From an uncultured Flavobacteriales bacterium (GTDB lineage: Bacteria; Bacteroidota; Bacteroidia; Flavobacteriales_D; Sanyastnellaceae), in assembly GCA_938074325.1 (NCBI GenBank), contig CALJFZ010000011.1, positions 61,161-125,160 of the forward strand: 64,000 nt of DNA, given 5' to 3'. The translations under genes and the position numbers were made by a program. This document shows, piece after piece, positions 1 through 64,000 of this stretch. The notes beneath the pieces are model-generated. The model had not been told where the DNA came from. It did no database searches and worked only from the letters and a program-made list of their open reading frames with translations. The number at the start of each line of letters is the position of its first letter. Positions within the stretch are counted from its first letter, which is position 1.

Positions 1-1032
1 GATGCCCATGCGTTTCTTCGTGTGTTGGGAGAAGAATTCAACCAGTTTGTAGTATTTCTGATAATTCGAAATCAATACCGTCTGACCGATTGAGCACAAT
101 ACATCAGCGCGATCGAGGAAATCTTGTTCATCGATGTCGCCCTCCGCGGAGAGGTTGTTGAGTGTGATTTCGAAAAGAACCTGGATGTTGTCCTCCTTAA
201 CGCGAGGCTCCTGTTTGAATTGCTGGAGCCCCTTAGCGATCATGTCAATGCTGACCTTGGTGACCGGGCGGAACGAGCCTCGGATGGCGAGGATGTTCTT
301 TTTGTAGAGGACATCCGCAGCTTGGCGGTTGCGTCCGTCGGGTGAGAAGATGACCGCATCGGTCATGCCGTTTTTCACGAGCTGCAGCGACAGCAGGCGG
401 TTGTCGATGTGCTCGAAGTCCGGTCCATTCATTTGGATCATGTCGACTTCGACCTGATCGCGATCGAGGTTGTCGTAGAGCGACTGCAGCAGCTCCTTCG
501 GCTTCTTGTAGAAGAAAACGCACCCGTAGATGAGGTTCACCCCGAGCATGCCCACGGTCTGATGTTGCAAGAGCGCATCGCTTTCATGCAGACGAGCATG
601 GAGGATGACCTCGTTGGGCTCTTTATCGGGGGCTGTCTGAAACTTGAGACCAAACCAACCGTGTCCTTGGTTGGTTTTGTGGTAATTGATGGTGGCCACC
701 GTATTGGCGAAGGCGAAGAAGTGCTTCGAGGGGTGCTGTGCCCGATCCAATCGATCAACCATTAATTGGTATTCGTGCTTCAGCATTTTTTGCACGCGGC
801 TTTCGCACACGTACCGGCTGTTTTTCTCTTCGCCATAGATGGCGTCGGAAAAATCCTTGTCATACGCGGACATGGCTTTGGCAATGGTGCCTGAAGCGCC
901 ACCAGCACGGAAAAAATGCCGCACGACTTCTTGTCCAGCGCCGATTTCGGCAAAGGTTCCATAGAGGTCCTGATTCAGGTTGATGCGAAGGGCTTTTTGC
1001 TTCGCCGAGAGGATGACACGGTTGGAATCCAC
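1..1032 (-). CDS. Conserved Bacteroidota protein of about 480 aa (often annotated as nicotinate-nucleotide adenylyltransferase or 'TonB-dependent receptor'); 3' end runs off the window
   Basis: My reverse-complement translation reads VDSNRVILSAKQKALRINLNQDLYGTFAEIGAGQEVVRHFFRAGGASGTIAKAMSAYDKDFSDAIYGEEKNSRYVCESRVQKMLKHEYQLMVDRLDRAQHPSKHFFAF..., open to the window edge; likely GTG start. Missing from the ORF track because it is open-ended. Confidence 0.7.
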   Translation of the reverse strand, partial: MDSNRVILSAKQKALRINLNQDLYGTFAEIGAGQEVVRHFFRAGGASGTIAKAMSAYDKDFSDAIYGEEKNSRYVCESRVQKMLKHEYQLMVDRLDRAQHPSKHFFAFANTVATINYHKTNQGHGWFGLKFQTAPDKEPNEVILHARLHESDALLQHQTVGMLGVNLIYGCVFFYKKPKELLQSLYDNLDRDQVEVDMIQMNGPDFEHIDNRLLSLQLVKNGMTDAVIFSPDGRNRQAADVLYKKNILAIRGSFRPVTKVSIDMIAKGLQQFKQEPRVKEDNIQVLFEITLNNLSAEGDIDEQDFLDRADVLCSIGQTVLISNYQKYYKLVEFFSQHTKKRMGI

Positions 1033-1102
1033 GACCTTATTGATTTCAGTGTTCGACCTGTTTCAACAAATGTACGAGATGTACAGGGCGTACCTTTGCG
1101 TC

Positions 1103-1885
1103 ATGCAGGTGGAATTCACTTTTCTCGGAACGGGCACGTCTCAAGGCGTTCCCATCATCGGGTGCGATTGCCCGGTTTGCCGAAGCTCAGATCCGCGAGA
1201 CCAGCGGCTAAGAAGCTCCCTGCTCGTGCACACTGGTGATGCCACGGTGGTCATTGATACTGGTCCGGATTTCCGGCAACAATGCCTCCGCGAGTCAGTC
1301 AAAAGCATTGACGCGGTTGTTTTTACGCATGAACACAAAGACCATGTGGCTGGATTGGATGATATCCGACCCTTCAATTTCCGCAGCAAGAAGGACATGC
1401 CTGTTTTTGCTACTGAACGCGTGGAGCAAGCCTTACACCGCGAATTTCAGTACATCTTCGAGGCCAATTACCCCGGGGTTCCAAAGGTGGCATTGAATCG
1501 GATAGATGAAGCTCCCTTTACCATTGGAGAGGCAACGTGGTGGCCGCTTCCTGTGCTCCATCATCGGCTCCCTGTTTTGGGGTTCCGTGTAGGAGGATTG
1601 GGTTACATCACGGATGCCAATTCATTTTCGGACCAAGCGCTTGAACGATTGGAGGGCGTGGATGTCCTCGTTTTAAATGCGCTGCGCAGGGAGTCGCACC
1701 TTTCGCATTTCACCTTGGAGGAAGCGTTGGAATGGGCCAAGCGGATTGGTGCGCGCCAAACGTATTTCACGCACATCAGCCATCAACTGGGCTTTCACGA
1801 GGAGGTAAGTGCTGAATTGCCTCCAGGGGTTTCCCTCGCGTTTGACGGATTGTCTGGAATGACCGAGGGCAGGGGGCTCGATTGA
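1103..1885 (+). CDS. MBL-fold metallo-hydrolase (PhnP-like phosphodiesterase family)
   Basis: MQVEFTFLGTGTSQGVPIIGCDCPVC..., THEHKDHVAGLDD motif; -7 box TACCTTTG at 1091-1098. Confidence 0.85.
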   Translation: MQVEFTFLGTGTSQGVPIIGCDCPVCRSSDPRDQRLRSSLLVHTGDATVVIDTGPDFRQQCLRESVKSIDAVVFTHEHKDHVAGLDDIRPFNFRSKKDMPVFATERVEQALHREFQYIFEANYPGVPKVALNRIDEAPFTIGEATWWPLPVLHHRLPVLGFRVGGLGYITDANSFSDQALERLEGVDVLVLNALRRESHLSHFTLEEALEWAKRIGARQTYFTHISHQLGFHEEVSAELPPGVSLAFDGLSGMTEGRGLD

Positions 1886-1902
1886 CATATTTTCGCGGCA
1901 TC

Positions 1903-2814
1903 ATGTCCCTGTTATTTCTTCGTCTTCTTTCTCGCCTTCCATTCAGCGTTTTGCACAGCATCAGTTCGTTGGTGGCGATTCTGGCTTCACGGCTGGTGGG
2001 ATACCGCCGCCTGGTCATTCGCGGCAACATCGAGCGAAGCTTCCCCGAGCTTTCAATGGCCGACCACCGCAGGATTGAGCGCGACTATTATCGCCATTTT
2101 GCGGACATCACATTGGAATCCATTAAGAATTTCACCATCAGTGATGCGGGGGCAAGGGCCCGTATGGAGCACCGCGGAGTCGAAGTCTTTGAGCAGTTCA
2201 AGCAAGAAGGCCGAAGCGTGTTGATTGCAGGAGGACATTTCAATAACTGGGAATTGTACGCCATGACGGCGAATCAGAGCATCCCACATGATGCGATGGC
2301 GGTGTACAAGCGGCTTTCGAATCCAACGATGGATGAGGAAGTTCGCGCTTCTCGTCAGCGTTTTGGACTGGAGATGGTGCGCACCGTTGATGCCCAAGCT
2401 TGGATGGATGAACATGCACAGGGTTTGCGACCGAAGGCCGTGGTGATGGGGTTTGATCAAAGTCCGGCTGACCCCCAGAAATCCTGGTGGAACACCTTTC
2501 TCAACCAGGAAACGGCTTGGTATTTCGGGCTGGAGAAATGGGCCCGGATGTACAACCTGCCGGTCATCTACGGGCACATTCGTAAGGTCAAGCGAGGCGT
2601 GTACTTCACGGAATATGAACTCGTGACGGATGCACCGCTCACCTTGCCCGAAGGCGCGATCCTTCAGCGCTGCATCGACTTGCTTGAGCAGGACATCCGC
2701 GAAACGCCCCATCAGTGGTTGTGGTCACACAAACGATGGAAGCACGCACGCCCGGAAACCATGCTATTGAACCGGCGTCCAGAAGGCCCGATAAATCCGA
2801 GTGCCCATGCATGA
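1903..2814 (+). CDS. Lysophospholipid / lipid A biosynthesis acyltransferase (LpxL/HtrB family)
   Basis: GGHFNNWE catalytic region and MGFDQSP; length about 300 aa. Confidence 0.85.
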   Translation: MSLLFLRLLSRLPFSVLHSISSLVAILASRLVGYRRLVIRGNIERSFPELSMADHRRIERDYYRHFADITLESIKNFTISDAGARARMEHRGVEVFEQFKQEGRSVLIAGGHFNNWELYAMTANQSIPHDAMAVYKRLSNPTMDEEVRASRQRFGLEMVRTVDAQAWMDEHAQGLRPKAVVMGFDQSPADPQKSWWNTFLNQETAWYFGLEKWARMYNLPVIYGHIRKVKRGVYFTEYELVTDAPLTLPEGAILQRCIDLLEQDIRETPHQWLWSHKRWKHARPETMLLNRRPEGPINPSAHA

Positions 2815-4081
2815 AGTTCCATTGGCCGAGCGCATGCGCCCCAAGACATTGGGGGATTATTTGGGTCAAGGCCACTTGGTCGGTGAAGACCAAGTTTTGC
2901 GCCGTTCCGTCGAAGGGGGCAATGTGCCGTCCATGATTTTATGGGGGCCTCCAGGTGTCGGAAAAACCACCCTCGCCAAAATCATTGCAGCGCAATCCGG
3001 CCGTCCTTTTCACGAGCTCTCGGCCGTTCAAAGCGGCGTAAAAGAGGTGAGGGAGATCATAGCAAGCGTCAAACGTTCAGGGATGTTTGCCGGCCGAGCC
3101 ATTCTCTTCATTGATGAGATTCACCGATTCTCAAAGTCCCAGCAAGACAGTTTGTTGGGTGCTGTAGAACAGGGCCTTGTCACGCTCATTGGTGCGACAA
3201 CGGAGAACCCGTCATTTGAGGTGATTCCGGCGTTAATAAGCAGGTGTCAAGTATATGTCTTAAAGTCATTTAGTGAAGAACAATTAAAGCTAATTGTAAC
3301 CCGTGCGATTCAGCAAGATGAAGTGCTTTCCATGCGTTCCATCGAGGTAGCGGAATGGGAAGCTTTGTTTCGAGCGAGTGGCGGAGACGCGCGCAGGTTG
3401 CTCAATGCTGTGGAATTGCTGGTGGGGCTTTCTGAGGGCGATCAAGTGGTCATCGACAACGCTGCTGTCAAGTCCGCTTTGCAGTCTACCACCGTGCGAT
3501 TCGATAAGAAGGGAGATACGCATTACGACATTGCATCGGCCTTGATCAAAAGCATTCGAGGGAGCGACCCGAACGCGGCCGTCTATTACTTGGCTCGGAT
3601 GCTTGCCGGGGGCGAAGACCCCAAGTTCATTGCGCGCCGCCTGGTGATATCGGCTGCTGAAGATATTGGCTTGGCCAATCCCACAGCCTTGGTTATGGCG
3701 AATGAAACCTTTGCAGCCATCGAACGCATAGGTATGCCCGAGGGCCGCATCGTATTGAGTCAATGCGTCATCTACTTGGCCACAAGTCCCAAAAGCAATG
3801 CCGCCTACGCCGCAATCAATCAAGCCATGCGTGCAGTAGAAGCGACCGGTGATCTGCCCGTGCCCCTGCATTTGCGAAATGCATCCAATCAATTCATGAA
3901 GGATCAAGGCTACGGCAAGGGCTACCAATACGACCACGAATCCGAGCAAGGGGCGTCCGGTCAGGAATTCCTCCCGCAGGGAATTGAAGGCAGTTCTTTT
4001 TACCTGCCAGGGGCCAATTCCAAAGAGGCAGGTATCCGTGCAGCTATGAAGGCCGTATGGAAGGATAAGTACAATTTCTGA
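2807..4081 (+). CDS. rarA: Replication-associated recombination protein A (AAA+ ATPase)
   Basis: PLAERMRPKTLGDYLGQGHL, WGPPGVGKTTLA, LFIDEIHRFSKSQQD, GATTENPSFEV. Confidence 0.95.
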   Translation: MHEVPLAERMRPKTLGDYLGQGHLVGEDQVLRRSVEGGNVPSMILWGPPGVGKTTLAKIIAAQSGRPFHELSAVQSGVKEVREIIASVKRSGMFAGRAILFIDEIHRFSKSQQDSLLGAVEQGLVTLIGATTENPSFEVIPALISRCQVYVLKSFSEEQLKLIVTRAIQQDEVLSMRSIEVAEWEALFRASGGDARRLLNAVELLVGLSEGDQVVIDNAAVKSALQSTTVRFDKKGDTHYDIASALIKSIRGSDPNAAVYYLARMLAGGEDPKFIARRLVISAAEDIGLANPTALVMANETFAAIERIGMPEGRIVLSQCVIYLATSPKSNAAYAAINQAMRAVEATGDLPVPLHLRNASNQFMKDQGYGKGYQYDHESEQGASGQEFLPQGIEGSSFYLPGANSKEAGIRAAMKAVWKDKYNF

Positions 4082-4092
4082 CCTAGTTCGGT

Positions 4093-5805
4093 TCAGCGCA
4101 TGAGGATGAAGCGCGATCGGATTAAACTGCTGTTTGGACCGAACAAGTTGAATACATAGGTGCCATTTTTCAAGGATAGAGGCAGGTCAACCGCTCCTTG
4201 TAAATGACCCTCATCCGTGGGCCAAACTGGGGCGTCTCCCTCATCTACCAGCTGATTGCGCATATCCAGCAGCTGCCACTTCATAGGCGTTTGTTGCCCT
4301 TTGTACATCCAGCGAATGGTTCCTCCACTGCATGGATTGGGGAAGAGCAAAAAGTCCTCCGCTCCTGCCGTTCCCCAGGTCGCAGCGCCGTTTTCATCCA
4401 GCCACTCGAAGGCTTTCTGAAAGTCGGGAATGCCGTGCCCCATGCTGTCGTTGGGTGTAGCATACAAATGGGATGAGGCGATGATCGCTTGGCGGATTTC
4501 CGAGGCAGGTGCATCGGGAAACGCCTGCCAGAGGCATGCTGCAGCACCGCAGAGGATGGGGGAAGCGAAGCTGGTGCCATTGCCTTGGCGGATGGTGGAA
4601 TCGGCAAACGGATGAGCGGCCTGGACGCCAAGTGCCATGACGTCAGGTTTCACGCGCCCATCGGAGGTGGGGCCCCAGCCGCTGAACGGCGCATGGTTGC
4701 CATCGGCGTCGACAGCTCCCACCGTCAGAATGCCTTCTGCATCGGCTGGCGCTGTGATGTAATGCCATTCGGCGGCCCCGCTGTTTCCTGCGCTTGTGGT
4801 GCACAAAATGCCTTTTTGCGCTGCCCAAGTTGCGGCCTGGCTGATGCGCGTGGTTGTGCCGTTGAGTTCGTCGTAAACGTGGTTCATGGTTGAATCGTCG
4901 AACAGGCTGTATCCCAAAGACGTGTTCATGAGGTCGACTCCAATGCTATCTGCATGTTCGGCGGCAGCGACCCAGTAATCTTCTTCGATGAGGTATTCAC
5001 TGTAGGCATCTTCGGTTCGGTATAGGATGTAGGTGGCATCCGGTGCTGTGCCAATTAAATGGTCCTTCCAGTGCCCGGCCATTGTTCCCAGAACGGCGGT
5101 TCCGTGCCGGTGGTGAGCAAACAATCCACCTTGGGATTGCATGGCATCCATGCCTTCTAGGATGCGCCCCTCATTCCAAGCGCGTTGGAATACAGGCAGG
5201 GACTCGGTGTTTTCAAACCCTGCATCCAACACGGCTATGGTCATTCCCGAACCGGTAAAACCGATGCCGTGCAACCAGTCTGCGTTCAGTTGTTCCAACG
5301 GCCCCAAGCCCAATCCGTATCCACTCGGTGGGCATTCGTTTTCCCTCGTGATGGCGACAGGTGGCTCGCGGTAATCGCCTTCGATGGCCAGGACCGATTT
5401 GATGTCGGTCACCATGGGCAATTCGAGCAGGGTCAGTGGATCAAATGTGGTATCGACCAGCGCAATGGTCACAGCATTGAACCACTTGCTCTTGAGGATC
5501 ACTTTGAACGCGCTCATGGATTCGAGTTCCGCGACGTAATCCGGTGGGATGGGCATGTCGTGATCCGTTACCGCGATGTTTTGCAAGGCCCGGCGATAGA
5601 TCGCTTTTGGGCTCAAAAACGCCTCGGGTTCATCGACTTTAAACGGTGTTGAGTACCCGGCAGGCAGTTCGTTTTGGGTTTTTCCCTCGAATTGGACCCA
5701 ATACCTGTGCGGCGCATTTTGTGCACCGGCCGTTCCCAAAATGAAGGTGAGGGCCACGGTGCAAATCCCGCGAGCGATGTTCAGCATCACATCAGCGCGC
5801 ATCAT
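4093..5805 (-). CDS. S8 (subtilisin-like) serine peptidase with T9SS type A sorting domain
   Basis: TIAVLDAGF, HGTAVLGTMAG, GTSFASPI motifs; C-terminal LFPNPCSGG...GTYVFNLF sorting domain. Confidence 0.9.
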   Translation of the reverse strand: MMRADVMLNIARGICTVALTFILGTAGAQNAPHRYWVQFEGKTQNELPAGYSTPFKVDEPEAFLSPKAIYRRALQNIAVTDHDMPIPPDYVAELESMSAFKVILKSKWFNAVTIALVDTTFDPLTLLELPMVTDIKSVLAIEGDYREPPVAITRENECPPSGYGLGLGPLEQLNADWLHGIGFTGSGMTIAVLDAGFENTESLPVFQRAWNEGRILEGMDAMQSQGGLFAHHRHGTAVLGTMAGHWKDHLIGTAPDATYILYRTEDAYSEYLIEEDYWVAAAEHADSIGVDLMNTSLGYSLFDDSTMNHVYDELNGTTTRISQAATWAAQKGILCTTSAGNSGAAEWHYITAPADAEGILTVGAVDADGNHAPFSGWGPTSDGRVKPDVMALGVQAAHPFADSTIRQGNGTSFASPILCGAAACLWQAFPDAPASEIRQAIIASSHLYATPNDSMGHGIPDFQKAFEWLDENGAATWGTAGAEDFLLFPNPCSGGTIRWMYKGQQTPMKWQLLDMRNQLVDEGDAPVWPTDEGHLQGAVDLPLSLKNGTYVFNLFGPNSSLIRSRFILMR

Positions 5806-6902
5806 TGCTTTTCAGATGACTGGAGTACGCCATTTTCATAGCGTTCAATCAAGATGAGTCGGCCGTTGAGGTCGTAATTGTAGACTTCGCCGTCGAGCTT
5901 GCCATCCACGTATTCGCCTTCCCGTTTCAGCGCCTCGCCTTCGAGGATGCGTTTGCGGATGGTGTCTCCGGTTTCCGGATCGATGGAGGCCTCAATGACC
6001 CATTCGCCGGTGTCGTGCCATTCGCGGAATGGGCCGGTCTTTTGTTGGTTGATGACTTCGAATTCTTCCTTAGGTCGACCGTCGTTGAAGGTCATGACGA
6101 CCGATCCATTCTCATGGATTTCTTCGATGAGTTCACCTTGCTCAAATTGCCGAGTGGTTTGCACCGTGCCGTCCTCCATGAATGACTTCCAGAAGCCGTT
6201 CTCCTTGCCAGCGTCGTATAAGCCCAAGGTCTGAGGTCGGCCATTGGCATAGTTGATTTTGCACATGCCGTGAAACACCCCCTCGCGGTAATTGATCTCA
6301 GAAAGCAGGGTCCCCAGTTCATCCCACGTTTTCCAGGTGCCATCGCGTTCGCCGTTCTTGTAGTTGCCCTGTTCCAGGCGTTTGTTGTTTTTGCTGTACG
6401 TCACCGATGTTCCGTGGAGGAGGTCAGCGTTGTAATTCTCCTTCAGCCGCAAAAGCCCGGCTGCATCGTAATAGAGCCATTCGCCTTGTTTTAATCGGAC
6501 GGGCTCTCCTTGTTCGTTCAATTGCCGACCGGTCATGTACAGGCCCTCCGCTTGCAGTGAACCGTCGGGGCGGTACAATTTGGTAAACGCCTTGCGGCCG
6601 TTTTCGATGTGGGTGACCTCCGACATCAATTCACCGTCTTCGTAGAAGAATTTGAAGGCTCCACTGGGTTGGCCGTTTTTGAATTGGCCCACGTAGTAAA
6701 GGTTGCCGTTGGGCCAAACCCGGATCCAAGCACCGTCTTTGTTGTTCTTTGCGTTGTTGAGGTTGAAGTCAATGCCTGCTTGACCTGCAGGATAATTTCC
6801 ACCCGTTGGTGTGCCGGGTTGAGCCAACACGTCGTGGGATGTGACAGTTGCAAGCAAAAGGACCGCAAAGGCGGAGAGAAAAGGAGTAGCGCTGCGCATC
6901 AT
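5802..6902 (-). CDS. MORN/YwqK-like repeat protein, secreted
   Basis: Repeated NGxxxGxWKxWxExGxL units; signal peptide MMRSATPFLSAFAVLLLATVTSHDVLAQ. Confidence 0.8.
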   Translation of the reverse strand: MMRSATPFLSAFAVLLLATVTSHDVLAQPGTPTGGNYPAGQAGIDFNLNNAKNNKDGAWIRVWPNGNLYYVGQFKNGQPSGAFKFFYEDGELMSEVTHIENGRKAFTKLYRPDGSLQAEGLYMTGRQLNEQGEPVRLKQGEWLYYDAAGLLRLKENYNADLLHGTSVTYSKNNKRLEQGNYKNGERDGTWKTWDELGTLLSEINYREGVFHGMCKINYANGRPQTLGLYDAGKENGFWKSFMEDGTVQTTRQFEQGELIEEIHENGSVVMTFNDGRPKEEFEVINQQKTGPFREWHDTGEWVIEASIDPETGDTIRKRILEGEALKREGEYVDGKLDGEVYNYDLNGRLILIERYENGVLQSSEKQ

Positions 6903-7036
6903 GAAAGCGAAAATAGTCAATTGGAAAGTGGCTCCACTTGGATTAACGACCAATGCCTCGCGATTTGTACACGTTCCATGGACACAGGCATTTCATTGCC
7001 TACTTTTGCACTCCCAATCACCATTATTTCAATACC

Positions 7037-7975
7037 ATGAAAGTAACCGTAGTCGGAGCAGGTAACGTAGGTGCCACATGCGCAAACGTCCTGGCTACCC
7101 GCGAAGTAGCGAACGAAGTCGTTTTGTTGGACATCAAAGACGGATTTGCCGAGGGCAAGGCGTTGGACATCTGGGAAACGGCTCCCATCAACTTGTACGA
7201 TACCCGCACCGTAGGAGCGACCAACGATTACGCCAAGACAGCCGGTTCGGAAGTAGTGGTGATCACCAGTGGCTTGCCACGAAAGCCCGGAATGAGCCGC
7301 GACGATTTGATTGCGACCAACTCCGGCATCGTCAAAAGCGTGACCAATTCCATCTTGGAGCACAGCCCTGAGGCCATCATCATTGTTGTCTCCAACCCGT
7401 TGGATGTGATGACCTATTGCGCTTACCTCACTGCAAATAAGCCTTCACAAAAAGTAATGGGCATGGCCGGCATCCTCGACACGGCGCGGTACCGCGCTTT
7501 CTTGGCGGAGGCTTTGGATTGCTCGCCGAAGGACATTCAGGCCGTGTTGATGGGAGGCCACGGTGATACCATGGTTCCGCTTCCACGTTACACAACCGTT
7601 GGCGGTATTCCTGTGACTGAGTTGATCGAAGAAGAGAAGTTGAACGCGATTGTTGAGCGTACGAAGAAAGGAGGGGGGGAAATTGTCAACCTCCTGGGCA
7701 CGTCGGCTTGGTACGCACCTGGTGCTGCCGCAGCTCAAATGGTTGAGGCCATTGTGCGCGATCAGAAGCGCATCTTCCCGGTTTGCGCTTGGTTGACCGG
7801 CGAGTATGGAATCAACGATTTGTACCTTGGCGTTCCGGTAAAATTGGGCAAGAACGGCATCGAAGAAATCATCGAATTGGCGTTGAACGACGAGGAAAAA
7901 GCATTGCTGGCCGAGAGCGAGAAAGCCGTCCGCGGTGTAGCGGAGGTCTTGGACCGCATGAACGCAGAAGCATAA
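7037..7975 (+). CDS. mdh: Malate dehydrogenase
   Basis: MKVTVVGAGNVGATCAN, VVSNPLDVMTY, MGGHGDTMVPL. Confidence 0.96.
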   Translation: MKVTVVGAGNVGATCANVLATREVANEVVLLDIKDGFAEGKALDIWETAPINLYDTRTVGATNDYAKTAGSEVVVITSGLPRKPGMSRDDLIATNSGIVKSVTNSILEHSPEAIIIVVSNPLDVMTYCAYLTANKPSQKVMGMAGILDTARYRAFLAEALDCSPKDIQAVLMGGHGDTMVPLPRYTTVGGIPVTELIEEEKLNAIVERTKKGGGEIVNLLGTSAWYAPGAAAAQMVEAIVRDQKRIFPVCAWLTGEYGINDLYLGVPVKLGKNGIEEIIELALNDEEKALLAESEKAVRGVAEVLDRMNAEA

Positions 7976-8014
7976 TCCCAGCAGGAGCAAAGCGAACAGC
8001 GCTTCGCCTTCCTG

Positions 8015-10291
8015 TTACTGTACAACAACCCGCACGGCCTGTGTTTCATGGTCCGCTGCGGGTTGTGTCGTTAAGACGTAAATCCCCGGCAAGGAAGGAG
8101 CGCGGAGGACGGGTGCGTCGTACTGCAAAATCCGGGCGGTATAGAGGGTTCTTCCTTGGAGATCTGTCCAGATAAACTCGCTGTCCCTTTGCCCCGTCCA
8201 TCCGGAAAGGGCCACTGTAGATCCACATGGTACAGGGTTGGGAAACACGCCCATCGACGGAGATGTACTCCATTCAGTAACATGGACCGCGGTACCCTGG
8301 AACCAGCGCAATCCTCCGTTCTGGATTCCAACCAGCATTTCGGGGAGGCCATCGTTATTGACGTCGCCCAGGGTCCCACTGGATCGCAGTCCGCGCATGG
8401 CCGCATTCCAGATGCCATCCCATTCCTCCAATGGTCCGAGAATGTCGGCAGTATTCAGCGTCCCGAAATACTGGATTTCGCCCAATTCGTTGCCTGCCGC
8501 AACGTGAATGACGTCGCCTGCTTTGTACAAGCATGGGGTGGCGTATCCGTTGATGCCCAATGCATTGTGGACTTGAATGCCGCCCCAATTTTCGCCGTTC
8601 GTCTCCGTGGTCTGCATGCACCAGGCCGCATTTTGTGCTGTGCCACAATTCAGAAACAAGGTGAAGGTGCCGTTTTTTTCACCGACCACGAGATCGAGCA
8701 AACCGTCGTTGTCCACATCCATCAATTGGGGGGAAGCAAACTGGCCGATGTCCATGCTTTCTCCTTGTGCATCTGAAAGGGAGAGTTGAGCCAGTTCCCA
8801 CACTGGCCATGCGCCGGGCCCTGCAACGTTGTCATAGCGATGCATGAGGCCCAATTCATCTCCGACCACCAGATCCACATCGCCGTCGCCGTCCAGGTCG
8901 CCCAATGCTGGAAAGGCACTTTCTATCCCGTTGGTCGCAAAATCAATGGACGACCACGTGTTCCATGCAAACGCCGGTGCCTCGGCATCGCCCGTGTTTT
9001 CGAACAAAGCGAGCGCCGTGGGGGTGTCATTGACGCCTTCGTACCGTTCCTTGTTACCAACCACCAAGTCCAGGTCGCCATCGCCGTCGAGGTCGTGCAA
9101 CACGGGGATGGCTCCGCGCCCTACGTCAATGGTGCCGTCTTGGATCCAATGGTCCGATGCCAATGCCCAAACCGGCGTTTCGACGGTGCCTTGGTTTTCC
9201 CATAATTGCACGCATTGGTCGTCGTTGATTTCCAGGCCGATGTTCGGTGAAATGACCAAGTCCCAATCCCCGTCATTGTCCGGGTCAATGGGGTAGGCCG
9301 CTGGAAAGCGCTCGAGGGAAATGGAGTCCTGTGGACCGGCGTGCGGAACCAAGGCTGGAAATGCCATGTCCACCCAGGCGGTGCTGTCTTGGCCGTCGTC
9401 GGCATCCTCAAGCATCAACCCACTCATGGTGGGGTAGGTGACGTCGGAGATGAGCAGGTCGTGGAAATTTTCCCCGTCCATTTGCAGCGCCGTGATCGCT
9501 CCGCCGGCATGAACGCCATCGCGCTCCGCAGGCACCTCGCCAATCGGCGCGGGTCGGCCCTCTGGATCGACGACATTGAAGCTGCAGCTGTGGTCTTCTC
9601 CGATGAACAAGGTGTTGTCTTCGGATCCTTCTGAAACCATTCCGTAGCAGCGATTGGTGCAGACTAAGTCCAGCCCACAGGACGATTGGCCGGAAAAACG
9701 ATAGAGGGATGTGCTGGTCTCCGTGAAACAAATGAAGTCGAGGTCGCCATCGTTGTCAACGTCAAAAATGGCCGGTTTGTCAATGGTGAGGCAGACGAGG
9801 GGCAGCTCCTGTGCGCCTGTACCGAAGTCCCAACTGGCCGTCAATGGAATCGCGTACGGTTCGAATTCGGGCACACCCGTCCCGGTGCCAATGTTGCGGT
9901 AGACGTGTATGCTGTTTTGGTAGCCGGTGAAGAGGTCGGGACGATCGTCGCAATCAAAGTCCCGCAGCAGCACCCAATGCTTGACAGCGGGCCATCCCTC
10001 TGCCCAATCCGGACGCTCTTTCCATGTCCCGTCTTCCGTGTGCTCGAACACCAGAATGCGGCTGCCATCTCGGTCAAAGGTGAAGAGGTCTTGGTCGCCG
10101 TCGCCGTCCATGTCGATTTCCGACCACTGCGGAGCGCTCATCCCGCCGGTGAAGGCATGCGGCAGGTCGGTACCGTACAAATTGACCGTTGGCCCAGACG
10201 TCAATTCCCAGTTCCACGGCGCTTGTGCGGCACCAAGGGCGGGGAGAAGTGCACTGAAAAAACTCAGGATGACGGCAGGTTTCAATTTCAT
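8015..10291 (-). CDS. FG-GAP/VCBS-repeat T9SS-secreted protein
   Basis: Multiple DxDGDGDxDL repeats; signal peptide; C-terminal VFPNPVPCGSTVALSGW. Confidence 0.88.
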   Translation of the reverse strand: MKLKPAVILSFFSALLPALGAAQAPWNWELTSGPTVNLYGTDLPHAFTGGMSAPQWSEIDMDGDGDQDLFTFDRDGSRILVFEHTEDGTWKERPDWAEGWPAVKHWVLLRDFDCDDRPDLFTGYQNSIHVYRNIGTGTGVPEFEPYAIPLTASWDFGTGAQELPLVCLTIDKPAIFDVDNDGDLDFICFTETSTSLYRFSGQSSCGLDLVCTNRCYGMVSEGSEDNTLFIGEDHSCSFNVVDPEGRPAPIGEVPAERDGVHAGGAITALQMDGENFHDLLISDVTYPTMSGLMLEDADDGQDSTAWVDMAFPALVPHAGPQDSISLERFPAAYPIDPDNDGDWDLVISPNIGLEINDDQCVQLWENQGTVETPVWALASDHWIQDGTIDVGRGAIPVLHDLDGDGDLDLVVGNKERYEGVNDTPTALALFENTGDAEAPAFAWNTWSSIDFATNGIESAFPALGDLDGDGDVDLVVGDELGLMHRYDNVAGPGAWPVWELAQLSLSDAQGESMDIGQFASPQLMDVDNDGLLDLVVGEKNGTFTLFLNCGTAQNAAWCMQTTETNGENWGGIQVHNALGINGYATPCLYKAGDVIHVAAGNELGEIQYFGTLNTADILGPLEEWDGIWNAAMRGLRSSGTLGDVNNDGLPEMLVGIQNGGLRWFQGTAVHVTEWSTSPSMGVFPNPVPCGSTVALSGWTGQRDSEFIWTDLQGRTLYTARILQYDAPVLRAPSLPGIYVLTTQPAADHETQAVRVVVQ

Positions 10292-10372
10292 GTGGGCAAG
10301 TTATCGGATTCTTGTTGATTACTTATTCGCTGCTGGGAAAACCCTCCCGTTGAGAGCGGGGTATGTTTAGGC

Positions 10373-10783
10373 ATGCACTCGTTCAACAGGGAACAGCGAT
10401 TATTGGTTGCGTGGGGATTACTCTGCGTGGGAGCATCGGTCTTGCTCGCTGCATACGGCCGGCATGGAATGGCCGAGCCCGAGCTGCAGGTGCGTTGGGG
10501 CATAGCCGTTGAATACGTTCGCTTTATGGGACTGGGGTTGGCCGCCATGGTGGTCATCCGCCGAGTGGGCATGGCTGAGTCACGCGCCATGTGGCCCGAA
10601 AGGCTTCTGGCTCTTGGGACCATCTTGTTTTCCGGCACAGTTGGGATGGAAAGCATCGCTCCTGAGGCGGATTGGGTGACAAAATTTGGGATGGCCGCAC
10701 CGCTGGGTGGCGTCCTCATGGCAGGCAGTTGGTTGGCATTTGTTTTTGAATTTATTCGAAATCAGCGCCCGTCACCGTCGTAA
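10373..10783 (+). CDS. DUF423-like small membrane protein
   Basis: Four hydrophobic segments; ALGTILFSGTVG...APLGGVLMAGSWLAF. Confidence 0.65.
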   Translation: MHSFNREQRLLVAWGLLCVGASVLLAAYGRHGMAEPELQVRWGIAVEYVRFMGLGLAAMVVIRRVGMAESRAMWPERLLALGTILFSGTVGMESIAPEADWVTKFGMAAPLGGVLMAGSWLAFVFEFIRNQRPSPS

Positions 10784-10803
10784 CATTTAATCTACATTTG
10801 GCA

Positions 10804-12435
10804 ATGAGAAATGCAATGATCAATTCTCTCATGAAACACGTTGGAAACACCCCCTTTGACGCGTCTTTGGAGTCCGTCAAACTGGAAGGAGTGGCAAGAG
10901 CCCACTGGAACCTTCCCCCCGCTAAACTTATTCTGCAAACCCTTTTGCGCGGCGAAGGCGTGCTCACCGATTCGGGAGCATTGGCCGTCTCGACCGGGAC
11001 GTTTACCGGTCGCTCGCCCAAAGACCGGTTCTTGGTCGAAGATGCATTGACCCGTGACCGTGTGGATTGGGGAGCCATCAACCAGCCCCTGGAACCCGCA
11101 CACTTCACCCGTCTTCACCAAGACATGGTCAATCACCTCAAAGGGAAAAGTGTATTCGTTCGGGATGCAGCTGTGGGCGCCGATTCCGCCACCCAAATCA
11201 AAACGCGGGTGATATCGGAAAAAGCATGGGCGAATTTATTTGTGTCCAATATGTTCATTCGTTTGGATGAACAAGACGTTCTGGTGCCGTCCCCGGAGTG
11301 GACGGTCATCTGTGCGCCGTCCTTTCAGGCCAACCCCGAGCGGCACGGCTGCCGCCAGGCCAATGTAACGGCTGTGAATTTCACCGAGAAACTCATCCTG
11401 ATTGCCGGATCTGCCTACACGGGAGAAATCAAAAAGGGCATGTTCTCCGTAATGAATTTTGTGCTGCCGACCCAACACAATGTGTTTCCCATGCACTGTT
11501 CTTGCAACGTCAATGAAGCGGGTGAAACGGCCGTGTTTTTCGGTCTTTCCGGGACAGGGAAGACCACACTGAGCAGCGATGAGAACCGTACGCTGATTGG
11601 CGACGATGAGCACGGTTGGGGAGCGGATGGTGTCTTCAACATGGAAGGAGGGTGCTATGCCAAGACCATTGACCTCGATGCGGAACGCGAACCTCAGATT
11701 TACCAAGCCATTCGGTTCGGTGCCATGTTGGAGAACATCGGATTTGAACAGGATGGCGTGACCCCGAACTATGCAGATGCCAGCGTGACGCAAAACACGC
11801 GTGTATCGTACCCCATCACACACATCCCGGGTGCTTCACTTCAGGGAACTGCGGCCCACCCGAAGGACATCTTCTTTTTGACGTGCGATGCGTTCGGAGT
11901 GTTGCCTCCCATCAGCCGGTTGGATACAGGCCAGGCGATGTACCATTTCTTGTCCGGCTACACCGCCAAAGTAGCGGGAACCGAGGTCGGGGTCACCGAG
12001 CCTCAGGCGACCTTCTCTGCGTGTTTTGGCGCGCCGTTCATGCCCCTGCCTCCCACAGAGTACGCGGAGATGCTGGGCGATAAGATGGAAGCCCATGGCG
12101 TTCGGATTTGGCTGGTGAACACCGGATGGACGGGCGGTGGCTATGGAGTGGGCAACCGCATGAAATTATCCCACACCCGCGCCATGATACGTGCCGCGAT
12201 GAACGGGGATTTCGATCAAGTGGAGATGTACAAAGACCCGGTTTTCGGGTTGATGTCACCTACGACATGCGCAGGTGTGCCCAGCGAAGTGTTGATACCA
12301 GCCCACGTCTGGCAAGACCAACAAGGGTACAACGAAGCCGTTGCAAAGCTTGCTGACTTGTTCACCGAAAACTTCAAACAGTTCGAGCACGCAGCCAACG
12401 CGGCCATGTTGGAAGCCGCACCGGCGACTGCCTGA
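10804..12435 (+). CDS. pckA: Phosphoenolpyruvate carboxykinase (ATP)
   Basis: STGTFTGRSPKDRFLVED, FGLSGTGKTTLSSDENRTLIGDDEHGW, NTGWTGGGYG; exact start uncertain. Confidence 0.96.
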   Translation: MRNAMINSLMKHVGNTPFDASLESVKLEGVARAHWNLPPAKLILQTLLRGEGVLTDSGALAVSTGTFTGRSPKDRFLVEDALTRDRVDWGAINQPLEPAHFTRLHQDMVNHLKGKSVFVRDAAVGADSATQIKTRVISEKAWANLFVSNMFIRLDEQDVLVPSPEWTVICAPSFQANPERHGCRQANVTAVNFTEKLILIAGSAYTGEIKKGMFSVMNFVLPTQHNVFPMHCSCNVNEAGETAVFFGLSGTGKTTLSSDENRTLIGDDEHGWGADGVFNMEGGCYAKTIDLDAEREPQIYQAIRFGAMLENIGFEQDGVTPNYADASVTQNTRVSYPITHIPGASLQGTAAHPKDIFFLTCDAFGVLPPISRLDTGQAMYHFLSGYTAKVAGTEVGVTEPQATFSACFGAPFMPLPPTEYAEMLGDKMEAHGVRIWLVNTGWTGGGYGVGNRMKLSHTRAMIRAAMNGDFDQVEMYKDPVFGLMSPTTCAGVPSEVLIPAHVWQDQQGYNEAVAKLADLFTENFKQFEHAANAAMLEAAPATA

Positions 12436-12464
12436 TATTCGAGGCTGAGGGATACCTTTGGGGC

Positions 12465-13166
12465 ATGCGGTTTTTTTACGCACCCATCGTCTCACCACTG
12501 CACGAATTGGATCCTGATGAGTCCAAGCACTTGGTGCGCGTTCTGCGTGCCCAAGTCGGCGATGAAGTGGGGTTAGTAGATGGCAAGGGGAACCGTTACC
12601 GTGGAAACCTGACGCAAGTGGACAAACGCGCTTGCCTGTTGGAGACTTCACTGGTCGAGTCCCAACCTGAACCAACCCATTCCTTGACCTTGGTCATTGC
12701 TCCAACCAAGAGCACCGACCGGTTCGAATGGTTGCTGGAAAAAGCCATGGAATACGGTGTTCGCCGCGTTCAGCCGATTTGGACGGCTCGGAGTGAGCGG
12801 AAAAAGGAAAAGACGGACCGGTGGGAGAAGATTTTGGTCAATGCGCTCAAGCAATCGCAGCAACTTTGGCTGACGGAACTTGCCCCCGCTGTATCCTGGG
12901 AAGTGTGGCTGGCTTCTGAAGGGGCCAAGGGAGCATCGGGTTTCATCGCCCATTGTGAGCCGGCCGAGAAGCTTCACCTGTTTGACGCTTTCCCTACGGA
13001 TGCGTCCAGTTGGGTGGCGATCGGCCCTGAAGGGGATTTCACGACGAATGAAATTGCATTGGCTCGTTCAAAGGGTGTACAAGAAGTGACCCTCGGAGAC
13101 CAGCGTTTGCGTACCGAGACAGCTGGTTTGGCGGCGATACAAATGCACGCCCTGGTGCAGCGGTAG
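12465..13166 (+). CDS. rsmE: 16S rRNA (uracil(1498)-N(3))-methyltransferase
   Basis: HLVRVLRAQVGDEVGLVDGKG, IGPEGDFTTNEI, LGDQRLRTETAGLAAI. Confidence 0.93.
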   Translation: MRFFYAPIVSPLHELDPDESKHLVRVLRAQVGDEVGLVDGKGNRYRGNLTQVDKRACLLETSLVESQPEPTHSLTLVIAPTKSTDRFEWLLEKAMEYGVRRVQPIWTARSERKKEKTDRWEKILVNALKQSQQLWLTELAPAVSWEVWLASEGAKGASGFIAHCEPAEKLHLFDAFPTDASSWVAIGPEGDFTTNEIALARSKGVQEVTLGDQRLRTETAGLAAIQMHALVQR

Positions 13167-13169
13167 TCG

Positions 13170-13451
13170 TTAAGATGCCGGTCCCTCAGGCACGGGCATC
13201 CAGTGGGTGACGTCGGCAAAGTAGTGATTGCTGTTCCCTTCACCGGACCAAAAATGACGTCCGTGTTTGGCGCGTTTTTCAGGGTTGTCGGCGAAGTAGT
13301 CTTCGCAAAAGCGCAAGACAATCACTTCCCGAACTTCGAATGCTAAATCCTTGCCCGGAAGAAACACCCGGTTTCCCGGGATGAAGGCGAGAACCCGTTG
13401 GTCATCCTGAGGCAGTTGGTCTGCTGTAGCTATCCAGGTGTTCGGTGTCAT
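13170..13451 (-). CDS. DUF551-like protein
   Basis: WIATADQLPQDDQRVLAFIPG ... VTHWMPVPEGP. Confidence 0.65.
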   Translation of the reverse strand: MTPNTWIATADQLPQDDQRVLAFIPGNRVFLPGKDLAFEVREVIVLRFCEDYFADNPEKRAKHGRHFWSGEGNSNHYFADVTHWMPVPEGPAS

Positions 13452-14227
13452 GATCCTTTGAAGTTGGGCGCTCGTTTTTCCAGGAATGCAGCCACGCCTT
13501 CTGCGTAGTCCTCCGTTTGAGAGGCTTCCATCTGCAAATCGCGCTCGGTAGTCAGATGAGACGACAGGTCGGCGTCCCAACCCGCGTTGAAAGCCTTTTT
13601 TGTGAGGCCCAATCCCCGTGTGGGCATTTGCGCGAGACGAACCGCCAAAGCCTGCACCTCCTGCTCAAACACATCATCAGCCACTGCACGGTAGATGAGT
13701 CCCATGTGTTCGGCTTCTTCCGCGCTTAATTTATCTCCAAGAAATGCGAGCGCTGCGGCCCGTTGCATGCCCACCAAACGTGGCAGAAACCACGTGCCGC
13801 CGCTGTCGGGAATGAGGCCGATTTTCGAGAACGCCTGAATGAGGCTTGCCGAGGAACGAGCGATGGTCAAGTCGCAGGCCAACGCAATGTTGGCGCCTGC
13901 ACCCGCTGCCACGCCATTCACAGCTCCGATTACAGGTTTCTCCATGAAGCGTATCCGTCGAACGCTTTCGTTGTAGGTCTTTTCAACGATTTCGGTGAAA
14001 TCGGGGGCGTCCGGAGAAGTAACTTCCTTGAGGTCCTGCCCTGCACAGAATGCTTTGCCATTTCCTGTCACCACGACGCACCGAACTTCTGCGTTCTGTG
14101 CCGCTTCATCCAATGCGGATTGGAAGGCGCGGCCCATGGCTTGGTCAAAGCTGTTGAACACGGAAGGTCGGTTCAAGGTGATGGTGCAAATGCCATCGTT
14201 GATTGCAGTCAGAATGCTTGGTTCCAT
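13448..14227 (-). CDS. Enoyl-CoA hydratase/isomerase family (PaaG-like)
   Basis: LNRPSVFNSFDQAM, AFCAGQDLKEV, NGVAAGAGANIALACDLTIA. Confidence 0.88.
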   Translation of the reverse strand: MEPSILTAINDGICTITLNRPSVFNSFDQAMGRAFQSALDEAAQNAEVRCVVVTGNGKAFCAGQDLKEVTSPDAPDFTEIVEKTYNESVRRIRFMEKPVIGAVNGVAAGAGANIALACDLTIARSSASLIQAFSKIGLIPDSGGTWFLPRLVGMQRAAALAFLGDKLSAEEAEHMGLIYRAVADDVFEQEVQALAVRLAQMPTRGLGLTKKAFNAGWDADLSSHLTTERDLQMEASQTEDYAEGVAAFLEKRAPNFKGS

Positions 14228-14238
14228 GGTGGGATGGG

Positions 14239-16137
14239 TTATCGTTGGATGAGGATGCGCGTGCGGCGTGCACCGATTTTCAAAATGTATGCGCCTTCTG
14301 GCAAGTGCGTGAGGTCAATGGTGGTGCCACCAGGCTGTGGGGCAAGCATGAAGTGGGCCATGCATTGTCCCAGCGAATTGAAGACAGCACTTTCGGTTGC
14401 CTCGCTTATCCCGCTCAAGCGCAACTCACCTGAAGTGGGGTTGGGATAAACACGCCAATCTTCGGTTCGTTCAGCAACAGAAACGATTTCCCAGGAGAAC
14501 GTGGTGCTGAATTCACATCCAGCTTCATCGACAATGTGGACCAGGATCTGGTCGCCTTCCACCAATTCACTGGTGTTGCCTTCGCAAGCGTTCATACTGA
14601 GTTCGGGGCCTGTGCAGAGGGTGGTCCCTTCATAGATCCAACTGATGCTGACTTCGCCGTTGGCGCCTGTTACATCCACGGTTGCAAACTCCGATTCGAT
14701 GGTCAATACCACATCCAGGTCGCATGGCGAGCAACTTACTAGCGGGCTTGGGTCGAGTTCCCAGGTGCCCATGGGGCTCAGGTCTATTCCGTTGAATGCG
14801 GGGAACTGGGACGGGTAGCGCGAGGCACGGAAGAGCAGGTTGTCGTTGATCCCGAGTTCTGTTCCTTGGGATACGGCCAGGCCGCCTTGGAGGGGGACGC
14901 GGTACTGCCAAGCGGTATCGCCGCTGGCGGTAAATTCAAAAATTTCCCCAGTACGTCCACTCAGGATGAGGTTGTTGCCCCCGGGCAGGCGCTCAAAATT
15001 GGAGAGTCCGCTGCTGAAAAAGTCGGTGGGGGTGGGCGCTGTCCACGTCCAGTCGAAGTCCATCGGTGCATACGTGGAGGCTTCGTCATTCCCTGTCATG
15101 GCGTACGCTGCAGAGGTGTCATTGGCCATCCACTCGGGTGCAATCAAGTGCGCGCTGGAATAGGGGCCGGTGGCCCCGGGATTTCGATTGTTGAACACGG
15201 CAATTTTACCAAAGTCCGGTGTGTTCATGTGGTACGGTGCATCCAGCCAATGTGCAGCATGCTGGTAGTGCAATTGCTGATCTTCAGCCGTTCCTCGTCC
15301 ATAGGCCTCGGGGTTGCCCCAACGCCAGACCAAGCCTGCTTCAGGGACTCCTTTGTCGATGATCCATAGCTCATCGAACGTCGGGACACTGACGAGGACT
15401 TGGTTTAATTCTGCGTTGTAGTCGATGCTGTTGATGTGCAGCCAGTCCGGGGCTGCAGAGCTGGGCGTGCCAAAATTCACATCGATGCGATGCGGCTCAA
15501 GGGCCGGGTCGCCAAACTGTGCTTTTGTGGAGTCAAAATCCTGAACCAAGTGGTCCCAAGCTCGCCATTCCCACACCACGTCGGCTCCACCATTTGCATT
15601 GGGCTGAAGCTCGATGATGCGCTCACTCCATAATTCACCGTCCTCTAGGAGCGCGGGGTTTCTGCCTGCTGCAATCGCATCGAGGGAATCGATTCGCTCC
15701 CAGGCGATGGCGAGAACAGTGCCTGAATTGGTCAAGGCGAAGTCGTGATGCAGACGTCCGGTGGAGTCATTTAACGTGTAATTCCATTGCACAGTGTTGT
15801 CCCACGTGCGGCCTTCGATGACGGCTCCACCGCCGCCTGCCCAAATGGGGTCGCTTTGAAAGTTGGCAGGGCGATGGGACCAAATCAGGTCGCCAAAAGG
15901 CGTGAGGTATGCACTGTTTCCCGGTCGGCGGAGTGAATCGTTGGTCCAAACATGGACCACTTCGCCGCATGCGTCAATCAAACGGGCGTGCGGCTGATTG
16001 TGTGGATAGATGAGGGTGTATCCATCCACGGCGAGGGCGGCATCGTACGAGATGGTGCCAACGGTATTGGTTTGGCTTTGGCCCATCATGGCAAGGAGCA
16101 ACCAAGCGCACAAGAGGGTGAATTGAGGGGTCTTCAT
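14239..16137 (-). CDS. Arylsulfotransferase (ASST)-like secreted protein with T9SS sorting domain
   Basis: GYTLIYPHNQPHARLIDACGEVVHVW, HHDFALTNSGTVLAIAWE, HINSIDYN; C-terminal VYPNPTSGELRLSG. Confidence 0.75.
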   Translation of the reverse strand: MKTPQFTLLCAWLLLAMMGQSQTNTVGTISYDAALAVDGYTLIYPHNQPHARLIDACGEVVHVWTNDSLRRPGNSAYLTPFGDLIWSHRPANFQSDPIWAGGGGAVIEGRTWDNTVQWNYTLNDSTGRLHHDFALTNSGTVLAIAWERIDSLDAIAAGRNPALLEDGELWSERIIELQPNANGGADVVWEWRAWDHLVQDFDSTKAQFGDPALEPHRIDVNFGTPSSAAPDWLHINSIDYNAELNQVLVSVPTFDELWIIDKGVPEAGLVWRWGNPEAYGRGTAEDQQLHYQHAAHWLDAPYHMNTPDFGKIAVFNNRNPGATGPYSSAHLIAPEWMANDTSAAYAMTGNDEASTYAPMDFDWTWTAPTPTDFFSSGLSNFERLPGGNNLILSGRTGEIFEFTASGDTAWQYRVPLQGGLAVSQGTELGINDNLLFRASRYPSQFPAFNGIDLSPMGTWELDPSPLVSCSPCDLDVVLTIESEFATVDVTGANGEVSISWIYEGTTLCTGPELSMNACEGNTSELVEGDQILVHIVDEAGCEFSTTFSWEIVSVAERTEDWRVYPNPTSGELRLSGISEATESAVFNSLGQCMAHFMLAPQPGGTTIDLTHLPEGAYILKIGARRTRILIQR

Positions 16138-17840
16138 TCAACCAGAAATTTAAAGGTCATTTGAGCCGGTGGAGCAGGGGTAAGATTCGTTGCATGTAAA
16201 ATTCCGATATACATGCCCGGTGGCCAAAACTGAATATCCACAACGGCTTCTCCTGAAGCGGCTCCTCGCCACACCACTTGGCCCTTGCGGTTGTAAATGG
16301 TAAGCGCGTTGCTCGTGCCCGCCGGCACAGGGCTGATCCGGACCTGAGTGGTGGCGGGATTGGGCCACACGGTTGGTGCCATCAATACCACGGGGTCTAG
16401 CAGCCCCACGCTGCAGTCGAAAGGGAGGGGGTTGAGCTCGAGGGGGGCGCCGGGTGTGAGGTCCCGGCCCACGAGTCCTGGGTGGTCCAAAGGAATGGAC
16501 AGGGCGCGGAATACGCCGTTTTGAAGCGGTGTCGCGCCTTGTTGGATCGGACCAAGGTTGTTGATCGGATTGATGTAATCCCAGACCACCGCCTCCTGGT
16601 CATCCAATTCGAAGAAGCGGCCGCTTGCCCCTTGGCAAATCAAATGGTGGCCATTCGGAAGCCATTGGTATCCCGATACATTGGCGGAGAAGAACCCCAA
16701 ATCCGGTGCTTGCGGATAGGTCCAGCTCGGTTCGTCCGGAGCAAACGGCGTGGTGGATTCGGGTTGGATGTAGCCGCCGCTTTCGTCCAGTGGAAGCGGA
16801 AGTCGGTGAACGGTACTATACTGCCCTTCCGGTCGACCGGCACCGTTGTTGTACACGGTGATGGAAGGCGCGCCTGACAGGGGTGTGAATTGGGCGTCGT
16901 GTTGGCCATACAGTTGTTGGTCTTGTACCGTGCCGCGGTCGTAAGCCGCAGGATTTCCCCAGCGCCAGAGCAAGTCACCGCCTCTACCGTGCTGACCACC
17001 GGTGCTGCTTGCCGCTTCTTCGGATGTCGTGCTGTGATCGATGAGCCAGAGTTCATTCCAATGCCGACTGCTCAGCACGATTTCGTCGCGGTCTGCATCA
17101 TAGTTCACGCTGTTCACATGCATCCAGTCATAGGCCGCTTCTTGCCCAAAGCCAGGGCCGCTCGCTTCTGCCACCGCCTCGTAGTTGACATCAAATCGTC
17201 CCGGGTGCTCCGAAGGCTCGCCGTAGTTTGGAAGCGCTGGGTCGGCGTCTTGAATCAAGTGTTCCCAAGGACTCCACGACCAGACCACTTCGCTGCCTGA
17301 GCCGGGGAGGGGGTGCAGTTCCACCAACCGCGTTACCCAAATCTCCTCCGAGGCCAATTCCGGCAATTGCCCGCGTGCGATGGCATCTTCTGCAAACCAC
17401 TTCTCCCACAAAATGGCGAGGATGTTGCCATTGGGCATCACAGCGATGTCATGGTGTTGGTGATAATCGGCGGTAGCCAAAGTGTCCCGCCAAATCACAT
17501 TCCCATCCCAATCAAGTCGCTCGATGATTCCGCCGATTCCCCCTCCTGCGAATTCCCCAGTTTGGTGCCTTCGCGTGCGCACCAAGTCGCCGTTTTCCAT
17601 GAGGTAGGCCATGAGTCCCGGGCGTCCTTCTGTTTGCCAGTGGTGGATTTCCCGTCCGCAACGGTCGATGAGGTAGGTTGTTTCGGAGCCGTTGGGACTG
17701 AACAAGATGTAACCGCTCGTGGCATTTGGTTCCAATTGCAGCGTGCCGACCGTTCCTTGGCTTTTCAAAGGAAGAGCGAAGAGCAAGGCAATAGCCAGTG
17801 TGAGGAAGCCGCCGAGGAGTGTACAGTTCAATCTGGCCAT
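16134..17840 (-). CDS. Arylsulfotransferase (ASST)-like secreted protein with T9SS sorting domain (tandem paralogue)
   Basis: GYILFSPNGSETTYLIDRCGREIHHW, HHDIAVMPNGNILAILWE, HVNSVNYD; C-terminal VWPNPATTQVRIS; start chosen at MARLNCTLLGGFL signal peptide. Confidence 0.75.
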   Translation of the reverse strand: MARLNCTLLGGFLTLAIALLFALPLKSQGTVGTLQLEPNATSGYILFSPNGSETTYLIDRCGREIHHWQTEGRPGLMAYLMENGDLVRTRRHQTGEFAGGGIGGIIERLDWDGNVIWRDTLATADYHQHHDIAVMPNGNILAILWEKWFAEDAIARGQLPELASEEIWVTRLVELHPLPGSGSEVVWSWSPWEHLIQDADPALPNYGEPSEHPGRFDVNYEAVAEASGPGFGQEAAYDWMHVNSVNYDADRDEIVLSSRHWNELWLIDHSTTSEEAASSTGGQHGRGGDLLWRWGNPAAYDRGTVQDQQLYGQHDAQFTPLSGAPSITVYNNGAGRPEGQYSTVHRLPLPLDESGGYIQPESTTPFAPDEPSWTYPQAPDLGFFSANVSGYQWLPNGHHLICQGASGRFFELDDQEAVVWDYINPINNLGPIQQGATPLQNGVFRALSIPLDHPGLVGRDLTPGAPLELNPLPFDCSVGLLDPVVLMAPTVWPNPATTQVRISPVPAGTSNALTIYNRKGQVVWRGAASGEAVVDIQFWPPGMYIGILHATNLTPAPPAQMTFKFLVE

Positions 17841-18847
17841 ACAGCGGCGATTCGTTCTGCGGGAATAAAGCTGTGTTGGCGCGCCCAGTCGGTGCATTGC
17901 CGGAGTTGGTCGTGGCTCAATCCGGTGTGTGCATGTGCCCGTTGGAATTCTTGGTTCAAGTGGGTGACCATGATGCCCGGGTCGTCCGTGTTGATCGTGG
18001 TTTTTACGCCGGCGGTCATCAATTCTTTGATGGGATGCTTTGCCAAACCTGCGCATGCCCCGGTCAACCAGTTGCTCGTAGGGCACATTTCCAAAGGCGT
18101 ATCGGTTTGGATGAGGAGGTCGATGACCTTGGGGTCTTCGATGGCCTGCAGTCCGTGTCCAATGCGGTCCGCCCCCATCGACTCGATGGCCGTGGCAATG
18201 TTCTTCGATATCCCAGGCACTTTAGGTTCACCTGCATGAACGGTGATGCCCAAGCCACCGGCCTTCGCTCGCCGAAACAGCGGGATGAACGGCTCTGGAT
18301 CGAAGTCTACCTCGTTATCTGCGAGGTCGAGTGCCAAGAATCCGTTTCGATGATTGAGTGCGAAATCGACCCATTTTGCATTATCCGCGACCGACTTGAT
18401 GCGTTGAAGGATGCAAATGAGTCCGACCACCATGGGGTAGGTCGCCTCAGCGCGCCGCACGCCTCGCTGTATGGCATCTTGCATGGCATCTGCAGCGATG
18501 TGGGTGTGTTTGTCCAACAGGAAACTAGGAGCGTAGCGCAATTCAAGCACCCGAACATTGGAATGAAGGTACATGTCCTCACAGACCTCGAAGGCCACCC
18601 GTTCCAGGCATTCGACGGTGTCCAATACGTCTCGTGTGTTCAGGAATTTATGCAGGACGGAAGGCAATTCTCCCATCGGAGAAGTGATCAGGAAGGCGTC
18701 CGAAAATTTCTTATCCTCGGCCACATCGTATCCGCGTTCGAGTGCAAACTCTTTCAAGGTGGCTTGCCGGAGGGCCAATTCGAGGTGGCAGTGGAGTTCC
18801 ACTTTGGGCATGGCCTGAATGGCGGGGTCGATGGCGATCACTTCCAT
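17828..18847 (-). CDS. add: Adenosine deaminase
   Basis: MPKVELHCHLELALRQ, TVHAGEPKVPG, IGHGLQAIEDP, NTDDPGI. Confidence 0.9.
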   Translation of the reverse strand: MEVIAIDPAIQAMPKVELHCHLELALRQATLKEFALERGYDVAEDKKFSDAFLITSPMGELPSVLHKFLNTRDVLDTVECLERVAFEVCEDMYLHSNVRVLELRYAPSFLLDKHTHIAADAMQDAIQRGVRRAEATYPMVVGLICILQRIKSVADNAKWVDFALNHRNGFLALDLADNEVDFDPEPFIPLFRRAKAGGLGITVHAGEPKVPGISKNIATAIESMGADRIGHGLQAIEDPKVIDLLIQTDTPLEMCPTSNWLTGACAGLAKHPIKELMTAGVKTTINTDDPGIMVTHLNQEFQRAHAHTGLSHDQLRQCTDWARQHSFIPAERIAAVWPD

Positions 18848-18895
18848 GCATCAAATGTACGCGTTGTGGAGGCCTCCCTTGAGTACTTTTGTCCC

Positions 18896-19333
18896 ATGGC
18901 GGTTGACATCAAAAACAAGAAGGCATCGTATACGTACTTCCTGACGGATCATTTTACCGCCGGCATCCAGTTGGTCGGGTCTGAGATTAAGTCAATTCGC
19001 GGAGGCAAAGCGAGCATTGGAGAAGCGTATTGCCGATTCAATGGGGGAGAATTTTTTGTGTACAACATGTACATCGCCGAATACCCGAACGCCGGTTACA
19101 CTCCGCATGAGGTTCGCCGGCCGCGGAAACTGCTGTTGCAAAAAACAGAGCTGAAAAAGTTGGAGCGCCGCCTGAAAGATGTGGGGGTCACCGTGGTGCC
19201 TGTGCGGATGTTCATCGCCGCGAGTGGCTATGCAAAGGTTGAAATTGCCGTGGCTAAAGGAAAGAAGCTGCACGATAAGCGTGCTTCGCTCAAAGAAAAG
19301 GACCAAGCCCGCGACCTGGATCGCATGTCATAA
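18896..19333 (+). CDS. smpB: SsrA-binding protein
   Basis: GIQLVGSEIKSIRGGKASIGEAYCRF, NPY-like YNMYIAEYP, KGKKLHDKRASLKEKDQARDLDR. Confidence 0.95.
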   Translation: MAVDIKNKKASYTYFLTDHFTAGIQLVGSEIKSIRGGKASIGEAYCRFNGGEFFVYNMYIAEYPNAGYTPHEVRRPRKLLLQKTELKKLERRLKDVGVTVVPVRMFIAASGYAKVEIAVAKGKKLHDKRASLKEKDQARDLDRMS

Positions 19334-19900
19334 CTGGGCCTTGCTAGTGCTCACTCGGTAGTTCTCGGTGAAGGCGTCCCAGTCCCAAAGGAAATGGGCC
19401 ATGAGGCATTTCAATTCCCGCTGGATATTTGGCTCCGGTGTGTTCATGTCCCGGAAATACGGTTCTTGAAAGTGGTTCAAGTGGTACTTGTAAAAAATCG
19501 CCCGCGTCATGGCTGTGACGAGGTTCTTCGAGGGGCGGTTGATTTGCTTCATGAAGGACCGATAGTCCTTCACCTTTTTCGTGAATGCCTCGGGGGTTAA
19601 GCCAAAGGCCAAGGCAAACTTGGAACAGACGTGCTGTATGATGTGGCGATCCACGCCGCTCTCGAAATGCTTGGGGATGAGCTGCAGGTTGGCAGCGACG
19701 ATGATCATCAAAAATCGCCCGTAGTCTTCGAGGTCGAGATTGGGGCGTTCGATAAAGACAGGGGACTCGTTGAGGAAGGAGGCGATTTCGGGCCAGCCTT
19801 GTTCGACCGTTTCGAAGGTCGTCTCGACAAAGAGAGAAGCCACCTGTTCTTCGGTGAGTTTCCGCTTTGTCATCCAACTGAAAAGTCCGAGGTTCTTCAT
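19328..19900 (-). CDS. Conserved hypothetical protein
   Basis: 190-aa ORF preceded by -7 box TAGATTTG (19912-19919, minus); no recognised family. Confidence 0.7.
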   Translation of the reverse strand: MKNLGLFSWMTKRKLTEEQVASLFVETTFETVEQGWPEIASFLNESPVFIERPNLDLEDYGRFLMIIVAANLQLIPKHFESGVDRHIIQHVCSKFALAFGLTPEAFTKKVKDYRSFMKQINRPSKNLVTAMTRAIFYKYHLNHFQEPYFRDMNTPEPNIQRELKCLMAHFLWDWDAFTENYRVSTSKAQL

Positions 19901-20010
19901 CGTTGGGAATCAAATCTATCCCTTGGATGTATGCTTACGAAGGGGGGCGGTTCCTGCGCTATCCACAGTTTTTTCCACAGGCAACGCGTGAATCGCATTA
20001 ATTTCGCGGC

Positions 20011-21039
20011 ATGTACCAAATGCTCAAACCACTCATTTTCAAGTTACAACCTGAAAAGGCACACGAATGGACCATGTCGTTATTGGTCATGGCTTGCTCA
20101 ATTCCGGGTGTAGGTGCGTTGTTGCGGGCCTTTTATTCTGTGAAATCGGAGGTGTTGGAAGTTGAAGTTGCTGGATTGAAATTTCCCAATCCTGTCGGGT
20201 TGGCGGCGGGGTTTGACAAAGACGCGAAGTGGTTGAAGCAGATGCGGGTTTTGGGTTTTGGGTTCGTCGAGATTGGAACCATTACGCCCTTGCCGCAGGA
20301 CGGCAATCCCCAACCGCGTTTGTTTCGATTGCCCGAGGACAAAGGCATTATCAATCGGATGGGATTCAACAACTCCGGAATGGTGGCAGCAGCGAGTCGG
20401 CTGCGTCGTCGGCCCGATGGCTTGATCGTAGGAGGCAACATCGGTAAGAATAAAATCACCCCAAACGCTGAGGCAGAGTCCGATTACGTGAAGTGTTTCA
20501 ACGCCCTGTACGATTATGTGGATTATTTCGTGGTGAACGTGAGCTCTCCCAACACGCCGGGCCTCCGGGAATTGCAAGAGAAGGAGCCGTTGCAGCGGTT
20601 GCTGGAGACCCTCATGACGGAGAACGGTCGACGCGACGTTCAGCGACCCATTTTTCTGAAAATTGCGCCGGACCTCACCGATGATCAGCTCGATGACATT
20701 GTTGATTTGGTTCAAGCAGCGGGAATTGCAGGAGTCATCGCAACGAACACCACCATCTCACGGGAAGGCCTGAAGACACCTGCGTCGGATGTGGAGCGCA
20801 TGGGTGCTGGCGGTCTGAGCGGAGCTCCGGTGCGAGAGCGGTCGACCGAGGTCATCAAGTACCTGCACAGCAAATCAAATGGGGCATTTCCCATCATCGG
20901 GGTTGGCGGCATTTGCAACGCGGAGGATGCGAAAGAGAAATTGGACGCAGGAGCAAGTTTGGTCCAGGTCTATTCCGGTTTGATCCACGAAGGACCTGCC
21001 TTGGTGAAACGAATCAACCGCGGCTTGCTCGCCGGGTAA
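20011..21039 (+). CDS. pyrD: Dihydroorotate dehydrogenase (quinone)
   Basis: [48 protein letters not shown]. Confidence 0.95.
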
Positions 21040-21041
21040 GC

Positions 21042-21911
21042 CTACCCCCAAGCCTCCTCGAAGCTGGGCGCCAAATCCTTCGCCCGTATGCCCTTTTCGG
21101 TTTGCTGCAATCGGCAGCAGGCGTGGGCGGCATCGTGTTCGAAAAACAGCATCCAATCCTCTTGGAATGCTTGTTCTAACAGCAGCGCTTTTTCGTCCAT
21201 CGTGAGCAGGGGGCGGGTATCGTAGCCAATGACCCACGCCATAGGTAAATGGGCGGCTGCAGGAGTCAAGTCGGCCATGTACGCGACTTTCGTTCCCCGA
21301 TAGGAGATGACAGGGAGCATCTGACTTTCTGTGTGTCCATCTGCGAAAAAGATGTCCAAGCCGGGATACCGTGCACCAAAAGGTTCCTTGTTCCAACGTC
21401 CTGCTCGGTCGATGAAGTGGAGCTGCCCGCTTTGCTCAAGGGGCAGCAAGTTTTCGCTGAGGAAACTGGCCTTCTCGCGCGGGTTGGGGTTGATGGCCCA
21501 GTCCCAATGGCGTGCGCAGGTCCAAAATTTGGCGTTCGGAAATGCCGGTTTGAAGCCGCCTTTCCCGTCGCGTTCAACGGCTCCTCCGACATGGTCAAAG
21601 TGCAAATGGGTCAGCAATACGTCCGTGATGTCCGCTCTGGAAAACCCTCGTGCAGCCAGCGATTTGTCGAGGGAGTCATCGCCATGCAGGTGGTAGTGGC
21701 TGAAGAATTTTTCCGACTGCTTGGAGCCAATTCCTGTGTCGATGAGCAGCAGATTTTCTCCGTGTTCAACGAGCAAGCAGCGCATGGCCCAAGAACACAA
21801 ATTATTCGAATCTGCTTGGATGTACCGGGACCACAATGATTTTGGAACAACACCGAACATGGCGCCTCCGTCCAGCATGAAATTTCCCGTGTGAATGGTA
21901 TGGAGCTGCAT
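21042..21911 (-). CDS. MBL-fold metallo-hydrolase
   Basis: LLTHLHFDHVGG, MADLTPAAAHLPMAWVIGYD. Confidence 0.88.
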   Translation of the reverse strand: MQLHTIHTGNFMLDGGAMFGVVPKSLWSRYIQADSNNLCSWAMRCLLVEHGENLLLIDTGIGSKQSEKFFSHYHLHGDDSLDKSLAARGFSRADITDVLLTHLHFDHVGGAVERDGKGGFKPAFPNAKFWTCARHWDWAINPNPREKASFLSENLLPLEQSGQLHFIDRAGRWNKEPFGARYPGLDIFFADGHTESQMLPVISYRGTKVAYMADLTPAAAHLPMAWVIGYDTRPLLTMDEKALLLEQAFQEDWMLFFEHDAAHACCRLQQTEKGIRAKDLAPSFEEAWG

Positions 21912-21921
21912 GGAGGTGAAG

Positions 21922-22641
21922 TTAGGGTAGAAGCAAAGCGCAGGCCATGGCAACCATGAGAAGGTCTTCGATGATGGTGACGGTGCTCATCGGCAGGTTG
22001 AATACAGTGCCCAGGCAAGCGCATTGGATGTGTTGCTTCTGGGACACGGCGAGGATGACGCCAATGGCACTAAATCCCATCAATACCACCGTGCTCAATG
22101 CGACAGCAAACGTACCGCCCCAAAAAGCCCAAGCCAACCCCAGTCCCAATTCCAGAAATGGATAGGCATATCCGTAGGCGGGGAGGGCTTTGGCCAGCAG
22201 GTCATACGAACGATAGCTCGTGGCAAACCCTTGGATGTCCAAGAATTTGAAGAATGAGAAGACCAAGAAGAATCCGCCCATGAATGCTTCCATCCAAGTG
22301 GTCATGGTGCCATCGGTCTTCCAACAGATTCCCGTGGCGACAGCTGAAACGAACAGTCCGATGAGGATCAACGGCCAGTAGGTGCGCCAATGAACCGGCT
22401 TCAATTTTGGCGAAGACGGGGCAGAGAAGTCAGGTGCATCACTTACCGCATATTTCGGGTAAGGGGCAAGCGCCATCGCGGCCTCGTCTCGCAAAATTGC
22501 CCGCTCGGCTTGGAGAGCGGCAACCTTGGAATCCAGGTTGATTTCAACGGCTGATACCCCTTCGATTTGCTGAAGCGTGTGGGAGACTTTAGCGGCACAT
22601 CCGCTGCACGTCATTCCATCAATTTTAAACGTGGATTTCAT
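21922..22641 (-). CDS. HMA domain fused to MauE/DoxX-like membrane protein
   Basis: N-terminal MKSTFKIDGMTCSGCAAKVSHTLQQIEGV followed by hydrophobic MauE/DoxX-type helices. Confidence 0.82.
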   Translation of the reverse strand: MKSTFKIDGMTCSGCAAKVSHTLQQIEGVSAVEINLDSKVAALQAERAILRDEAAMALAPYPKYAVSDAPDFSAPSSPKLKPVHWRTYWPLILIGLFVSAVATGICWKTDGTMTTWMEAFMGGFFLVFSFFKFLDIQGFATSYRSYDLLAKALPAYGYAYPFLELGLGLAWAFWGGTFAVALSTVVLMGFSAIGVILAVSQKQHIQCACLGTVFNLPMSTVTIIEDLLMVAMACALLLP

Positions 22642-22718
22642 GCAGCGAAGTTAGCAGTTTGGCAGTGAAAGACATCCCATTGAAGCCTATTTTTGCACTG
22701 CACAAAATCACCTAGGAA

Positions 22719-24095
22719 ATGCGTTTGAACGAACTCACCGCTTTGTCTCCCATCGACGGCCGATACCGGAAAAAGACTGATGCCCTTGCGGCGTACTTAT
22801 CCGAATGGGGATTGATGAAATACCGCGTGGAAGTGGAGGTCGAGTATTTCTTGGCCTTGGTAGAGCAACCTGCATTGGGCTTGCCCAGCATGGATGCGGC
22901 GTTGAAAGAGCAGCTCCGTGGCATCTACCGAGACTTCTCGGAAGCGGATGCGGCGAAAATCAAGGAATTCGAGCGGGTGACCAACCACGACGTTAAAGCG
23001 GTTGAGTATTTCATTAAGGAGCGCATGACAGCGTTGGGGTGTGGCGATATTCAAGAGTTTGTGCATTTTGGATTGACTTCACAGGATGTGAACAACACGT
23101 CCATTCCTTTGTCGCTCAAGCGCGCGACCGAGGAGGTGCTCATCCCGCTGTTGGAATCCACCCGCAGCATGCTGGTTGGGCAGGCCAGAGAGTGGCGAGA
23201 CATTCCCATGTTGGCCCGAACCCACGGTCAGCCGGCTTCTCCCGTCACGTTGGGAAAAGAGTGGGCCGTGTTTGTAGACCGTTTGGACATCCAGTTGCGC
23301 AAGTTGAAGGCCTTGGATTACCCAGCTAAATTTGGCGGAGCTACAGGCCAATTCAACGCTCACGTCGCTGCGTATCCAGCCGTGGATTGGATCGGTTTTG
23401 CCAATGCGTTTGTTGAAGGTCAACTTGGACTCACGCGCAGTCAGATCACTACGCAAATTGAGCATTACGATGGCTTGGCGGAATGGTGCGATGCCGTGCG
23501 CCGGATCCATGTGATCCTCATGGATTTGTGCAAAGATGCGTGGACATACATCAGCCATGAATACTTCAAGCAGAGGATCAAGGCAGGCGAAGTAGGCAGC
23601 AGCGCAATGCCGCACAAAGTGAACCCCATCGACTTTGAAAATGCCGAGGGCAATTGGGGGGTGGCCAATGCCGTACTCCAACACTTTGCGGAGAAATTGC
23701 CCATCAGCCGCCTTCAGCGGGACCTGACCGATTCAACCGTTTTGAGAAACCTCAGTGTGCCGCTTGGTCATAGCCTCGTCGCCCTTCAGTCGTTGCAAAA
23801 AGGATTGGACAAGTTGCTCCTCAATCCCCAAGCCATACAGGCCGATTTGGAAGCGAATTGGGCCATTGTCGCCGAGGGCATTCAAACGATTTTGCGCCGG
23901 GAGGGGTACCCCAAACCCTATGAGGCCTTGAAGGCGCTTACACGTCAGAACACGACGATCGATGAAGCGAGCATCCGGGCATTCATTGCGACGTTGGAGG
24001 TGTCGGAAGAAATAAAGGAGGAACTCTTTCGTTTGTCCCCGAGTAACTACATTGGGCTGTCCACTCAGTTGGTGGATGGATTGAAGGATCACTGA
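22719..24095 (+). CDS. purB: Adenylosuccinate lyase
   Basis: LSPIDGRY, FGLTSQDVNNT, ARTHGQPASPVTLGKE, GSSAMPHKVNPIDFENAEGN. Confidence 0.96.
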   Translation: MRLNELTALSPIDGRYRKKTDALAAYLSEWGLMKYRVEVEVEYFLALVEQPALGLPSMDAALKEQLRGIYRDFSEADAAKIKEFERVTNHDVKAVEYFIKERMTALGCGDIQEFVHFGLTSQDVNNTSIPLSLKRATEEVLIPLLESTRSMLVGQAREWRDIPMLARTHGQPASPVTLGKEWAVFVDRLDIQLRKLKALDYPAKFGGATGQFNAHVAAYPAVDWIGFANAFVEGQLGLTRSQITTQIEHYDGLAEWCDAVRRIHVILMDLCKDAWTYISHEYFKQRIKAGEVGSSAMPHKVNPIDFENAEGNWGVANAVLQHFAEKLPISRLQRDLTDSTVLRNLSVPLGHSLVALQSLQKGLDKLLLNPQAIQADLEANWAIVAEGIQTILRREGYPKPYEALKALTRQNTTIDEASIRAFIATLEVSEEIKEELFRLSPSNYIGLSTQLVDGLKDH

Positions 24096-24096
24096 T

Positions 24097-25911
24097 TTGA
24101 AGCGATTGCGGGAGTTAATTGGGTATGTGTTGCCGTACAAGGCCAACTTGGCGGTGAACATCATCTGCAATGTCCTCAACGCCTTCCTGTCCCTGTTTAC
24201 ATTCCTCAGCGTTGTTCCCTTCCTTCGGATCCTGTTCGGAGGCGGTGAGTTGACCCCAACGTTGGATTCAGAGGCCGCTGTTATAGAACAGCTCAGTGGT
24301 CAATTCGACGCGTTCGTGCGAACAGCCGGCGCAGAGACCGCATTGCTTTGGATTTGTATCGGAATTGTGTGCATCACCGTGCTGAAGAATGTAGTAGGGT
24401 ACGCGGCGTTGTTCTCGCTGGCGACCATCCGAACAGGCGTGAGTCGCGATTTGCGCGATGCGATGTATGCCAAAGTGTTGCGGTTGCCCATGTCGTGGTA
24501 CACCGATGCTCGAAAGGGAGATGCCATCAGCCGAATGACCAACGATTTGATGGAGGTGGAGTTCAGCATCATTGGCACGGTTGAAATCCTGTTCAAGTCA
24601 CCCATTGCCATCGCGGTTTCACTCGGCACGCTTTTTTACTTGAGCTGGGAGCTCACCCTGTTTTCCATTTTGTTTCTGCCGCTCAGTGGCTACGTGATCA
24701 GCCGGATTGCAAAAAGCCTGAAGTACGCGGCGCGCAAAGGCAAGGAGGAACTCGGCGGGTTGGTATCCATTCTGGATGAAACGCTTTCGGGCATGGCGGT
24801 GGTCAAGGCATTCCACGCGGAGGAACGCTTTCATGCGCGATTCGATGCCTCCAATCAGCGGTTCTTCAAATTGATGCGCCGGCTTTACAAGCGGGAGTAT
24901 TTGTCGTCCCCTGTTTCGGAAACGGTTTCATTGACTGTGATGGCGGTGCTGTTGTGGTTTGGGGGGAAATTGGTGTTGGATGGGAGCGGCGGATTGACCG
25001 GAGATTGGTTCATCGGATACTTGGTTGTTTTCTCGCAAATCATCCCACCTGCACGCGCCATCAGCGATGGTTGGTTCCGCATTCAAAAAGGAGCAGCCTC
25101 ATTGGATCGCCTCGATGAAATCCTGGATGCCGCGGAGGAGGTCAATAATGGAAGCACGAAGGCTCTACCCTTGGAGTCGGCCATTCGCTTTGAGGGCATC
25201 TCATTTGCCTACGCTGGAGAGGAAGTGCTGTCGGACGTGAGCTTTGAGGTCAAGAAAGGCGAGACGGTGGCATTGGTCGGCCCAAGCGGTTCCGGCAAGA
25301 CCACGCTCATCCATTTGTTGGCCCGCTTTTACGATACCCAAACAGGCTCCATTACCTGGGATGGAGCCTCCATTGATTCGTTCGAAACGGCAGGCTATCG
25401 AGCACAGTTGGGACTGGTAACGCAGGAGTCAAGGCTGTTCAACGCGACCGTCGCGCAAAACATCGATCTGGCCTCGTTGGCAGGCGATGAGGCTGATATG
25501 GAGCGACTTGCCGATGCTGCCGATGCCGCCAATGCAACCGAGTTCATTGAAAACATGGACGGTCAGTGGGCGGCCAATGTGGGAGACAGCGGAGGCAAGC
25601 TCAGTGGAGGTCAGCGGCAACGGTTGAGCATCGCCCGTGCGTTGTACAAAGACCCGCCGGTATTGCTTCTCGATGAAGCGACGTCGGCATTGGATACCGC
25701 TTCAGAGCACAAGGTCCAGCAGGCCATAGGCCGTCTGATGGAAGGTCGAACCAGCTTGGTGGTTGCACATCGATTGAGCACCATCCGAAACGCAGACAAA
25801 ATCATTGTACTGGATCGAGGCCGCATCATCGAAACCGGAACGCACGAGGAGTTGATGAGCAAGGGCGGCTTGTACCACAAGCTGGTTACCATGCAAAACG
25901 TACACGACTGA
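24097..25911 (+). CDS. ABC transporter ATP-binding/permease (MsbA-like)
   Basis: TM region plus GPSGSGKTTLIHLL, LSGGQRQRLSIARAL, LLDEATSALD; TTG start 1 nt after purB stop. Confidence 0.93.
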   Translation: MKRLRELIGYVLPYKANLAVNIICNVLNAFLSLFTFLSVVPFLRILFGGGELTPTLDSEAAVIEQLSGQFDAFVRTAGAETALLWICIGIVCITVLKNVVGYAALFSLATIRTGVSRDLRDAMYAKVLRLPMSWYTDARKGDAISRMTNDLMEVEFSIIGTVEILFKSPIAIAVSLGTLFYLSWELTLFSILFLPLSGYVISRIAKSLKYAARKGKEELGGLVSILDETLSGMAVVKAFHAEERFHARFDASNQRFFKLMRRLYKREYLSSPVSETVSLTVMAVLLWFGGKLVLDGSGGLTGDWFIGYLVVFSQIIPPARAISDGWFRIQKGAASLDRLDEILDAAEEVNNGSTKALPLESAIRFEGISFAYAGEEVLSDVSFEVKKGETVALVGPSGSGKTTLIHLLARFYDTQTGSITWDGASIDSFETAGYRAQLGLVTQESRLFNATVAQNIDLASLAGDEADMERLADAADAANATEFIENMDGQWAANVGDSGGKLSGGQRQRLSIARALYKDPPVLLLDEATSALDTASEHKVQQAIGRLMEGRTSLVVAHRLSTIRNADKIIVLDRGRIIETGTHEELMSKGGLYHKLVTMQNVHD

Positions 25912-25920
25912 CCCGAAACA

Positions 25921-26310
25921 ATGTCCAGGAAAAAGACCCGCATCGGCGCTCTACTCAACAACCGTTGTCCTAAGTGCTATGAAGGCAAGATGTTCAGTGC
26001 CCGCGCGTACGATTTGAAGCGCGTCAGCGAAATGCCTAAGAATTGTCCCGTTTGTGGAGAGGATTTCGGGCGTGAGCCTGGCTTTTACTTTGGTGCGGCC
26101 TATGTCTCTTATGCGCTCACCGTTGCGCTCTGGATTGCCCTGTTTGTAGCGCTTACCTGTTTTGATTGGTGGGGCTGGATGGCATTCTCGTTTTTTGACG
26201 ATGTGCCGTTTTTCTTAACCACCGGCATTGGCCTACTCGTGGTGCTCATGCCGGTGTTGATGCGACTGAGCCGTTCGATTTGGCTCCACATGTTTACCAA
26301 GCACGATTGA
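25921..26310 (+). CDS. DUF983 family protein
   Basis: NNRCPKCYEGKMF, CPVCGEDFGREPGFYFGAAYVSYA. Confidence 0.85.
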   Translation: MSRKKTRIGALLNNRCPKCYEGKMFSARAYDLKRVSEMPKNCPVCGEDFGREPGFYFGAAYVSYALTVALWIALFVALTCFDWWGWMAFSFFDDVPFFLTTGIGLLVVLMPVLMRLSRSIWLHMFTKHD

Positions 26311-26336
26311 TTTTTTGCGATTGGATTAAAAAATCA

Positions 26337-26364
26337 AAGGGGCCCCTCCGTTGAGGGACCCCTT
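26337..26364. terminator. Rho-independent terminator between convergent genes
   Basis: AAGGGGCCCCTC-CGTT-GAGGGACCCCTT hairpin with one internal mismatch. Confidence 0.75.
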
Positions 26365-26508
26365 CTCACCAAATCGCCTGATTCATTACGCTCTATTCGA
26401 GCGTGGCAAAACCAAAACCTAACTGCTATTACGGGGGCAGCTCTTTTTTGGTTTCACTTTTCTGAAAAAAAATCTTGATTTACCGATAAGTAGCTGAAAA
26501 TCAGCTTA

Positions 26509-27612
26509 TTATTTATCGATATTTTTTTGAGTCATCTCCTCGTTCTGCACGCGGATGCTCTCTTTGTGCACCTGTTCGAGGTATGTGGCAATGAACTCGG
26601 GTCCCAAACCGGCTGCTTTTGCCCAATCCCCTCGTGTCTCAAATACCTCCTTCCAACGACTCATCTGAAGAATGGTCATGCCGTGGCTCTTTTTGTATTG
26701 CCCAATTTCTCGGGCCAGTGTCATGCGCGCTTGAAGCAATTCAATGACCTGTTCATCGATTGAATCCATTTGCAAGCGCAATGCATCCAAGCTGGCGGAG
26801 TCCTGAGGACCGCGATGAATGTCCCGGATGGCGAGTCGCTGGAGAAGCGCACCGAATTCAGTAGGAGTGATTTGTTGATCGGCGTCACTGAGCGCCTCAC
26901 TTGGACGGCAATGGCTCTCGATCATTAAGCCATGCATTCCTAGGTCCATGGCTTTTTGGGCAACCGGCTCCAGTAAGTCTGGGCGGCCCGCGATGTGACT
27001 GGGGTCGCAGATAATCTTCAATTCGGGTTTTGCCATTTGCAAGGCAATGGCAATTTCCCACATCGGGGCGTTGCGGTATTCCTGTTGTCCATAGCGGCTG
27101 AACCCCCGGTGAATGGCCCAAACAGGTCCGTTGGTTGCTTTTTGCACGCGTTCAATCGCTCCCATCCAAAGGGGCAAGTCCGCATGCATAGGGTTTTTGA
27201 CCATTATAGGTAAGGATGTACCCTTGAGTGCGTCTGCGATTTCTTGGACGGCAAAAGGGCTTACCGTGGTGCGAGCACCAATCCACAAAACATCAATTCC
27301 GGCTTTCAAGCAGGCCTCTACGTGTTCTTTGTTGGCGACTTCGGTGGCAACCGGGATTCCGGTCTCTGCTCGCGCTTGAACCAGCCATTCCAACGCTTCG
27401 ATACCCATCCCTTCGAACGCATCGGGTCGAGTGCGTGGTTTCCAAATGCCTGCACGCAGCAAGTGCACTCCTTTTTCTTTCAGCGCAACGGCCGTCTCCA
27501 AGACTTGGTCTTGAGATTCGGCACTGCATGGTCCGCTGATCAAAAAGGGGCGTTGGACACCATGGATATTCATGGTGTTGTGCGGCGAGCCAATGGGGTT
27601 GTTCGTTACCAC
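26509..27612 (-). CDS. Bifunctional 3-deoxy-7-phosphoheptulonate synthase / chorismate mutase type II
   Basis: ISGPCSAESQDQVLETA, IWKPRTRPDAFEGMG, CDPSHIAGRPDLL; C-terminal CM domain LDALRLQMDSIDEQVIELLQARM. GTG 27612 preferred from promoter geometry; ATG 27615 is the alternative. Confidence 0.92.
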   Translation of the reverse strand: MVTNNPIGSPHNTMNIHGVQRPFLISGPCSAESQDQVLETAVALKEKGVHLLRAGIWKPRTRPDAFEGMGIEALEWLVQARAETGIPVATEVANKEHVEACLKAGIDVLWIGARTTVSPFAVQEIADALKGTSLPIMVKNPMHADLPLWMGAIERVQKATNGPVWAIHRGFSRYGQQEYRNAPMWEIAIALQMAKPELKIICDPSHIAGRPDLLEPVAQKAMDLGMHGLMIESHCRPSEALSDADQQITPTEFGALLQRLAIRDIHRGPQDSASLDALRLQMDSIDEQVIELLQARMTLAREIGQYKKSHGMTILQMSRWKEVFETRGDWAKAAGLGPEFIATYLEQVHKESIRVQNEEMTQKNIDK

Positions 27613-27699
27613 CATGCAAAGATACAGACCTTGTACCCGCAATTGGTGCTTCTGTGGATTTGAATACGTGTGTTTCTGTCACGCCTCCACAGATGGCGT

Positions 27700-27731
27700 A
27701 AAAAAAGCCTTGGCTGAGCCAAAGCTTTTTT
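27700..27731 (-). terminator. Terminator of the tRNA operon
   Basis: AAAAAAGC/GCTTTTTT plus TTGGC/GCCAA stem followed by a T tract on the minus strand. Confidence 0.75.
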
Positions 27732-27733
27732 CG

Positions 27734-27815
27734 TACCCGGAACTGGACTCGAACCAGCACGCCCGAAGGCACAGCCGCCTGAAGACTGCGCGTCTACCAA
27801 TTTCGCCACCCGGGT
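27734..27815 (-). tRNA. tRNA-Leu (CAG)
   Basis: Reverse complement ACCCGGGTGGCGAAATTGGTAGACGCGCAGTCTTCAGGCGGCTG...GGTTCGAGTCCAGTTCCGGGTA; acceptor, anticodon and T stems fold. Confidence 0.93.
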
Positions 27816-27825
27816 AGGAGTGAAG

Positions 27826-27909
27826 TGCCCAGGGCGGGACTCGAACCCGCACGCCCTAACGGACACATGGCCCTCAACCATGCCTGTCTACCAATTTCAG
27901 CACCTGGGC
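27826..27909 (-). tRNA. tRNA-Leu (GAG)
   Basis: GCCCAGGTGCTGAAATTGGTAGACAGGCATGGTTGAGGGCCATG...GGGTTCGAGTCCCGCCCTGGGCA. Confidence 0.93.
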
Positions 27910-27947
27910 GGTGCAAAAGGAAAGGCGTCGTTGACACCTTCTTTTTG

Positions 27948-28021
27948 TGACCCCTCTGGGACTCGAACCCAGGACCCTCTCATTAAAAGTGAGATGCTCT
28001 AACCAGCTGAGCTAAGAGGTC
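27948..28021 (-). tRNA. tRNA-Lys (TTT)
   Basis: GACCTCTTAGCTCAGCTGGTTAGAGCATCTCACTTTTAATGAGAGGGTCCTGGGTTCGAGTCCCAGAGGGGTCA. Confidence 0.95.
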
Positions 28022-28041
28022 ATTCCCCTGTTTCGGGGGGG

Positions 28042-28069
28042 CAAAGATAGACAGATTTTTTATCTGCAA
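28042..28069 (-). promoter_or_regulatory. tRNA operon promoter, Bacteroidota type TTG-N17-TATCTTTG
   Basis: Minus strand TTGCAGATAAAAAATCTGTCTATCTTTG just upstream of tRNA-Lys; the spacer holds the inverted repeat CAGAT-AAAAA-ATCTG. Confidence 0.75.
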
Positions 28070-28247
28070 CCCTTCGGATGCGAAAAAGTGATGAATGCAC
28101 GCACACAAAGGATTGAACGCCACAGGATTTCCGCTCGCCATTGCAACCATCGCAGTGCCGTAGTTGTTTATCTTTCGGACAAATTTCGCCTGTGGTCACA
28201 TGGTCACAGCGGAATAGGAACCCGCAAGAACACTGATACATCTGTTC

Positions 28248-30617
28248 ATGAATCGATTGATAGCCCTACTCGCTGCCGTCCTGTGCTGCCATGCTGCAGC
28301 TTTCGCACAGGAGATTGCCATATCCAATACCACCTTGGAAACGTGCGAAGGCTTTTTGGTGGACACCGGACTGAGTGCCGGGGATTACGGTCCCAACGAG
28401 GACATCACCATGACGGTGTGCCCAGAGGCACCTGAAACGATTATTACGTTGTATTGGGCACTGGCGAACCTAGGACCTGGCGACATCCTTCAAGTTTTTG
28501 ACGGTCCAGATGATACTGCACCGCTCTTGGGTACGTATATCGAATACGATGCGCAGGGCCTCGAAATCTTTGGTTCCGAAGACAACCCGACCGGTTGCTT
28601 GACATTGCATTTTACTTCCGACGCTGCGGGTGAAGGAAGTTTTGTGGCTGAAATGAGCTGCGGCTATCCGTGTGAACGCCCCTTTGCCATCGTTGAAAGC
28701 GGTGAGCCCGTCCCGCATTTGGCCTGTCCCGGCGAAGAAATTACGTTTGATGCCTCCGGCTCTACGGTCGCCGATAACTTCGAAATCGTCTCATGGCAGT
28801 GGGACTTTGGCGATGACAACACAGCGGGCACAGGGCCAGTGGTCACGCACTCTTTTGACAACCCTGGTGCTTACAAGGTTCAGCTGTCCATCGCTGACAA
28901 CAACATCACAGAGGACGACCCGGACGGTTGCTCCAACAACAACCTCATCGATCATTTGGTATTGGTGTCGACAGATCCAGATTGGACAGGGACGTCTTTG
29001 GATGCGACCATATGCTCAGGTCAGTTGTTCGATTTGGATGGAGTCGTCAACGGAGTTACGTATAACTCTGAGCCCTCAGGGGATTTCGGCGGCGGCCTTT
29101 TCATCCCGGATGATCAAACCCAATGCTTCAATGCTGAACTGACGTTTACGGCATTCTCACCGGGTGCGGTTGTTCAAAATGCCAACGCAGACATTGTGGA
29201 CTTCTTCATCAATTTCGAACACAGCTTCATGGGCGACCTGACCATCACGTTCATTTGCCCCAACGGTCAAAGCATGGCCGTGCACCAGCAGGGCGGTGGC
29301 GGAACCAACTTAGGTGTCCCAGATCAAGGCGATGGAACGGGGCCTGGCACGGGTTGGGACTACTATTGGTCCCCGCTCGCTACCAATGGCACCTGGGGCG
29401 ACAACGGAGGCGGTTCCCTCGCAGCAGGCACGTATGAATCCGCGCAGCCATTTACGTTGCTTGAAGGGTGTCCGTTGAACGGCACCTGGGAAATTGAGGT
29501 GTGCGACAGCTGGGGAGCGGACGATGGGTACATCTTCGAATGGAACGTCAATTTCGATCCTGAGCTCTACCCTGAGCCGGTGGTCTTCACCCCGGAGTTC
29601 GGATTGGACTGCGACAGCGCTTCTTGGACTGGTCCGAACATCTACGATGAGAGTGAGGACTGCAATGAAATCACCATTGTGGCGGTTGATTCCGGCACGT
29701 ACACGTACACTGCGACCAACAACTTTGGCTGCACGTACAGCACGGACGTCGAGGTCAACGTCGTAGACGGTCCCGAGGTGTCGGTCGCGGAACCAGCGGG
29801 GTTCTGTGGGTCTGCCGTGGAATTGTTTGGCGACGTGTTGAACGAACAGCCCGGTTTCAATTACAGCTACAGCTGGGAGCCAGCCGACTTGGTCAATGGA
29901 AACGGCGCCAACGTGACGGTGGACGGATTGACGCAAGACACCGTAATGACATTGACTGTATCCGTGACAGGAGGGGATTTGGATAACTGCGAGGTGACGC
30001 AAAACGTTGAGGTGGACTTCCTGCCTCCACCGAACCCGGTGGTTGGGAACGGCTTGGTTTGCCCCGATGACGCATTGGATTTGGTGGCACTCAATTTCAC
30101 CAACGAAGGCCTCCTCGAAGGGGACTACACGTATGAGTGGACCTTCATGGATGAAGTGGTAGGGGCGGGTGCAGTGTACCAGGCGACAGAAGAGGGGTAC
30201 TACGAAGTGTTGGTGTCCATGGTACCGCCTTGTACATGGACTACAACGAGTCAATTCACCATTGAAGAAGACATTTGCGAATTAACCATCCCCAACGTGA
30301 TCTCCCCGAATGGCAATGGCCAGTGGGATGCGAAGAACGATGCCTTCATCGTGCAAGGACTGGACAGCGATCGCTACGACGGGAGCACCATCCGCATCTA
30401 CAACCGCTGGGGGCAACTCGTCTACACGAGCAATGACTTTGGTAAAACGTCCGGTTGGGCGCCTACACCGGAAGAAGCTGCCGAGGGTACTTATTTCTAC
30501 ATCCTGGGCATCGCACGGGTTGACGCTGAATTGATCATCAACGATGTCAACGGCCAAACCATCGATCAAGGCCAAGGGTTCAAGTACATCAATGGTTCCT
30601 TCACGCTGGTGCGTTGA
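28248..30617 (+). CDS. PKD-domain secreted protein with gliding-motility-associated C-terminal (T9SS type B) domain
   Basis: Signal peptide; PKD-like ITFDASGSTVADNFEIVSWQWDFGDDN; C-terminal IPNVISPNGNGQWDAKNDAF...IRIYNRWGQLVY. Confidence 0.88.
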   Translation: MNRLIALLAAVLCCHAAAFAQEIAISNTTLETCEGFLVDTGLSAGDYGPNEDITMTVCPEAPETIITLYWALANLGPGDILQVFDGPDDTAPLLGTYIEYDAQGLEIFGSEDNPTGCLTLHFTSDAAGEGSFVAEMSCGYPCERPFAIVESGEPVPHLACPGEEITFDASGSTVADNFEIVSWQWDFGDDNTAGTGPVVTHSFDNPGAYKVQLSIADNNITEDDPDGCSNNNLIDHLVLVSTDPDWTGTSLDATICSGQLFDLDGVVNGVTYNSEPSGDFGGGLFIPDDQTQCFNAELTFTAFSPGAVVQNANADIVDFFINFEHSFMGDLTITFICPNGQSMAVHQQGGGGTNLGVPDQGDGTGPGTGWDYYWSPLATNGTWGDNGGGSLAAGTYESAQPFTLLEGCPLNGTWEIEVCDSWGADDGYIFEWNVNFDPELYPEPVVFTPEFGLDCDSASWTGPNIYDESEDCNEITIVAVDSGTYTYTATNNFGCTYSTDVEVNVVDGPEVSVAEPAGFCGSAVELFGDVLNEQPGFNYSYSWEPADLVNGNGANVTVDGLTQDTVMTLTVSVTGGDLDNCEVTQNVEVDFLPPPNPVVGNGLVCPDDALDLVALNFTNEGLLEGDYTYEWTFMDEVVGAGAVYQATEEGYYEVLVSMVPPCTWTTTSQFTIEEDICELTIPNVISPNGNGQWDAKNDAFIVQGLDSDRYDGSTIRIYNRWGQLVYTSNDFGKTSGWAPTPEEAAEGTYFYILGIARVDAELIINDVNGQTIDQGQGFKYINGSFTLVR

Positions 30618-32527
30618 TGGAGAAGTCCTCCATTGAAGAGCTCGGGCAGCTGGCCCAAGCCCTAGTTGAAGAACAGCGTGAGGAGGAACGGAGGCTGGCA
30701 GCAGTTTTAGAAAAGCAAAGCTTGCGGGTTCGGAAGGCTGAAGGGCTCACCTGGTCTCCGGTCTCCGTTGAGCAGCAGGCATTTACATTTGGCGGTCGGG
30801 TCAAGTTGTCCTTGAAAAAAGGGCAAAATGGAGGCCTTGATGATGCCTTTCGCTCGGGATCTCCTGTTCATTTTTACCAAGCAAATGAGGCAGGCCAGCC
30901 AGCCGATGTTGGGGCCGTACGTCGGGGCATCGTGCGCAAGGGCCGTGGCAGCGAACTCGAAGTGATCTTGGACGGCGAACCCCTGGAATCGAGTGCGCTG
31001 CATGAGCGGTGGACACTGGACGAGCGCGCAGATGACCGCACCTTCCGGCTCATGGCAGAGGCTTTGAGCCATTGGATCAATACAGAAGATGAGGCAGAAC
31101 GCACACTGCGCGACCGGGTAATGGCCACATCCGAGTGGACGTCTCCGTCTACGGCTGTGGGCACAGTGGAGCACACGTCGCTCAACGAAGGCCAACGCAC
31201 ATGGATTGCCCAGGCTGAACAGACTGAGCATTTGGCCATTTTGCATGGCCCGCCCGGCACGGGTAAAACCACGACAGTGCTCGCTTTTGTAGAACGTGCT
31301 GTGGCGCGCGGAGAACGCCTCCTGCTCACAGCACCGAGCAACGCCGCAGTCGACTTGCTGGTCCAAGGGTGCGCTGCAAAAGGCATCAGTCCGGTACGCA
31401 TTGGTCACCCCATGCGCTTGAACGAAGCCGTTTTTACGTTTGGATTGGATGCACAAGTTGAACGCGATCCCGAGTACAAACAAGTTAAGGAGTTACGGAA
31501 GCGGGCAGAGAAGTCGTGGAAGGAGGCTCACCGCTTCCACCGAAGTTTTGGGCCAGAGGAGAGGGCTCAGCGCACGGCTGCACGGCGCGAGGCCCGGTCC
31601 CTAGACTCCGATGCAAAAGACGTGGAGGCCTACATCGCAGATCGAATCCTGCGAACCAGCCAAGTGGTCTGTGCGACGCTGGCAGGAACTGCTGACAGCC
31701 ACTTGGACGGGGCGGCGTTCGACTGGGTAATTGTCGACGAAGCATCCCAAGCGATGCAGCCGGCCGCGTGGATTGCCTTCAAACGTGCTCCGCGTATCGT
31801 ACTTGCTGGAGATCCTCATCAATTGCCGCCCGTGGTGAAGAGCGATGAAGCACGCGCCCGGGGATTGAGCGTGAGCATTTTGGAACGTGCCATGTCCGAG
31901 GTCAAGGCTGCGGGCGTTCACATGCTGACCGAACAATACCGCATGGATTCGGCGATCATGGAGCTTGCTTCGAATGCATTTTATGGCGGTCGATTGGAAA
32001 GTGGCATTGCGGACCGAGCATCCTCCTCCGTCGCTCCTTTGATGTTCATCGATACATCCGGCTGCGGTTACGATGAAGTGCGCGAGGAAGCAGGAGGCAG
32101 CACCCACAACCCTGAAGAGGCGAAGTTTGCTGTGGAACGGGTCCGGGAACTGCTCGTTGAGCATCCCGGTTTCTCTTGCGGCGTCATTGCCCCTTACAAA
32201 GCACAAGTGGATTCACTGATCCAATGCTTGACAGCGGGGCTTGATGCCGGCCAACTGGAACGGGTAAACTGTTCAACCGTCGACGCGTTTCAAGGCCAAG
32301 AGCGGGACATCATTGTGATTTCGCTGACCCGCAGCAATGCAGAAGGGAACATTGGCTTCTTGAAGGAGTACCGCCGCATGAACGTGGCGATGACCCGAGC
32401 GAAATACCGACTGGTCGTCATCGGTGACGGAGCGACAGTCGCTCAGGACGCTTTCTATGCAGCGTTATTCGAAGCTGCGGAGAAGAGCGGAAGCTACCGC
32501 AGCGCCTGGGAATGGATTGGCGCTTGA
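30614..32527 (+). CDS. Superfamily 1 DNA/RNA helicase (Upf1/IGHMBP2-like)
   Basis: LHGPPGTGKTTTVLAFVE, VIVDEASQAMQPA, LAGDPHQLPPVV, DAFQGQERDIIVISLTRSN. Confidence 0.9.
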   Translation: MMEKSSIEELGQLAQALVEEQREEERRLAAVLEKQSLRVRKAEGLTWSPVSVEQQAFTFGGRVKLSLKKGQNGGLDDAFRSGSPVHFYQANEAGQPADVGAVRRGIVRKGRGSELEVILDGEPLESSALHERWTLDERADDRTFRLMAEALSHWINTEDEAERTLRDRVMATSEWTSPSTAVGTVEHTSLNEGQRTWIAQAEQTEHLAILHGPPGTGKTTTVLAFVERAVARGERLLLTAPSNAAVDLLVQGCAAKGISPVRIGHPMRLNEAVFTFGLDAQVERDPEYKQVKELRKRAEKSWKEAHRFHRSFGPEERAQRTAARREARSLDSDAKDVEAYIADRILRTSQVVCATLAGTADSHLDGAAFDWVIVDEASQAMQPAAWIAFKRAPRIVLAGDPHQLPPVVKSDEARARGLSVSILERAMSEVKAAGVHMLTEQYRMDSAIMELASNAFYGGRLESGIADRASSSVAPLMFIDTSGCGYDEVREEAGGSTHNPEEAKFAVERVRELLVEHPGFSCGVIAPYKAQVDSLIQCLTAGLDAGQLERVNCSTVDAFQGQERDIIVISLTRSNAEGNIGFLKEYRRMNVAMTRAKYRLVVIGDGATVAQDAFYAALFEAAEKSGSYRSAWEWIGA

Positions 32528-32528
32528 G

Positions 32529-33020
32529 TTAAACCGCTTCTGCCTCGGGTGTCAAATCAGGAGCGCCGTGCAGCGCATGGGATCCACCTTCTTCGTCAAG
32601 GGGGAAAACCTCAGTAATTTTTTGGAAGACAATGGAGGGGATGACAAACCCAACACCCACCGTGGACATGTGTTTCCGGACTTTGTCGAAAGCATCGCGG
32701 ACGTCGGTTGCTGAGAGCAGAATGTGCTGGTACGATTCTTTCTCTTTCCCGGCTTTTTCGTCCAACGAGGTGAGCGCAATTTTCACCTTGAACCACTGAT
32801 CGGCATCATCAAATCGAATGACCTCCACCAGGTTTGATTTGGTAATCTGCACAATTTCAAACGGGCGAATGCCTTCCTGCTCACAGATGCCGGTCATGCG
32901 CGACTCCGCTTCGGTGTAATTGTATGCGTCGAGTACGAAGGATTCTGTGGCCTTGACTTCTGCGCCTTCGGCATCGTGTCGAACGTATTTGACCTTGCAG
33001 GTGAACCAGTGTTTTGTCAT
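32529..33020 (-). CDS. DUF4494 domain-containing protein
   Basis: MTKHWFTCKVKYVRHDAEGAEVKATESFVLDAYNYTEAESRM. Confidence 0.82.
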   Translation of the reverse strand: MTKHWFTCKVKYVRHDAEGAEVKATESFVLDAYNYTEAESRMTGICEQEGIRPFEIVQITKSNLVEVIRFDDADQWFKVKIALTSLDEKAGKEKESYQHILLSATDVRDAFDKVRKHMSTVGVGFVIPSIVFQKITEVFPLDEEGGSHALHGAPDLTPEAEAV

Positions 33021-33146
33021 GGGGCAAAATTATGGTTGGCCTCGCGGGTAGTTCGGATATGATGCGCTTGTTCGATGAACATTTCATTCACAAAGGCGCA
33101 ATTCACAATGGACCTTCAATAACGCACGCCAGGCGATGAATCCGGC

Positions 33147-33827
33147 ATGGAAGAAGGGTCGTATTTTCACTTCTCCATGCGCGACGAATACCGACACAAG
33201 GGCCAACGCCGAAAAATGCTGCAAGAATTGCGGGATATGGGAATTGCCAATGAGGCGGTACTTGCAGCCATGGACCGAGTGCCGCGGCATTTTTTCCTTT
33301 CATCGGCCTTTGATCAATTCGCTTACCAGAACAAAGCGTTTCAAATTGGCGCAGGCCAGACCATCAGCAAGCCCCACACGGTTGCGCGTCAGACGGAGCT
33401 GCTGCAACTCGAACCGGGGGCGAAAGTGCTGGAAATTGGAACCGGGAGTGGATACCAATGTGCCGTACTGTGCGCCATGGGGTACAAGGTATTCTCCATT
33501 GAACGGCAGCGGCTGTTGTACGACAATGCGGGCCCCTTGTTGAAGGCCATGGGCTTCAAGCCGGATTTGTTTTACGGAGACGGCTACAAGGGCAAATCCG
33601 TTTTTGGCCCGTACGATGGCATCATTGTGACGTGCGGTGCACCGGAAATTCCGGAAGCATTGTTGCTTCAGTTGGCCATTGGTGGACGTCTGGTCATTCC
33701 GGTCGGTGAAGGAGACACGCAGCGCATGTTCACCTTTGAGCGCACCGGAGAAAAAGCCTTCAATCGCCAGGAGCACGGGGAGTTTGCCTTCGTTCCGATG
33801 CTCGCCTCACGCGCCCAAGACGCTTAA
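33147..33827 (+). CDS. pcm: Protein-L-isoaspartate(D-aspartate) O-methyltransferase
   Basis: MDRVPRHFF, GQTISKPHTVARQTELLQLEPGAKVLEIGTGSGYQCAVL. Confidence 0.93.
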   Translation: MEEGSYFHFSMRDEYRHKGQRRKMLQELRDMGIANEAVLAAMDRVPRHFFLSSAFDQFAYQNKAFQIGAGQTISKPHTVARQTELLQLEPGAKVLEIGTGSGYQCAVLCAMGYKVFSIERQRLLYDNAGPLLKAMGFKPDLFYGDGYKGKSVFGPYDGIIVTCGAPEIPEALLLQLAIGGRLVIPVGEGDTQRMFTFERTGEKAFNRQEHGEFAFVPMLASRAQDA

Positions 33828-34444
33828 AAGAGCCCGTCTACGGGACCAATTCCTTCCCTGATTACTTCCGGATCCGACCCGGTGCAGTCTATAACGGTGG
33901 ACGCTTCAATCGTGCCGTACCCGCTATCAATTACCGCATCGACACGGCCATCGAATCGTTCGGAAATGAGTTCGGGATCGGTCGTGTACTCAACGACTTC
34001 GTCTGCATCGCGCACCGAACTCACGACCAAAGGACTGCCAAGTCGCTCCACCAAAGCCCGCAGCGTCCCGTGGTCAGGCACCCGAATGCCAATGCTTTTG
34101 CGTTTCCCTACGAACCACTTGGGTACGCTGTTGTTTGCCGGAACAATGAAGGTATACGGCCCGGGCAGGGCTTTCTTCATTAGTTTAAAAGTGGCGTTAT
34201 TCAGCGGACGCGTGTACGCAGACAGGTGGCTGAGGTCGGCACATGCAATGCTGAATTGGGCGGTCTTGAGCGACAGCCCTTTCAACTGCACCATGCGATC
34301 CAACCCCTTCGAGGATCCCAATTTGCAGGCGAAGCTGTAAACGGTATCGGTGGGCACCACGATGACGCCATCGCGCTCCAAGAGTGCAACGGCCTGACTC
34401 AAGCGGCGTTCATCCGGGTTGTCCGGGTGAATCCGCAAAAGCAT
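33824..34444 (-). CDS. L-threonylcarbamoyladenylate synthase family (Sua5/YciO/YrdC)
   Basis: DGVIVVPTDTVYSFACKLGSSKGLDRMVQLKG, KALPGPYTFIV, IGIRVPDH. Confidence 0.9.
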   Translation of the reverse strand: MLLRIHPDNPDERRLSQAVALLERDGVIVVPTDTVYSFACKLGSSKGLDRMVQLKGLSLKTAQFSIACADLSHLSAYTRPLNNATFKLMKKALPGPYTFIVPANNSVPKWFVGKRKSIGIRVPDHGTLRALVERLGSPLVVSSVRDADEVVEYTTDPELISERFDGRVDAVIDSGYGTIEASTVIDCTGSDPEVIREGIGPVDGLF

Positions 34445-35100
34445 CAGCCGTTGGCCTTGGCGTGATCGGCCAAGAACTGGGCCAATCCGTTGTCGGTCAA
34501 TGGGTGCTTCAACAAGCCCTTCATGGCACTCAGCGGTCCGGTCATGATGTCCGCACCGATTTCAGCGCATTCGATGATGTGCATGGTGTGGCGCACACTG
34601 GCCGCGAGGATTTCCGTACCAAAATCGTAGTTGTCATAAATGACACGAATCTTCTCAATCAACTGCAAGCCATCCGAACTGATATCGTCGATTCGGCCTA
34701 CAAACGGGCTGACGTAAGATGCTCCTGCCTTCGCTGCGAGCAACGCCTGTCCTGGTGAGAAGATCAGCGTGCAGTTGGTGCGGATGCCGTTGTCTGTAAA
34801 CCAACGAATTGCACGGATACCATCAGCAATGGCCGGAACCTTCACGACGATGTTGGGGTGAAGGGCAGCGAGGGCCTGTCCTTCTTCGATCATGCCTTCA
34901 AAATCCGTAGCGATGACTTCCGCGCTGACGTCGCCGTCAACGATTTCGCAAATGGCCTTGTAGTGGGCTTTTACGGCTTCGTCTCCAGTGATGCCTTCTT
35001 TGGCCATCAGGGAAGGATTGGTGGTTACTCCGTCTAGTACGCCGAGTGCTTCGGCTTCACGGATTTGGTCGAGGTTGGCGGTGTCGATGAAGAATTTCAT
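34444..35100 (-). CDS. fsa: Fructose-6-phosphate aldolase / transaldolase-like
   Basis: MKFFIDTANLDQIREAEALGVLDGVTTNPSLMAKEG, VVKVPAIADGIRAI. Confidence 0.92.
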   Translation of the reverse strand: MKFFIDTANLDQIREAEALGVLDGVTTNPSLMAKEGITGDEAVKAHYKAICEIVDGDVSAEVIATDFEGMIEEGQALAALHPNIVVKVPAIADGIRAIRWFTDNGIRTNCTLIFSPGQALLAAKAGASYVSPFVGRIDDISSDGLQLIEKIRVIYDNYDFGTEILAASVRHTMHIIECAEIGADIMTGPLSAMKGLLKHPLTDNGLAQFLADHAKANG

Positions 35101-35172
35101 GGCGCGAAAGTAGCACATCCCTGTGGTTTGCTCGGCCATGTTGGGGGTTGTATCTTGATAAAAAACAAGGAC

Positions 35173-35514
35173 ATGGCGAACTGGACGGAAGAAGAATTGG
35201 CAACGTTCCGATCACGCGTTGCATCCAAATTGGCCTTGTTGGACGAACGAATCGCTGAGTACCGTGAACTAACCAAACCCATCCCGCCCGAAAATGCCAT
35301 TGGCCGAGTGAGCCGAATGGACGCCATCAACAACCGGAGCGTCAACGAGGCAGCCCTTCGAACGGCCGAGCAACAAAAGGCAGATTTGGTTCGGGCAATC
35401 GACCGATTGAACGACGATAAATTCGGGCTGTGTCATGCCTGCGGTGAGCGGATTCCCATCGGTCGGATCCTGCTTGTTCCCAGCGCAACACGATGCGTTC
35501 GTTGCGCGCAATAA
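35173..35514 (+). CDS. TraR/DksA-type C4 zinc finger protein
   Basis: LRTAEQQKADLVRAIDRLNDDKFGLCHACGERIPIGRILLVPSATRCVRCAQ. Confidence 0.88.
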   Translation: MANWTEEELATFRSRVASKLALLDERIAEYRELTKPIPPENAIGRVSRMDAINNRSVNEAALRTAEQQKADLVRAIDRLNDDKFGLCHACGERIPIGRILLVPSATRCVRCAQ

Positions 35515-35655
35515 AGCAACAGAACAGGCCATTTGTGTACAACTCCGAATATTTGTTTGAAACCTCGCATACGATTCCAGATTCCGCTGCGTTTTAGGCG
35601 ATGAACGGCGTACCGCTCCGATTATTTTTGTGGTCCGCTGCTCGAAACCAAATCC

Positions 35656-36546
35656 GTGAAATCGATTCACCGCAACTACTTGTTCTTAACGGTCCCTGTA
35701 TGGGGCATCGTGGCCTTGGCCGCGGCATTTTCCGGGTGCATCGAACCCTGGGAGGGTCAACCGCATTTTTTGCACATCGATGAGGTGGTGTTCGAACCCG
35801 AATCGGATCAGGGGGAGCCAACAAGCCGCATCGAAGAGGTATGGGTTTATTCCGAAACCGACGTGCTCGGTGCGTTTCCATTGCCTGCAGACATTCCACT
35901 GGATCCCGCTTCGCTCGGCCCCAATCCAACGCTGACATTGAGTGCAGGCATCCGTGCGAACGCCATCAGTTCGACGCGTCAGCCTTATCCTTTCTACGAT
36001 GCTGTGGAGTGGCCCATGGCCGTGGCCTACGGGGGGCGTGACACCCTGACCATGGCGGTGGGTTACAACGAATTGACCGAGGTCGTGATTGCCGAGGACT
36101 TCGAATCGGCGAATCGATTTGAACCGGCTGTGACCAGCACGGCCGATGTCGTCCGAACGCAATCCTCCAACTGGGTGTTGGACGGAGAGGGGAGCGGTCT
36201 CATCGTGTTGGACGAATCGCGGCAAGCGCTGGTGTCCTCCACGAATGAGCAGCAGTACAACTTGCGCTCGAACGGACCGGTGTGGTTGGAATTGGACTAC
36301 GCTTGTACCCAACCGTTTTGGATTGGCTTGTACGTCAAGGACGCGGTCAATGCCCAGCGAATCCCCATTTTGGTGCTGAATTCCACCGATGGAGAGCGAA
36401 ACAAGATTTACCTCGATCTGGATCCCGTCGTACGCACCACGCCGGATGCGACCCATTATGAGATTACCCTGGACGCGTACTACGACGGCTCGGCGGATTC
36501 CACGGTGGTCGTAGTTGACAATTTCAAACTGCTCCGTTACCCATGA
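35656..36546 (+). CDS. Hypothetical lipoprotein (DUF4249-like N-terminus not established)
   Basis: GTG start, signal peptide with AFSGC lipobox; promoter-like TATTTTTG at 35623-35630. Confidence 0.7.
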   Translation: MKSIHRNYLFLTVPVWGIVALAAAFSGCIEPWEGQPHFLHIDEVVFEPESDQGEPTSRIEEVWVYSETDVLGAFPLPADIPLDPASLGPNPTLTLSAGIRANAISSTRQPYPFYDAVEWPMAVAYGGRDTLTMAVGYNELTEVVIAEDFESANRFEPAVTSTADVVRTQSSNWVLDGEGSGLIVLDESRQALVSSTNEQQYNLRSNGPVWLELDYACTQPFWIGLYVKDAVNAQRIPILVLNSTDGERNKIYLDLDPVVRTTPDATHYEITLDAYYDGSADSTVVVVDNFKLLRYP

Positions 36547-37955
36547 CACGGCCCGGCTTGCTTTTCGCGTATTTGATTTCCGATTGGCTGGCCGGAGCAG
36601 CATCATGGACCATTTTGTTTGTGTACCGCAAACTGATTTTTGATCAAGCCGAAGTGGTGGGGGCAACGGCGGTATTGGAGGATGTTCGCTATCGGTTGGG
36701 ATTGGCACTCGTTCCGATGTTTTGGCTGGTATTGCATGGATTGGCCGGGATGTATTTCAAACCCATGAAACGCCACCGGATTTTGGAACTCGGACAAGTG
36801 ACGCTGACGACCTTGGTTGGGGTGGTAGTGCTCTTCTTTGCATTGCTGCTCGATGATGCGATCGTCTCTTACCGGCAGTATTACGCCTCGCTGAGCGTTC
36901 TGTTGGTCGGACACGGTTCCCTCACGCTTCTCGGTCGAATGACCATCACGACGCGAACGGTCAAAAAGATTCACTCGGGTCAGTGGAGTTTTCGAACCCT
37001 CGTCATCGGGGGCAATGAACGAGCGGTCCAAACGATCCAGGAGATGAGGCAATTGCGCAAAGACCCGGGCTTTGATTTCATTGGCTTCATCCAGGCCAAC
37101 GGGTCGGATACGCAGCTGAAGTCGTTGATGCCCAACCTGGGAAAAGTTGGCGATCTCGATCGGGTCGTACGGGAATATGCCATTCAAGAGGTCATCATCG
37201 CCATCGGTTCAAGTGACCACGCCATCTTGGAGTCCGTTCTCAATAAATTGGAGAGCTCTCCGGTTGAAGTGAGAATCATCCCCGATATCTACGACATCTT
37301 GAGCGGCTCAGTTCGCATGTCAAGCATCTACGGGGCCCCGCTTATTGAAATTGACCGGGAAATCATGCCGCAATGGCAACGGTCGTTGAAGCGGATGATG
37401 GACTGGGGGGTGAGCATCGTCGCGATCCTGATTTTATTCCCGGTGTACCTCATAATTGGTTTGGCCGTGTGGAGCACGAGCAAGGGCCCCGTTTTCTTTC
37501 TCCAGGAACGAATTGGTTGGCACGGCAAGCCCTTTCGAATCATCAAGTTCCGCACGATGGTTCAGGATGCTGAAAAGGCAGGACCTCAGCTGAGCAGCGA
37601 GAATGATCCGCGGATTACGCCCTTGGGAAAATTGCTGCGCAAGTCCCGAATGGACGAGTTGCCTCAGTTTTTCAACGTGCTCAAAGGCGACATGGCTTTG
37701 GTAGGGCCTCGTCCCGAACGGGCCCACTTCATTGCCAAGATTGTGGAACGCGCACCGCACTACACCCACCTCCAAAAGGTGCGACCGGGCATCACCTCTT
37801 GGGGCCAGGTCAAGTACGGTTACGCTGAAAATGTCGATGAAATGATTCAGCGCTTGCGTTTTGATCTCATCTACATTGAAAACATGTCCATCGCCTTGGA
37901 CATAAAAATCCTGTTCTACACCATTTTGACCGTGTTAAAAGGTCGCGGTAAATAG
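36543..37955 (+). CDS. Exopolysaccharide/undecaprenyl-phosphate sugar transferase
   Basis: N-terminal TM helices; C-terminal GPVFFLQERIGWHGKPFRIIKFRTMVQDAE, RKSRMDELPQFFNVLKGDMALVGPRPE. Confidence 0.92.
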   Translation: MTRPGLLFAYLISDWLAGAASWTILFVYRKLIFDQAEVVGATAVLEDVRYRLGLALVPMFWLVLHGLAGMYFKPMKRHRILELGQVTLTTLVGVVVLFFALLLDDAIVSYRQYYASLSVLLVGHGSLTLLGRMTITTRTVKKIHSGQWSFRTLVIGGNERAVQTIQEMRQLRKDPGFDFIGFIQANGSDTQLKSLMPNLGKVGDLDRVVREYAIQEVIIAIGSSDHAILESVLNKLESSPVEVRIIPDIYDILSGSVRMSSIYGAPLIEIDREIMPQWQRSLKRMMDWGVSIVAILILFPVYLIIGLAVWSTSKGPVFFLQERIGWHGKPFRIIKFRTMVQDAEKAGPQLSSENDPRITPLGKLLRKSRMDELPQFFNVLKGDMALVGPRPERAHFIAKIVERAPHYTHLQKVRPGITSWGQVKYGYAENVDEMIQRLRFDLIYIENMSIALDIKILFYTILTVLKGRGK

Positions 37956-37997
37956 CAATTTAGGCGAAACAATAATGTTTTTGAGCGATATTTGAGG

Positions 37998-39131
37998 GTG
38001 GACTCACCCCATCGCCTTTTGCCTGTTCTCCGCGGTTCGTGGATTGCCATTATGTTGATTGCCTTGGTCGGTACCTCGGTGCCTACTTGGGGGCAGTCTA
38101 CTTCGTTGGCTGGAGGGACCGCGGTGCGGTTGTTTCGCGCCCAACAGCTCATCATGGAAAACGTCGGATACTACCTCGAAGGAGCTGTGGCAGTGGACAT
38201 GGAGTCTGGGACGGTGTCATGGAATTCCTCGGAACGCGAGGTTGCGCGCAAGTTGGTTGAAGTCATCCGGAATGCGGCGTCGCTGCAGCAAATGGATGGA
38301 TTGGTAGCCGATGTTCAATTGTCATCGGAAACCATGGAACTCATTCAGCGGGTTTCCCATTTGTCGGTCCATGACCTGCGCCATTGGCGAATGGCCGACG
38401 GACTCACTGAAGCCGAACAATGGTACGTCATGGTTCAAACCTCGTTGGACGAATTGCGCATGCAGGTCGGGATTGATTTAAAGGTGTACTTGAACCAAAC
38501 CTTGATGAATGTGCTCCAACCGAACATGCCCGAGGCGGATGAGGCAATTGCCTTGGATTCGGAATGGTTGGAAATCAATGACGGGATTCCGCTGCCTTCA
38601 TTGGAGTGGGACGCTTCGGAGGCCACGTCGAGTGCGTTGTCTACGGCCGATGCCTCTGCGTGGGGTGGGAGTGGAAGCGATGATTTGACAGCAGTCTTGG
38701 ATCGGATACTGGACCTGTTGGAACAGCAGGAACGCCGACTGAATCGCTTGGAGGGTGCAGCCGATGGTGGTGCCCCTGTTTCCAATGATTGGAATGGGGC
38801 CTCGCTCCGACTGCCTGATTACATGGATGTTACCTTTTACTCGGGATCGGCTCGATTGTCCCTTGGGGCTCAATTGCAGTTGAACGAAATCATCGAGGTG
38901 ATGGGGCGTTATCCAACCATCCGAGTCGTGTGCACAGGGCATGCGGACCTCCCCGGAGATCGTCAATCAAACTTAGCGTTGTCCCGACGGCGAGCGGAAG
39001 CCGTACGAACGTACCTCTTGCAAAGTGGAATTGCGCCGGAACGAGCCTTGCTGAATTTTTTTGGCGAGGAACGAGCATCCGTGACGGGGCCTGCTGATCG
39101 ACGGGTCGAAGTCCGGTTTTACCGGAATTGA
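37998..39131 (+). CDS. OmpA-family protein
   Basis: C-terminal VTFYSGSARLSLGAQLQLNEIIEVMGRYPTIRVVCTGHADLPGDRQSNLALSRRRAEAVRTYLLQSGI. Confidence 0.85.
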   Translation: MDSPHRLLPVLRGSWIAIMLIALVGTSVPTWGQSTSLAGGTAVRLFRAQQLIMENVGYYLEGAVAVDMESGTVSWNSSEREVARKLVEVIRNAASLQQMDGLVADVQLSSETMELIQRVSHLSVHDLRHWRMADGLTEAEQWYVMVQTSLDELRMQVGIDLKVYLNQTLMNVLQPNMPEADEAIALDSEWLEINDGIPLPSLEWDASEATSSALSTADASAWGGSGSDDLTAVLDRILDLLEQQERRLNRLEGAADGGAPVSNDWNGASLRLPDYMDVTFYSGSARLSLGAQLQLNEIIEVMGRYPTIRVVCTGHADLPGDRQSNLALSRRRAEAVRTYLLQSGIAPERALLNFFGEERASVTGPADRRVEVRFYRN

Positions 39132-39177
39132 TGATTGCAAGGATTTGTTTCTCAACTTTGTGCGACACGCTACGCAC

Positions 39178-39801
39178 ATGAAGCTCATTTGCATTGGAAG
39201 GAATTACGCGGATCACGCAACGGAATTGGGGAATGCTGTGCCCAAAGAGCCGTTGTTTTTTCTGAAACCAGACAGTTCAGTCTTGCCTCATCGGCATCCG
39301 TTTTACATCCCGGCATGGACGCGTGACGTTCATCACGAGGTGGAGCTGTTGGTTCGCATTACGCGCAACGGCAAGTGCATTGCTCCGGAGTTTGCTCACC
39401 GGTATTTTGATGAAATTTCCTTGGGCATTGATTTTACGGCGCGTGATGTGCAGGCGCAGCTCAAGGCCAAGGGCCACCCGTGGGAAAAGGCCAAAGGATT
39501 TGACGGCTCAGCGGTCATCAGCCGAAAGTGGCTGCCCAAATCGCGTTGGGAGGAAGAGGGCTGGGAAAAGGTGCCGTTTTCCCTGAAAAAGAATGGCAAA
39601 GAGGTTCAATCGGCCACTGCGGAGTCCATGCTCTTTCACGTGCATGAGCTCATTGCCCATGTATCCCAATTCATGACCTTGAAGATGGGCGATGTGCTCT
39701 TCACTGGAACCCCTTCAGGTGTCGGGCCGGTGGCGGATGGCGATGAGTTGGAAGGGTTTTTAGAAAACGAGGCCATGTTCCGAGTCCAAGTACATGGGTA
39801 A
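39178..39801 (+). CDS. Fumarylacetoacetate hydrolase family protein
   Basis: MKLICIGRNYADHATELGN, GDVLFTGTPSGVGPVADGDELEG. Confidence 0.9.
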   Translation: MKLICIGRNYADHATELGNAVPKEPLFFLKPDSSVLPHRHPFYIPAWTRDVHHEVELLVRITRNGKCIAPEFAHRYFDEISLGIDFTARDVQAQLKAKGHPWEKAKGFDGSAVISRKWLPKSRWEEEGWEKVPFSLKKNGKEVQSATAESMLFHVHELIAHVSQFMTLKMGDVLFTGTPSGVGPVADGDELEGFLENEAMFRVQVHG

Positions 39802-40306
39802 TCAGCTTTTCTTCATCGGGTACATGGCTGCGGGGAAAAGCACGGCTGCTGCCCAGCTAGCAAAGCAGACCCATTTGCCTTTGCTGGATCTGGATGCAGC
39901 GTTGGAGGCGCGCCATAAAAAGCCCATTGCCGACCTCTTCGCCGCAGTTGGAGAAGCGGATTTTCGAAGGTTGGAATCAGCGATATTGGAGGAGATAGCC
40001 GGGTCTTCGGCGCATCGGATCATTGCCTGCGGTGGTGGGCTCGCGTGTACACCGGGCGCCATCGAACGGATGAAGCAGCACGGACGTGTGGTGTGGTTGA
40101 ACACACCGTTTGACGTCATTTTTCGACGGCTTTCGCAAAAGCCAGAAGGAAGGCCCTTACTTAGTAAACTGGGCTGGCCTGAGAAAAGCGGGATAGAGGA
40201 GCACTTCAGGTCCCGGCAATCTTGCTATGAAAAAGCGGACGAAGCGGTGGCCGAACTCACCGACCAGGTGCTGAGTGATTGGGCGAATTGGTTGCAATCC
40301 GATTAA
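39794..40306 (+). CDS. aroK: Shikimate kinase
   Basis: FFIGYMAAGKSTAAAQLA, DLDAALE, RRLESAILEEI, ACGGGLA. Confidence 0.9.
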   Translation: MGNQLFFIGYMAAGKSTAAAQLAKQTHLPLLDLDAALEARHKKPIADLFAAVGEADFRRLESAILEEIAGSSAHRIIACGGGLACTPGAIERMKQHGRVVWLNTPFDVIFRRLSQKPEGRPLLSKLGWPEKSGIEEHFRSRQSCYEKADEAVAELTDQVLSDWANWLQSD

Positions 40307-40815
40307 TCGTGAAGCACGGCAGCGTCGGAGGCGCTGGGCGATGCTTCAATGCTTACCTCGATGTGCTCTTTCAAGTTGGTGCTCAAGGTGAGCCCGCAAA
40401 AATCTGCGCGTACCGGAAACGATCGGTGAATGCGGTCGATCAAAACCGCAGTTGCCACCCGCGCCGGTCCTGCACCCAGAATGTGGTGCACCGCATACAT
40501 CAGGGTTTTTCCTGAATTGAGTACATCATCCAAAATGATGACCTGCTGCCCCTCTAGTTCGTCGAGCGGTTGGCTCAATGCGATGGCTTCCTCCAACGGA
40601 TTGGCCTTATTCAAAGTCAAGGTGGATGCATGAACGGTTTGACCACCAATTTCAGCAACGATGGCTCCGATGCGTTTTCCAACCGGTTCACCGTTTCCTG
40701 CAATGGAAATCAGGTGGAGTACATCGGCTTCGTGGAACTCCTCCAGAATTTGACGGGCGATCCGCTGGAGTTTGCGTTCAATTTGCTCAGACTCGAGGAT
40801 GCGGGTGCTGCTCAT
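40303..40815 (-). CDS. Phosphoribosyltransferase (PyrR-like)
   Basis: QQVIILDDVLNSGKTLMYAVHHIL PRPP-binding motif. Confidence 0.85.
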   Translation of the reverse strand: MSSTRILESEQIERKLQRIARQILEEFHEADVLHLISIAGNGEPVGKRIGAIVAEIGGQTVHASTLTLNKANPLEEAIALSQPLDELEGQQVIILDDVLNSGKTLMYAVHHILGAGPARVATAVLIDRIHRSFPVRADFCGLTLSTNLKEHIEVSIEASPSASDAAVLHD

Positions 40816-40818
40816 GGT

Positions 40819-42270
40819 TCAAAGTTCCATTGTTTTTTCGAATACTCCAACCGCTTCGACGTGCGCTGTGTGGGGGAATTGGTCAACAAGCGTGAGTTTC
40901 TGCAGGGCATATCCGTATTCGGCCAAAGTGGCTATGTCCCGTGCTTGGGTCGCAGGGTTGCACGAAACGTAGACGAGTCGCTTGGCTTGAAGGCGGATGA
41001 CCTTGCGCAGGGTCTTGGGTGAAATGCCTGCCCGAGGTGGGTCGAGAACGATGGTGTTGATTTTTCCGGTGTACTCGGGATACTCAAGCAGGAATTTTCC
41101 CACGTCTGCTGCGTGGAATTCGACCCCTTCAATTCCATTTTGTTCGGCGCTGCGTCGGGCATCGAGGATGGCTCGCTCAACAATGTCCACACCGACGACC
41201 TTGCGGTTGGAGGCACGTGCTAGCAATTGGCCAATGGTCCCCGTTCCGCAGAACAGATCCATGACAATTCCGTCTTCCTCGTTCGTCATGTGCGACGTGG
41301 CTTCTTTGACGGTCATTTCGTACAAACGCTCCGCGCTGGCGGGGTTGGTTTGGAAGAAACTCGCCATCTCCACATCGAAGTTCAAACCGTGCAATGTCTC
41401 GGTAACAAAAGGGTCTCCGTAAATGCACGTGCTCGCGCCTGCCCGTGCTTCGACGCGCTCACCTTTGTCGTCATTGATGGTATGCAATACCCCTTGCAGC
41501 CGGTCGCCAAAAAGGGTGCGCAACTGCTGGACGAATTGGTCTCTTGAAAACCGTTCGAGGTCGTCTGACGTCGTAACCAAATTCACCAGGATGCGCTGAG
41601 AGGCAATGCTTTTTCGGACAACTAAGAAGCGAAAGAAGCCTTCCCTTCGGGGTGGATGCCACGCTGGTAACCCCGTCGATTCAAACCACTTTCGCAGTTC
41701 TGGCATGGCATTTTCGACATTGGCGTCAAAAAGGCCTGAATCGCCTTCCAAATCTTCCACCGCCCACCACGTTCCGCGCCGCTTGAATCCCAGACCAAAC
41801 CGGTCTTCCTTTTCTCCCGTCGCGGGGTTGTGTACAATGGCCGAGAAGCTGTACTCCATCTTGTTCCGGTAATGCCATTGTTCGGGGGAAGCCACTAACC
41901 CTTGGTACACCCGATCGATGTCTTCCACCTGCCCGATCCGTCGGTACAAATCCAATGCGGTTTGCTCCTTGTGCCGGTGTTGGTGTTCGATGGGCAGGTG
42001 CGCGTACGGTGCACCGGGGATTTCTTGGTACGGAATGTCCACCTCCTCAGGAGCCCGTGCGACGACGTCTTCTAGCTTGCACTCGGCATACTTGGACTTG
42101 CATTTGACCACACGTGCGGTGACGCGTTGGCCGGGCAGGGCATTCTGAACGAAGATGACGAACGGACCGCGTTCTGTTTCCTGCCGGGCAATGCCTTTGC
42201 CTCCAAACGCAATGTCTTGGATGTCAAGCGTCAGCAGCTGGTTTTTGTGGAATAGTCGTTGGCGTCGCAC
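40819..42270 (-). CDS. rlmD: 23S rRNA (uracil(1939)-C(5))-methyltransferase RlmD-like
   Basis: TRAM-like N-terminus, VMDLFCGTGTIGQLLA, TIVLDPPRAGISPK, VYVSCNPATQARD; GTG 42270 start proposed (the ORF track extends to 42357). Confidence 0.9.
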   Translation of the reverse strand: MRRQRLFHKNQLLTLDIQDIAFGGKGIARQETERGPFVIFVQNALPGQRVTARVVKCKSKYAECKLEDVVARAPEEVDIPYQEIPGAPYAHLPIEHQHRHKEQTALDLYRRIGQVEDIDRVYQGLVASPEQWHYRNKMEYSFSAIVHNPATGEKEDRFGLGFKRRGTWWAVEDLEGDSGLFDANVENAMPELRKWFESTGLPAWHPPRREGFFRFLVVRKSIASQRILVNLVTTSDDLERFSRDQFVQQLRTLFGDRLQGVLHTINDDKGERVEARAGASTCIYGDPFVTETLHGLNFDVEMASFFQTNPASAERLYEMTVKEATSHMTNEEDGIVMDLFCGTGTIGQLLARASNRKVVGVDIVERAILDARRSAEQNGIEGVEFHAADVGKFLLEYPEYTGKINTIVLDPPRAGISPKTLRKVIRLQAKRLVYVSCNPATQARDIATLAEYGYALQKLTLVDQFPHTAHVEAVGVFEKTMEL

Positions 42271-42310
42271 GGGGGCAAAAGTACGCTGTTCAAGGCTGTA
42301 TCTTGCGTGC

Positions 42311-43171
42311 ATGCGACGGATGTCCAACTTTTTATTGGCCTTGGGCCTTGTGACCATTTTCGGAACGCTGCCTCAATTGGCAAGGGGCCAGAGAGCTGCT
42401 GAACTTTCCGTGTGCACGTTCAACGTTCGCTATGACAATCCCTCGGACACCATCACGTGGCTCGAGCGGCGGGAAGAGGTGGCTCAAGCGGTGCGGTATT
42501 TCGATGTCGTCGGCGTGCAAGAAGCCCTTCCGAATCAGTACGCGGATCTGCAACAGCGCATGCCCAACCACGCGGCTTTCGGGGTGGGGAGAGATGCAGA
42601 TGGTGGAGGAGAGGCTTGCCCAATTTTCTGGAATACCGAACGCTTTGATTTCTTAACCGGTGAAACCCGGTGGTTATCCCTTGAGCCCGCCAGACCTGGC
42701 AGTGTTGGGTGGGATGCAGACTTGCCCCGAATTGCAACGGTCGTGGTTCTTTTCGATCGAATGCGTCAGCAAACCGTGCGGGTGGTGAACACCCATTGGT
42801 CGCACGTTGGAGAGGAAGCGCGCATGCACGCTGCGGCCTTGCTTGCGGGATGGTGCGGTTGGGATGAAGCTGACGGAAATGAATTGGTACTGGTCTGCGG
42901 GGATATGAATGCGGAGCCTACCTCTGATCCCGTCCAGAGCTTGATGGCGGCCGCGGAGTTGACAGATACATACGAAGCTGCGAAGTACCGCTGCCGGAAG
43001 GAGTTTGGGACATACGCGACGTTTCTTCCGCAAAACTTGGCCAATTCTACCCGCATCGATTACATCCTCTTTCGAGGAGATGTTCAGGTCGATTGGGCCT
43101 GTGCGGATGAAATCATCAAGTACGGCGTCTACATCTCGGATCACATGCCGTACCACGCGATTTTTAAATGA
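42311..43171 (+). CDS. Endonuclease/exonuclease/phosphatase family protein
   Basis: LSVCTFNVRYDNPSDTITW, VVGVQEAL, VVNTHWSHVGEEARMHAA, CGDMNAEP, ISDHMPYHA. Confidence 0.92.
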   Translation: MRRMSNFLLALGLVTIFGTLPQLARGQRAAELSVCTFNVRYDNPSDTITWLERREEVAQAVRYFDVVGVQEALPNQYADLQQRMPNHAAFGVGRDADGGGEACPIFWNTERFDFLTGETRWLSLEPARPGSVGWDADLPRIATVVVLFDRMRQQTVRVVNTHWSHVGEEARMHAAALLAGWCGWDEADGNELVLVCGDMNAEPTSDPVQSLMAAAELTDTYEAAKYRCRKEFGTYATFLPQNLANSTRIDYILFRGDVQVDWACADEIIKYGVYISDHMPYHAIFK

Positions 43172-44586
43172 TGCGAACGAAGGCCATCGCTCAAGCAGCG
43201 GGTCCGGTTGCTGCCCTTTTGGTGTGGTTCCTGGCCTCAGCGCAAGGTCTTCCCGAACCGGCAAGCCGCGTGCTTGCTGCAGCCGCGTGGATGCTGGTGT
43301 GGTGGATTGCTGAAGCGGTACCCATCGGGGTGACCTCCGTTTTGCCCATGGTGCTCTTCCCGTTGCTAGGGGTGGCGGGCATAGCTGAGACCACGGCCCC
43401 GTATGGGTCGCATTACGTGTTCCTGTTCATGGGGGGCTTTTTGATTGCCCTTGCGTTGGAGAAATGGAACCTGCACAAGCGATTTGCCCTTTCTGTTCTG
43501 GTATTGGCTGGAGGCCGTCCGCGCCGCTTGATTGCAGGGTTTATGCTGTCCACTGCCGCACTGAGCATGTGGATTTCGAATACGGCTACCACCTTGATGA
43601 TGCTGCCCATTGCTTTGTCTGTGTTGCACAAGGTGGACGTCGCGCATCATCCCAAGTTTGGCTTGGCCTTGCTCTTGGGCACAGCGTATGCAGCGAATTT
43701 GGGCGGCATCGCTACCCTCATTGGTACACCGCCCAATGTGGCGATGGCTGGAGTCTTGGAGGAGCAGTTTGATGTCGTTGTTCCATTCTTTGAGTGGACA
43801 TGGATGGCGTTGCCGTTTTCCATTACCATGCTGATCGTGGTGTTTGTATTGCTCACGCGTGTTCTCACTCCTGTTTCGAACGAAACGCTTGAAGGAGGCC
43901 AAAGTGAAATTCGGGATGAGTTGCAGGCATTGGGTGCTTGGAGCGCCTCAGAAAAAAGGGTGGCGGTGGTGTTCGCCCTGACCGCCCTGCTGTGGATAGG
44001 ACGGAGGTGGCTGGTGTCGTGGACCGGCATTCCGCTGAATGATACGACGATTGCCATGGGTGCAGGCCTGTCCTTGTTCCTGATTCGGAGCCATGCCGAA
44101 GGCGCCCTTCTGGCGTGGAGGGACACCCGCAATTTGCCTTGGGATATTTTGCTGCTTTTTGGAGGCGGTTTGACGCTGGCCAATGCATTGGGAGAAGCTG
44201 ATGTGTTGAAAATGGTTGCTGAAGCATTGGCAGGATGGGATGGCATTAGCAGAGGAGCGCTGGTGCTGGTCTTTGCGGGTGTCGCCTTGCTCTTGACCGA
44301 AGTCATGAGCAATCTAGCATTGACCGTCGTTATGGTCCCTGTGGTTGGGCAAATTGCTATCCAATGGGGGATGAATCCTCTGCTCCTCGTCATCCCGGTA
44401 ACAATTGCCAGCAGTTGTGCCTTCATGTTGCCGATGGCGACCCCGCCCAATGCCATCATTTTCGGCAGCCAGCGCATTGGGATGAAGCAGATGGCTTCTG
44501 TCGGATTCGTGTTGAACGTAATTGCAGCCTTACTTGCTTGGTTCTGGGGGGTGTGGGTCTTGCCTGAGTGGTTGCAGTTCATCTAA
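43168..44586 (+). CDS. SLC13/DASS family sodium-coupled anion transporter
   Basis: ISNTATTLMMLPIALSV, IGTPPNVAMAG, CAFMLPMATPPNAIIFGS. Confidence 0.92.
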   Translation: MMRTKAIAQAAGPVAALLVWFLASAQGLPEPASRVLAAAAWMLVWWIAEAVPIGVTSVLPMVLFPLLGVAGIAETTAPYGSHYVFLFMGGFLIALALEKWNLHKRFALSVLVLAGGRPRRLIAGFMLSTAALSMWISNTATTLMMLPIALSVLHKVDVAHHPKFGLALLLGTAYAANLGGIATLIGTPPNVAMAGVLEEQFDVVVPFFEWTWMALPFSITMLIVVFVLLTRVLTPVSNETLEGGQSEIRDELQALGAWSASEKRVAVVFALTALLWIGRRWLVSWTGIPLNDTTIAMGAGLSLFLIRSHAEGALLAWRDTRNLPWDILLLFGGGLTLANALGEADVLKMVAEALAGWDGISRGALVLVFAGVALLLTEVMSNLALTVVMVPVVGQIAIQWGMNPLLLVIPVTIASSCAFMLPMATPPNAIIFGSQRIGMKQMASVGFVLNVIAALLAWFWGVWVLPEWLQFI

Positions 44587-44595
44587 CTTTGACAT

Positions 44596-45030
44596 GTGAA
44601 GCGCATCCTCATCCTCAACGGTCCCAATCTGAATTTGCTGGGTACACGCGAGCCCGGTATTTACGGCTCGGTAACCTTGGAATCCCTCGAGGGAAAATGG
44701 ATTGCATATGGCAAGGACCACGGAGTCGAAGTGACGTGTTTGCAGTCCAACATCGAGGGAGAGTTGGTTGACGCCCTTCAGGCTCATGGCTTTGATGCAG
44801 ACGCAATTCTCTTCAATCCGGGGGGGTATACCCACACCAGTGTGGCGTTGCGCGATGCCGTTGCGGCCATCACCTCCCCAGTCTATGAAGTACATATTTC
44901 CCATCCTGATGCGCGCGAAGAGTTTCGTAAAACCTCGCTGCTCCGTGAGGTTTGTGCTGGCAGTGTGAGCGGCCTGGGAGTTGCTGGGTACATGGCAGTC
45001 ATGGCTTCGCTGGTCAGTGTTGAACAATGA
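44596..45030 (+). CDS. aroQ: 3-dehydroquinate dehydratase, type II
   Basis: ILILNGPNLNLLGTREPGIYG, NPGGYTHTSVALRDA, EVHISHPDAREEFRKTS; GTG start. Confidence 0.96.
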   Translation: MKRILILNGPNLNLLGTREPGIYGSVTLESLEGKWIAYGKDHGVEVTCLQSNIEGELVDALQAHGFDADAILFNPGGYTHTSVALRDAVAAITSPVYEVHISHPDAREEFRKTSLLREVCAGSVSGLGVAGYMAVMASLVSVEQ

Positions 45031-48000
45031 ATGAGCGCCGGACAGCGGGTTGTCCGGGTAGGGTGCATTGTACCATGTATATGCCAGAAGCCCAAGAGTG
45101 TGTTGAGATCTTCCACTGATTGGTGCCAGGCGTATACGCTGGTTCCAGGGTCATTCGCTGACCGTGCAAATTGAAAACATTCCATTTGCAGTCATCAAAG
45201 GATAAACCGGCAGGGCATTCAATGTAGATGTGTTCGTCTGCAGGATTGGGAAATAGAATCCACTCAAACGGTTGGTCATCTTGCGGGGAGGCAATGGCGC
45301 CTTTTGTGGGCGATGCATCTTGCTGAATGGGCGAATCCGAGTCGCAAGTTGCGAAGTCAGGATGGCTGTCAAATGCATGCACAGGTAATCCATCAACCGT
45401 GGATTCCAGCCCGATGTATGGCACCATCATGGCTTGGCCTGTGGTACCATTAGGCCACATATTGTTGTTCCAATGCACCGTGTGCGTTGAGCTGTTTGAT
45501 TCATTCAACGAATCGGAATAACTCACAGTTCCTAGCAGCAAGGCGTCAGCGGCCTGTCCCATGTGATTTAATCCACTTGATAGGTCCGGCAGCAGGGCTT
45601 CGCTGCAAGAAATGTGGATGCCATTGTTCCACCAGCGATTTTGCCCCCAAGGGAGTGAAGCGTTCAAGAAGGCATTGGTGTCAAGGGCAATGCCTACTTC
45701 GCATGCTTGCCAGGTGTTGCAGCTAATATTGCCCGTTGATTGTTTTAGTCTTAAGCCTACCGAATGCCCTTCAAAGGAATTGCCTGCCAGGCGCACAGGG
45801 TGGCTAGTTTCGTCAATGGATAACTGGGCATGATCGATGATTCCTTCCGAGAAAGAGCAGGACTGAATGGTGGAGTATGAGGCCAAGTGGGTGCCAGTAA
45901 AGAAGCCTCCAATGAATTCAGAATTGTTGATATTAACGCCAATAGAATCGAGTTCAACAGAGGAATGCGTACTGGAAATGTGACGGAGGATGATGCCAGC
46001 AACTCCTCCATCGGCACCGTTAAAATTCAAGTTGTTCCATGCTCCTGCATCCCATTTCAAGCGGTGTTCGAATCGCAACAGGTGGTTGGGAGAGATTCCT
46101 TGGGCATCGACGTTTTTGCAAATCGTTTTGCATGTTACCTGCCATTCAGTGTCGTTCAAGAGGTCGATGCTGGCACTTTCTATTTTCAACGATCCTGTTC
46201 CTTCTGTCAGTGCTCGGGCATGCGCGTCAAAGATGATATGCAGGGGTGTTTGTGGCTGCCCTGATAAATCAAGGTTAGCGTGCATGCCTAAATAGACATA
46301 CCCCGTTTGGCCCTCAAACCGAATCGTTCCGGGGTCAAAACTCACTTCACTCGTCACGCGGAGGGTGTCGTTGTCATGAACATGAATGACGCCTGCATTG
46401 GTCCACATAGCTGTGCCGCCATTCAGATAAATGGCTCCTGATCCAACGCACTCAATTCGGCTGTTCTGTTTTTGAATGATTTGGCCAAATGGTGCAACAT
46501 GGATGGAGCCCGATTGAAGCACCAAGGACGCCCCTTCTTCGAGGATCAAGGCGGAATGCGGGCCAACATAGATGTCCCCTTGGACTTCCATGAGTTCATT
46601 TTTGGTCACAGTGAAGTACGCATGGGAGTTCCCCTCACCGATGGGGTCGCCTATGGTCATGGAAGTGCCAGGAGCAATGCGAAGGGCTTCTCCACATGTG
46701 CTTATCGCGCAGTGGAAAGTGGGCCAATCCCCTGGACCATTTGTGTCCTGTGTTCCAATTAAATATGAGCAAGTCGCTCCGTCCTCTTCGGACCCTTGTA
46801 ATGTCCGTTTGAAGGGTTGGCTCCACCCCAATTGGATGGTGTCGTTGTTCGTGGATTGAGCAGGTTGGCCGAGAACAACGTGGTTCCAAAGATGTGGGAT
46901 ATGCTCTGTGACATCACAGTGCAGAGCGGCCCCCGACGCAAGCGACTCCAAGGACCAGTCATCGAAGGGGATGTTTTCGGTTTCAAAACCTGCGAACAAC
47001 CCGATGTCCAGCGCCGAATGATTGGGAACGAACATGGAAAGCGGTTGGAAGACAGAGGCCTGAATTCCCGCCAAGTTCAATGCTTGTTCAAATTTTTGAA
47101 GATGCTCTGATGAGCTTCCTGCGAGGCCTTCATAGATGGGAGCGTCAGTTGCGTGGTGGGCCAACGCATCGAGCATTAATTCTTCGCCCCAGTTCCAGTC
47201 GGTGTTAATCAACTCTCCCTCGAAAATCACAGATTCATTTCCATTGGAAGCAGGATGGTCAGCGTTGCCAGGCTGCGCATGAAGCTGGATGTTTAAATAC
47301 TCCCAACCGAGGAACGATTCTTGTGCGGAGTACCACAATTCTGGCGGATTGTTCGCCGCTCCAGGGTGGGAGTTGGCGACGGCGACATTGGTGCAATGCT
47401 CGGGGAATCCCATTGCGGCTTGGGCGGATTCAAGAGCCGCTCGGGATGTTGAAGGGTGCAAGGGCGACCCGATTAGTAATTCGCTGGCAGCGGGACTCAA
47501 CAGGGCTGTTTCAAGGTTGGCGGCCTCAACGGAGATGGCTGCAAAAAAACCAATGGCCTCTTGAAGTGCCACAGGCAAATAGGCGCCTCGAAATGGGCTG
47601 TCGATGGCCACGAAAAGTCGCACACAGTGGTCCATGTCGTCCAATTCCATTTGGCGCAAGGTCAATCGTCCTACCACGCCTCCCATACTAGGGCCAATCA
47701 AAACCAACGGTGAATTCCCAACCCGAAAGTCACGGCACTTTTCAATGACATGGCGGACAAGCGTGGTTTGCTGAAATACCGATTGCGTGCCGTCTTCAAA
47801 ATCAAGGAATACGAGGTCGAATCCTTCGGTACGGAGTGAGTCCATTACGAGGGATAAGCCGTCTAATGCGTGAGAATGTGCGCCATCGCAGTTCCAAATC
47901 ACATCCCAATTGAGGTCGCCAAATCCGTATTCCGGGAAATGTCCGCCAAGTCCGGGATCAAATCCTTCCAAGAGAATCAAGGGCTTATCAAAAATTCCAT

Positions 48001-48664
48001 CTTGACTCATCTTCACGAGTGCTTGACCAGTAATTGGCTGGCCGTTATCAAATACGCCTACCCAAAAGGGATCATCAGAATTTATTTGAGGCCATGGCGG
48101 AAGGTCCGGTTCCGGACAACTGGCGTACCCCATCACTTGTAAAAGTAAGTGGTGTTCCAAGGTGTCGGTTCCCAAAACATGCCGAAGTCCAATGGTAACA
48201 GATTCGGCAGAAGATGGCACTTCGATGGTGATGGCCTCATCGGGGAGGATGGGGTGTTCTGTGCCATTGAAAATGAACGCCCAATAACCACCCATCGATG
48301 CTTCAGGAATGGCGCCCGCGGGGATCAGGAATTGATTTTCACCAGGTCGCAAAAATGCTCGGCTGCACAGCAGGTTGACTTCGTTTTCATGGCTGGCTTC
48401 CGCGAGTTGTGTCCAATGAGTAGGCATGGGTTCCATACGGTTGACCAAAACAAGGGCTGTAGCTTTATCCCGATGGGAAGTAACAGCAAATATGGAGTCA
48501 AGTTGGGCCTGAGCTTTCCCATTAAATGCCGAGCCTGACTGCTCCCAGAGAAATTGGATTTGACGGGAGTTTCGCTGGGTATTGACCACGTCTTGACCAG
48601 AACAAGACGCAGAGGAAATGATGGCGCAGGCCAAAGCCGGCACCCATAGAATGGATTGCTTCAT
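45014..48664 (-). CDS. Large T9SS-secreted protein: alpha/beta-hydrolase-like N-terminal half, beta-helix-like central region, C-terminal sorting domain
   Basis: VLIGPSMGGVVGRLTLRQ (GxSxG), FLDFEDGTQSVFQQ; central helix-like repeats; C-terminal LFPNPADEHIYIECP. Confidence 0.75.
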   Translation of the reverse strand: MKQSILWVPALACAIISSASCSGQDVVNTQRNSRQIQFLWEQSGSAFNGKAQAQLDSIFAVTSHRDKATALVLVNRMEPMPTHWTQLAEASHENEVNLLCSRAFLRPGENQFLIPAGAIPEASMGGYWAFIFNGTEHPILPDEAITIEVPSSAESVTIGLRHVLGTDTLEHHLLLQVMGYASCPEPDLPPWPQINSDDPFWVGVFDNGQPITGQALVKMSQDGIFDKPLILLEGFDPGLGGHFPEYGFGDLNWDVIWNCDGAHSHALDGLSLVMDSLRTEGFDLVFLDFEDGTQSVFQQTTLVRHVIEKCRDFRVGNSPLVLIGPSMGGVVGRLTLRQMELDDMDHCVRLFVAIDSPFRGAYLPVALQEAIGFFAAISVEAANLETALLSPAASELLIGSPLHPSTSRAALESAQAAMGFPEHCTNVAVANSHPGAANNPPELWYSAQESFLGWEYLNIQLHAQPGNADHPASNGNESVIFEGELINTDWNWGEELMLDALAHHATDAPIYEGLAGSSSEHLQKFEQALNLAGIQASVFQPLSMFVPNHSALDIGLFAGFETENIPFDDWSLESLASGAALHCDVTEHIPHLWNHVVLGQPAQSTNNDTIQLGWSQPFKRTLQGSEEDGATCSYLIGTQDTNGPGDWPTFHCAISTCGEALRIAPGTSMTIGDPIGEGNSHAYFTVTKNELMEVQGDIYVGPHSALILEEGASLVLQSGSIHVAPFGQIIQKQNSRIECVGSGAIYLNGGTAMWTNAGVIHVHDNDTLRVTSEVSFDPGTIRFEGQTGYVYLGMHANLDLSGQPQTPLHIIFDAHARALTEGTGSLKIESASIDLLNDTEWQVTCKTICKNVDAQGISPNHLLRFEHRLKWDAGAWNNLNFNGADGGVAGIILRHISSTHSSVELDSIGVNINNSEFIGGFFTGTHLASYSTIQSCSFSEGIIDHAQLSIDETSHPVRLAGNSFEGHSVGLRLKQSTGNISCNTWQACEVGIALDTNAFLNASLPWGQNRWWNNGIHISCSEALLPDLSSGLNHMGQAADALLLGTVSYSDSLNESNSSTHTVHWNNNMWPNGTTGQAMMVPYIGLESTVDGLPVHAFDSHPDFATCDSDSPIQQDASPTKGAIASPQDDQPFEWILFPNPADEHIYIECPAGLSFDDCKWNVFNLHGQRMTLEPAYTPGTNQWKISTHSWASGIYMVQCTLPGQPAVRRSFIVQH

Positions 48665-48669
48665 TGAGT

Positions 48670-49335
48670 TTAGAATTCGATGGAATGAATGAGGGTATCG
48701 CCCACGTTGTCCGCTTGGATGAGAATCGGTGGGAGGGCTTGTTGGGATCCGGATGGCGTCAGTATTTGAAACGCGCGACGGACGGGGAAGGGTTCACTGG
48801 GGTGAATCCAAACCGTTCTGAAAAGGGAGGGGCGGGGGGCAATGCCGGGGGTGAACCAGCAGGACGAATCGGGTTGAAGGCCGTCCGTCTCGTCTTGAAT
48901 CCAACATCCAACCAAAGCTGCACTACCGACGCGATTTCCAACAAATTGAACTGTCAAAGAGCTAGGAACCCGAATGCAACGCAGCACAGGAACAGGCCTT
49001 TCAATAGGAAGCGGCGTGTAGTAGGTGCGACGTAGACCACTGGTTGTTTTGAGTTCAATGAGCAGTGCATTCCATGTGTTTTCGGAAGATTGAATACTCA
49101 GGTGGATATGCCCAGTTGAATTGGACCAAAGTGTATCCCCGGACCGTTCGAACTGCCCTTGTTGCCACCAACCTTGACTTCCGATGGCCGAGTAAATGGG
49201 GATGACGGCTACATCGCGAACAGGTGCATTGCGAACGTCCAATATTTGAACGCGAACCGATTGTTCTTGCGGTTTTTTGCATCCCAATACACTCACCGCT
49301 GCCAAGTACACATATATGTTAGATGGTCTTGCCAT
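48670..49335 (-). CDS. Hypothetical lipoprotein upstream of the large T9SS protein
   Basis: MARPSNIYVYLAAVSVLGCKKP lipobox; 5-nt gap to next gene. Confidence 0.65.
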   Translation of the reverse strand: MARPSNIYVYLAAVSVLGCKKPQEQSVRVQILDVRNAPVRDVAVIPIYSAIGSQGWWQQGQFERSGDTLWSNSTGHIHLSIQSSENTWNALLIELKTTSGLRRTYYTPLPIERPVPVLRCIRVPSSLTVQFVGNRVGSAALVGCWIQDETDGLQPDSSCWFTPGIAPRPSLFRTVWIHPSEPFPVRRAFQILTPSGSQQALPPILIQADNVGDTLIHSIEF

Positions 49336-49496
49336 ATCCCTCCACTTCCTCGTTCTCATGGAGGCAAATCTGGTGCAAGGAGCTTTTTGAGGGCTCCTCA
49401 CTTTACTTCTGATTAACAGTGGTTTACGGTCGTGGATGTGTTAAAATGAAGGTCGGATTCGGATTCTTGCCGTATGTTGCAGCAAACCATTCAGTT

Positions 49497-50141
49497 ATGA
49501 AAAGTTTGATACAAGGAGTTATTGGCGTTGTTCTCTTGGTTCTAACGCTGCCATTTGCGTCCGCTCAGACGCTCGGAACGAGCTATGAGGCCGTGGGCGA
49601 TGTAGCCACGTTGTCAGGACCTCGTTTTGGCATTACCCTGGTGGGCGATGGGAGTACGTCTCAGATCTTGAATCGCGTGCACGAGATGGATAGCTTGCAA
49701 TATTCGGAGTACGGTGGACTGCCTGCAACTTGGACCACGCAATACGGATGGCAGTTTGAAAGCCGGTTTGCTGACACAGGAGGTCCCGTGGTAGGCCTTG
49801 TGGAATGGGTCGTTTTAGTGGCTGGAATGGAGAAAGGATTGATCCTTCCTTCCGTTTCAAGCTTGGTGGGGATCCGCGGTGAAAGTGGATTTGAATTTGC
49901 TACCGGTCCCAACTTATCCCCGACGGGATTGTCCTTCGTCTTTGCAGCGGGTTTTAACTACACAAAAGGCGATTTGAACCTTCCGATCAACATTGCATTT
50001 GTTCCGGACAAGTTGGGTCCCAAGGATTCAGGTCTGTCTGACATCATCAGCTCAAACGACTACTTCAGCAATGTGAAGATGCGTGAGACCGGCTACCGCT
50101 TGACGGTTTCGGTCGGCTTCAATTTGGTGGAGAGCAAGTAA
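49497..50141 (+). CDS. Hypothetical secreted/outer-membrane protein
   Basis: MKSLIQGVIGVVLLVLTLPFASAQ signal peptide; start uncertain. Confidence 0.65.
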   Translation: MKSLIQGVIGVVLLVLTLPFASAQTLGTSYEAVGDVATLSGPRFGITLVGDGSTSQILNRVHEMDSLQYSEYGGLPATWTTQYGWQFESRFADTGGPVVGLVEWVVLVAGMEKGLILPSVSSLVGIRGESGFEFATGPNLSPTGLSFVFAAGFNYTKGDLNLPINIAFVPDKLGPKDSGLSDIISSNDYFSNVKMRETGYRLTVSVGFNLVESK

Positions 50142-50144
50142 TCC

Positions 50145-50724
50145 TTAGGATCCCGGTAATTTCTTGCCCGCGGTGGAGAGCCGTGCCAATTCGGCTATGC
50201 GTTTTTGCCGTGTGGGTGTGGTTTTTGCCAGTTTGACCCAACGTAGTGCATTGCGTTTACTTGATGCATTGAGCGCTTCAAAAAAAGGCAATGCATCGGT
50301 TTGTTCCTTCAGCGCTTTGTCAAAAATCGGAAGGGATTTCTAAGCGATCGACATCGTCCATGAAGTTCCACAGCCCGCTCGCCTTGCCCGCCTCAATGGA
50401 ACGCAGCCCATGTGCGTGAATGCGGCCATTGGCTGTCAGCTGAGCGGCACGGTCCTTATAACTTTTCGCCCAGTGCTGAACCTTCCTTGGGGAGATGAGC
50501 TGCATGGTACGGTCCTCGTCGAGTTTCCTTCGGATGCCGTCGATCCAACCGAAGCAGATGAGTTCATCCAGCACATCCCAACGCCCGAGGTATTTCTCGG
50601 GCACACTCTTCTTGTAGGTAACGAGCCACACGCTTTCCGTTTGGGTGTGGTGTGAGAGGAGCCACTGCCTGAGTTCGTCTTGCGATGAGACGGGTACTTG
50701 TTCGAAATCTTCTGTTGCAATCAC
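50145..50724 (-). pseudogene. YdeI/OmpD-associated family protein, frameshifted
   Basis: Frame 1 ends ...VDRLEIPSDF*; dropping one T from the T5 run (plus-strand 50322-50326) continues DKALKEQTDALPFFEALNASSKRNALRWVKLAKTTPTRQKRIAELARLSTAGKKLPGS*. Confidence 0.8.
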
Positions 50725-50755
50725 AGCGTTCTAACATCTTCCTTGGATGTAAGTT

Positions 50756-50804
50756 TTGGGCGTTTACCCAAATGCGCCTACCTTGCTCTTGGGTGTTTAC
50801 CCAA
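50756..50804. promoter_or_regulatory. Two copies of palindrome TTGGGYGTTTACCCAA in the YdeI/alkB divergent intergenic region
   Basis: 50756-50771 TTGGGCGTTTACCCAA and 50789-50804 TTGGGTGTTTACCCAA, 33 bp centre to centre. Confidence 0.8.
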
Positions 50805-50820
50805 AAAGTGCCCATCACTA

Positions 50821-51875
50821 TGAAAGACTTGAAGTACCTCCTTGCTTACACTGTTCCGATTTCAGCCTACCTCTCCTTTATGTCTGAAGGCATCTGGACC
50901 TATTCTGCTGTTTTCTACGCGTTTTTAGTTCTACCCGTTTTGGATGTGCTCGCTGGTGAAAGCGCGACGAACTTGGACCAGGATGCGGCGCAGGAGAAGA
51001 ACCGCATGTGGGTGTTTGACGCGATGCTGTATGCCAATGTCCCAATCGTCTTTGGCTTGTTAGGAGTCTTTTTTGTTCAGGTGCAAGCCAATTCCTACGC
51101 GACATCCGAGCAGGTGGGACTCTTGCTCTCAGCGGGCATTTTATTGGCCACCAACGGCATCAACGTTGCCCATGAGCTGGGCCACCGCTCGTCCCTGCCG
51201 GAACGCTTGATGAGCAAACTGTTGTACATGCCGTGCTTGTATATGCACTTTTTCATTGAGCACAATTTTGGCCACCACCTGAACGTGGCGACGCCTAAGG
51301 ATGGAGCCACGGCCCGCTACAACCAGACGGTGTACGGTTTTTGGTTCACATCCGTCACGAAGCAATATGCCAATGCTTGGCGCCTCCAGTTGCAATTGTT
51401 GAGCCGCCAAAAATTGTCCTTCCTCTCCACGAAAAATGACATGTTGTGGTACCATTTGATTCAGCCGGCTTACCTCGGGGTTGTGTGGTATGCGTTCTCC
51501 TTTGAAACCATGCTGTTTGCTGCGGGGGCAGGGGTGATTGCGTTTTTGTTTTTGGAGAGCATCAATTACATCGAGCATTACGGACTCTTGCGGAATAAAC
51601 TGGACTCTGGACGTTATGAACGGGTCCAGCCGCGTCACTCATGGAATTCCAATTCCCACATCGGGCGCATCGTTCTGTACGAATTGACGCGCCACAGCGA
51701 TCACCACTTCAAATCAGCGAAGAAGTACCAAGTGCTCAATAGCCATGAAGAAAGCCCAACGCTGCCGTTGGGATACCCGGCGTCCATTCTGTTGAGCATG
51801 GTTCCTCCGCTGTGGTTCTACGTAATGAACCCACGGGTCCCTACTTCCATGAAACCCCAATTGGCCCATGACTGA
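50821..51875 (+). CDS. alkB: Alkane 1-monooxygenase
   Basis: Histidine boxes HELGHR, EHNFGHHLN, HSDHH plus multiple TM helices. Confidence 0.9.
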
Positions 51876-52533
51876 TGCAAAAAGCGGGTTGCTGACCCCC
51901 GGTACACTGGAGCTTTTCTCGGAGAAAACCCGGGACAGGATCCTCGCTTCAAGTCTCGCGGCATTCAACCAAAAAGGGTACGGTGCGCTGACCACGGCAG
52001 CCATTGCTGAATCGGCAGGTGTGCTGGAGGGCACACTTTGGTACCATTTCCGGGCGAAAAAGGACATCTTAGATGCCCATATTTCCTTGTTGCAGCGGGT
52101 CTTTGTTCGGGAGAACGCGCAATCAGATGACGGCGATGCTGATGGCATCATCGACGGAATCTTTCGCTCCTACGATGTGATTTGGGACTTCCGCTATTTG
52201 CTGCGGGATGACTTCGAAACTGCTCTAGCGGGTGATGCAGATGCGCTCAGTCGGGTGCGCACCATCAATGACTTTCTCGATCAATGGACGGAAGGGCGTA
52301 TGCGCCACGCTCAGTCCGCTGGGCTGTTGCAATTCGAACCGGGACAAGCGGAAGACGTCTCTGAAATTATCCTGGTCATGGGGCGCTATTGGATGGATTT
52401 TTCGCACAAGAAGTACCCGGCGGAGCCGGGGCCAATGCTGCGGAAGAAAGGACTGTCTCACATTTTCACAGTGTTGAGGCCGTATCTGTCGGACCAGGCA
52501 ACGGCACTCATTGAGGCGAAGCTGCTGGGTTGA
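51868..52533 (+). CDS. TetR/AcrR family transcriptional regulator
   Basis: RDRILASSLAAFNQKGYGALTTAAIAESAGVLEGTLWYHFRAKKDIL; overlaps alkB stop. Confidence 0.88.
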   Translation: MTDAKSGLLTPGTLELFSEKTRDRILASSLAAFNQKGYGALTTAAIAESAGVLEGTLWYHFRAKKDILDAHISLLQRVFVRENAQSDDGDADGIIDGIFRSYDVIWDFRYLLRDDFETALAGDADALSRVRTINDFLDQWTEGRMRHAQSAGLLQFEPGQAEDVSEIILVMGRYWMDFSHKKYPAEPGPMLRKKGLSHIFTVLRPYLSDQATALIEAKLLG

Positions 52534-52569
52534 TTTCGAACATCCGCATTGATTCCCTGTTCTTTTCTC

Positions 52570-52971
52570 ATGCGGTTTGCATTGATTGTTTGGGCGCTGT
52601 TTGCTGTACACATGTGTGCGGCCCAGGGGCCTGTGACCGTAAACGTGCCTTCAGGTGGCTCTTGGCTCTTGACAGGAGGTGGCCCAGGACAAGACGATGT
52701 GCCTGCACCTTTTCTGCCTGCGCTCGCCATTCTGCAAACCGGCGAAATGGCTGCAAGCATCCGCGTCATGGATGCCTCAAATCAGAGGGTGCTCGAAGAG
52801 TTGCCCATGGCGGCGATGGGGCAGCTTGTCCTCGAAATACGCGAAGGGGAACGATTGCTTGTTGATGCCACTGACGGGAGTTGTCAAGTGACCGTCACCT
52901 ACGTACCGGTGGGTACCGTCTTGCCTCAAGGACCGGTGCGCCTCGAGGGGAGCCGTCCATCCGACAATTGA
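52570..52971 (+). CDS. Hypothetical secreted protein
   Basis: MRFALIVWALFAVHMCAAQ signal peptide. Confidence 0.6.
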   Translation: MRFALIVWALFAVHMCAAQGPVTVNVPSGGSWLLTGGGPGQDDVPAPFLPALAILQTGEMAASIRVMDASNQRVLEELPMAAMGQLVLEIREGERLLVDATDGSCQVTVTYVPVGTVLPQGPVRLEGSRPSDN

Positions 52972-52983
52972 TACTTTCGTCGG

Positions 52984-53436
52984 ATAGAGCGATTCACTTT
53001 AAGTGTCATCTGTGCTCCGTTTTTTAGTTCGTGTGTCTTTGCTCAGGATTGGGAACGGAGGCACGCCTTTGCCAAATCGTACTACGGACTGAACATGATT
53101 GGTGTGCCCTCCATGGGGCGAGGAATCGCAGCAGGCGCGGTGAGCGAGTTCAATCGCAGCGGATTCATTTCACCGGCAGTGAACATAGGTGCTACCCATT
53201 TCTGGGGGCACGCAGACTTTTACGTGTCCATCAACACGGTTCCCATTAAACTCGAGGAAGACGCTGTTGAGAACAGCCTCCACATGGGGACTTTTACGGG
53301 GCTGCGGGTGTATCCTTGGCCCGTCGGCACGAAGGAACTACGTCCTTTTGTGGGGTATAAGTTCTCCCCTTGGCGGTACCGTCAAGGCGTATCTGAAGCG
53401 CGTGGCCGCCCACCATCCCTGTTGCTCCGGCGATAA
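52984..53436 (+). pseudogene. Truncated outer-membrane/secreted protein with lost start codon (ATA)
   Basis: In-frame reading from ATA: (M)ERFTLSVICAPFFSSCVFAQDWERRHAFAKSYYGLNMIGVPSMGRGI...FVGYKFSPWRYRQ, then unrelated residues; -7-like TACTTTCG at 52972-52979. Confidence 0.65.
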
Positions 53437-53449
53437 AGACAGTTTTCAT
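53308..53449 (-). pseudogene. N-terminal remnant of NAD(P)-dependent SDR/epimerase
   Basis: Minus strand from ATG 53449: MKTVFIAGATGMVGGHALQ... (Rossmann GxxGxxG), then out-of-family sequence to a stop; end coordinate approximate. Confidence 0.7.
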
Positions 53450-53459
53450 GTGGCTTCTG

Positions 53460-54821
53460 CTATGCGGTGTATTTCAGCTTCCGTTCAATCGCTTGGATCA
53501 TGGAATTCGCAAGATCGATTCCCGTGGCTTTTTCGATGCCTTCCAAACCTGGTGAGGAGTTGACCTCCAGGAGCAAAGGGCCCTTGTTCGATCGGATGAT
53601 ATCTACCCCCGCGACAGCAAGATTCAATGTCTTCGCGGCCTTAATGGCCAACTTACGTTCCTCAGGCGTGATTTTGATGACCGATGCGTGGCCACCTTGG
53701 TGCAGGTTGGCGCGGAATTCGCCTTTCTCAGCTTGACGCTGCATGGATGCGACCACCTTCCCATTGACCACAAAGCATCTGATGTCTTGGCCGTTGGCCT
53801 CCTTGATGAATTCCTGGACCAGGATGTTGGTTTTGACCGATTTGAATGCATTGATCACACTCTCTGCAGCCTTGTCGGTTTCGGCAAGGACCACGCCACG
53901 GCCTTGAGTGGATTCCAATAATTTGATGATGAGGGGAGCGCCGTTGACCATGCGGATGAGGTCTTTGGTGTCCATGGGGGATTTGGCAAATCCTGTAATT
54001 GGGATGTTGATGTCGTTCTCAGAGAAAAGGAGCGAGGCAAACAACTTGTCACGCGATTGCGAGATGGCATCGGCGGAATTTTGGCAGTACACCCCCAGAT
54101 GCTTGAATTGTCGCAAGAGGGCACAACCGTAGAAGGTCACTGCAGGCTTGATCCGCGGGATGATGGCGTCAAACTGATTCAATATGTTGCCGCCGCGATA
54201 GCGGATTTCGGGAGAGTGTACATCGAGCTTCATGTACGAATGCTCGACATTGAGGAAAACCATTTCGTGACCTCGAGAGGCACCTGCCTCCATCAATCGC
54301 CGGTTGCTGTATAGGTTGGGGTTGGAGGCGAGCACCCCGATGCGCAATCCCGATTGCTCACGGTCAAAAGCCTTGTAGGCCGCTTTTAGTTCGGCTTCCG
54401 AGATATCACCTTGAACACATTCCTTCGAAACATCGACCAAAAAGTCATTCATGAATGCCTCTCTTCCTAAAAGCATTCGGTACTCCATGGTGTCGCGGTT
54501 GGCCAACGTCAGTTCGATGTCCAGCTTATGCTCTCCAATTTGTACAGCCGTCTGAATGACGTAGCGTTCTTCGGAAATGCCCGACGTGTTCTTGACCACC
54601 TTTCGGCTTGTCACACGCTTTTCACACGTTATGACAATGCTTCTGTTGTCTTGGATGGGGGTGACTTCGAATTTGACCCATTCTTGTCCGTCTTTGATGA
54701 AGGGCTTGATTTTGTCTGCTTGAATGGTTGAGGTCTTCGCCCCTGAATCGACGCGGGCTTTAACAGCCGGAATGCCCAATTCGTGGAATCGGCACCATTC
54801 CACACTACCAATGATGTTCAT
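53460..54821 (-). CDS. N-terminal retropepsin-like 'ATP-dependent zinc protease' domain fused to RimK-type ATP-grasp glutamate ligase
   Basis: N-terminal [15 protein letters not shown]...[16 protein letters not shown]-terminal [29 protein letters not shown]-like [27 protein letters not shown]. Confidence 0.88.
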
Positions 54822-54913
54822 GGCTTTGCTTCAATAAAATGACGGGCAAATGTAGCGTGCTCTTTAGGACATTGATGATGTGAACGTTAATTGATTTGAG
54901 TTGTTCTGTTACT

Positions 54914-55603
54914 ATGGCGAAGCTGCGGCATACCTTTCTGATTCTCACCTTACTTAGTGGATGTACGTTTGCATCTCCAAGGGCATTTTCTCAGTGCAAT
55001 TCCGAAGATTTGCAGTTGCTCTGCGATGAAGGCGATCTGGTGAATGACGTCGTTTTTGACTGCGGATTTTCCTGCTTTCTGTCCAGCGATGTGACGGCCT
55101 GCTTTGAGTCTTGTATTTCCGCTGGGGTGCCGGAGATGTCAACTGGATGCGTCACATGTTTCGCCGAGCAAAGCACGTGCGTCACGAACAATTGCTTTTT
55201 CACCTGTGCGTTTGGTTCTGAGGCAGAATGCGAAGCGTGCGTTCAAGCCAATTGCCAAGCAGGGTTTGAATCCTGCGCTGGCATCGTCGATGCAGATGCG
55301 GATGGGGAGTCCAATATCTGCGACTGCGATGACAACGATTCCACGAGCTACCCGGGCGCTCCCGGCACCGGCTTAGGCGTGGACAACAATTGCGATGGAG
55401 TCGTTGCTGACGATGAATTGTTGCCGGTCTCAGCGTGCCCATTGGATTTGAACGGGGATGACACCGTGACAGTAGCTGATCTGCTCCTTTTGCTCACCGA
55501 GTTTGGTTGCACGACAGGGTGCACCACAGACGTCAATGGAGACGAGCAGGTCGGCGTTTCGGATGTCTTGGCCCTCTTGAGCGGCTTTGGTGAGCCGTGC
55601 TGA
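54914..55603 (+). CDS. Cys-rich secreted protein with MopE-like metal-binding motif and C-terminal dockerin-like repeats
   Basis: DADGESNICDCDDNDSTSYPGAPGTGLGVDNNCDG; LDLNGDDTVTVADLLLLLTEFG and TDVNGDEQVGVSDVLALLSGFG. Confidence 0.8.
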   Translation: MAKLRHTFLILTLLSGCTFASPRAFSQCNSEDLQLLCDEGDLVNDVVFDCGFSCFLSSDVTACFESCISAGVPEMSTGCVTCFAEQSTCVTNNCFFTCAFGSEAECEACVQANCQAGFESCAGIVDADADGESNICDCDDNDSTSYPGAPGTGLGVDNNCDGVVADDELLPVSACPLDLNGDDTVTVADLLLLLTEFGCTTGCTTDVNGDEQVGVSDVLALLSGFGEPC

Positions 55604-55604
55604 G

Positions 55605-56099
55605 TTAGTTGCGTTGCGCTGCCAATAATTCTTCCAAAACGACCATCAGAGCATCCGGGGCCAGTAGGCCTTGGTGTTGGAACACAATTTCATGCTGGGC
55701 ATTGAATGCTGTGAGCGTGGGAAATTGGATTTGGCCGTCGATCGTGGCGAGTTCCATGGCCCATTCGTGCATGCCCGAAGTGCTTCCATTTGGGCGGTAA
55801 CGAAATGTTTGGCCTGCAAAGTCAATCGATTCCCGTTGCTCTGCATCAAACGGAAGGAAGAGAAAGTGCGTGTTGAGCATTTCTACGACGCGTGGTTCGC
55901 TTAAAGTGGTTCGGCGCATTCCATCGCAGATGGTGCACCAATCCGCATGGAAAAAGGCCAGCGATAGTTTGCCCTCATTTGCCATGCGTACCTCTAAGTC
56001 TTGGATCGAAACGGTTTGAAGCTGCCCAAAGCATGCATTTATCGTGCTCGCGAAAAGGCAAAGCGCAGAAAGCGTGCTGAAGAGTGCAGGGCGGGTCAT
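55605..56099 (-). CDS. Thioredoxin-family protein, secreted
   Basis: LAFFHADWCTICDGMRRTTLSEPRVVEMLN. Confidence 0.85.
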   Translation of the reverse strand: MTRPALFSTLSALCLFASTINACFGQLQTVSIQDLEVRMANEGKLSLAFFHADWCTICDGMRRTTLSEPRVVEMLNTHFLFLPFDAEQRESIDFAGQTFRYRPNGSTSGMHEWAMELATIDGQIQFPTLTAFNAQHEIVFQHQGLLAPDALMVVLEELLAAQRN

Positions 56100-56103
56100 G
56101 GCT

Positions 56104-58389
56104 TCAATTTACATTCCACCGCAGCCCAAAAAACACGCGGAGCCCTTGGTTCGGTCCGTAGACATAGGACGGGTCGAATGCCAAAACCCCAGGCTCAGGG
56201 TTCGTGCCAAAGGGGTCGAAGGTATTGCCCATGTAGGAGACGCCCGCTGGTAGGTTATTCCACGGGGTCCAATTCAAGAGGTTCTTGGCACCGGCATAGG
56301 CTTCGATGTGGTCTCCAAATCCTTTGGTGACCTGTACGTTTTGAATGCTGTACCATGGAGACTGGGCGGGCCGAGGATCGGTGAAATTGTCATCTGATAG
56401 GGTGGGCAATTCCATGGGGCTGTAGACGTTGCCGGTGTAATCTACGCGCAAGTCATGCTCGGAGAACGTGTAACCAATGGACCACGTGCCAGAGAATTGT
56501 TCGGTTAACTCTTGACGCTGCCGATTTCCATCTTGTTCGGAAAAAACATGCATGGCGGTCACACCTGCGAGCATTTTGAAACCGTTTTTCAGCACATCGA
56601 TGTTCAACGACACCCCTTGAGAAACCGCATATCCGCCCAGGTTGGCGTATCGAATTTGACGCGGATCAGCGTCGTAATCAGGAATGATTTTGTTATCGAA
56701 ATGGGTGTAAAAGGCGGTCGCGTCAATTCCGATGATCGCTTGGTTACGGGTGTAAATGCGGCGCACGTAATTGACATTGCAATTGACCGAGGTTTCCGGT
56801 CGAAGGTCCTCCGCGATGATCACTTCCCGCACGCCAGAGAGGGCAGCGTGGTCTTCCGTGAACACGTTGGCAACGCGGTAGCCAGTCCCGAAGGAGAACC
56901 GCAACGTATGACCCTTGTCCAAAGAATTCCATTTGTAATTCAGCCGTGGGGTGAAGATGTTGCCATGAAGGGAATTGCGGTCGTACCGCATGCCCACGAG
57001 CAACTTGCTCTGTGGCGAGAAGGAAAACTCATCTTGGATAAAGAAGCCGGGCAGGGAAGTGCGTGTGGGTTGGTTGATGGCGTTGACGCTGTCCGGGGAT
57101 GCTGTCGCCGGGGTGTTGTCGTCGTAGTAGGTGTAGCGCAGGGTCAATCCAGCCAATAGCGCATGCCCCGAGGCCAAGTCCTTGTTCCAAACAAGCTGCC
57201 CGAAGCCGATGCGTTGGTCTGCAAGAAATCGGGTGTCGCCGTATACCGAGTTTTGATGGTGCCCGTTGGCACTGAATTGAAACTGCAGGTCCTCGTCAAA
57301 TGGCAATTCGTAGGCACCGAAAAGCTCCCACCGGTCGGTGTAAATGCTCTCCCCGTAGACGTCGGTACCGCCGCGGTGGAGGTCCTCATCCCAGTCGAGT
57401 TGACCGCCGAATCGGTCCTCATGCACAAGCCTTCCCGCTAGGGTGAAAAGCCGATTGTCCTTGCGCAAGAAGTTCCACTTGTTGAAGAGGGAGATGCGGT
57501 CTTGCAGCGTCATGTCCGTGAACCCATCTCCGTCCTTGTCCACGCGCTGGCCAAAGTGAAAGGCATTTACGCCCACAAACGTCTCCGCCTTGGCGCCAAC
57601 CTGAACCTTCATGGCTGCATCTGCATTTACTTCCCCCCAGGAAGTGCCGAAAACATCGATGGCAACCTTTGGGGCGTTGGTAGGGGTTTTGGTAATGATG
57701 TTGATCAACCCACCCACTGCTTCTGAGCCGTACAATGTGCTCGCCGGACCTTTCACGATTTCAACGCGTTCAATGAGCGAGGCGGGGATGCCGTTGAGCC
57801 CGTAGACGGTGGACAGCCCGCTGACGATCGGCATGCCGTCGATGAGGACCATGGTGTACGGGCCTTCGAGGCCGTTGATGTGGATGTCCCCTGTGTTGCA
57901 TACGGAGCAATTGATTTGCGGGCGCACGCCGTTGACGGTTTGAAGCGCAGCATACACAGAAGGCGTGGGGTTGGCCTTGAAGAATTTGGGACTGTAAACT
58001 TCAACGGGAACGGCGCTTTCCAGTTTGCTTACCTCCTTCATGGTTCCGGATACCACCACTTCTCCCACGAGGGTCATGTCTTCCTCCAGATGGAAGTCGA
58101 CTTGATTCACTCCCTCAGCGCGGACGGTTATGGTCCGTCGCTGCGGAACGTATCCCACAGCGGATGCCACCACTACGCATGCGCCGGGCTGGCCCCCCGA
58201 AATTTTAAATTTTCCCTCTGCATCGGTTGCGCTTCCAAGGTTGCTGCCTTCGATGTAAACAGTTGCGGAAAAACCTAGCGGACTGCCGTGATGCGTCACC
58301 GTCCCCTCCAGAATTCCCTGTCCGCGGATGAAACAGAAAGCGAGGAGAAAAGTCAGTGCGAGGGGAAGGGAGCGGAGAGGCTTTGGCAC
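56104..58389 (-). CDS. TonB-dependent receptor with carboxypeptidase-like regulatory N-terminal domain
   Basis: LEGTVTHHGSPLGFSATVYIEGSNLGSATDAEGKFKI, plug IERVEIVKGPASTLYGSEAVGGLINIITK. Confidence 0.93.
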   Translation of the reverse strand: MPKPLRSLPLALTFLLAFCFIRGQGILEGTVTHHGSPLGFSATVYIEGSNLGSATDAEGKFKISGGQPGACVVVASAVGYVPQRRTITVRAEGVNQVDFHLEEDMTLVGEVVVSGTMKEVSKLESAVPVEVYSPKFFKANPTPSVYAALQTVNGVRPQINCSVCNTGDIHINGLEGPYTMVLIDGMPIVSGLSTVYGLNGIPASLIERVEIVKGPASTLYGSEAVGGLINIITKTPTNAPKVAIDVFGTSWGEVNADAAMKVQVGAKAETFVGVNAFHFGQRVDKDGDGFTDMTLQDRISLFNKWNFLRKDNRLFTLAGRLVHEDRFGGQLDWDEDLHRGGTDVYGESIYTDRWELFGAYELPFDEDLQFQFSANGHHQNSVYGDTRFLADQRIGFGQLVWNKDLASGHALLAGLTLRYTYYDDNTPATASPDSVNAINQPTRTSLPGFFIQDEFSFSPQSKLLVGMRYDRNSLHGNIFTPRLNYKWNSLDKGHTLRFSFGTGYRVANVFTEDHAALSGVREVIIAEDLRPETSVNCNVNYVRRIYTRNQAIIGIDATAFYTHFDNKIIPDYDADPRQIRYANLGGYAVSQGVSLNIDVLKNGFKMLAGVTAMHVFSEQDGNRQRQELTEQFSGTWSIGYTFSEHDLRVDYTGNVYSPMELPTLSDDNFTDPRPAQSPWYSIQNVQVTKGFGDHIEAYAGAKNLLNWTPWNNLPAGVSYMGNTFDPFGTNPEPGVLAFDPSYVYGPNQGLRVFFGLRWNVN

Positions 58390-58435
58390 GATGAGACAAA
58401 ATTAAGCTGTGAACGACTACATGGAGGCCGAGAAG

Positions 58436-58452
58436 TTTCCGAAAATTGGAAA
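58436..58452. promoter_or_regulatory. Candidate operator TTTCC-N7-GGAAA between divergent TonB receptor and His-rich gene
   Basis: TTTCCGAAAATTGGAAA, midway between two outward-facing -7 boxes (58397-58404 minus, 58473-58480 plus). Confidence 0.4.
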
Positions 58453-58484
58453 GTTGAAACGTTTTCTCACTCTACCTTTGCGGT

Positions 58485-58883
58485 GTGAAAAGTGGCCCTA
58501 CAAGCACCCAGCGAAATGCGTTTTTTGCCAGCACACTGTTGTGCGTTTGGGCGCTGGTCCTCGGACTGGAGGTGCACCACCAATTCGGTCACGTCATCTC
58601 AGGATGCACCCATCACCATCACCACGGACAAACTGAGCATCACCACCACGGCTGCAAGGAGTGGGGCGGTAGTCATGCCCAGGACCAATGGCGAAGTCAT
58701 GAGCACATGTGCACGCTGTGTGAATGGGATTTCTCGCCCTTATCTGCACCGACCAAAACGACTTGGGATAAGCAAGTTGTGCACCATGCAGTGCAGCCTT
58801 TGCTGGGCTGGACGCGAGCAGGTTTTGTCACCACAACGTGGCAGGCTGATTGGAGCCGCAGGGGGCCGCCGGAAAGCGCTTAA
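58485..58883 (+). CDS. His-rich exported protein
   Basis: GTG start; hydrophobic N-terminus; CTHHHHHGQTEHHHHGC and HEHMCTLCEWDFSP. Confidence 0.72.
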   Translation: MKSGPTSTQRNAFFASTLLCVWALVLGLEVHHQFGHVISGCTHHHHHGQTEHHHHGCKEWGGSHAQDQWRSHEHMCTLCEWDFSPLSAPTKTTWDKQVVHHAVQPLLGWTRAGFVTTTWQADWSRRGPPESA

Positions 58884-58925
58884 CGCCTTTCTTATTCTCC
58901 CCCTCCACAGACTCAAACCAATCAA

Positions 58926-61259
58926 ATGGCAATTCTGCCGCTGTTGGCGTGGGAAAACGGGTTCTTACAACGAAAAGCATTCTGTCTTCTCGTCGCACTT
59001 CTCGCTGGGCTCATTGGGTCCTTGGGAGTGGTGCGTGCGCAGTCAGAGGTGTTGACGACCGTCGAAGGCCACGTTCTCCACGCGACGAACCATACCAAGT
59101 TGCCCGGCGTTCTCGTCGTCGCGCATCCCTGTGGCACCCCAACTTCGACGGATGCTTCGGGAGCGTTTCGCGTGTCCTGTCCTCACGGGATTGATTCCAT
59201 TGTCGTGACTTGCATCGGGTATGCTTCGCAAGTTGTGGCGGCTGCCGATGATCACGTCGATGTGTGGTTGGAGGAATTGCAAGTGAATTTGGACAAGGCC
59301 CTTGTCACGGCTGCCCGCACGCTAGAACAAGAGCGCCAGCAACTTCGGTCAGGCGACCTGATGGCCGCATTGGACGCGACGCCAGGGCTGCAAAGTTTGG
59401 ACTTGGGTGGAGGGATGATCCAGCCGGTGATTCGCGGATTGTTCGGTTCGCGGGTGGCTGTGCTTGAGAACGGTGTCCCTCAGCAAGGCGGACGTTGGGG
59501 CAGTGACCACGGCATTTTGGTCGCCCCTGAGCTTCAAGTCGCGAATGCTTGGGTGGCTGGAGGCGGGCACGCTTGGATGGGACCTAATGCTATGGGAGGG
59601 GGATTGCGTTTTGAGTCGCCGTCCTTGTTGAACACGAAAGGCGTCTCCACACGGTTTGGAATGACTGCGCGGATTGGAAATCCGAAAGGCGCACTGCACG
59701 TACTGCATGCTGATAGTCGCAGGGACCGCCACTGGCACCTGGGGCTCTCCGCATCACAGTTTGGCGCCAACCAAGTTCCTCAACGTACGTTCACTTACAT
59801 CGGTCGTACGTACCAACTTGAGACTGGAGAATTACCAAACACGGGCGGTAGGGCAGTTCATGCCGTCGCTGGACTTGGGCGCCGCTTGAGCAGTGGTTGG
59901 TTGGTGTCTTGGACTGCGCGGGCGTCGGATGTCAACCAAGGACTCTTCCCGGGCATCATCGGCATCCCGATGCAAGGGGATTTAGCCCCCAATGCCAATC
60001 CATTTGATGTGCGGTTGCCGAATCAACATGCCTCTCGGGTACAAACCGTTTTGGAAGGAAGGAAGCAAAACAACGAAACGGGCGAATTGTGGGCCGTGAA
60101 GGCCGCTGCATCTTGGAACCGTCGGTTGGAACATGCCCCTCCGCATGCGCATGGATGGGGGCCGGTGCCGGAGTCCGATTTGAGCCTGTCCCTGACAGAG
60201 TGGACGTCATTCACAGAAGTCCGCAGAATGGGCGCTCATCGCTCCTTTGGTTTTCAGTCTGAAACCCAATCTGTTCAGACAGACGGCTGGGAGTTTTTAA
60301 TCCCCAACCACCAACGGTTCCGCATGTCCGCCATCGGCGAACAGGCATTGCGCCGGTCAACGCTTTCAGTTCGACTGGACGCGGTGCATTCCGTTCAAGA
60401 AGCCTATGATGAACCGCTGTATAACTCACTGGGCGAGGTGGTAGGCGTGGATGTGCGAGCGGAAGCATTGAAGCGCACGGTGCCGGGTGGCATGGTGACG
60501 TGGCAACGTCCTTTTCGCTCAGTTGAAAGGAACCTCCGCGGGACCACCACAATGGCGCTACACGGCCGCGTTCCAAGCAACCAAGAGTGGGGCGCAAACG
60601 GCATTCACCACGGAACGTTCCGCTTTGAGCAGGGCAATCCGGATTTGAATACGGAATGGACCTTGGAGGGCCGAGGTAAGCTATCAAAGGGAGCGGTGGA
60701 CGAGGGATGGGCATGGGCTGCCGACGGCTTCATCGCTTTGCACCGAGGCTTCATTTCCCTAACGCCCAGTGCTCGGTTTGCGCCCATTTCGCATGCGGGA
60801 CTGATTTACCGCTTCGAAGCCAACGATGCCTTCCGCACGGGAATGGAAGCCTCCATCAGCCGCAACCTGAAATCCCAAACGTGGAAGGCCGAGGGCGCGG
60901 TCATTGGACAATGGGACCTGCTCACAGGGTTGGGACTCCCATTCACGCCGCCGCCTCAGTTGACTTTATCATGGGAGGGCCGGAACACGAAAGGTACGGG
61001 GCTGACGCTGTCAACCCGTGCCGTGGCGCCGGCGATCCTCACAGCCCGCAACGAACTGTCGACCGATGGGGCGTTCTTGGCTGATTGTGTACTTCGTCAA
61101 ACCAACCGCTTAGGCCAGTGGACACTCAAGGTTCACAACGTCTTCAACGCGGCTTGGCTTGATCACATTAGCGCTTACCGTGCTTTGGGTCTCGTGGCCC
61201 AAGGCCGGTGGGTCGAATTGAACTTCAGTGCTACGCTGAAGCACAACACTAAAAATTGA
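58926..61259 (+). CDS. TonB-dependent receptor
   Basis: TTVEGHVLHATNHTKLPGVLVVAHP...TDASGAFRVSC; plug and barrel architecture, about 777 aa. Confidence 0.9.
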   Translation: MAILPLLAWENGFLQRKAFCLLVALLAGLIGSLGVVRAQSEVLTTVEGHVLHATNHTKLPGVLVVAHPCGTPTSTDASGAFRVSCPHGIDSIVVTCIGYASQVVAAADDHVDVWLEELQVNLDKALVTAARTLEQERQQLRSGDLMAALDATPGLQSLDLGGGMIQPVIRGLFGSRVAVLENGVPQQGGRWGSDHGILVAPELQVANAWVAGGGHAWMGPNAMGGGLRFESPSLLNTKGVSTRFGMTARIGNPKGALHVLHADSRRDRHWHLGLSASQFGANQVPQRTFTYIGRTYQLETGELPNTGGRAVHAVAGLGRRLSSGWLVSWTARASDVNQGLFPGIIGIPMQGDLAPNANPFDVRLPNQHASRVQTVLEGRKQNNETGELWAVKAAASWNRRLEHAPPHAHGWGPVPESDLSLSLTEWTSFTEVRRMGAHRSFGFQSETQSVQTDGWEFLIPNHQRFRMSAIGEQALRRSTLSVRLDAVHSVQEAYDEPLYNSLGEVVGVDVRAEALKRTVPGGMVTWQRPFRSVERNLRGTTTMALHGRVPSNQEWGANGIHHGTFRFEQGNPDLNTEWTLEGRGKLSKGAVDEGWAWAADGFIALHRGFISLTPSARFAPISHAGLIYRFEANDAFRTGMEASISRNLKSQTWKAEGAVIGQWDLLTGLGLPFTPPPQLTLSWEGRNTKGTGLTLSTRAVAPAILTARNELSTDGAFLADCVLRQTNRLGQWTLKVHNVFNAAWLDHISAYRALGLVAQGRWVELNFSATLKHNTKN

Positions 61260-61264
61260 AAAAC

Positions 61265-62071
61265 ATGATCACGAAAATTTTCTTGAATGCTGCAGCCGTC
61301 CTCACCGCTGCATCGATTTTGGTTTCCTGTCAAAAAACAGACGAGGAAGCCCCGACCGTATGCACGCCCGAACTCCCCGTCAACAGTATCCTCGCCGAAG
61401 AGATAGAGGTCATGGCCGGCGATCACTTGGACTTGGAGGATGTCTTCTGCGACAACGAAGCCTTGAGTGAAGTGCGGTACGATATTCACAATGCCGCAGG
61501 CCACGCCCACGAGGGTGAGGAGGAAGAAGAGGGGCATGAGCACGGCTTGACCCTTCACAGCGGAACGGACTGGGAAATCTTGGAAACCGTTGCCATTGAC
61601 GGAACCGAAGCGGAAGTCGATTTCCACGTGGATGTGCCTTTGACGGTACGAGGTGAATGGGATGTCGTTGTTTCACTCGTGGATGCCGAAGGCAATGTTT
61701 CTGCGGATGTCATCACCTACCTGCACATTGAGAACGATCACATTCCCGCGTTCAACCTGACCTCTGTAGGTGGCACGGATCCGGACGATTGGCACGGAGA
61801 ACCTGTATGGGCACCCGGCTCATCGATACAAGTGGTCGGAACGGTTTCTGACAGCGATGGGATTGCTACAGCTGTGCTGGAACTCATCGACGAAGCGACC
61901 GAGACGGTGGTGTGGGAAGTGGAGTTAATGCCTGCAAGTGAAGCTGAATTCGCATTCGACGAAACCGTAGAGATTCCAAGCGATCTCGCGGGTGAATGCC
62001 ACTTCGAAATGATCGCCACGGACGGTGCGGGCAACGAAACTGAGACGGGATTCCACGTCGAGGTGGAGTGA
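61265..62071 (+). CDS. DUF4625-like lipoprotein with His/Glu-rich loop
   Basis: ASILVSCQKTDEEAP lipobox; NAAGHAHEGEEEEEGHEHGLTLH; two Ig-like repeats. Confidence 0.78.
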   Translation: MITKIFLNAAAVLTAASILVSCQKTDEEAPTVCTPELPVNSILAEEIEVMAGDHLDLEDVFCDNEALSEVRYDIHNAAGHAHEGEEEEEGHEHGLTLHSGTDWEILETVAIDGTEAEVDFHVDVPLTVRGEWDVVVSLVDAEGNVSADVITYLHIENDHIPAFNLTSVGGTDPDDWHGEPVWAPGSSIQVVGTVSDSDGIATAVLELIDEATETVVWEVELMPASEAEFAFDETVEIPSDLAGECHFEMIATDGAGNETETGFHVEVE

Positions 62072-62092
62072 TATTCGGATTGTACGAAAACG

Positions 62093-62122
62093 AAAAGGGA
62101 GGCATTTGGCCTCCCTTTTTTT
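62093..62122 (+). terminator. Rho-independent terminator
   Basis: AAAAGGGAGGC-ATTTG-GCCTCCCTTTTTTT. Confidence 0.88.
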
Positions 62123-62165
62123 GTTCGTGATGAGCGTATTCAGTGAAGAGGTGGCTGAATCTTGC

Positions 62166-62477
62166 CTATGCTTCTGAGATGACTGATGCATAGGCACCAA
62201 CGTTGTATGCGTTTTGGATACCCTGAGATTTCAAAAAGGCAGCGGCTTGAGCCGAACGACTGCCAGCACGACAGTACAGAAAGTAGCTTTTTGATTTATC
62301 AAGTTCTCCAACATGTTCATGGGCTTCGCCACTGAGCCAATCCCATTGGATTGCATCGGGCCATATTCCGCCAGCACACTCTTCTTTGGTTCGACAATCG
62401 ATGACGATGCCATTGGTTTCGTTGAGTTTGGATTTGAACTCCTGTGGGGTAAGGTCGATTTGGGGGCGAAAAAACAT
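62166..62477 (-). CDS. Rhodanese-like domain protein
   Basis: NGIVIDCRTKEECAGG, YFLYCRAGSRSAQAAAFLKSQG. Confidence 0.9.
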   Translation of the reverse strand: MFFRPQIDLTPQEFKSKLNETNGIVIDCRTKEECAGGIWPDAIQWDWLSGEAHEHVGELDKSKSYFLYCRAGSRSAQAAAFLKSQGIQNAYNVGAYASVISEA

Positions 62478-62560
62478 GCTAGATCATTTAAAGTACAAGA
62501 TGGCGATTTCTTCCTGAGTCAAAAAATCGTTGAAATAGCGCTCAAGCATTAGCTTGCTGT

Positions 62561-62809
62561 ATGCAGCGCAACAATCGAACATCATGGTTCCGCAGCGGGG
62601 CCATCGGGTGCACGCTTATCGGAGCGGGACTATCTGTAACCTTGGATGCCCTCGCACAGCGATTGGGTGGAGCCGATTGGTGGATTTGGGCTACGGAGGG
62701 AACCGCAGGGTTGGTCGTCTTCATGGCTGGATTGGCTTTCTTCGGAGATGCTGTTCGGTACAGGGTCCACATGGACCGCGATGAGGAAGTATCAGGTGGC
62801 CGAAAGTAG
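62561..62809 (+). CDS. Hypothetical small membrane protein
   Basis: 82 aa with two hydrophobic segments. Confidence 0.55.
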   Translation: MQRNNRTSWFRSGAIGCTLIGAGLSVTLDALAQRLGGADWWIWATEGTAGLVVFMAGLAFFGDAVRYRVHMDRDEEVSGGRK

Positions 62810-63034
62810 GCCGTCAATTGCGCTCGCGAGTTGCCAATCTTTGTCCGTGATGATGGAACCCTCATCGTGCGTTGTGAGGCGCAGCTTGACCCGGCAGTAG
62901 GAATTGAATATTTCCGGGTGGTGATTATGGGATTCGGCCAAATCCGCTACTTCGTTCAGAAACGCCATCGCTGCACGGAACGACCTAAAGCGAAATTCAG
63001 CTTCCAGCGCACCTTGTGTTTCGACCCATTCCAT
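62792..63034 (-). CDS. phhB: 4a-hydroxytetrahydrobiopterin dehydratase
   Basis: FRSFRAAMAFLNEVADLAESHNHHPEIFNSYCRVKLRLTTHDEGSIITDKDWQLA. Confidence 0.9.
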   Translation of the reverse strand: MEWVETQGALEAEFRFRSFRAAMAFLNEVADLAESHNHHPEIFNSYCRVKLRLTTHDEGSIITDKDWQLASAIDGLLSAT

Positions 63035-63050
63035 GAAGCGAAACTAGGCG

Positions 63051-63080
63051 AAAAAAAAAGCCCGGCACTGCCGGGCTTTT
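63051..63080 (-). terminator. Rho-independent terminator
   Basis: GCCCGGCA-C-TGCCGGGC stem flanked by an A9 run, giving a T tract on the minus strand. Confidence 0.85.
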
Positions 63081-63099
63081 CAATTTCATCTACGACGGC

Positions 63100-63411
63100 T
63101 TAGTTGATTTCGAAACGGTACGTTTCGCCGCACTCGGTGTTGAAGGTCTCTTCTGAGTCCACACACGCGGAGATCAATGCCATTTTCGCACGTAAATCAT
63201 AGGTGCCCGCATCCGCTGCATACTCCACTGAATCGAGGGGGTTCATTTCCAAGTACAAATCGCCGTTTACTTCGATTTCCGGTGTGCAAACGGTGTTGTT
63301 GACGATGACGATGGTCGCCTTGTCATCGCATTCGAGGATGTCGTCTTGGCATGCAGTCAAGGACAGAATGCCGAGCGCTGTGAGCGCAAAAGGAAGTGCT
63401 TTCAATTTCAT
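63100..63411 (-). CDS. Hypothetical lipoprotein
   Basis: MKLKALPFALTALGILSLTACQDD lipobox. Confidence 0.7.
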   Translation of the reverse strand: MKLKALPFALTALGILSLTACQDDILECDDKATIVIVNNTVCTPEIEVNGDLYLEMNPLDSVEYAADAGTYDLRAKMALISACVDSEETFNTECGETYRFEIN

Positions 63412-63456
63412 GGGTGTTGATTTTTCCGCTGCGAAAGTACACAATACTTCCCAAAG

Positions 63457-63999
63457 TTAGTCTCGGGTGGGAGCGAGGAATCCCAGAGCCGCAAAGGGAA
63501 TCACCGAATCCATTAGGTGGGCCCAAATGTCCGGTGCCTTGAACCAGATGAACTGACTGTATGGATGGTAGGCAAAGGCGATGCATCCAATGACGACCGC
63601 AAGGAGGGCATTGGCCACCCGGCTATCAGCCCCCACTTTTCCAAACAACCAAAACAGTCCAAATGCAATCAGGAGGTTCATGATGAGGCTGCGGAGGAGA
63701 TTGGGGGTCATGTCGCTGGACCACGCTTTGTGGTAGTTCAGGATGGCCCAAGGCTGGCCATCTTGTTCAGCCAAATAAGCCTCCACCTTTGCTGGATCTT
63801 GATAATCTTCTTGCGACAACGTACCCAAGGCATACATGCCTTCTTCGAGTTCGAGTTCCGCCAACCGCTCAAGGATGGGGTCTTGCAGTGGGGTGTGTTC
63901 GGACGCAGAGCCGTGAAGGTTCAACATCGCAAAAGAAAGGAATTGCCAGACGAACAAGATGAGTCCGCCCACAAGGGTGTAAACAATTGGTTTTTTCAT
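63457..63999 (-). CDS. Hypothetical membrane protein
   Basis: 180-aa ORF with hydrophobic segments; start close to window edge. Confidence 0.6.
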   Translation of the reverse strand: MKKPIVYTLVGGLILFVWQFLSFAMLNLHGSASEHTPLQDPILERLAELELEEGMYALGTLSQEDYQDPAKVEAYLAEQDGQPWAILNYHKAWSSDMTPNLLRSLIMNLLIAFGLFWLFGKVGADSRVANALLAVVIGCIAFAYHPYSQFIWFKAPDIWAHLMDSVIPFAALGFLAPTRD

Positions 64000-64000
64000 C

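Follow-up and report, generated by a model that had tools for sequence, protein, structure and literature searches.

A -7 promoter box four nucleotides before the start codon predicts leaderless mRNAs for a large class of genes in a Flavobacteriales family

Bacteroidota do without Shine-Dalgarno (SD) sequences, and leaderless mRNA, once tested as an explanation, was dismissed (PMC6847099, PMC9723704, PMC7366714) because the model species of the phylum are mostly leadered. 5' UTRs shorter than 10 nt account for 3.7% in B. thetaiotaomicron, leaderless transcripts for 5.5% in F. psychrophilum (PMC9723704), and leaders of 10 nt or less for 13% in F. johnsoniae (PMC6847099). Using a Pribnow-type model, Zheng et al. 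detected leaderless genes in one of 37 Bacteroidetes/Chlorobi genomes and cautioned that promoters of other types would escape it (PMC3160421), while Nakagawa et al. took AT-rich biases to suggest leaderless mRNAs and/or S1 for the phylum (PMC5397173). The promoters described in F. johnsoniae, F. psychrophilum and Bacteroides are of the sigma-ABfr class, with a -7 element TAnnTTTG and a primary sigma factor that lacks region 1.1 (PMC6847099), and most of them stand over 10 nt in front of the start codon. The element extends from T-12 to G-5 in F. johnsoniae, where transcription starts 4 or 5 nt past the box and the -33 element is weak (PMC6847099), and likewise occupies -12 to -5 in F. psychrophilum (PMC9723704). 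Leaderless genes with a -10/-7 box about 5–12 nt before the start, mixed with a leadered class, are known from Mycobacterium and other Actinobacteria and also from Deinococcus-Thermus. In the open-access PMC literature we found no report of a lineage of Bacteroidota in which a -7 box defines a leaderless class of major size.

Here we analysed a 64-kb window, the whole stretch of DNA presented, together with the 2.15 Mb metagenome-assembled genome to which it belongs (2.03 Mb analysed, taken in stretches). A preliminary description of the window had listed 14 genes whose -7 box or a variant of it ends exactly 4 nt before the start codon (N4 spacing), and had argued that a box at one fixed offset should be rare by chance. 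All 14 geometries were read directly from the window sequence (Table 1). TAnnTTTG occurs 27 times on the two strands, eight of these being listed N4 cases, and TAnnTTYG 45 times, 12 of them on the list, whereas random placement with about 55 gene starts would give about 0.02, in agreement with the claimed rarity. Pfam backs the named genes of the list except the 132-aa ORF at 58485, which had been called a His-rich gene: it matched no family in Pfam or NCBIfam, and a longer ORF covers part of it in a different frame. Two of the listed starts can be read in more than one way, with an in-frame ATG at 1013, upstream of the MBL start, which leaves that start unproven, and another immediately 5' of the DAHP synthase GTG. 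The window also holds cases outside the earlier list, among them the start at 42270, which is divergent to the one at 42311 and separated from it by 40 nt. The box of add, opposed to that of smpB, is also visible in genus mates.

Table 1. Boxes and start codons in the 64-kb window.
Element	Spacing	Start codon	Gene	Position	Strand	Basis
-7 box TACCTTTG	N4	ATG	MBL-fold hydrolase	1091..1105	+	sequence; Pfam Lactamase_B_2
outside earlier list	N5			6902	-	
variant box TAACTTGC	N4	ATG	FG-GAP repeat protein	10289..10303	-	sequence; Pfam
outside earlier list	N3		PEPCK	10804	+	
-7 box TACCTTTG	N4	ATG	rsmE	12453..12467	+	sequence; Pfam PF04452
-7 box TACATTTG	N4	ATG	add (adenosine deaminase), divergent to smpB	18845..18859	-	sequence; Pfam
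-7 box TACTTTTG	N4	ATG	smpB	18884..18898	+	sequence; Pfam
-7 box TAATTTCG (19999-20006)	N4	ATG	pyrD	20000..20013	+	sequence; Pfam
-7 box TAACTTCG	N4	ATG	HMA-MauE protein	22639..22653	-	sequence; Pfam
-7 box TATCTTTG	N4	GTG	DAHP synthase/chorismate mutase	27610..27624	-	sequence; Pfam
-7 box TAATTTTG	N4	ATG	DUF4494 protein	33018..33032	-	sequence; Pfam
-7 box TACTTTCG	N4	ATG	fsa/transaldolase	35098..35112	-	sequence; Pfam
-7 box TACTTTTG, outside earlier list	N5	GTG (42270)	TRAM/tRNA-U5-methyltransferase-like protein	42268..42283	-	sequence; Pfam
variant box TATCTTGC-GTGC-ATG	N4	ATG (42311)	endonuclease/exonuclease/phosphatase-family protein	42299..42313	+	sequence; Pfam
-7 box TAACTTTG	N4	GTG	aroQ	44584..44598	+	sequence; Pfam DHquinase_II
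outside earlier list	N6			50793	+	
-7 box TACCTTTG	N4	GTG	132-aa ORF at 58485	58473..58487	+	sequence
-7 box TAGTTTCG	N4	ATG	phhB (pterin-4a-carbinolamine dehydratase)	63032..63046	-	sequence; Pfam

Across the genome, 1544 genes were called with our own gene caller, using a hexamer model blind to the sequence upstream of the start. Relative to these blind starts, TAnnTTTG was found 3, 39, 15, 8 and 4 times at offsets 3, 4, 5, 6 and 7, in total 14 times at offsets 8–15, and then again in a hump at offsets 16–30; TAnnTTCG followed the same profile, with 28 occurrences at offset 4, and the reversed control motif was flat across offsets. When alternative starts near the called ones were allowed and the box core could be TTTG, TTCG or TTGC (53, 42 and 14 boxes, respectively), 109 genes carried a box at exactly N4 (91 ATG, 16 GTG and 2 TTG), 78 of them at the same start as the blind call. 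For ATG, boxes at offsets 3–7 numbered 16, 91, 32, 22 and 15 against a background of about 6 per offset at 31–40, so that the N4 peak stood at 91 versus 6.4 (Poisson P = 3e−70). The offsets are bimodal, with a peak at 4, a tail at 5–7, a near-background trough at 8–15 and a broad leadered hump at 16–30; 44 ATG sites lie at offsets 8–15, about background, compared with 117 at 16–23 (P = 8e−9). Among divergent genes, 34 have an N4 box, whereas shuffled upstream regions give 0.24. The N4 peak against controls that the preliminary description had looked to is thus present, and the geometry is certainly genuine and genome-wide. The ambiguous DAHP synthase and MBL starts might suggest that the pattern was due to chance or to an earlier reader picking starts that fitted the rule; this is refuted by the persistence of the peak with blind starts and against shuffles, and the geometry holds at smpB and fsa, whose starts are fixed by protein conservation.

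The boxes have the same six fixed bases as the sigma-ABfr promoters and, as in those promoters, almost no G at -10/-9 (8 and 0 of the 109 N4 boxes, respectively), which bears out the earlier assignment to the -7 element of the Bacteroidota primary sigma factor. The RpoD homologue (289 aa) begins at region 1.2 and lacks region 1.1, as expected of the class, and the primary sigma factor is sigma-ABfr-like. In the N4 class TTCG and TTTG are about equally common, unlike in the TAnnTTTG box of the model species. The preliminary description had named the rarity of a clear TTG at -33 as a caveat; among 247 promoters, leaderless and leadered, TTG showed neither a peak at any spacing nor positional bias near -33, and as F. 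johnsoniae likewise has only a weak element there, its absence from both classes is not decisive against a promoter and that reservation falls away. The TTGC variant recalls the SM5 promoters of F. psychrophilum (TAnnTTGY), for which an alternative sigma factor has been proposed (PMC9723704); it has the same position relative to +1 and here sits at N3–N4 of starts.

With the register transferred from Flavobacterium, a transcription start 4–5 nt after the box places the predicted +1 of N4 genes on the first base of the start codon. We assign a probability of roughly 0.86 to the reading that the N4 box is the primary-sigma -7 element and that the mRNAs are leaderless, with +1 on the start codon. 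The N4 peak, the flat controls, the published start-site register and the conserved geometry of orthologues all support this reading in silico.

Boxes at offsets 3–7 precede 15–16% of the genes that are divergent (65 of 442) or follow a gap of 16–60 nt (34 of 216), compared with 13 of 400 genes lying 15 nt or less from the preceding gene (3%), a distribution that fits the starts of transcription units and not operon interiors. These counts bear on the idea that TAnnTTYG-N4-start is a ribosome-binding or Kozak-like signal for translation initiation on mRNAs that are leadered. Such a signal would account for a box fixed relative to the start codon, and Bacteroidota do use SD-less Kozak-like signals (PMC6847099), but it should then also serve operon-internal starts, where the box is rare; it would leave aside the second genome-wide hump at 16–30 and the match of the fixed bases and the exclusion of G at -9 to a known -7 element. 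Together with the fsa orthologues, in which the box is also found 16–41 nt upstream, these observations make a translation signal very improbable.

Conservation follows the box-to-start geometry. At smpB, whose start is pinned by a conserved N-terminus, about 24 of the 30 family members compared have the box at N4, GTG starts included, within an upstream sequence that otherwise differs almost throughout. At fsa, box-N4-ATG is found in eight close genomes (six from the genus, two from a sister genus); in other family members a similar box lies mostly at 16–27 or 40–41 and never at 8–15, and no strict box was recognised in four. Among 80 named Bacteroidota fsa loci, none had the N4 arrangement and 24 had a box 16–40 nt away. 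The occurrence of fsa in both states argues that the box is a promoter whose distance to the start varies. In the comparison of orthologous upstream regions that the preliminary description had suggested, N4 is retained at the smpB and fsa starts as the surrounding bases diverge.

Leaderless-type and leadered-type genes numbered 131 and 148 with the strict box, and the excess over background amounted to 144 leaderless and 96 leadered ATG sites. Roughly half of the promoters are thus predicted to be leaderless, an estimate for recognisable promoters only, since the strict box is lacking, and no promoter assignable, in 295 of the 442 divergent genes. Compared with the model species, these promoters lie 12–15 nt upstream of the start, which puts the predicted +1 on the start or at most 3 nt from it, and their share contrasts with the 4–13% measured in Flavobacterium and Bacteroides. 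In the genus, TAnnTTYG-N4-ATG outnumbered its reversed control about 4-fold, and in two other genera of the family (g12 and g21) at least 9-fold, whereas no comparable excess was seen at N10 spacing. In one g12 genome (G083, 244 kb), offsets from called starts likewise peaked at 4, where 10 sites fell, and were sparse at 8–15.

It is unlikely, in our judgement, that these genes represent just the small leaderless share usual in Bacteroidota, of a size not exceeding that in Flavobacterium or Bacteroides. Short leaders at a few percent to 13% are indeed known in the phylum, an N4 excess of about 2-fold occurs elsewhere in the order, in some genera of families f9 and f10, and mixed named Bacteroidota loci give a small peak at offsets 4–5; against this, the two classes are about equal in size here, and the ratio to control was 95:120 in Flavobacterium salilacus and 139:127 in Tenacibaculum, that is, without excess. 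Pattern counts likewise gave no excess in most of the remaining phylum, and 120 kb of one f9 genome (G088, genus g55) had no clear offset peak; beyond the family, the comparison comprises these counts, that genome and the 80 named fsa loci.

In the leaderless reading, an RNA polymerase of the sigma-ABfr class would read the -7 box, and a large set of genes has the start codon immediately after the N4 spacer, so that transcription would begin at the A or G of AUG or GUG and give an mRNA without a leader, whose 5'-terminal start codon the ribosome would have to read. A second set of genes, with an A-rich stretch at -10 to -14, carries the same box at least 16 nt upstream, so that its leaders would be roughly 12 nt long or longer. 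Lengths of about 4–11 nt appear to be avoided, suggesting two discrete modes of initiation between which orthologous promoters, such as that of fsa, may switch during evolution. We consider it fairly likely that the family runs these two modes by promoter position, leaderless at 0–3 nt and A-rich leadered at 12 nt or more, with leaders of 4–11 nt counter-selected, genes hopping between the modes and the leaderless one being major. The counts support two modes with avoided short leaders well, and selection against such leaders would be one way to account for the gap.

Both the promoter and the predicted mRNA belong to known kinds. The mixture of leaderless and leadered genes is shared with Mycobacterium and Actinobacteria, with the differences that the sigma box is another one, that the phylum does not use SD sequences, that the leadered class is A-rich and SD-less, and that leaderless translation is here predicted from promoter position. 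If the prediction is correct, a phylum whose mRNAs have been reported as leadered almost throughout would contain a lineage that makes major use of leaderless initiation, and such a lineage would reopen the question of SD absence for part of the phylum. The fsa genes offer natural pairs of leadered and leaderless orthologues, and a testable prediction is that leaders of about 4–11 nt are poorly usable by these ribosomes.

Several other features were set against the N4 class. The A-rich stretch at -10 to -14 and a C at -1/-2 occur in leadered and operon-internal genes; C at -1 reaches 85% in the N4 class and 55% at operon-internal starts, and was dropped as a signature of the transcription start, being partly a translation feature and not an independent mark. 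Weak mRNA structure around the start was not peculiar to leaderless genes, and ATG pattern matches outside called genes, which could mark hidden small leaderless ORFs, were at about the reversed-motif background. The 16S end reads GGATTATCTCC in a genus mate in place of ..ACCTCC, and ..AACTCC in two other genera of the family. A tie between such anti-SD decay and N4 was rejected, since decay also occurs in Chryseobacterium and in lineages with no excess (G017, G088) and the anti-SD is intact in others with a strong excess (G021, G043), leaving no association.

The start codons of N4 genes are ATG and GTG, with TTG no higher than background, just as mycobacterial leaderless genes start with ATG or GTG and not TTG (PMC4633059). 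This choice of GTG over TTG could reflect a preference for a purine at +1 rather than a property of translation, and the geometry provides a practical rule for calling starts, GTG included, in such genomes.

Examination of the 16S 3′ end revealed that the anti-Shine-Dalgarno core lacks its first C in three genera of the family, reading ATCTCC or AACTCC versus ACCTCC, and is unaltered in 8 other genomes of the family; no 16S gene was found in the window's own assembly. In many Flavobacteriales, rpsU (bS21) carries an extended Shine-Dalgarno sequence (PMC9976891). We identified rpsU by motif on stretch L020 and found no extended Shine-Dalgarno sequence upstream of it (position 5997), which may be consistent with the decayed anti-Shine-Dalgarno of the genus. 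Judged by box position, this gene is leadered, with the −7 box TATTTTTG 18 nt 5′ of the gene.

Counting box offsets across the genome showed that TAnnTTGC variant boxes likewise peak 3–4 nt before the start codon (N3–N4). These boxes are similar to SM5 (TAnnTTGY) in F. psychrophilum, a motif that has been attributed to an alternative sigma factor (PMC9723704).

A box scan of the genome detected opposed −7 boxes at four divergent pairs, with only 24–40 nt separating the two start codons; genome-wide, approximately 15 divergent pairs of predicted leaderless promoters had ≤115 nt between their members. In such back-to-back predicted leaderless pairs, the upstream parts of each promoter must lie inside the opposite gene, and the two polymerases should exclude each other.

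Features located in the window, the genome and related genomes.
Feature	Location	Strand	Remark
rpsU (bS21)	L020 5997	plus	identified by motif
TAnnTTGC at N4	window 10291	minus	besides window 42311, also at 12 other genes in genome
TAnnTTGC at N4	window 42311	plus
Divergent pair, opposed −7 boxes	window 42270/42311	minus/plus
Divergent pair, opposed −7 boxes	L106 10077/10101
Divergent pair, opposed −7 boxes	L085 13836/13863
Divergent pair, opposed −7 boxes	L009 5155/5187
16S 3′ end, altered anti-Shine-Dalgarno core	L263		genus mate G059
Altered anti-Shine-Dalgarno core	G243
Altered anti-Shine-Dalgarno core	G176

Pattern counts in f33, a family from a different class of Bacteroidota (genomes G397, G401 and G409), placed the box-N4-ATG arrangement at approximately 3-fold over the reversed-motif control, suggesting from sequence that this family is perhaps an independent leaderless lineage.
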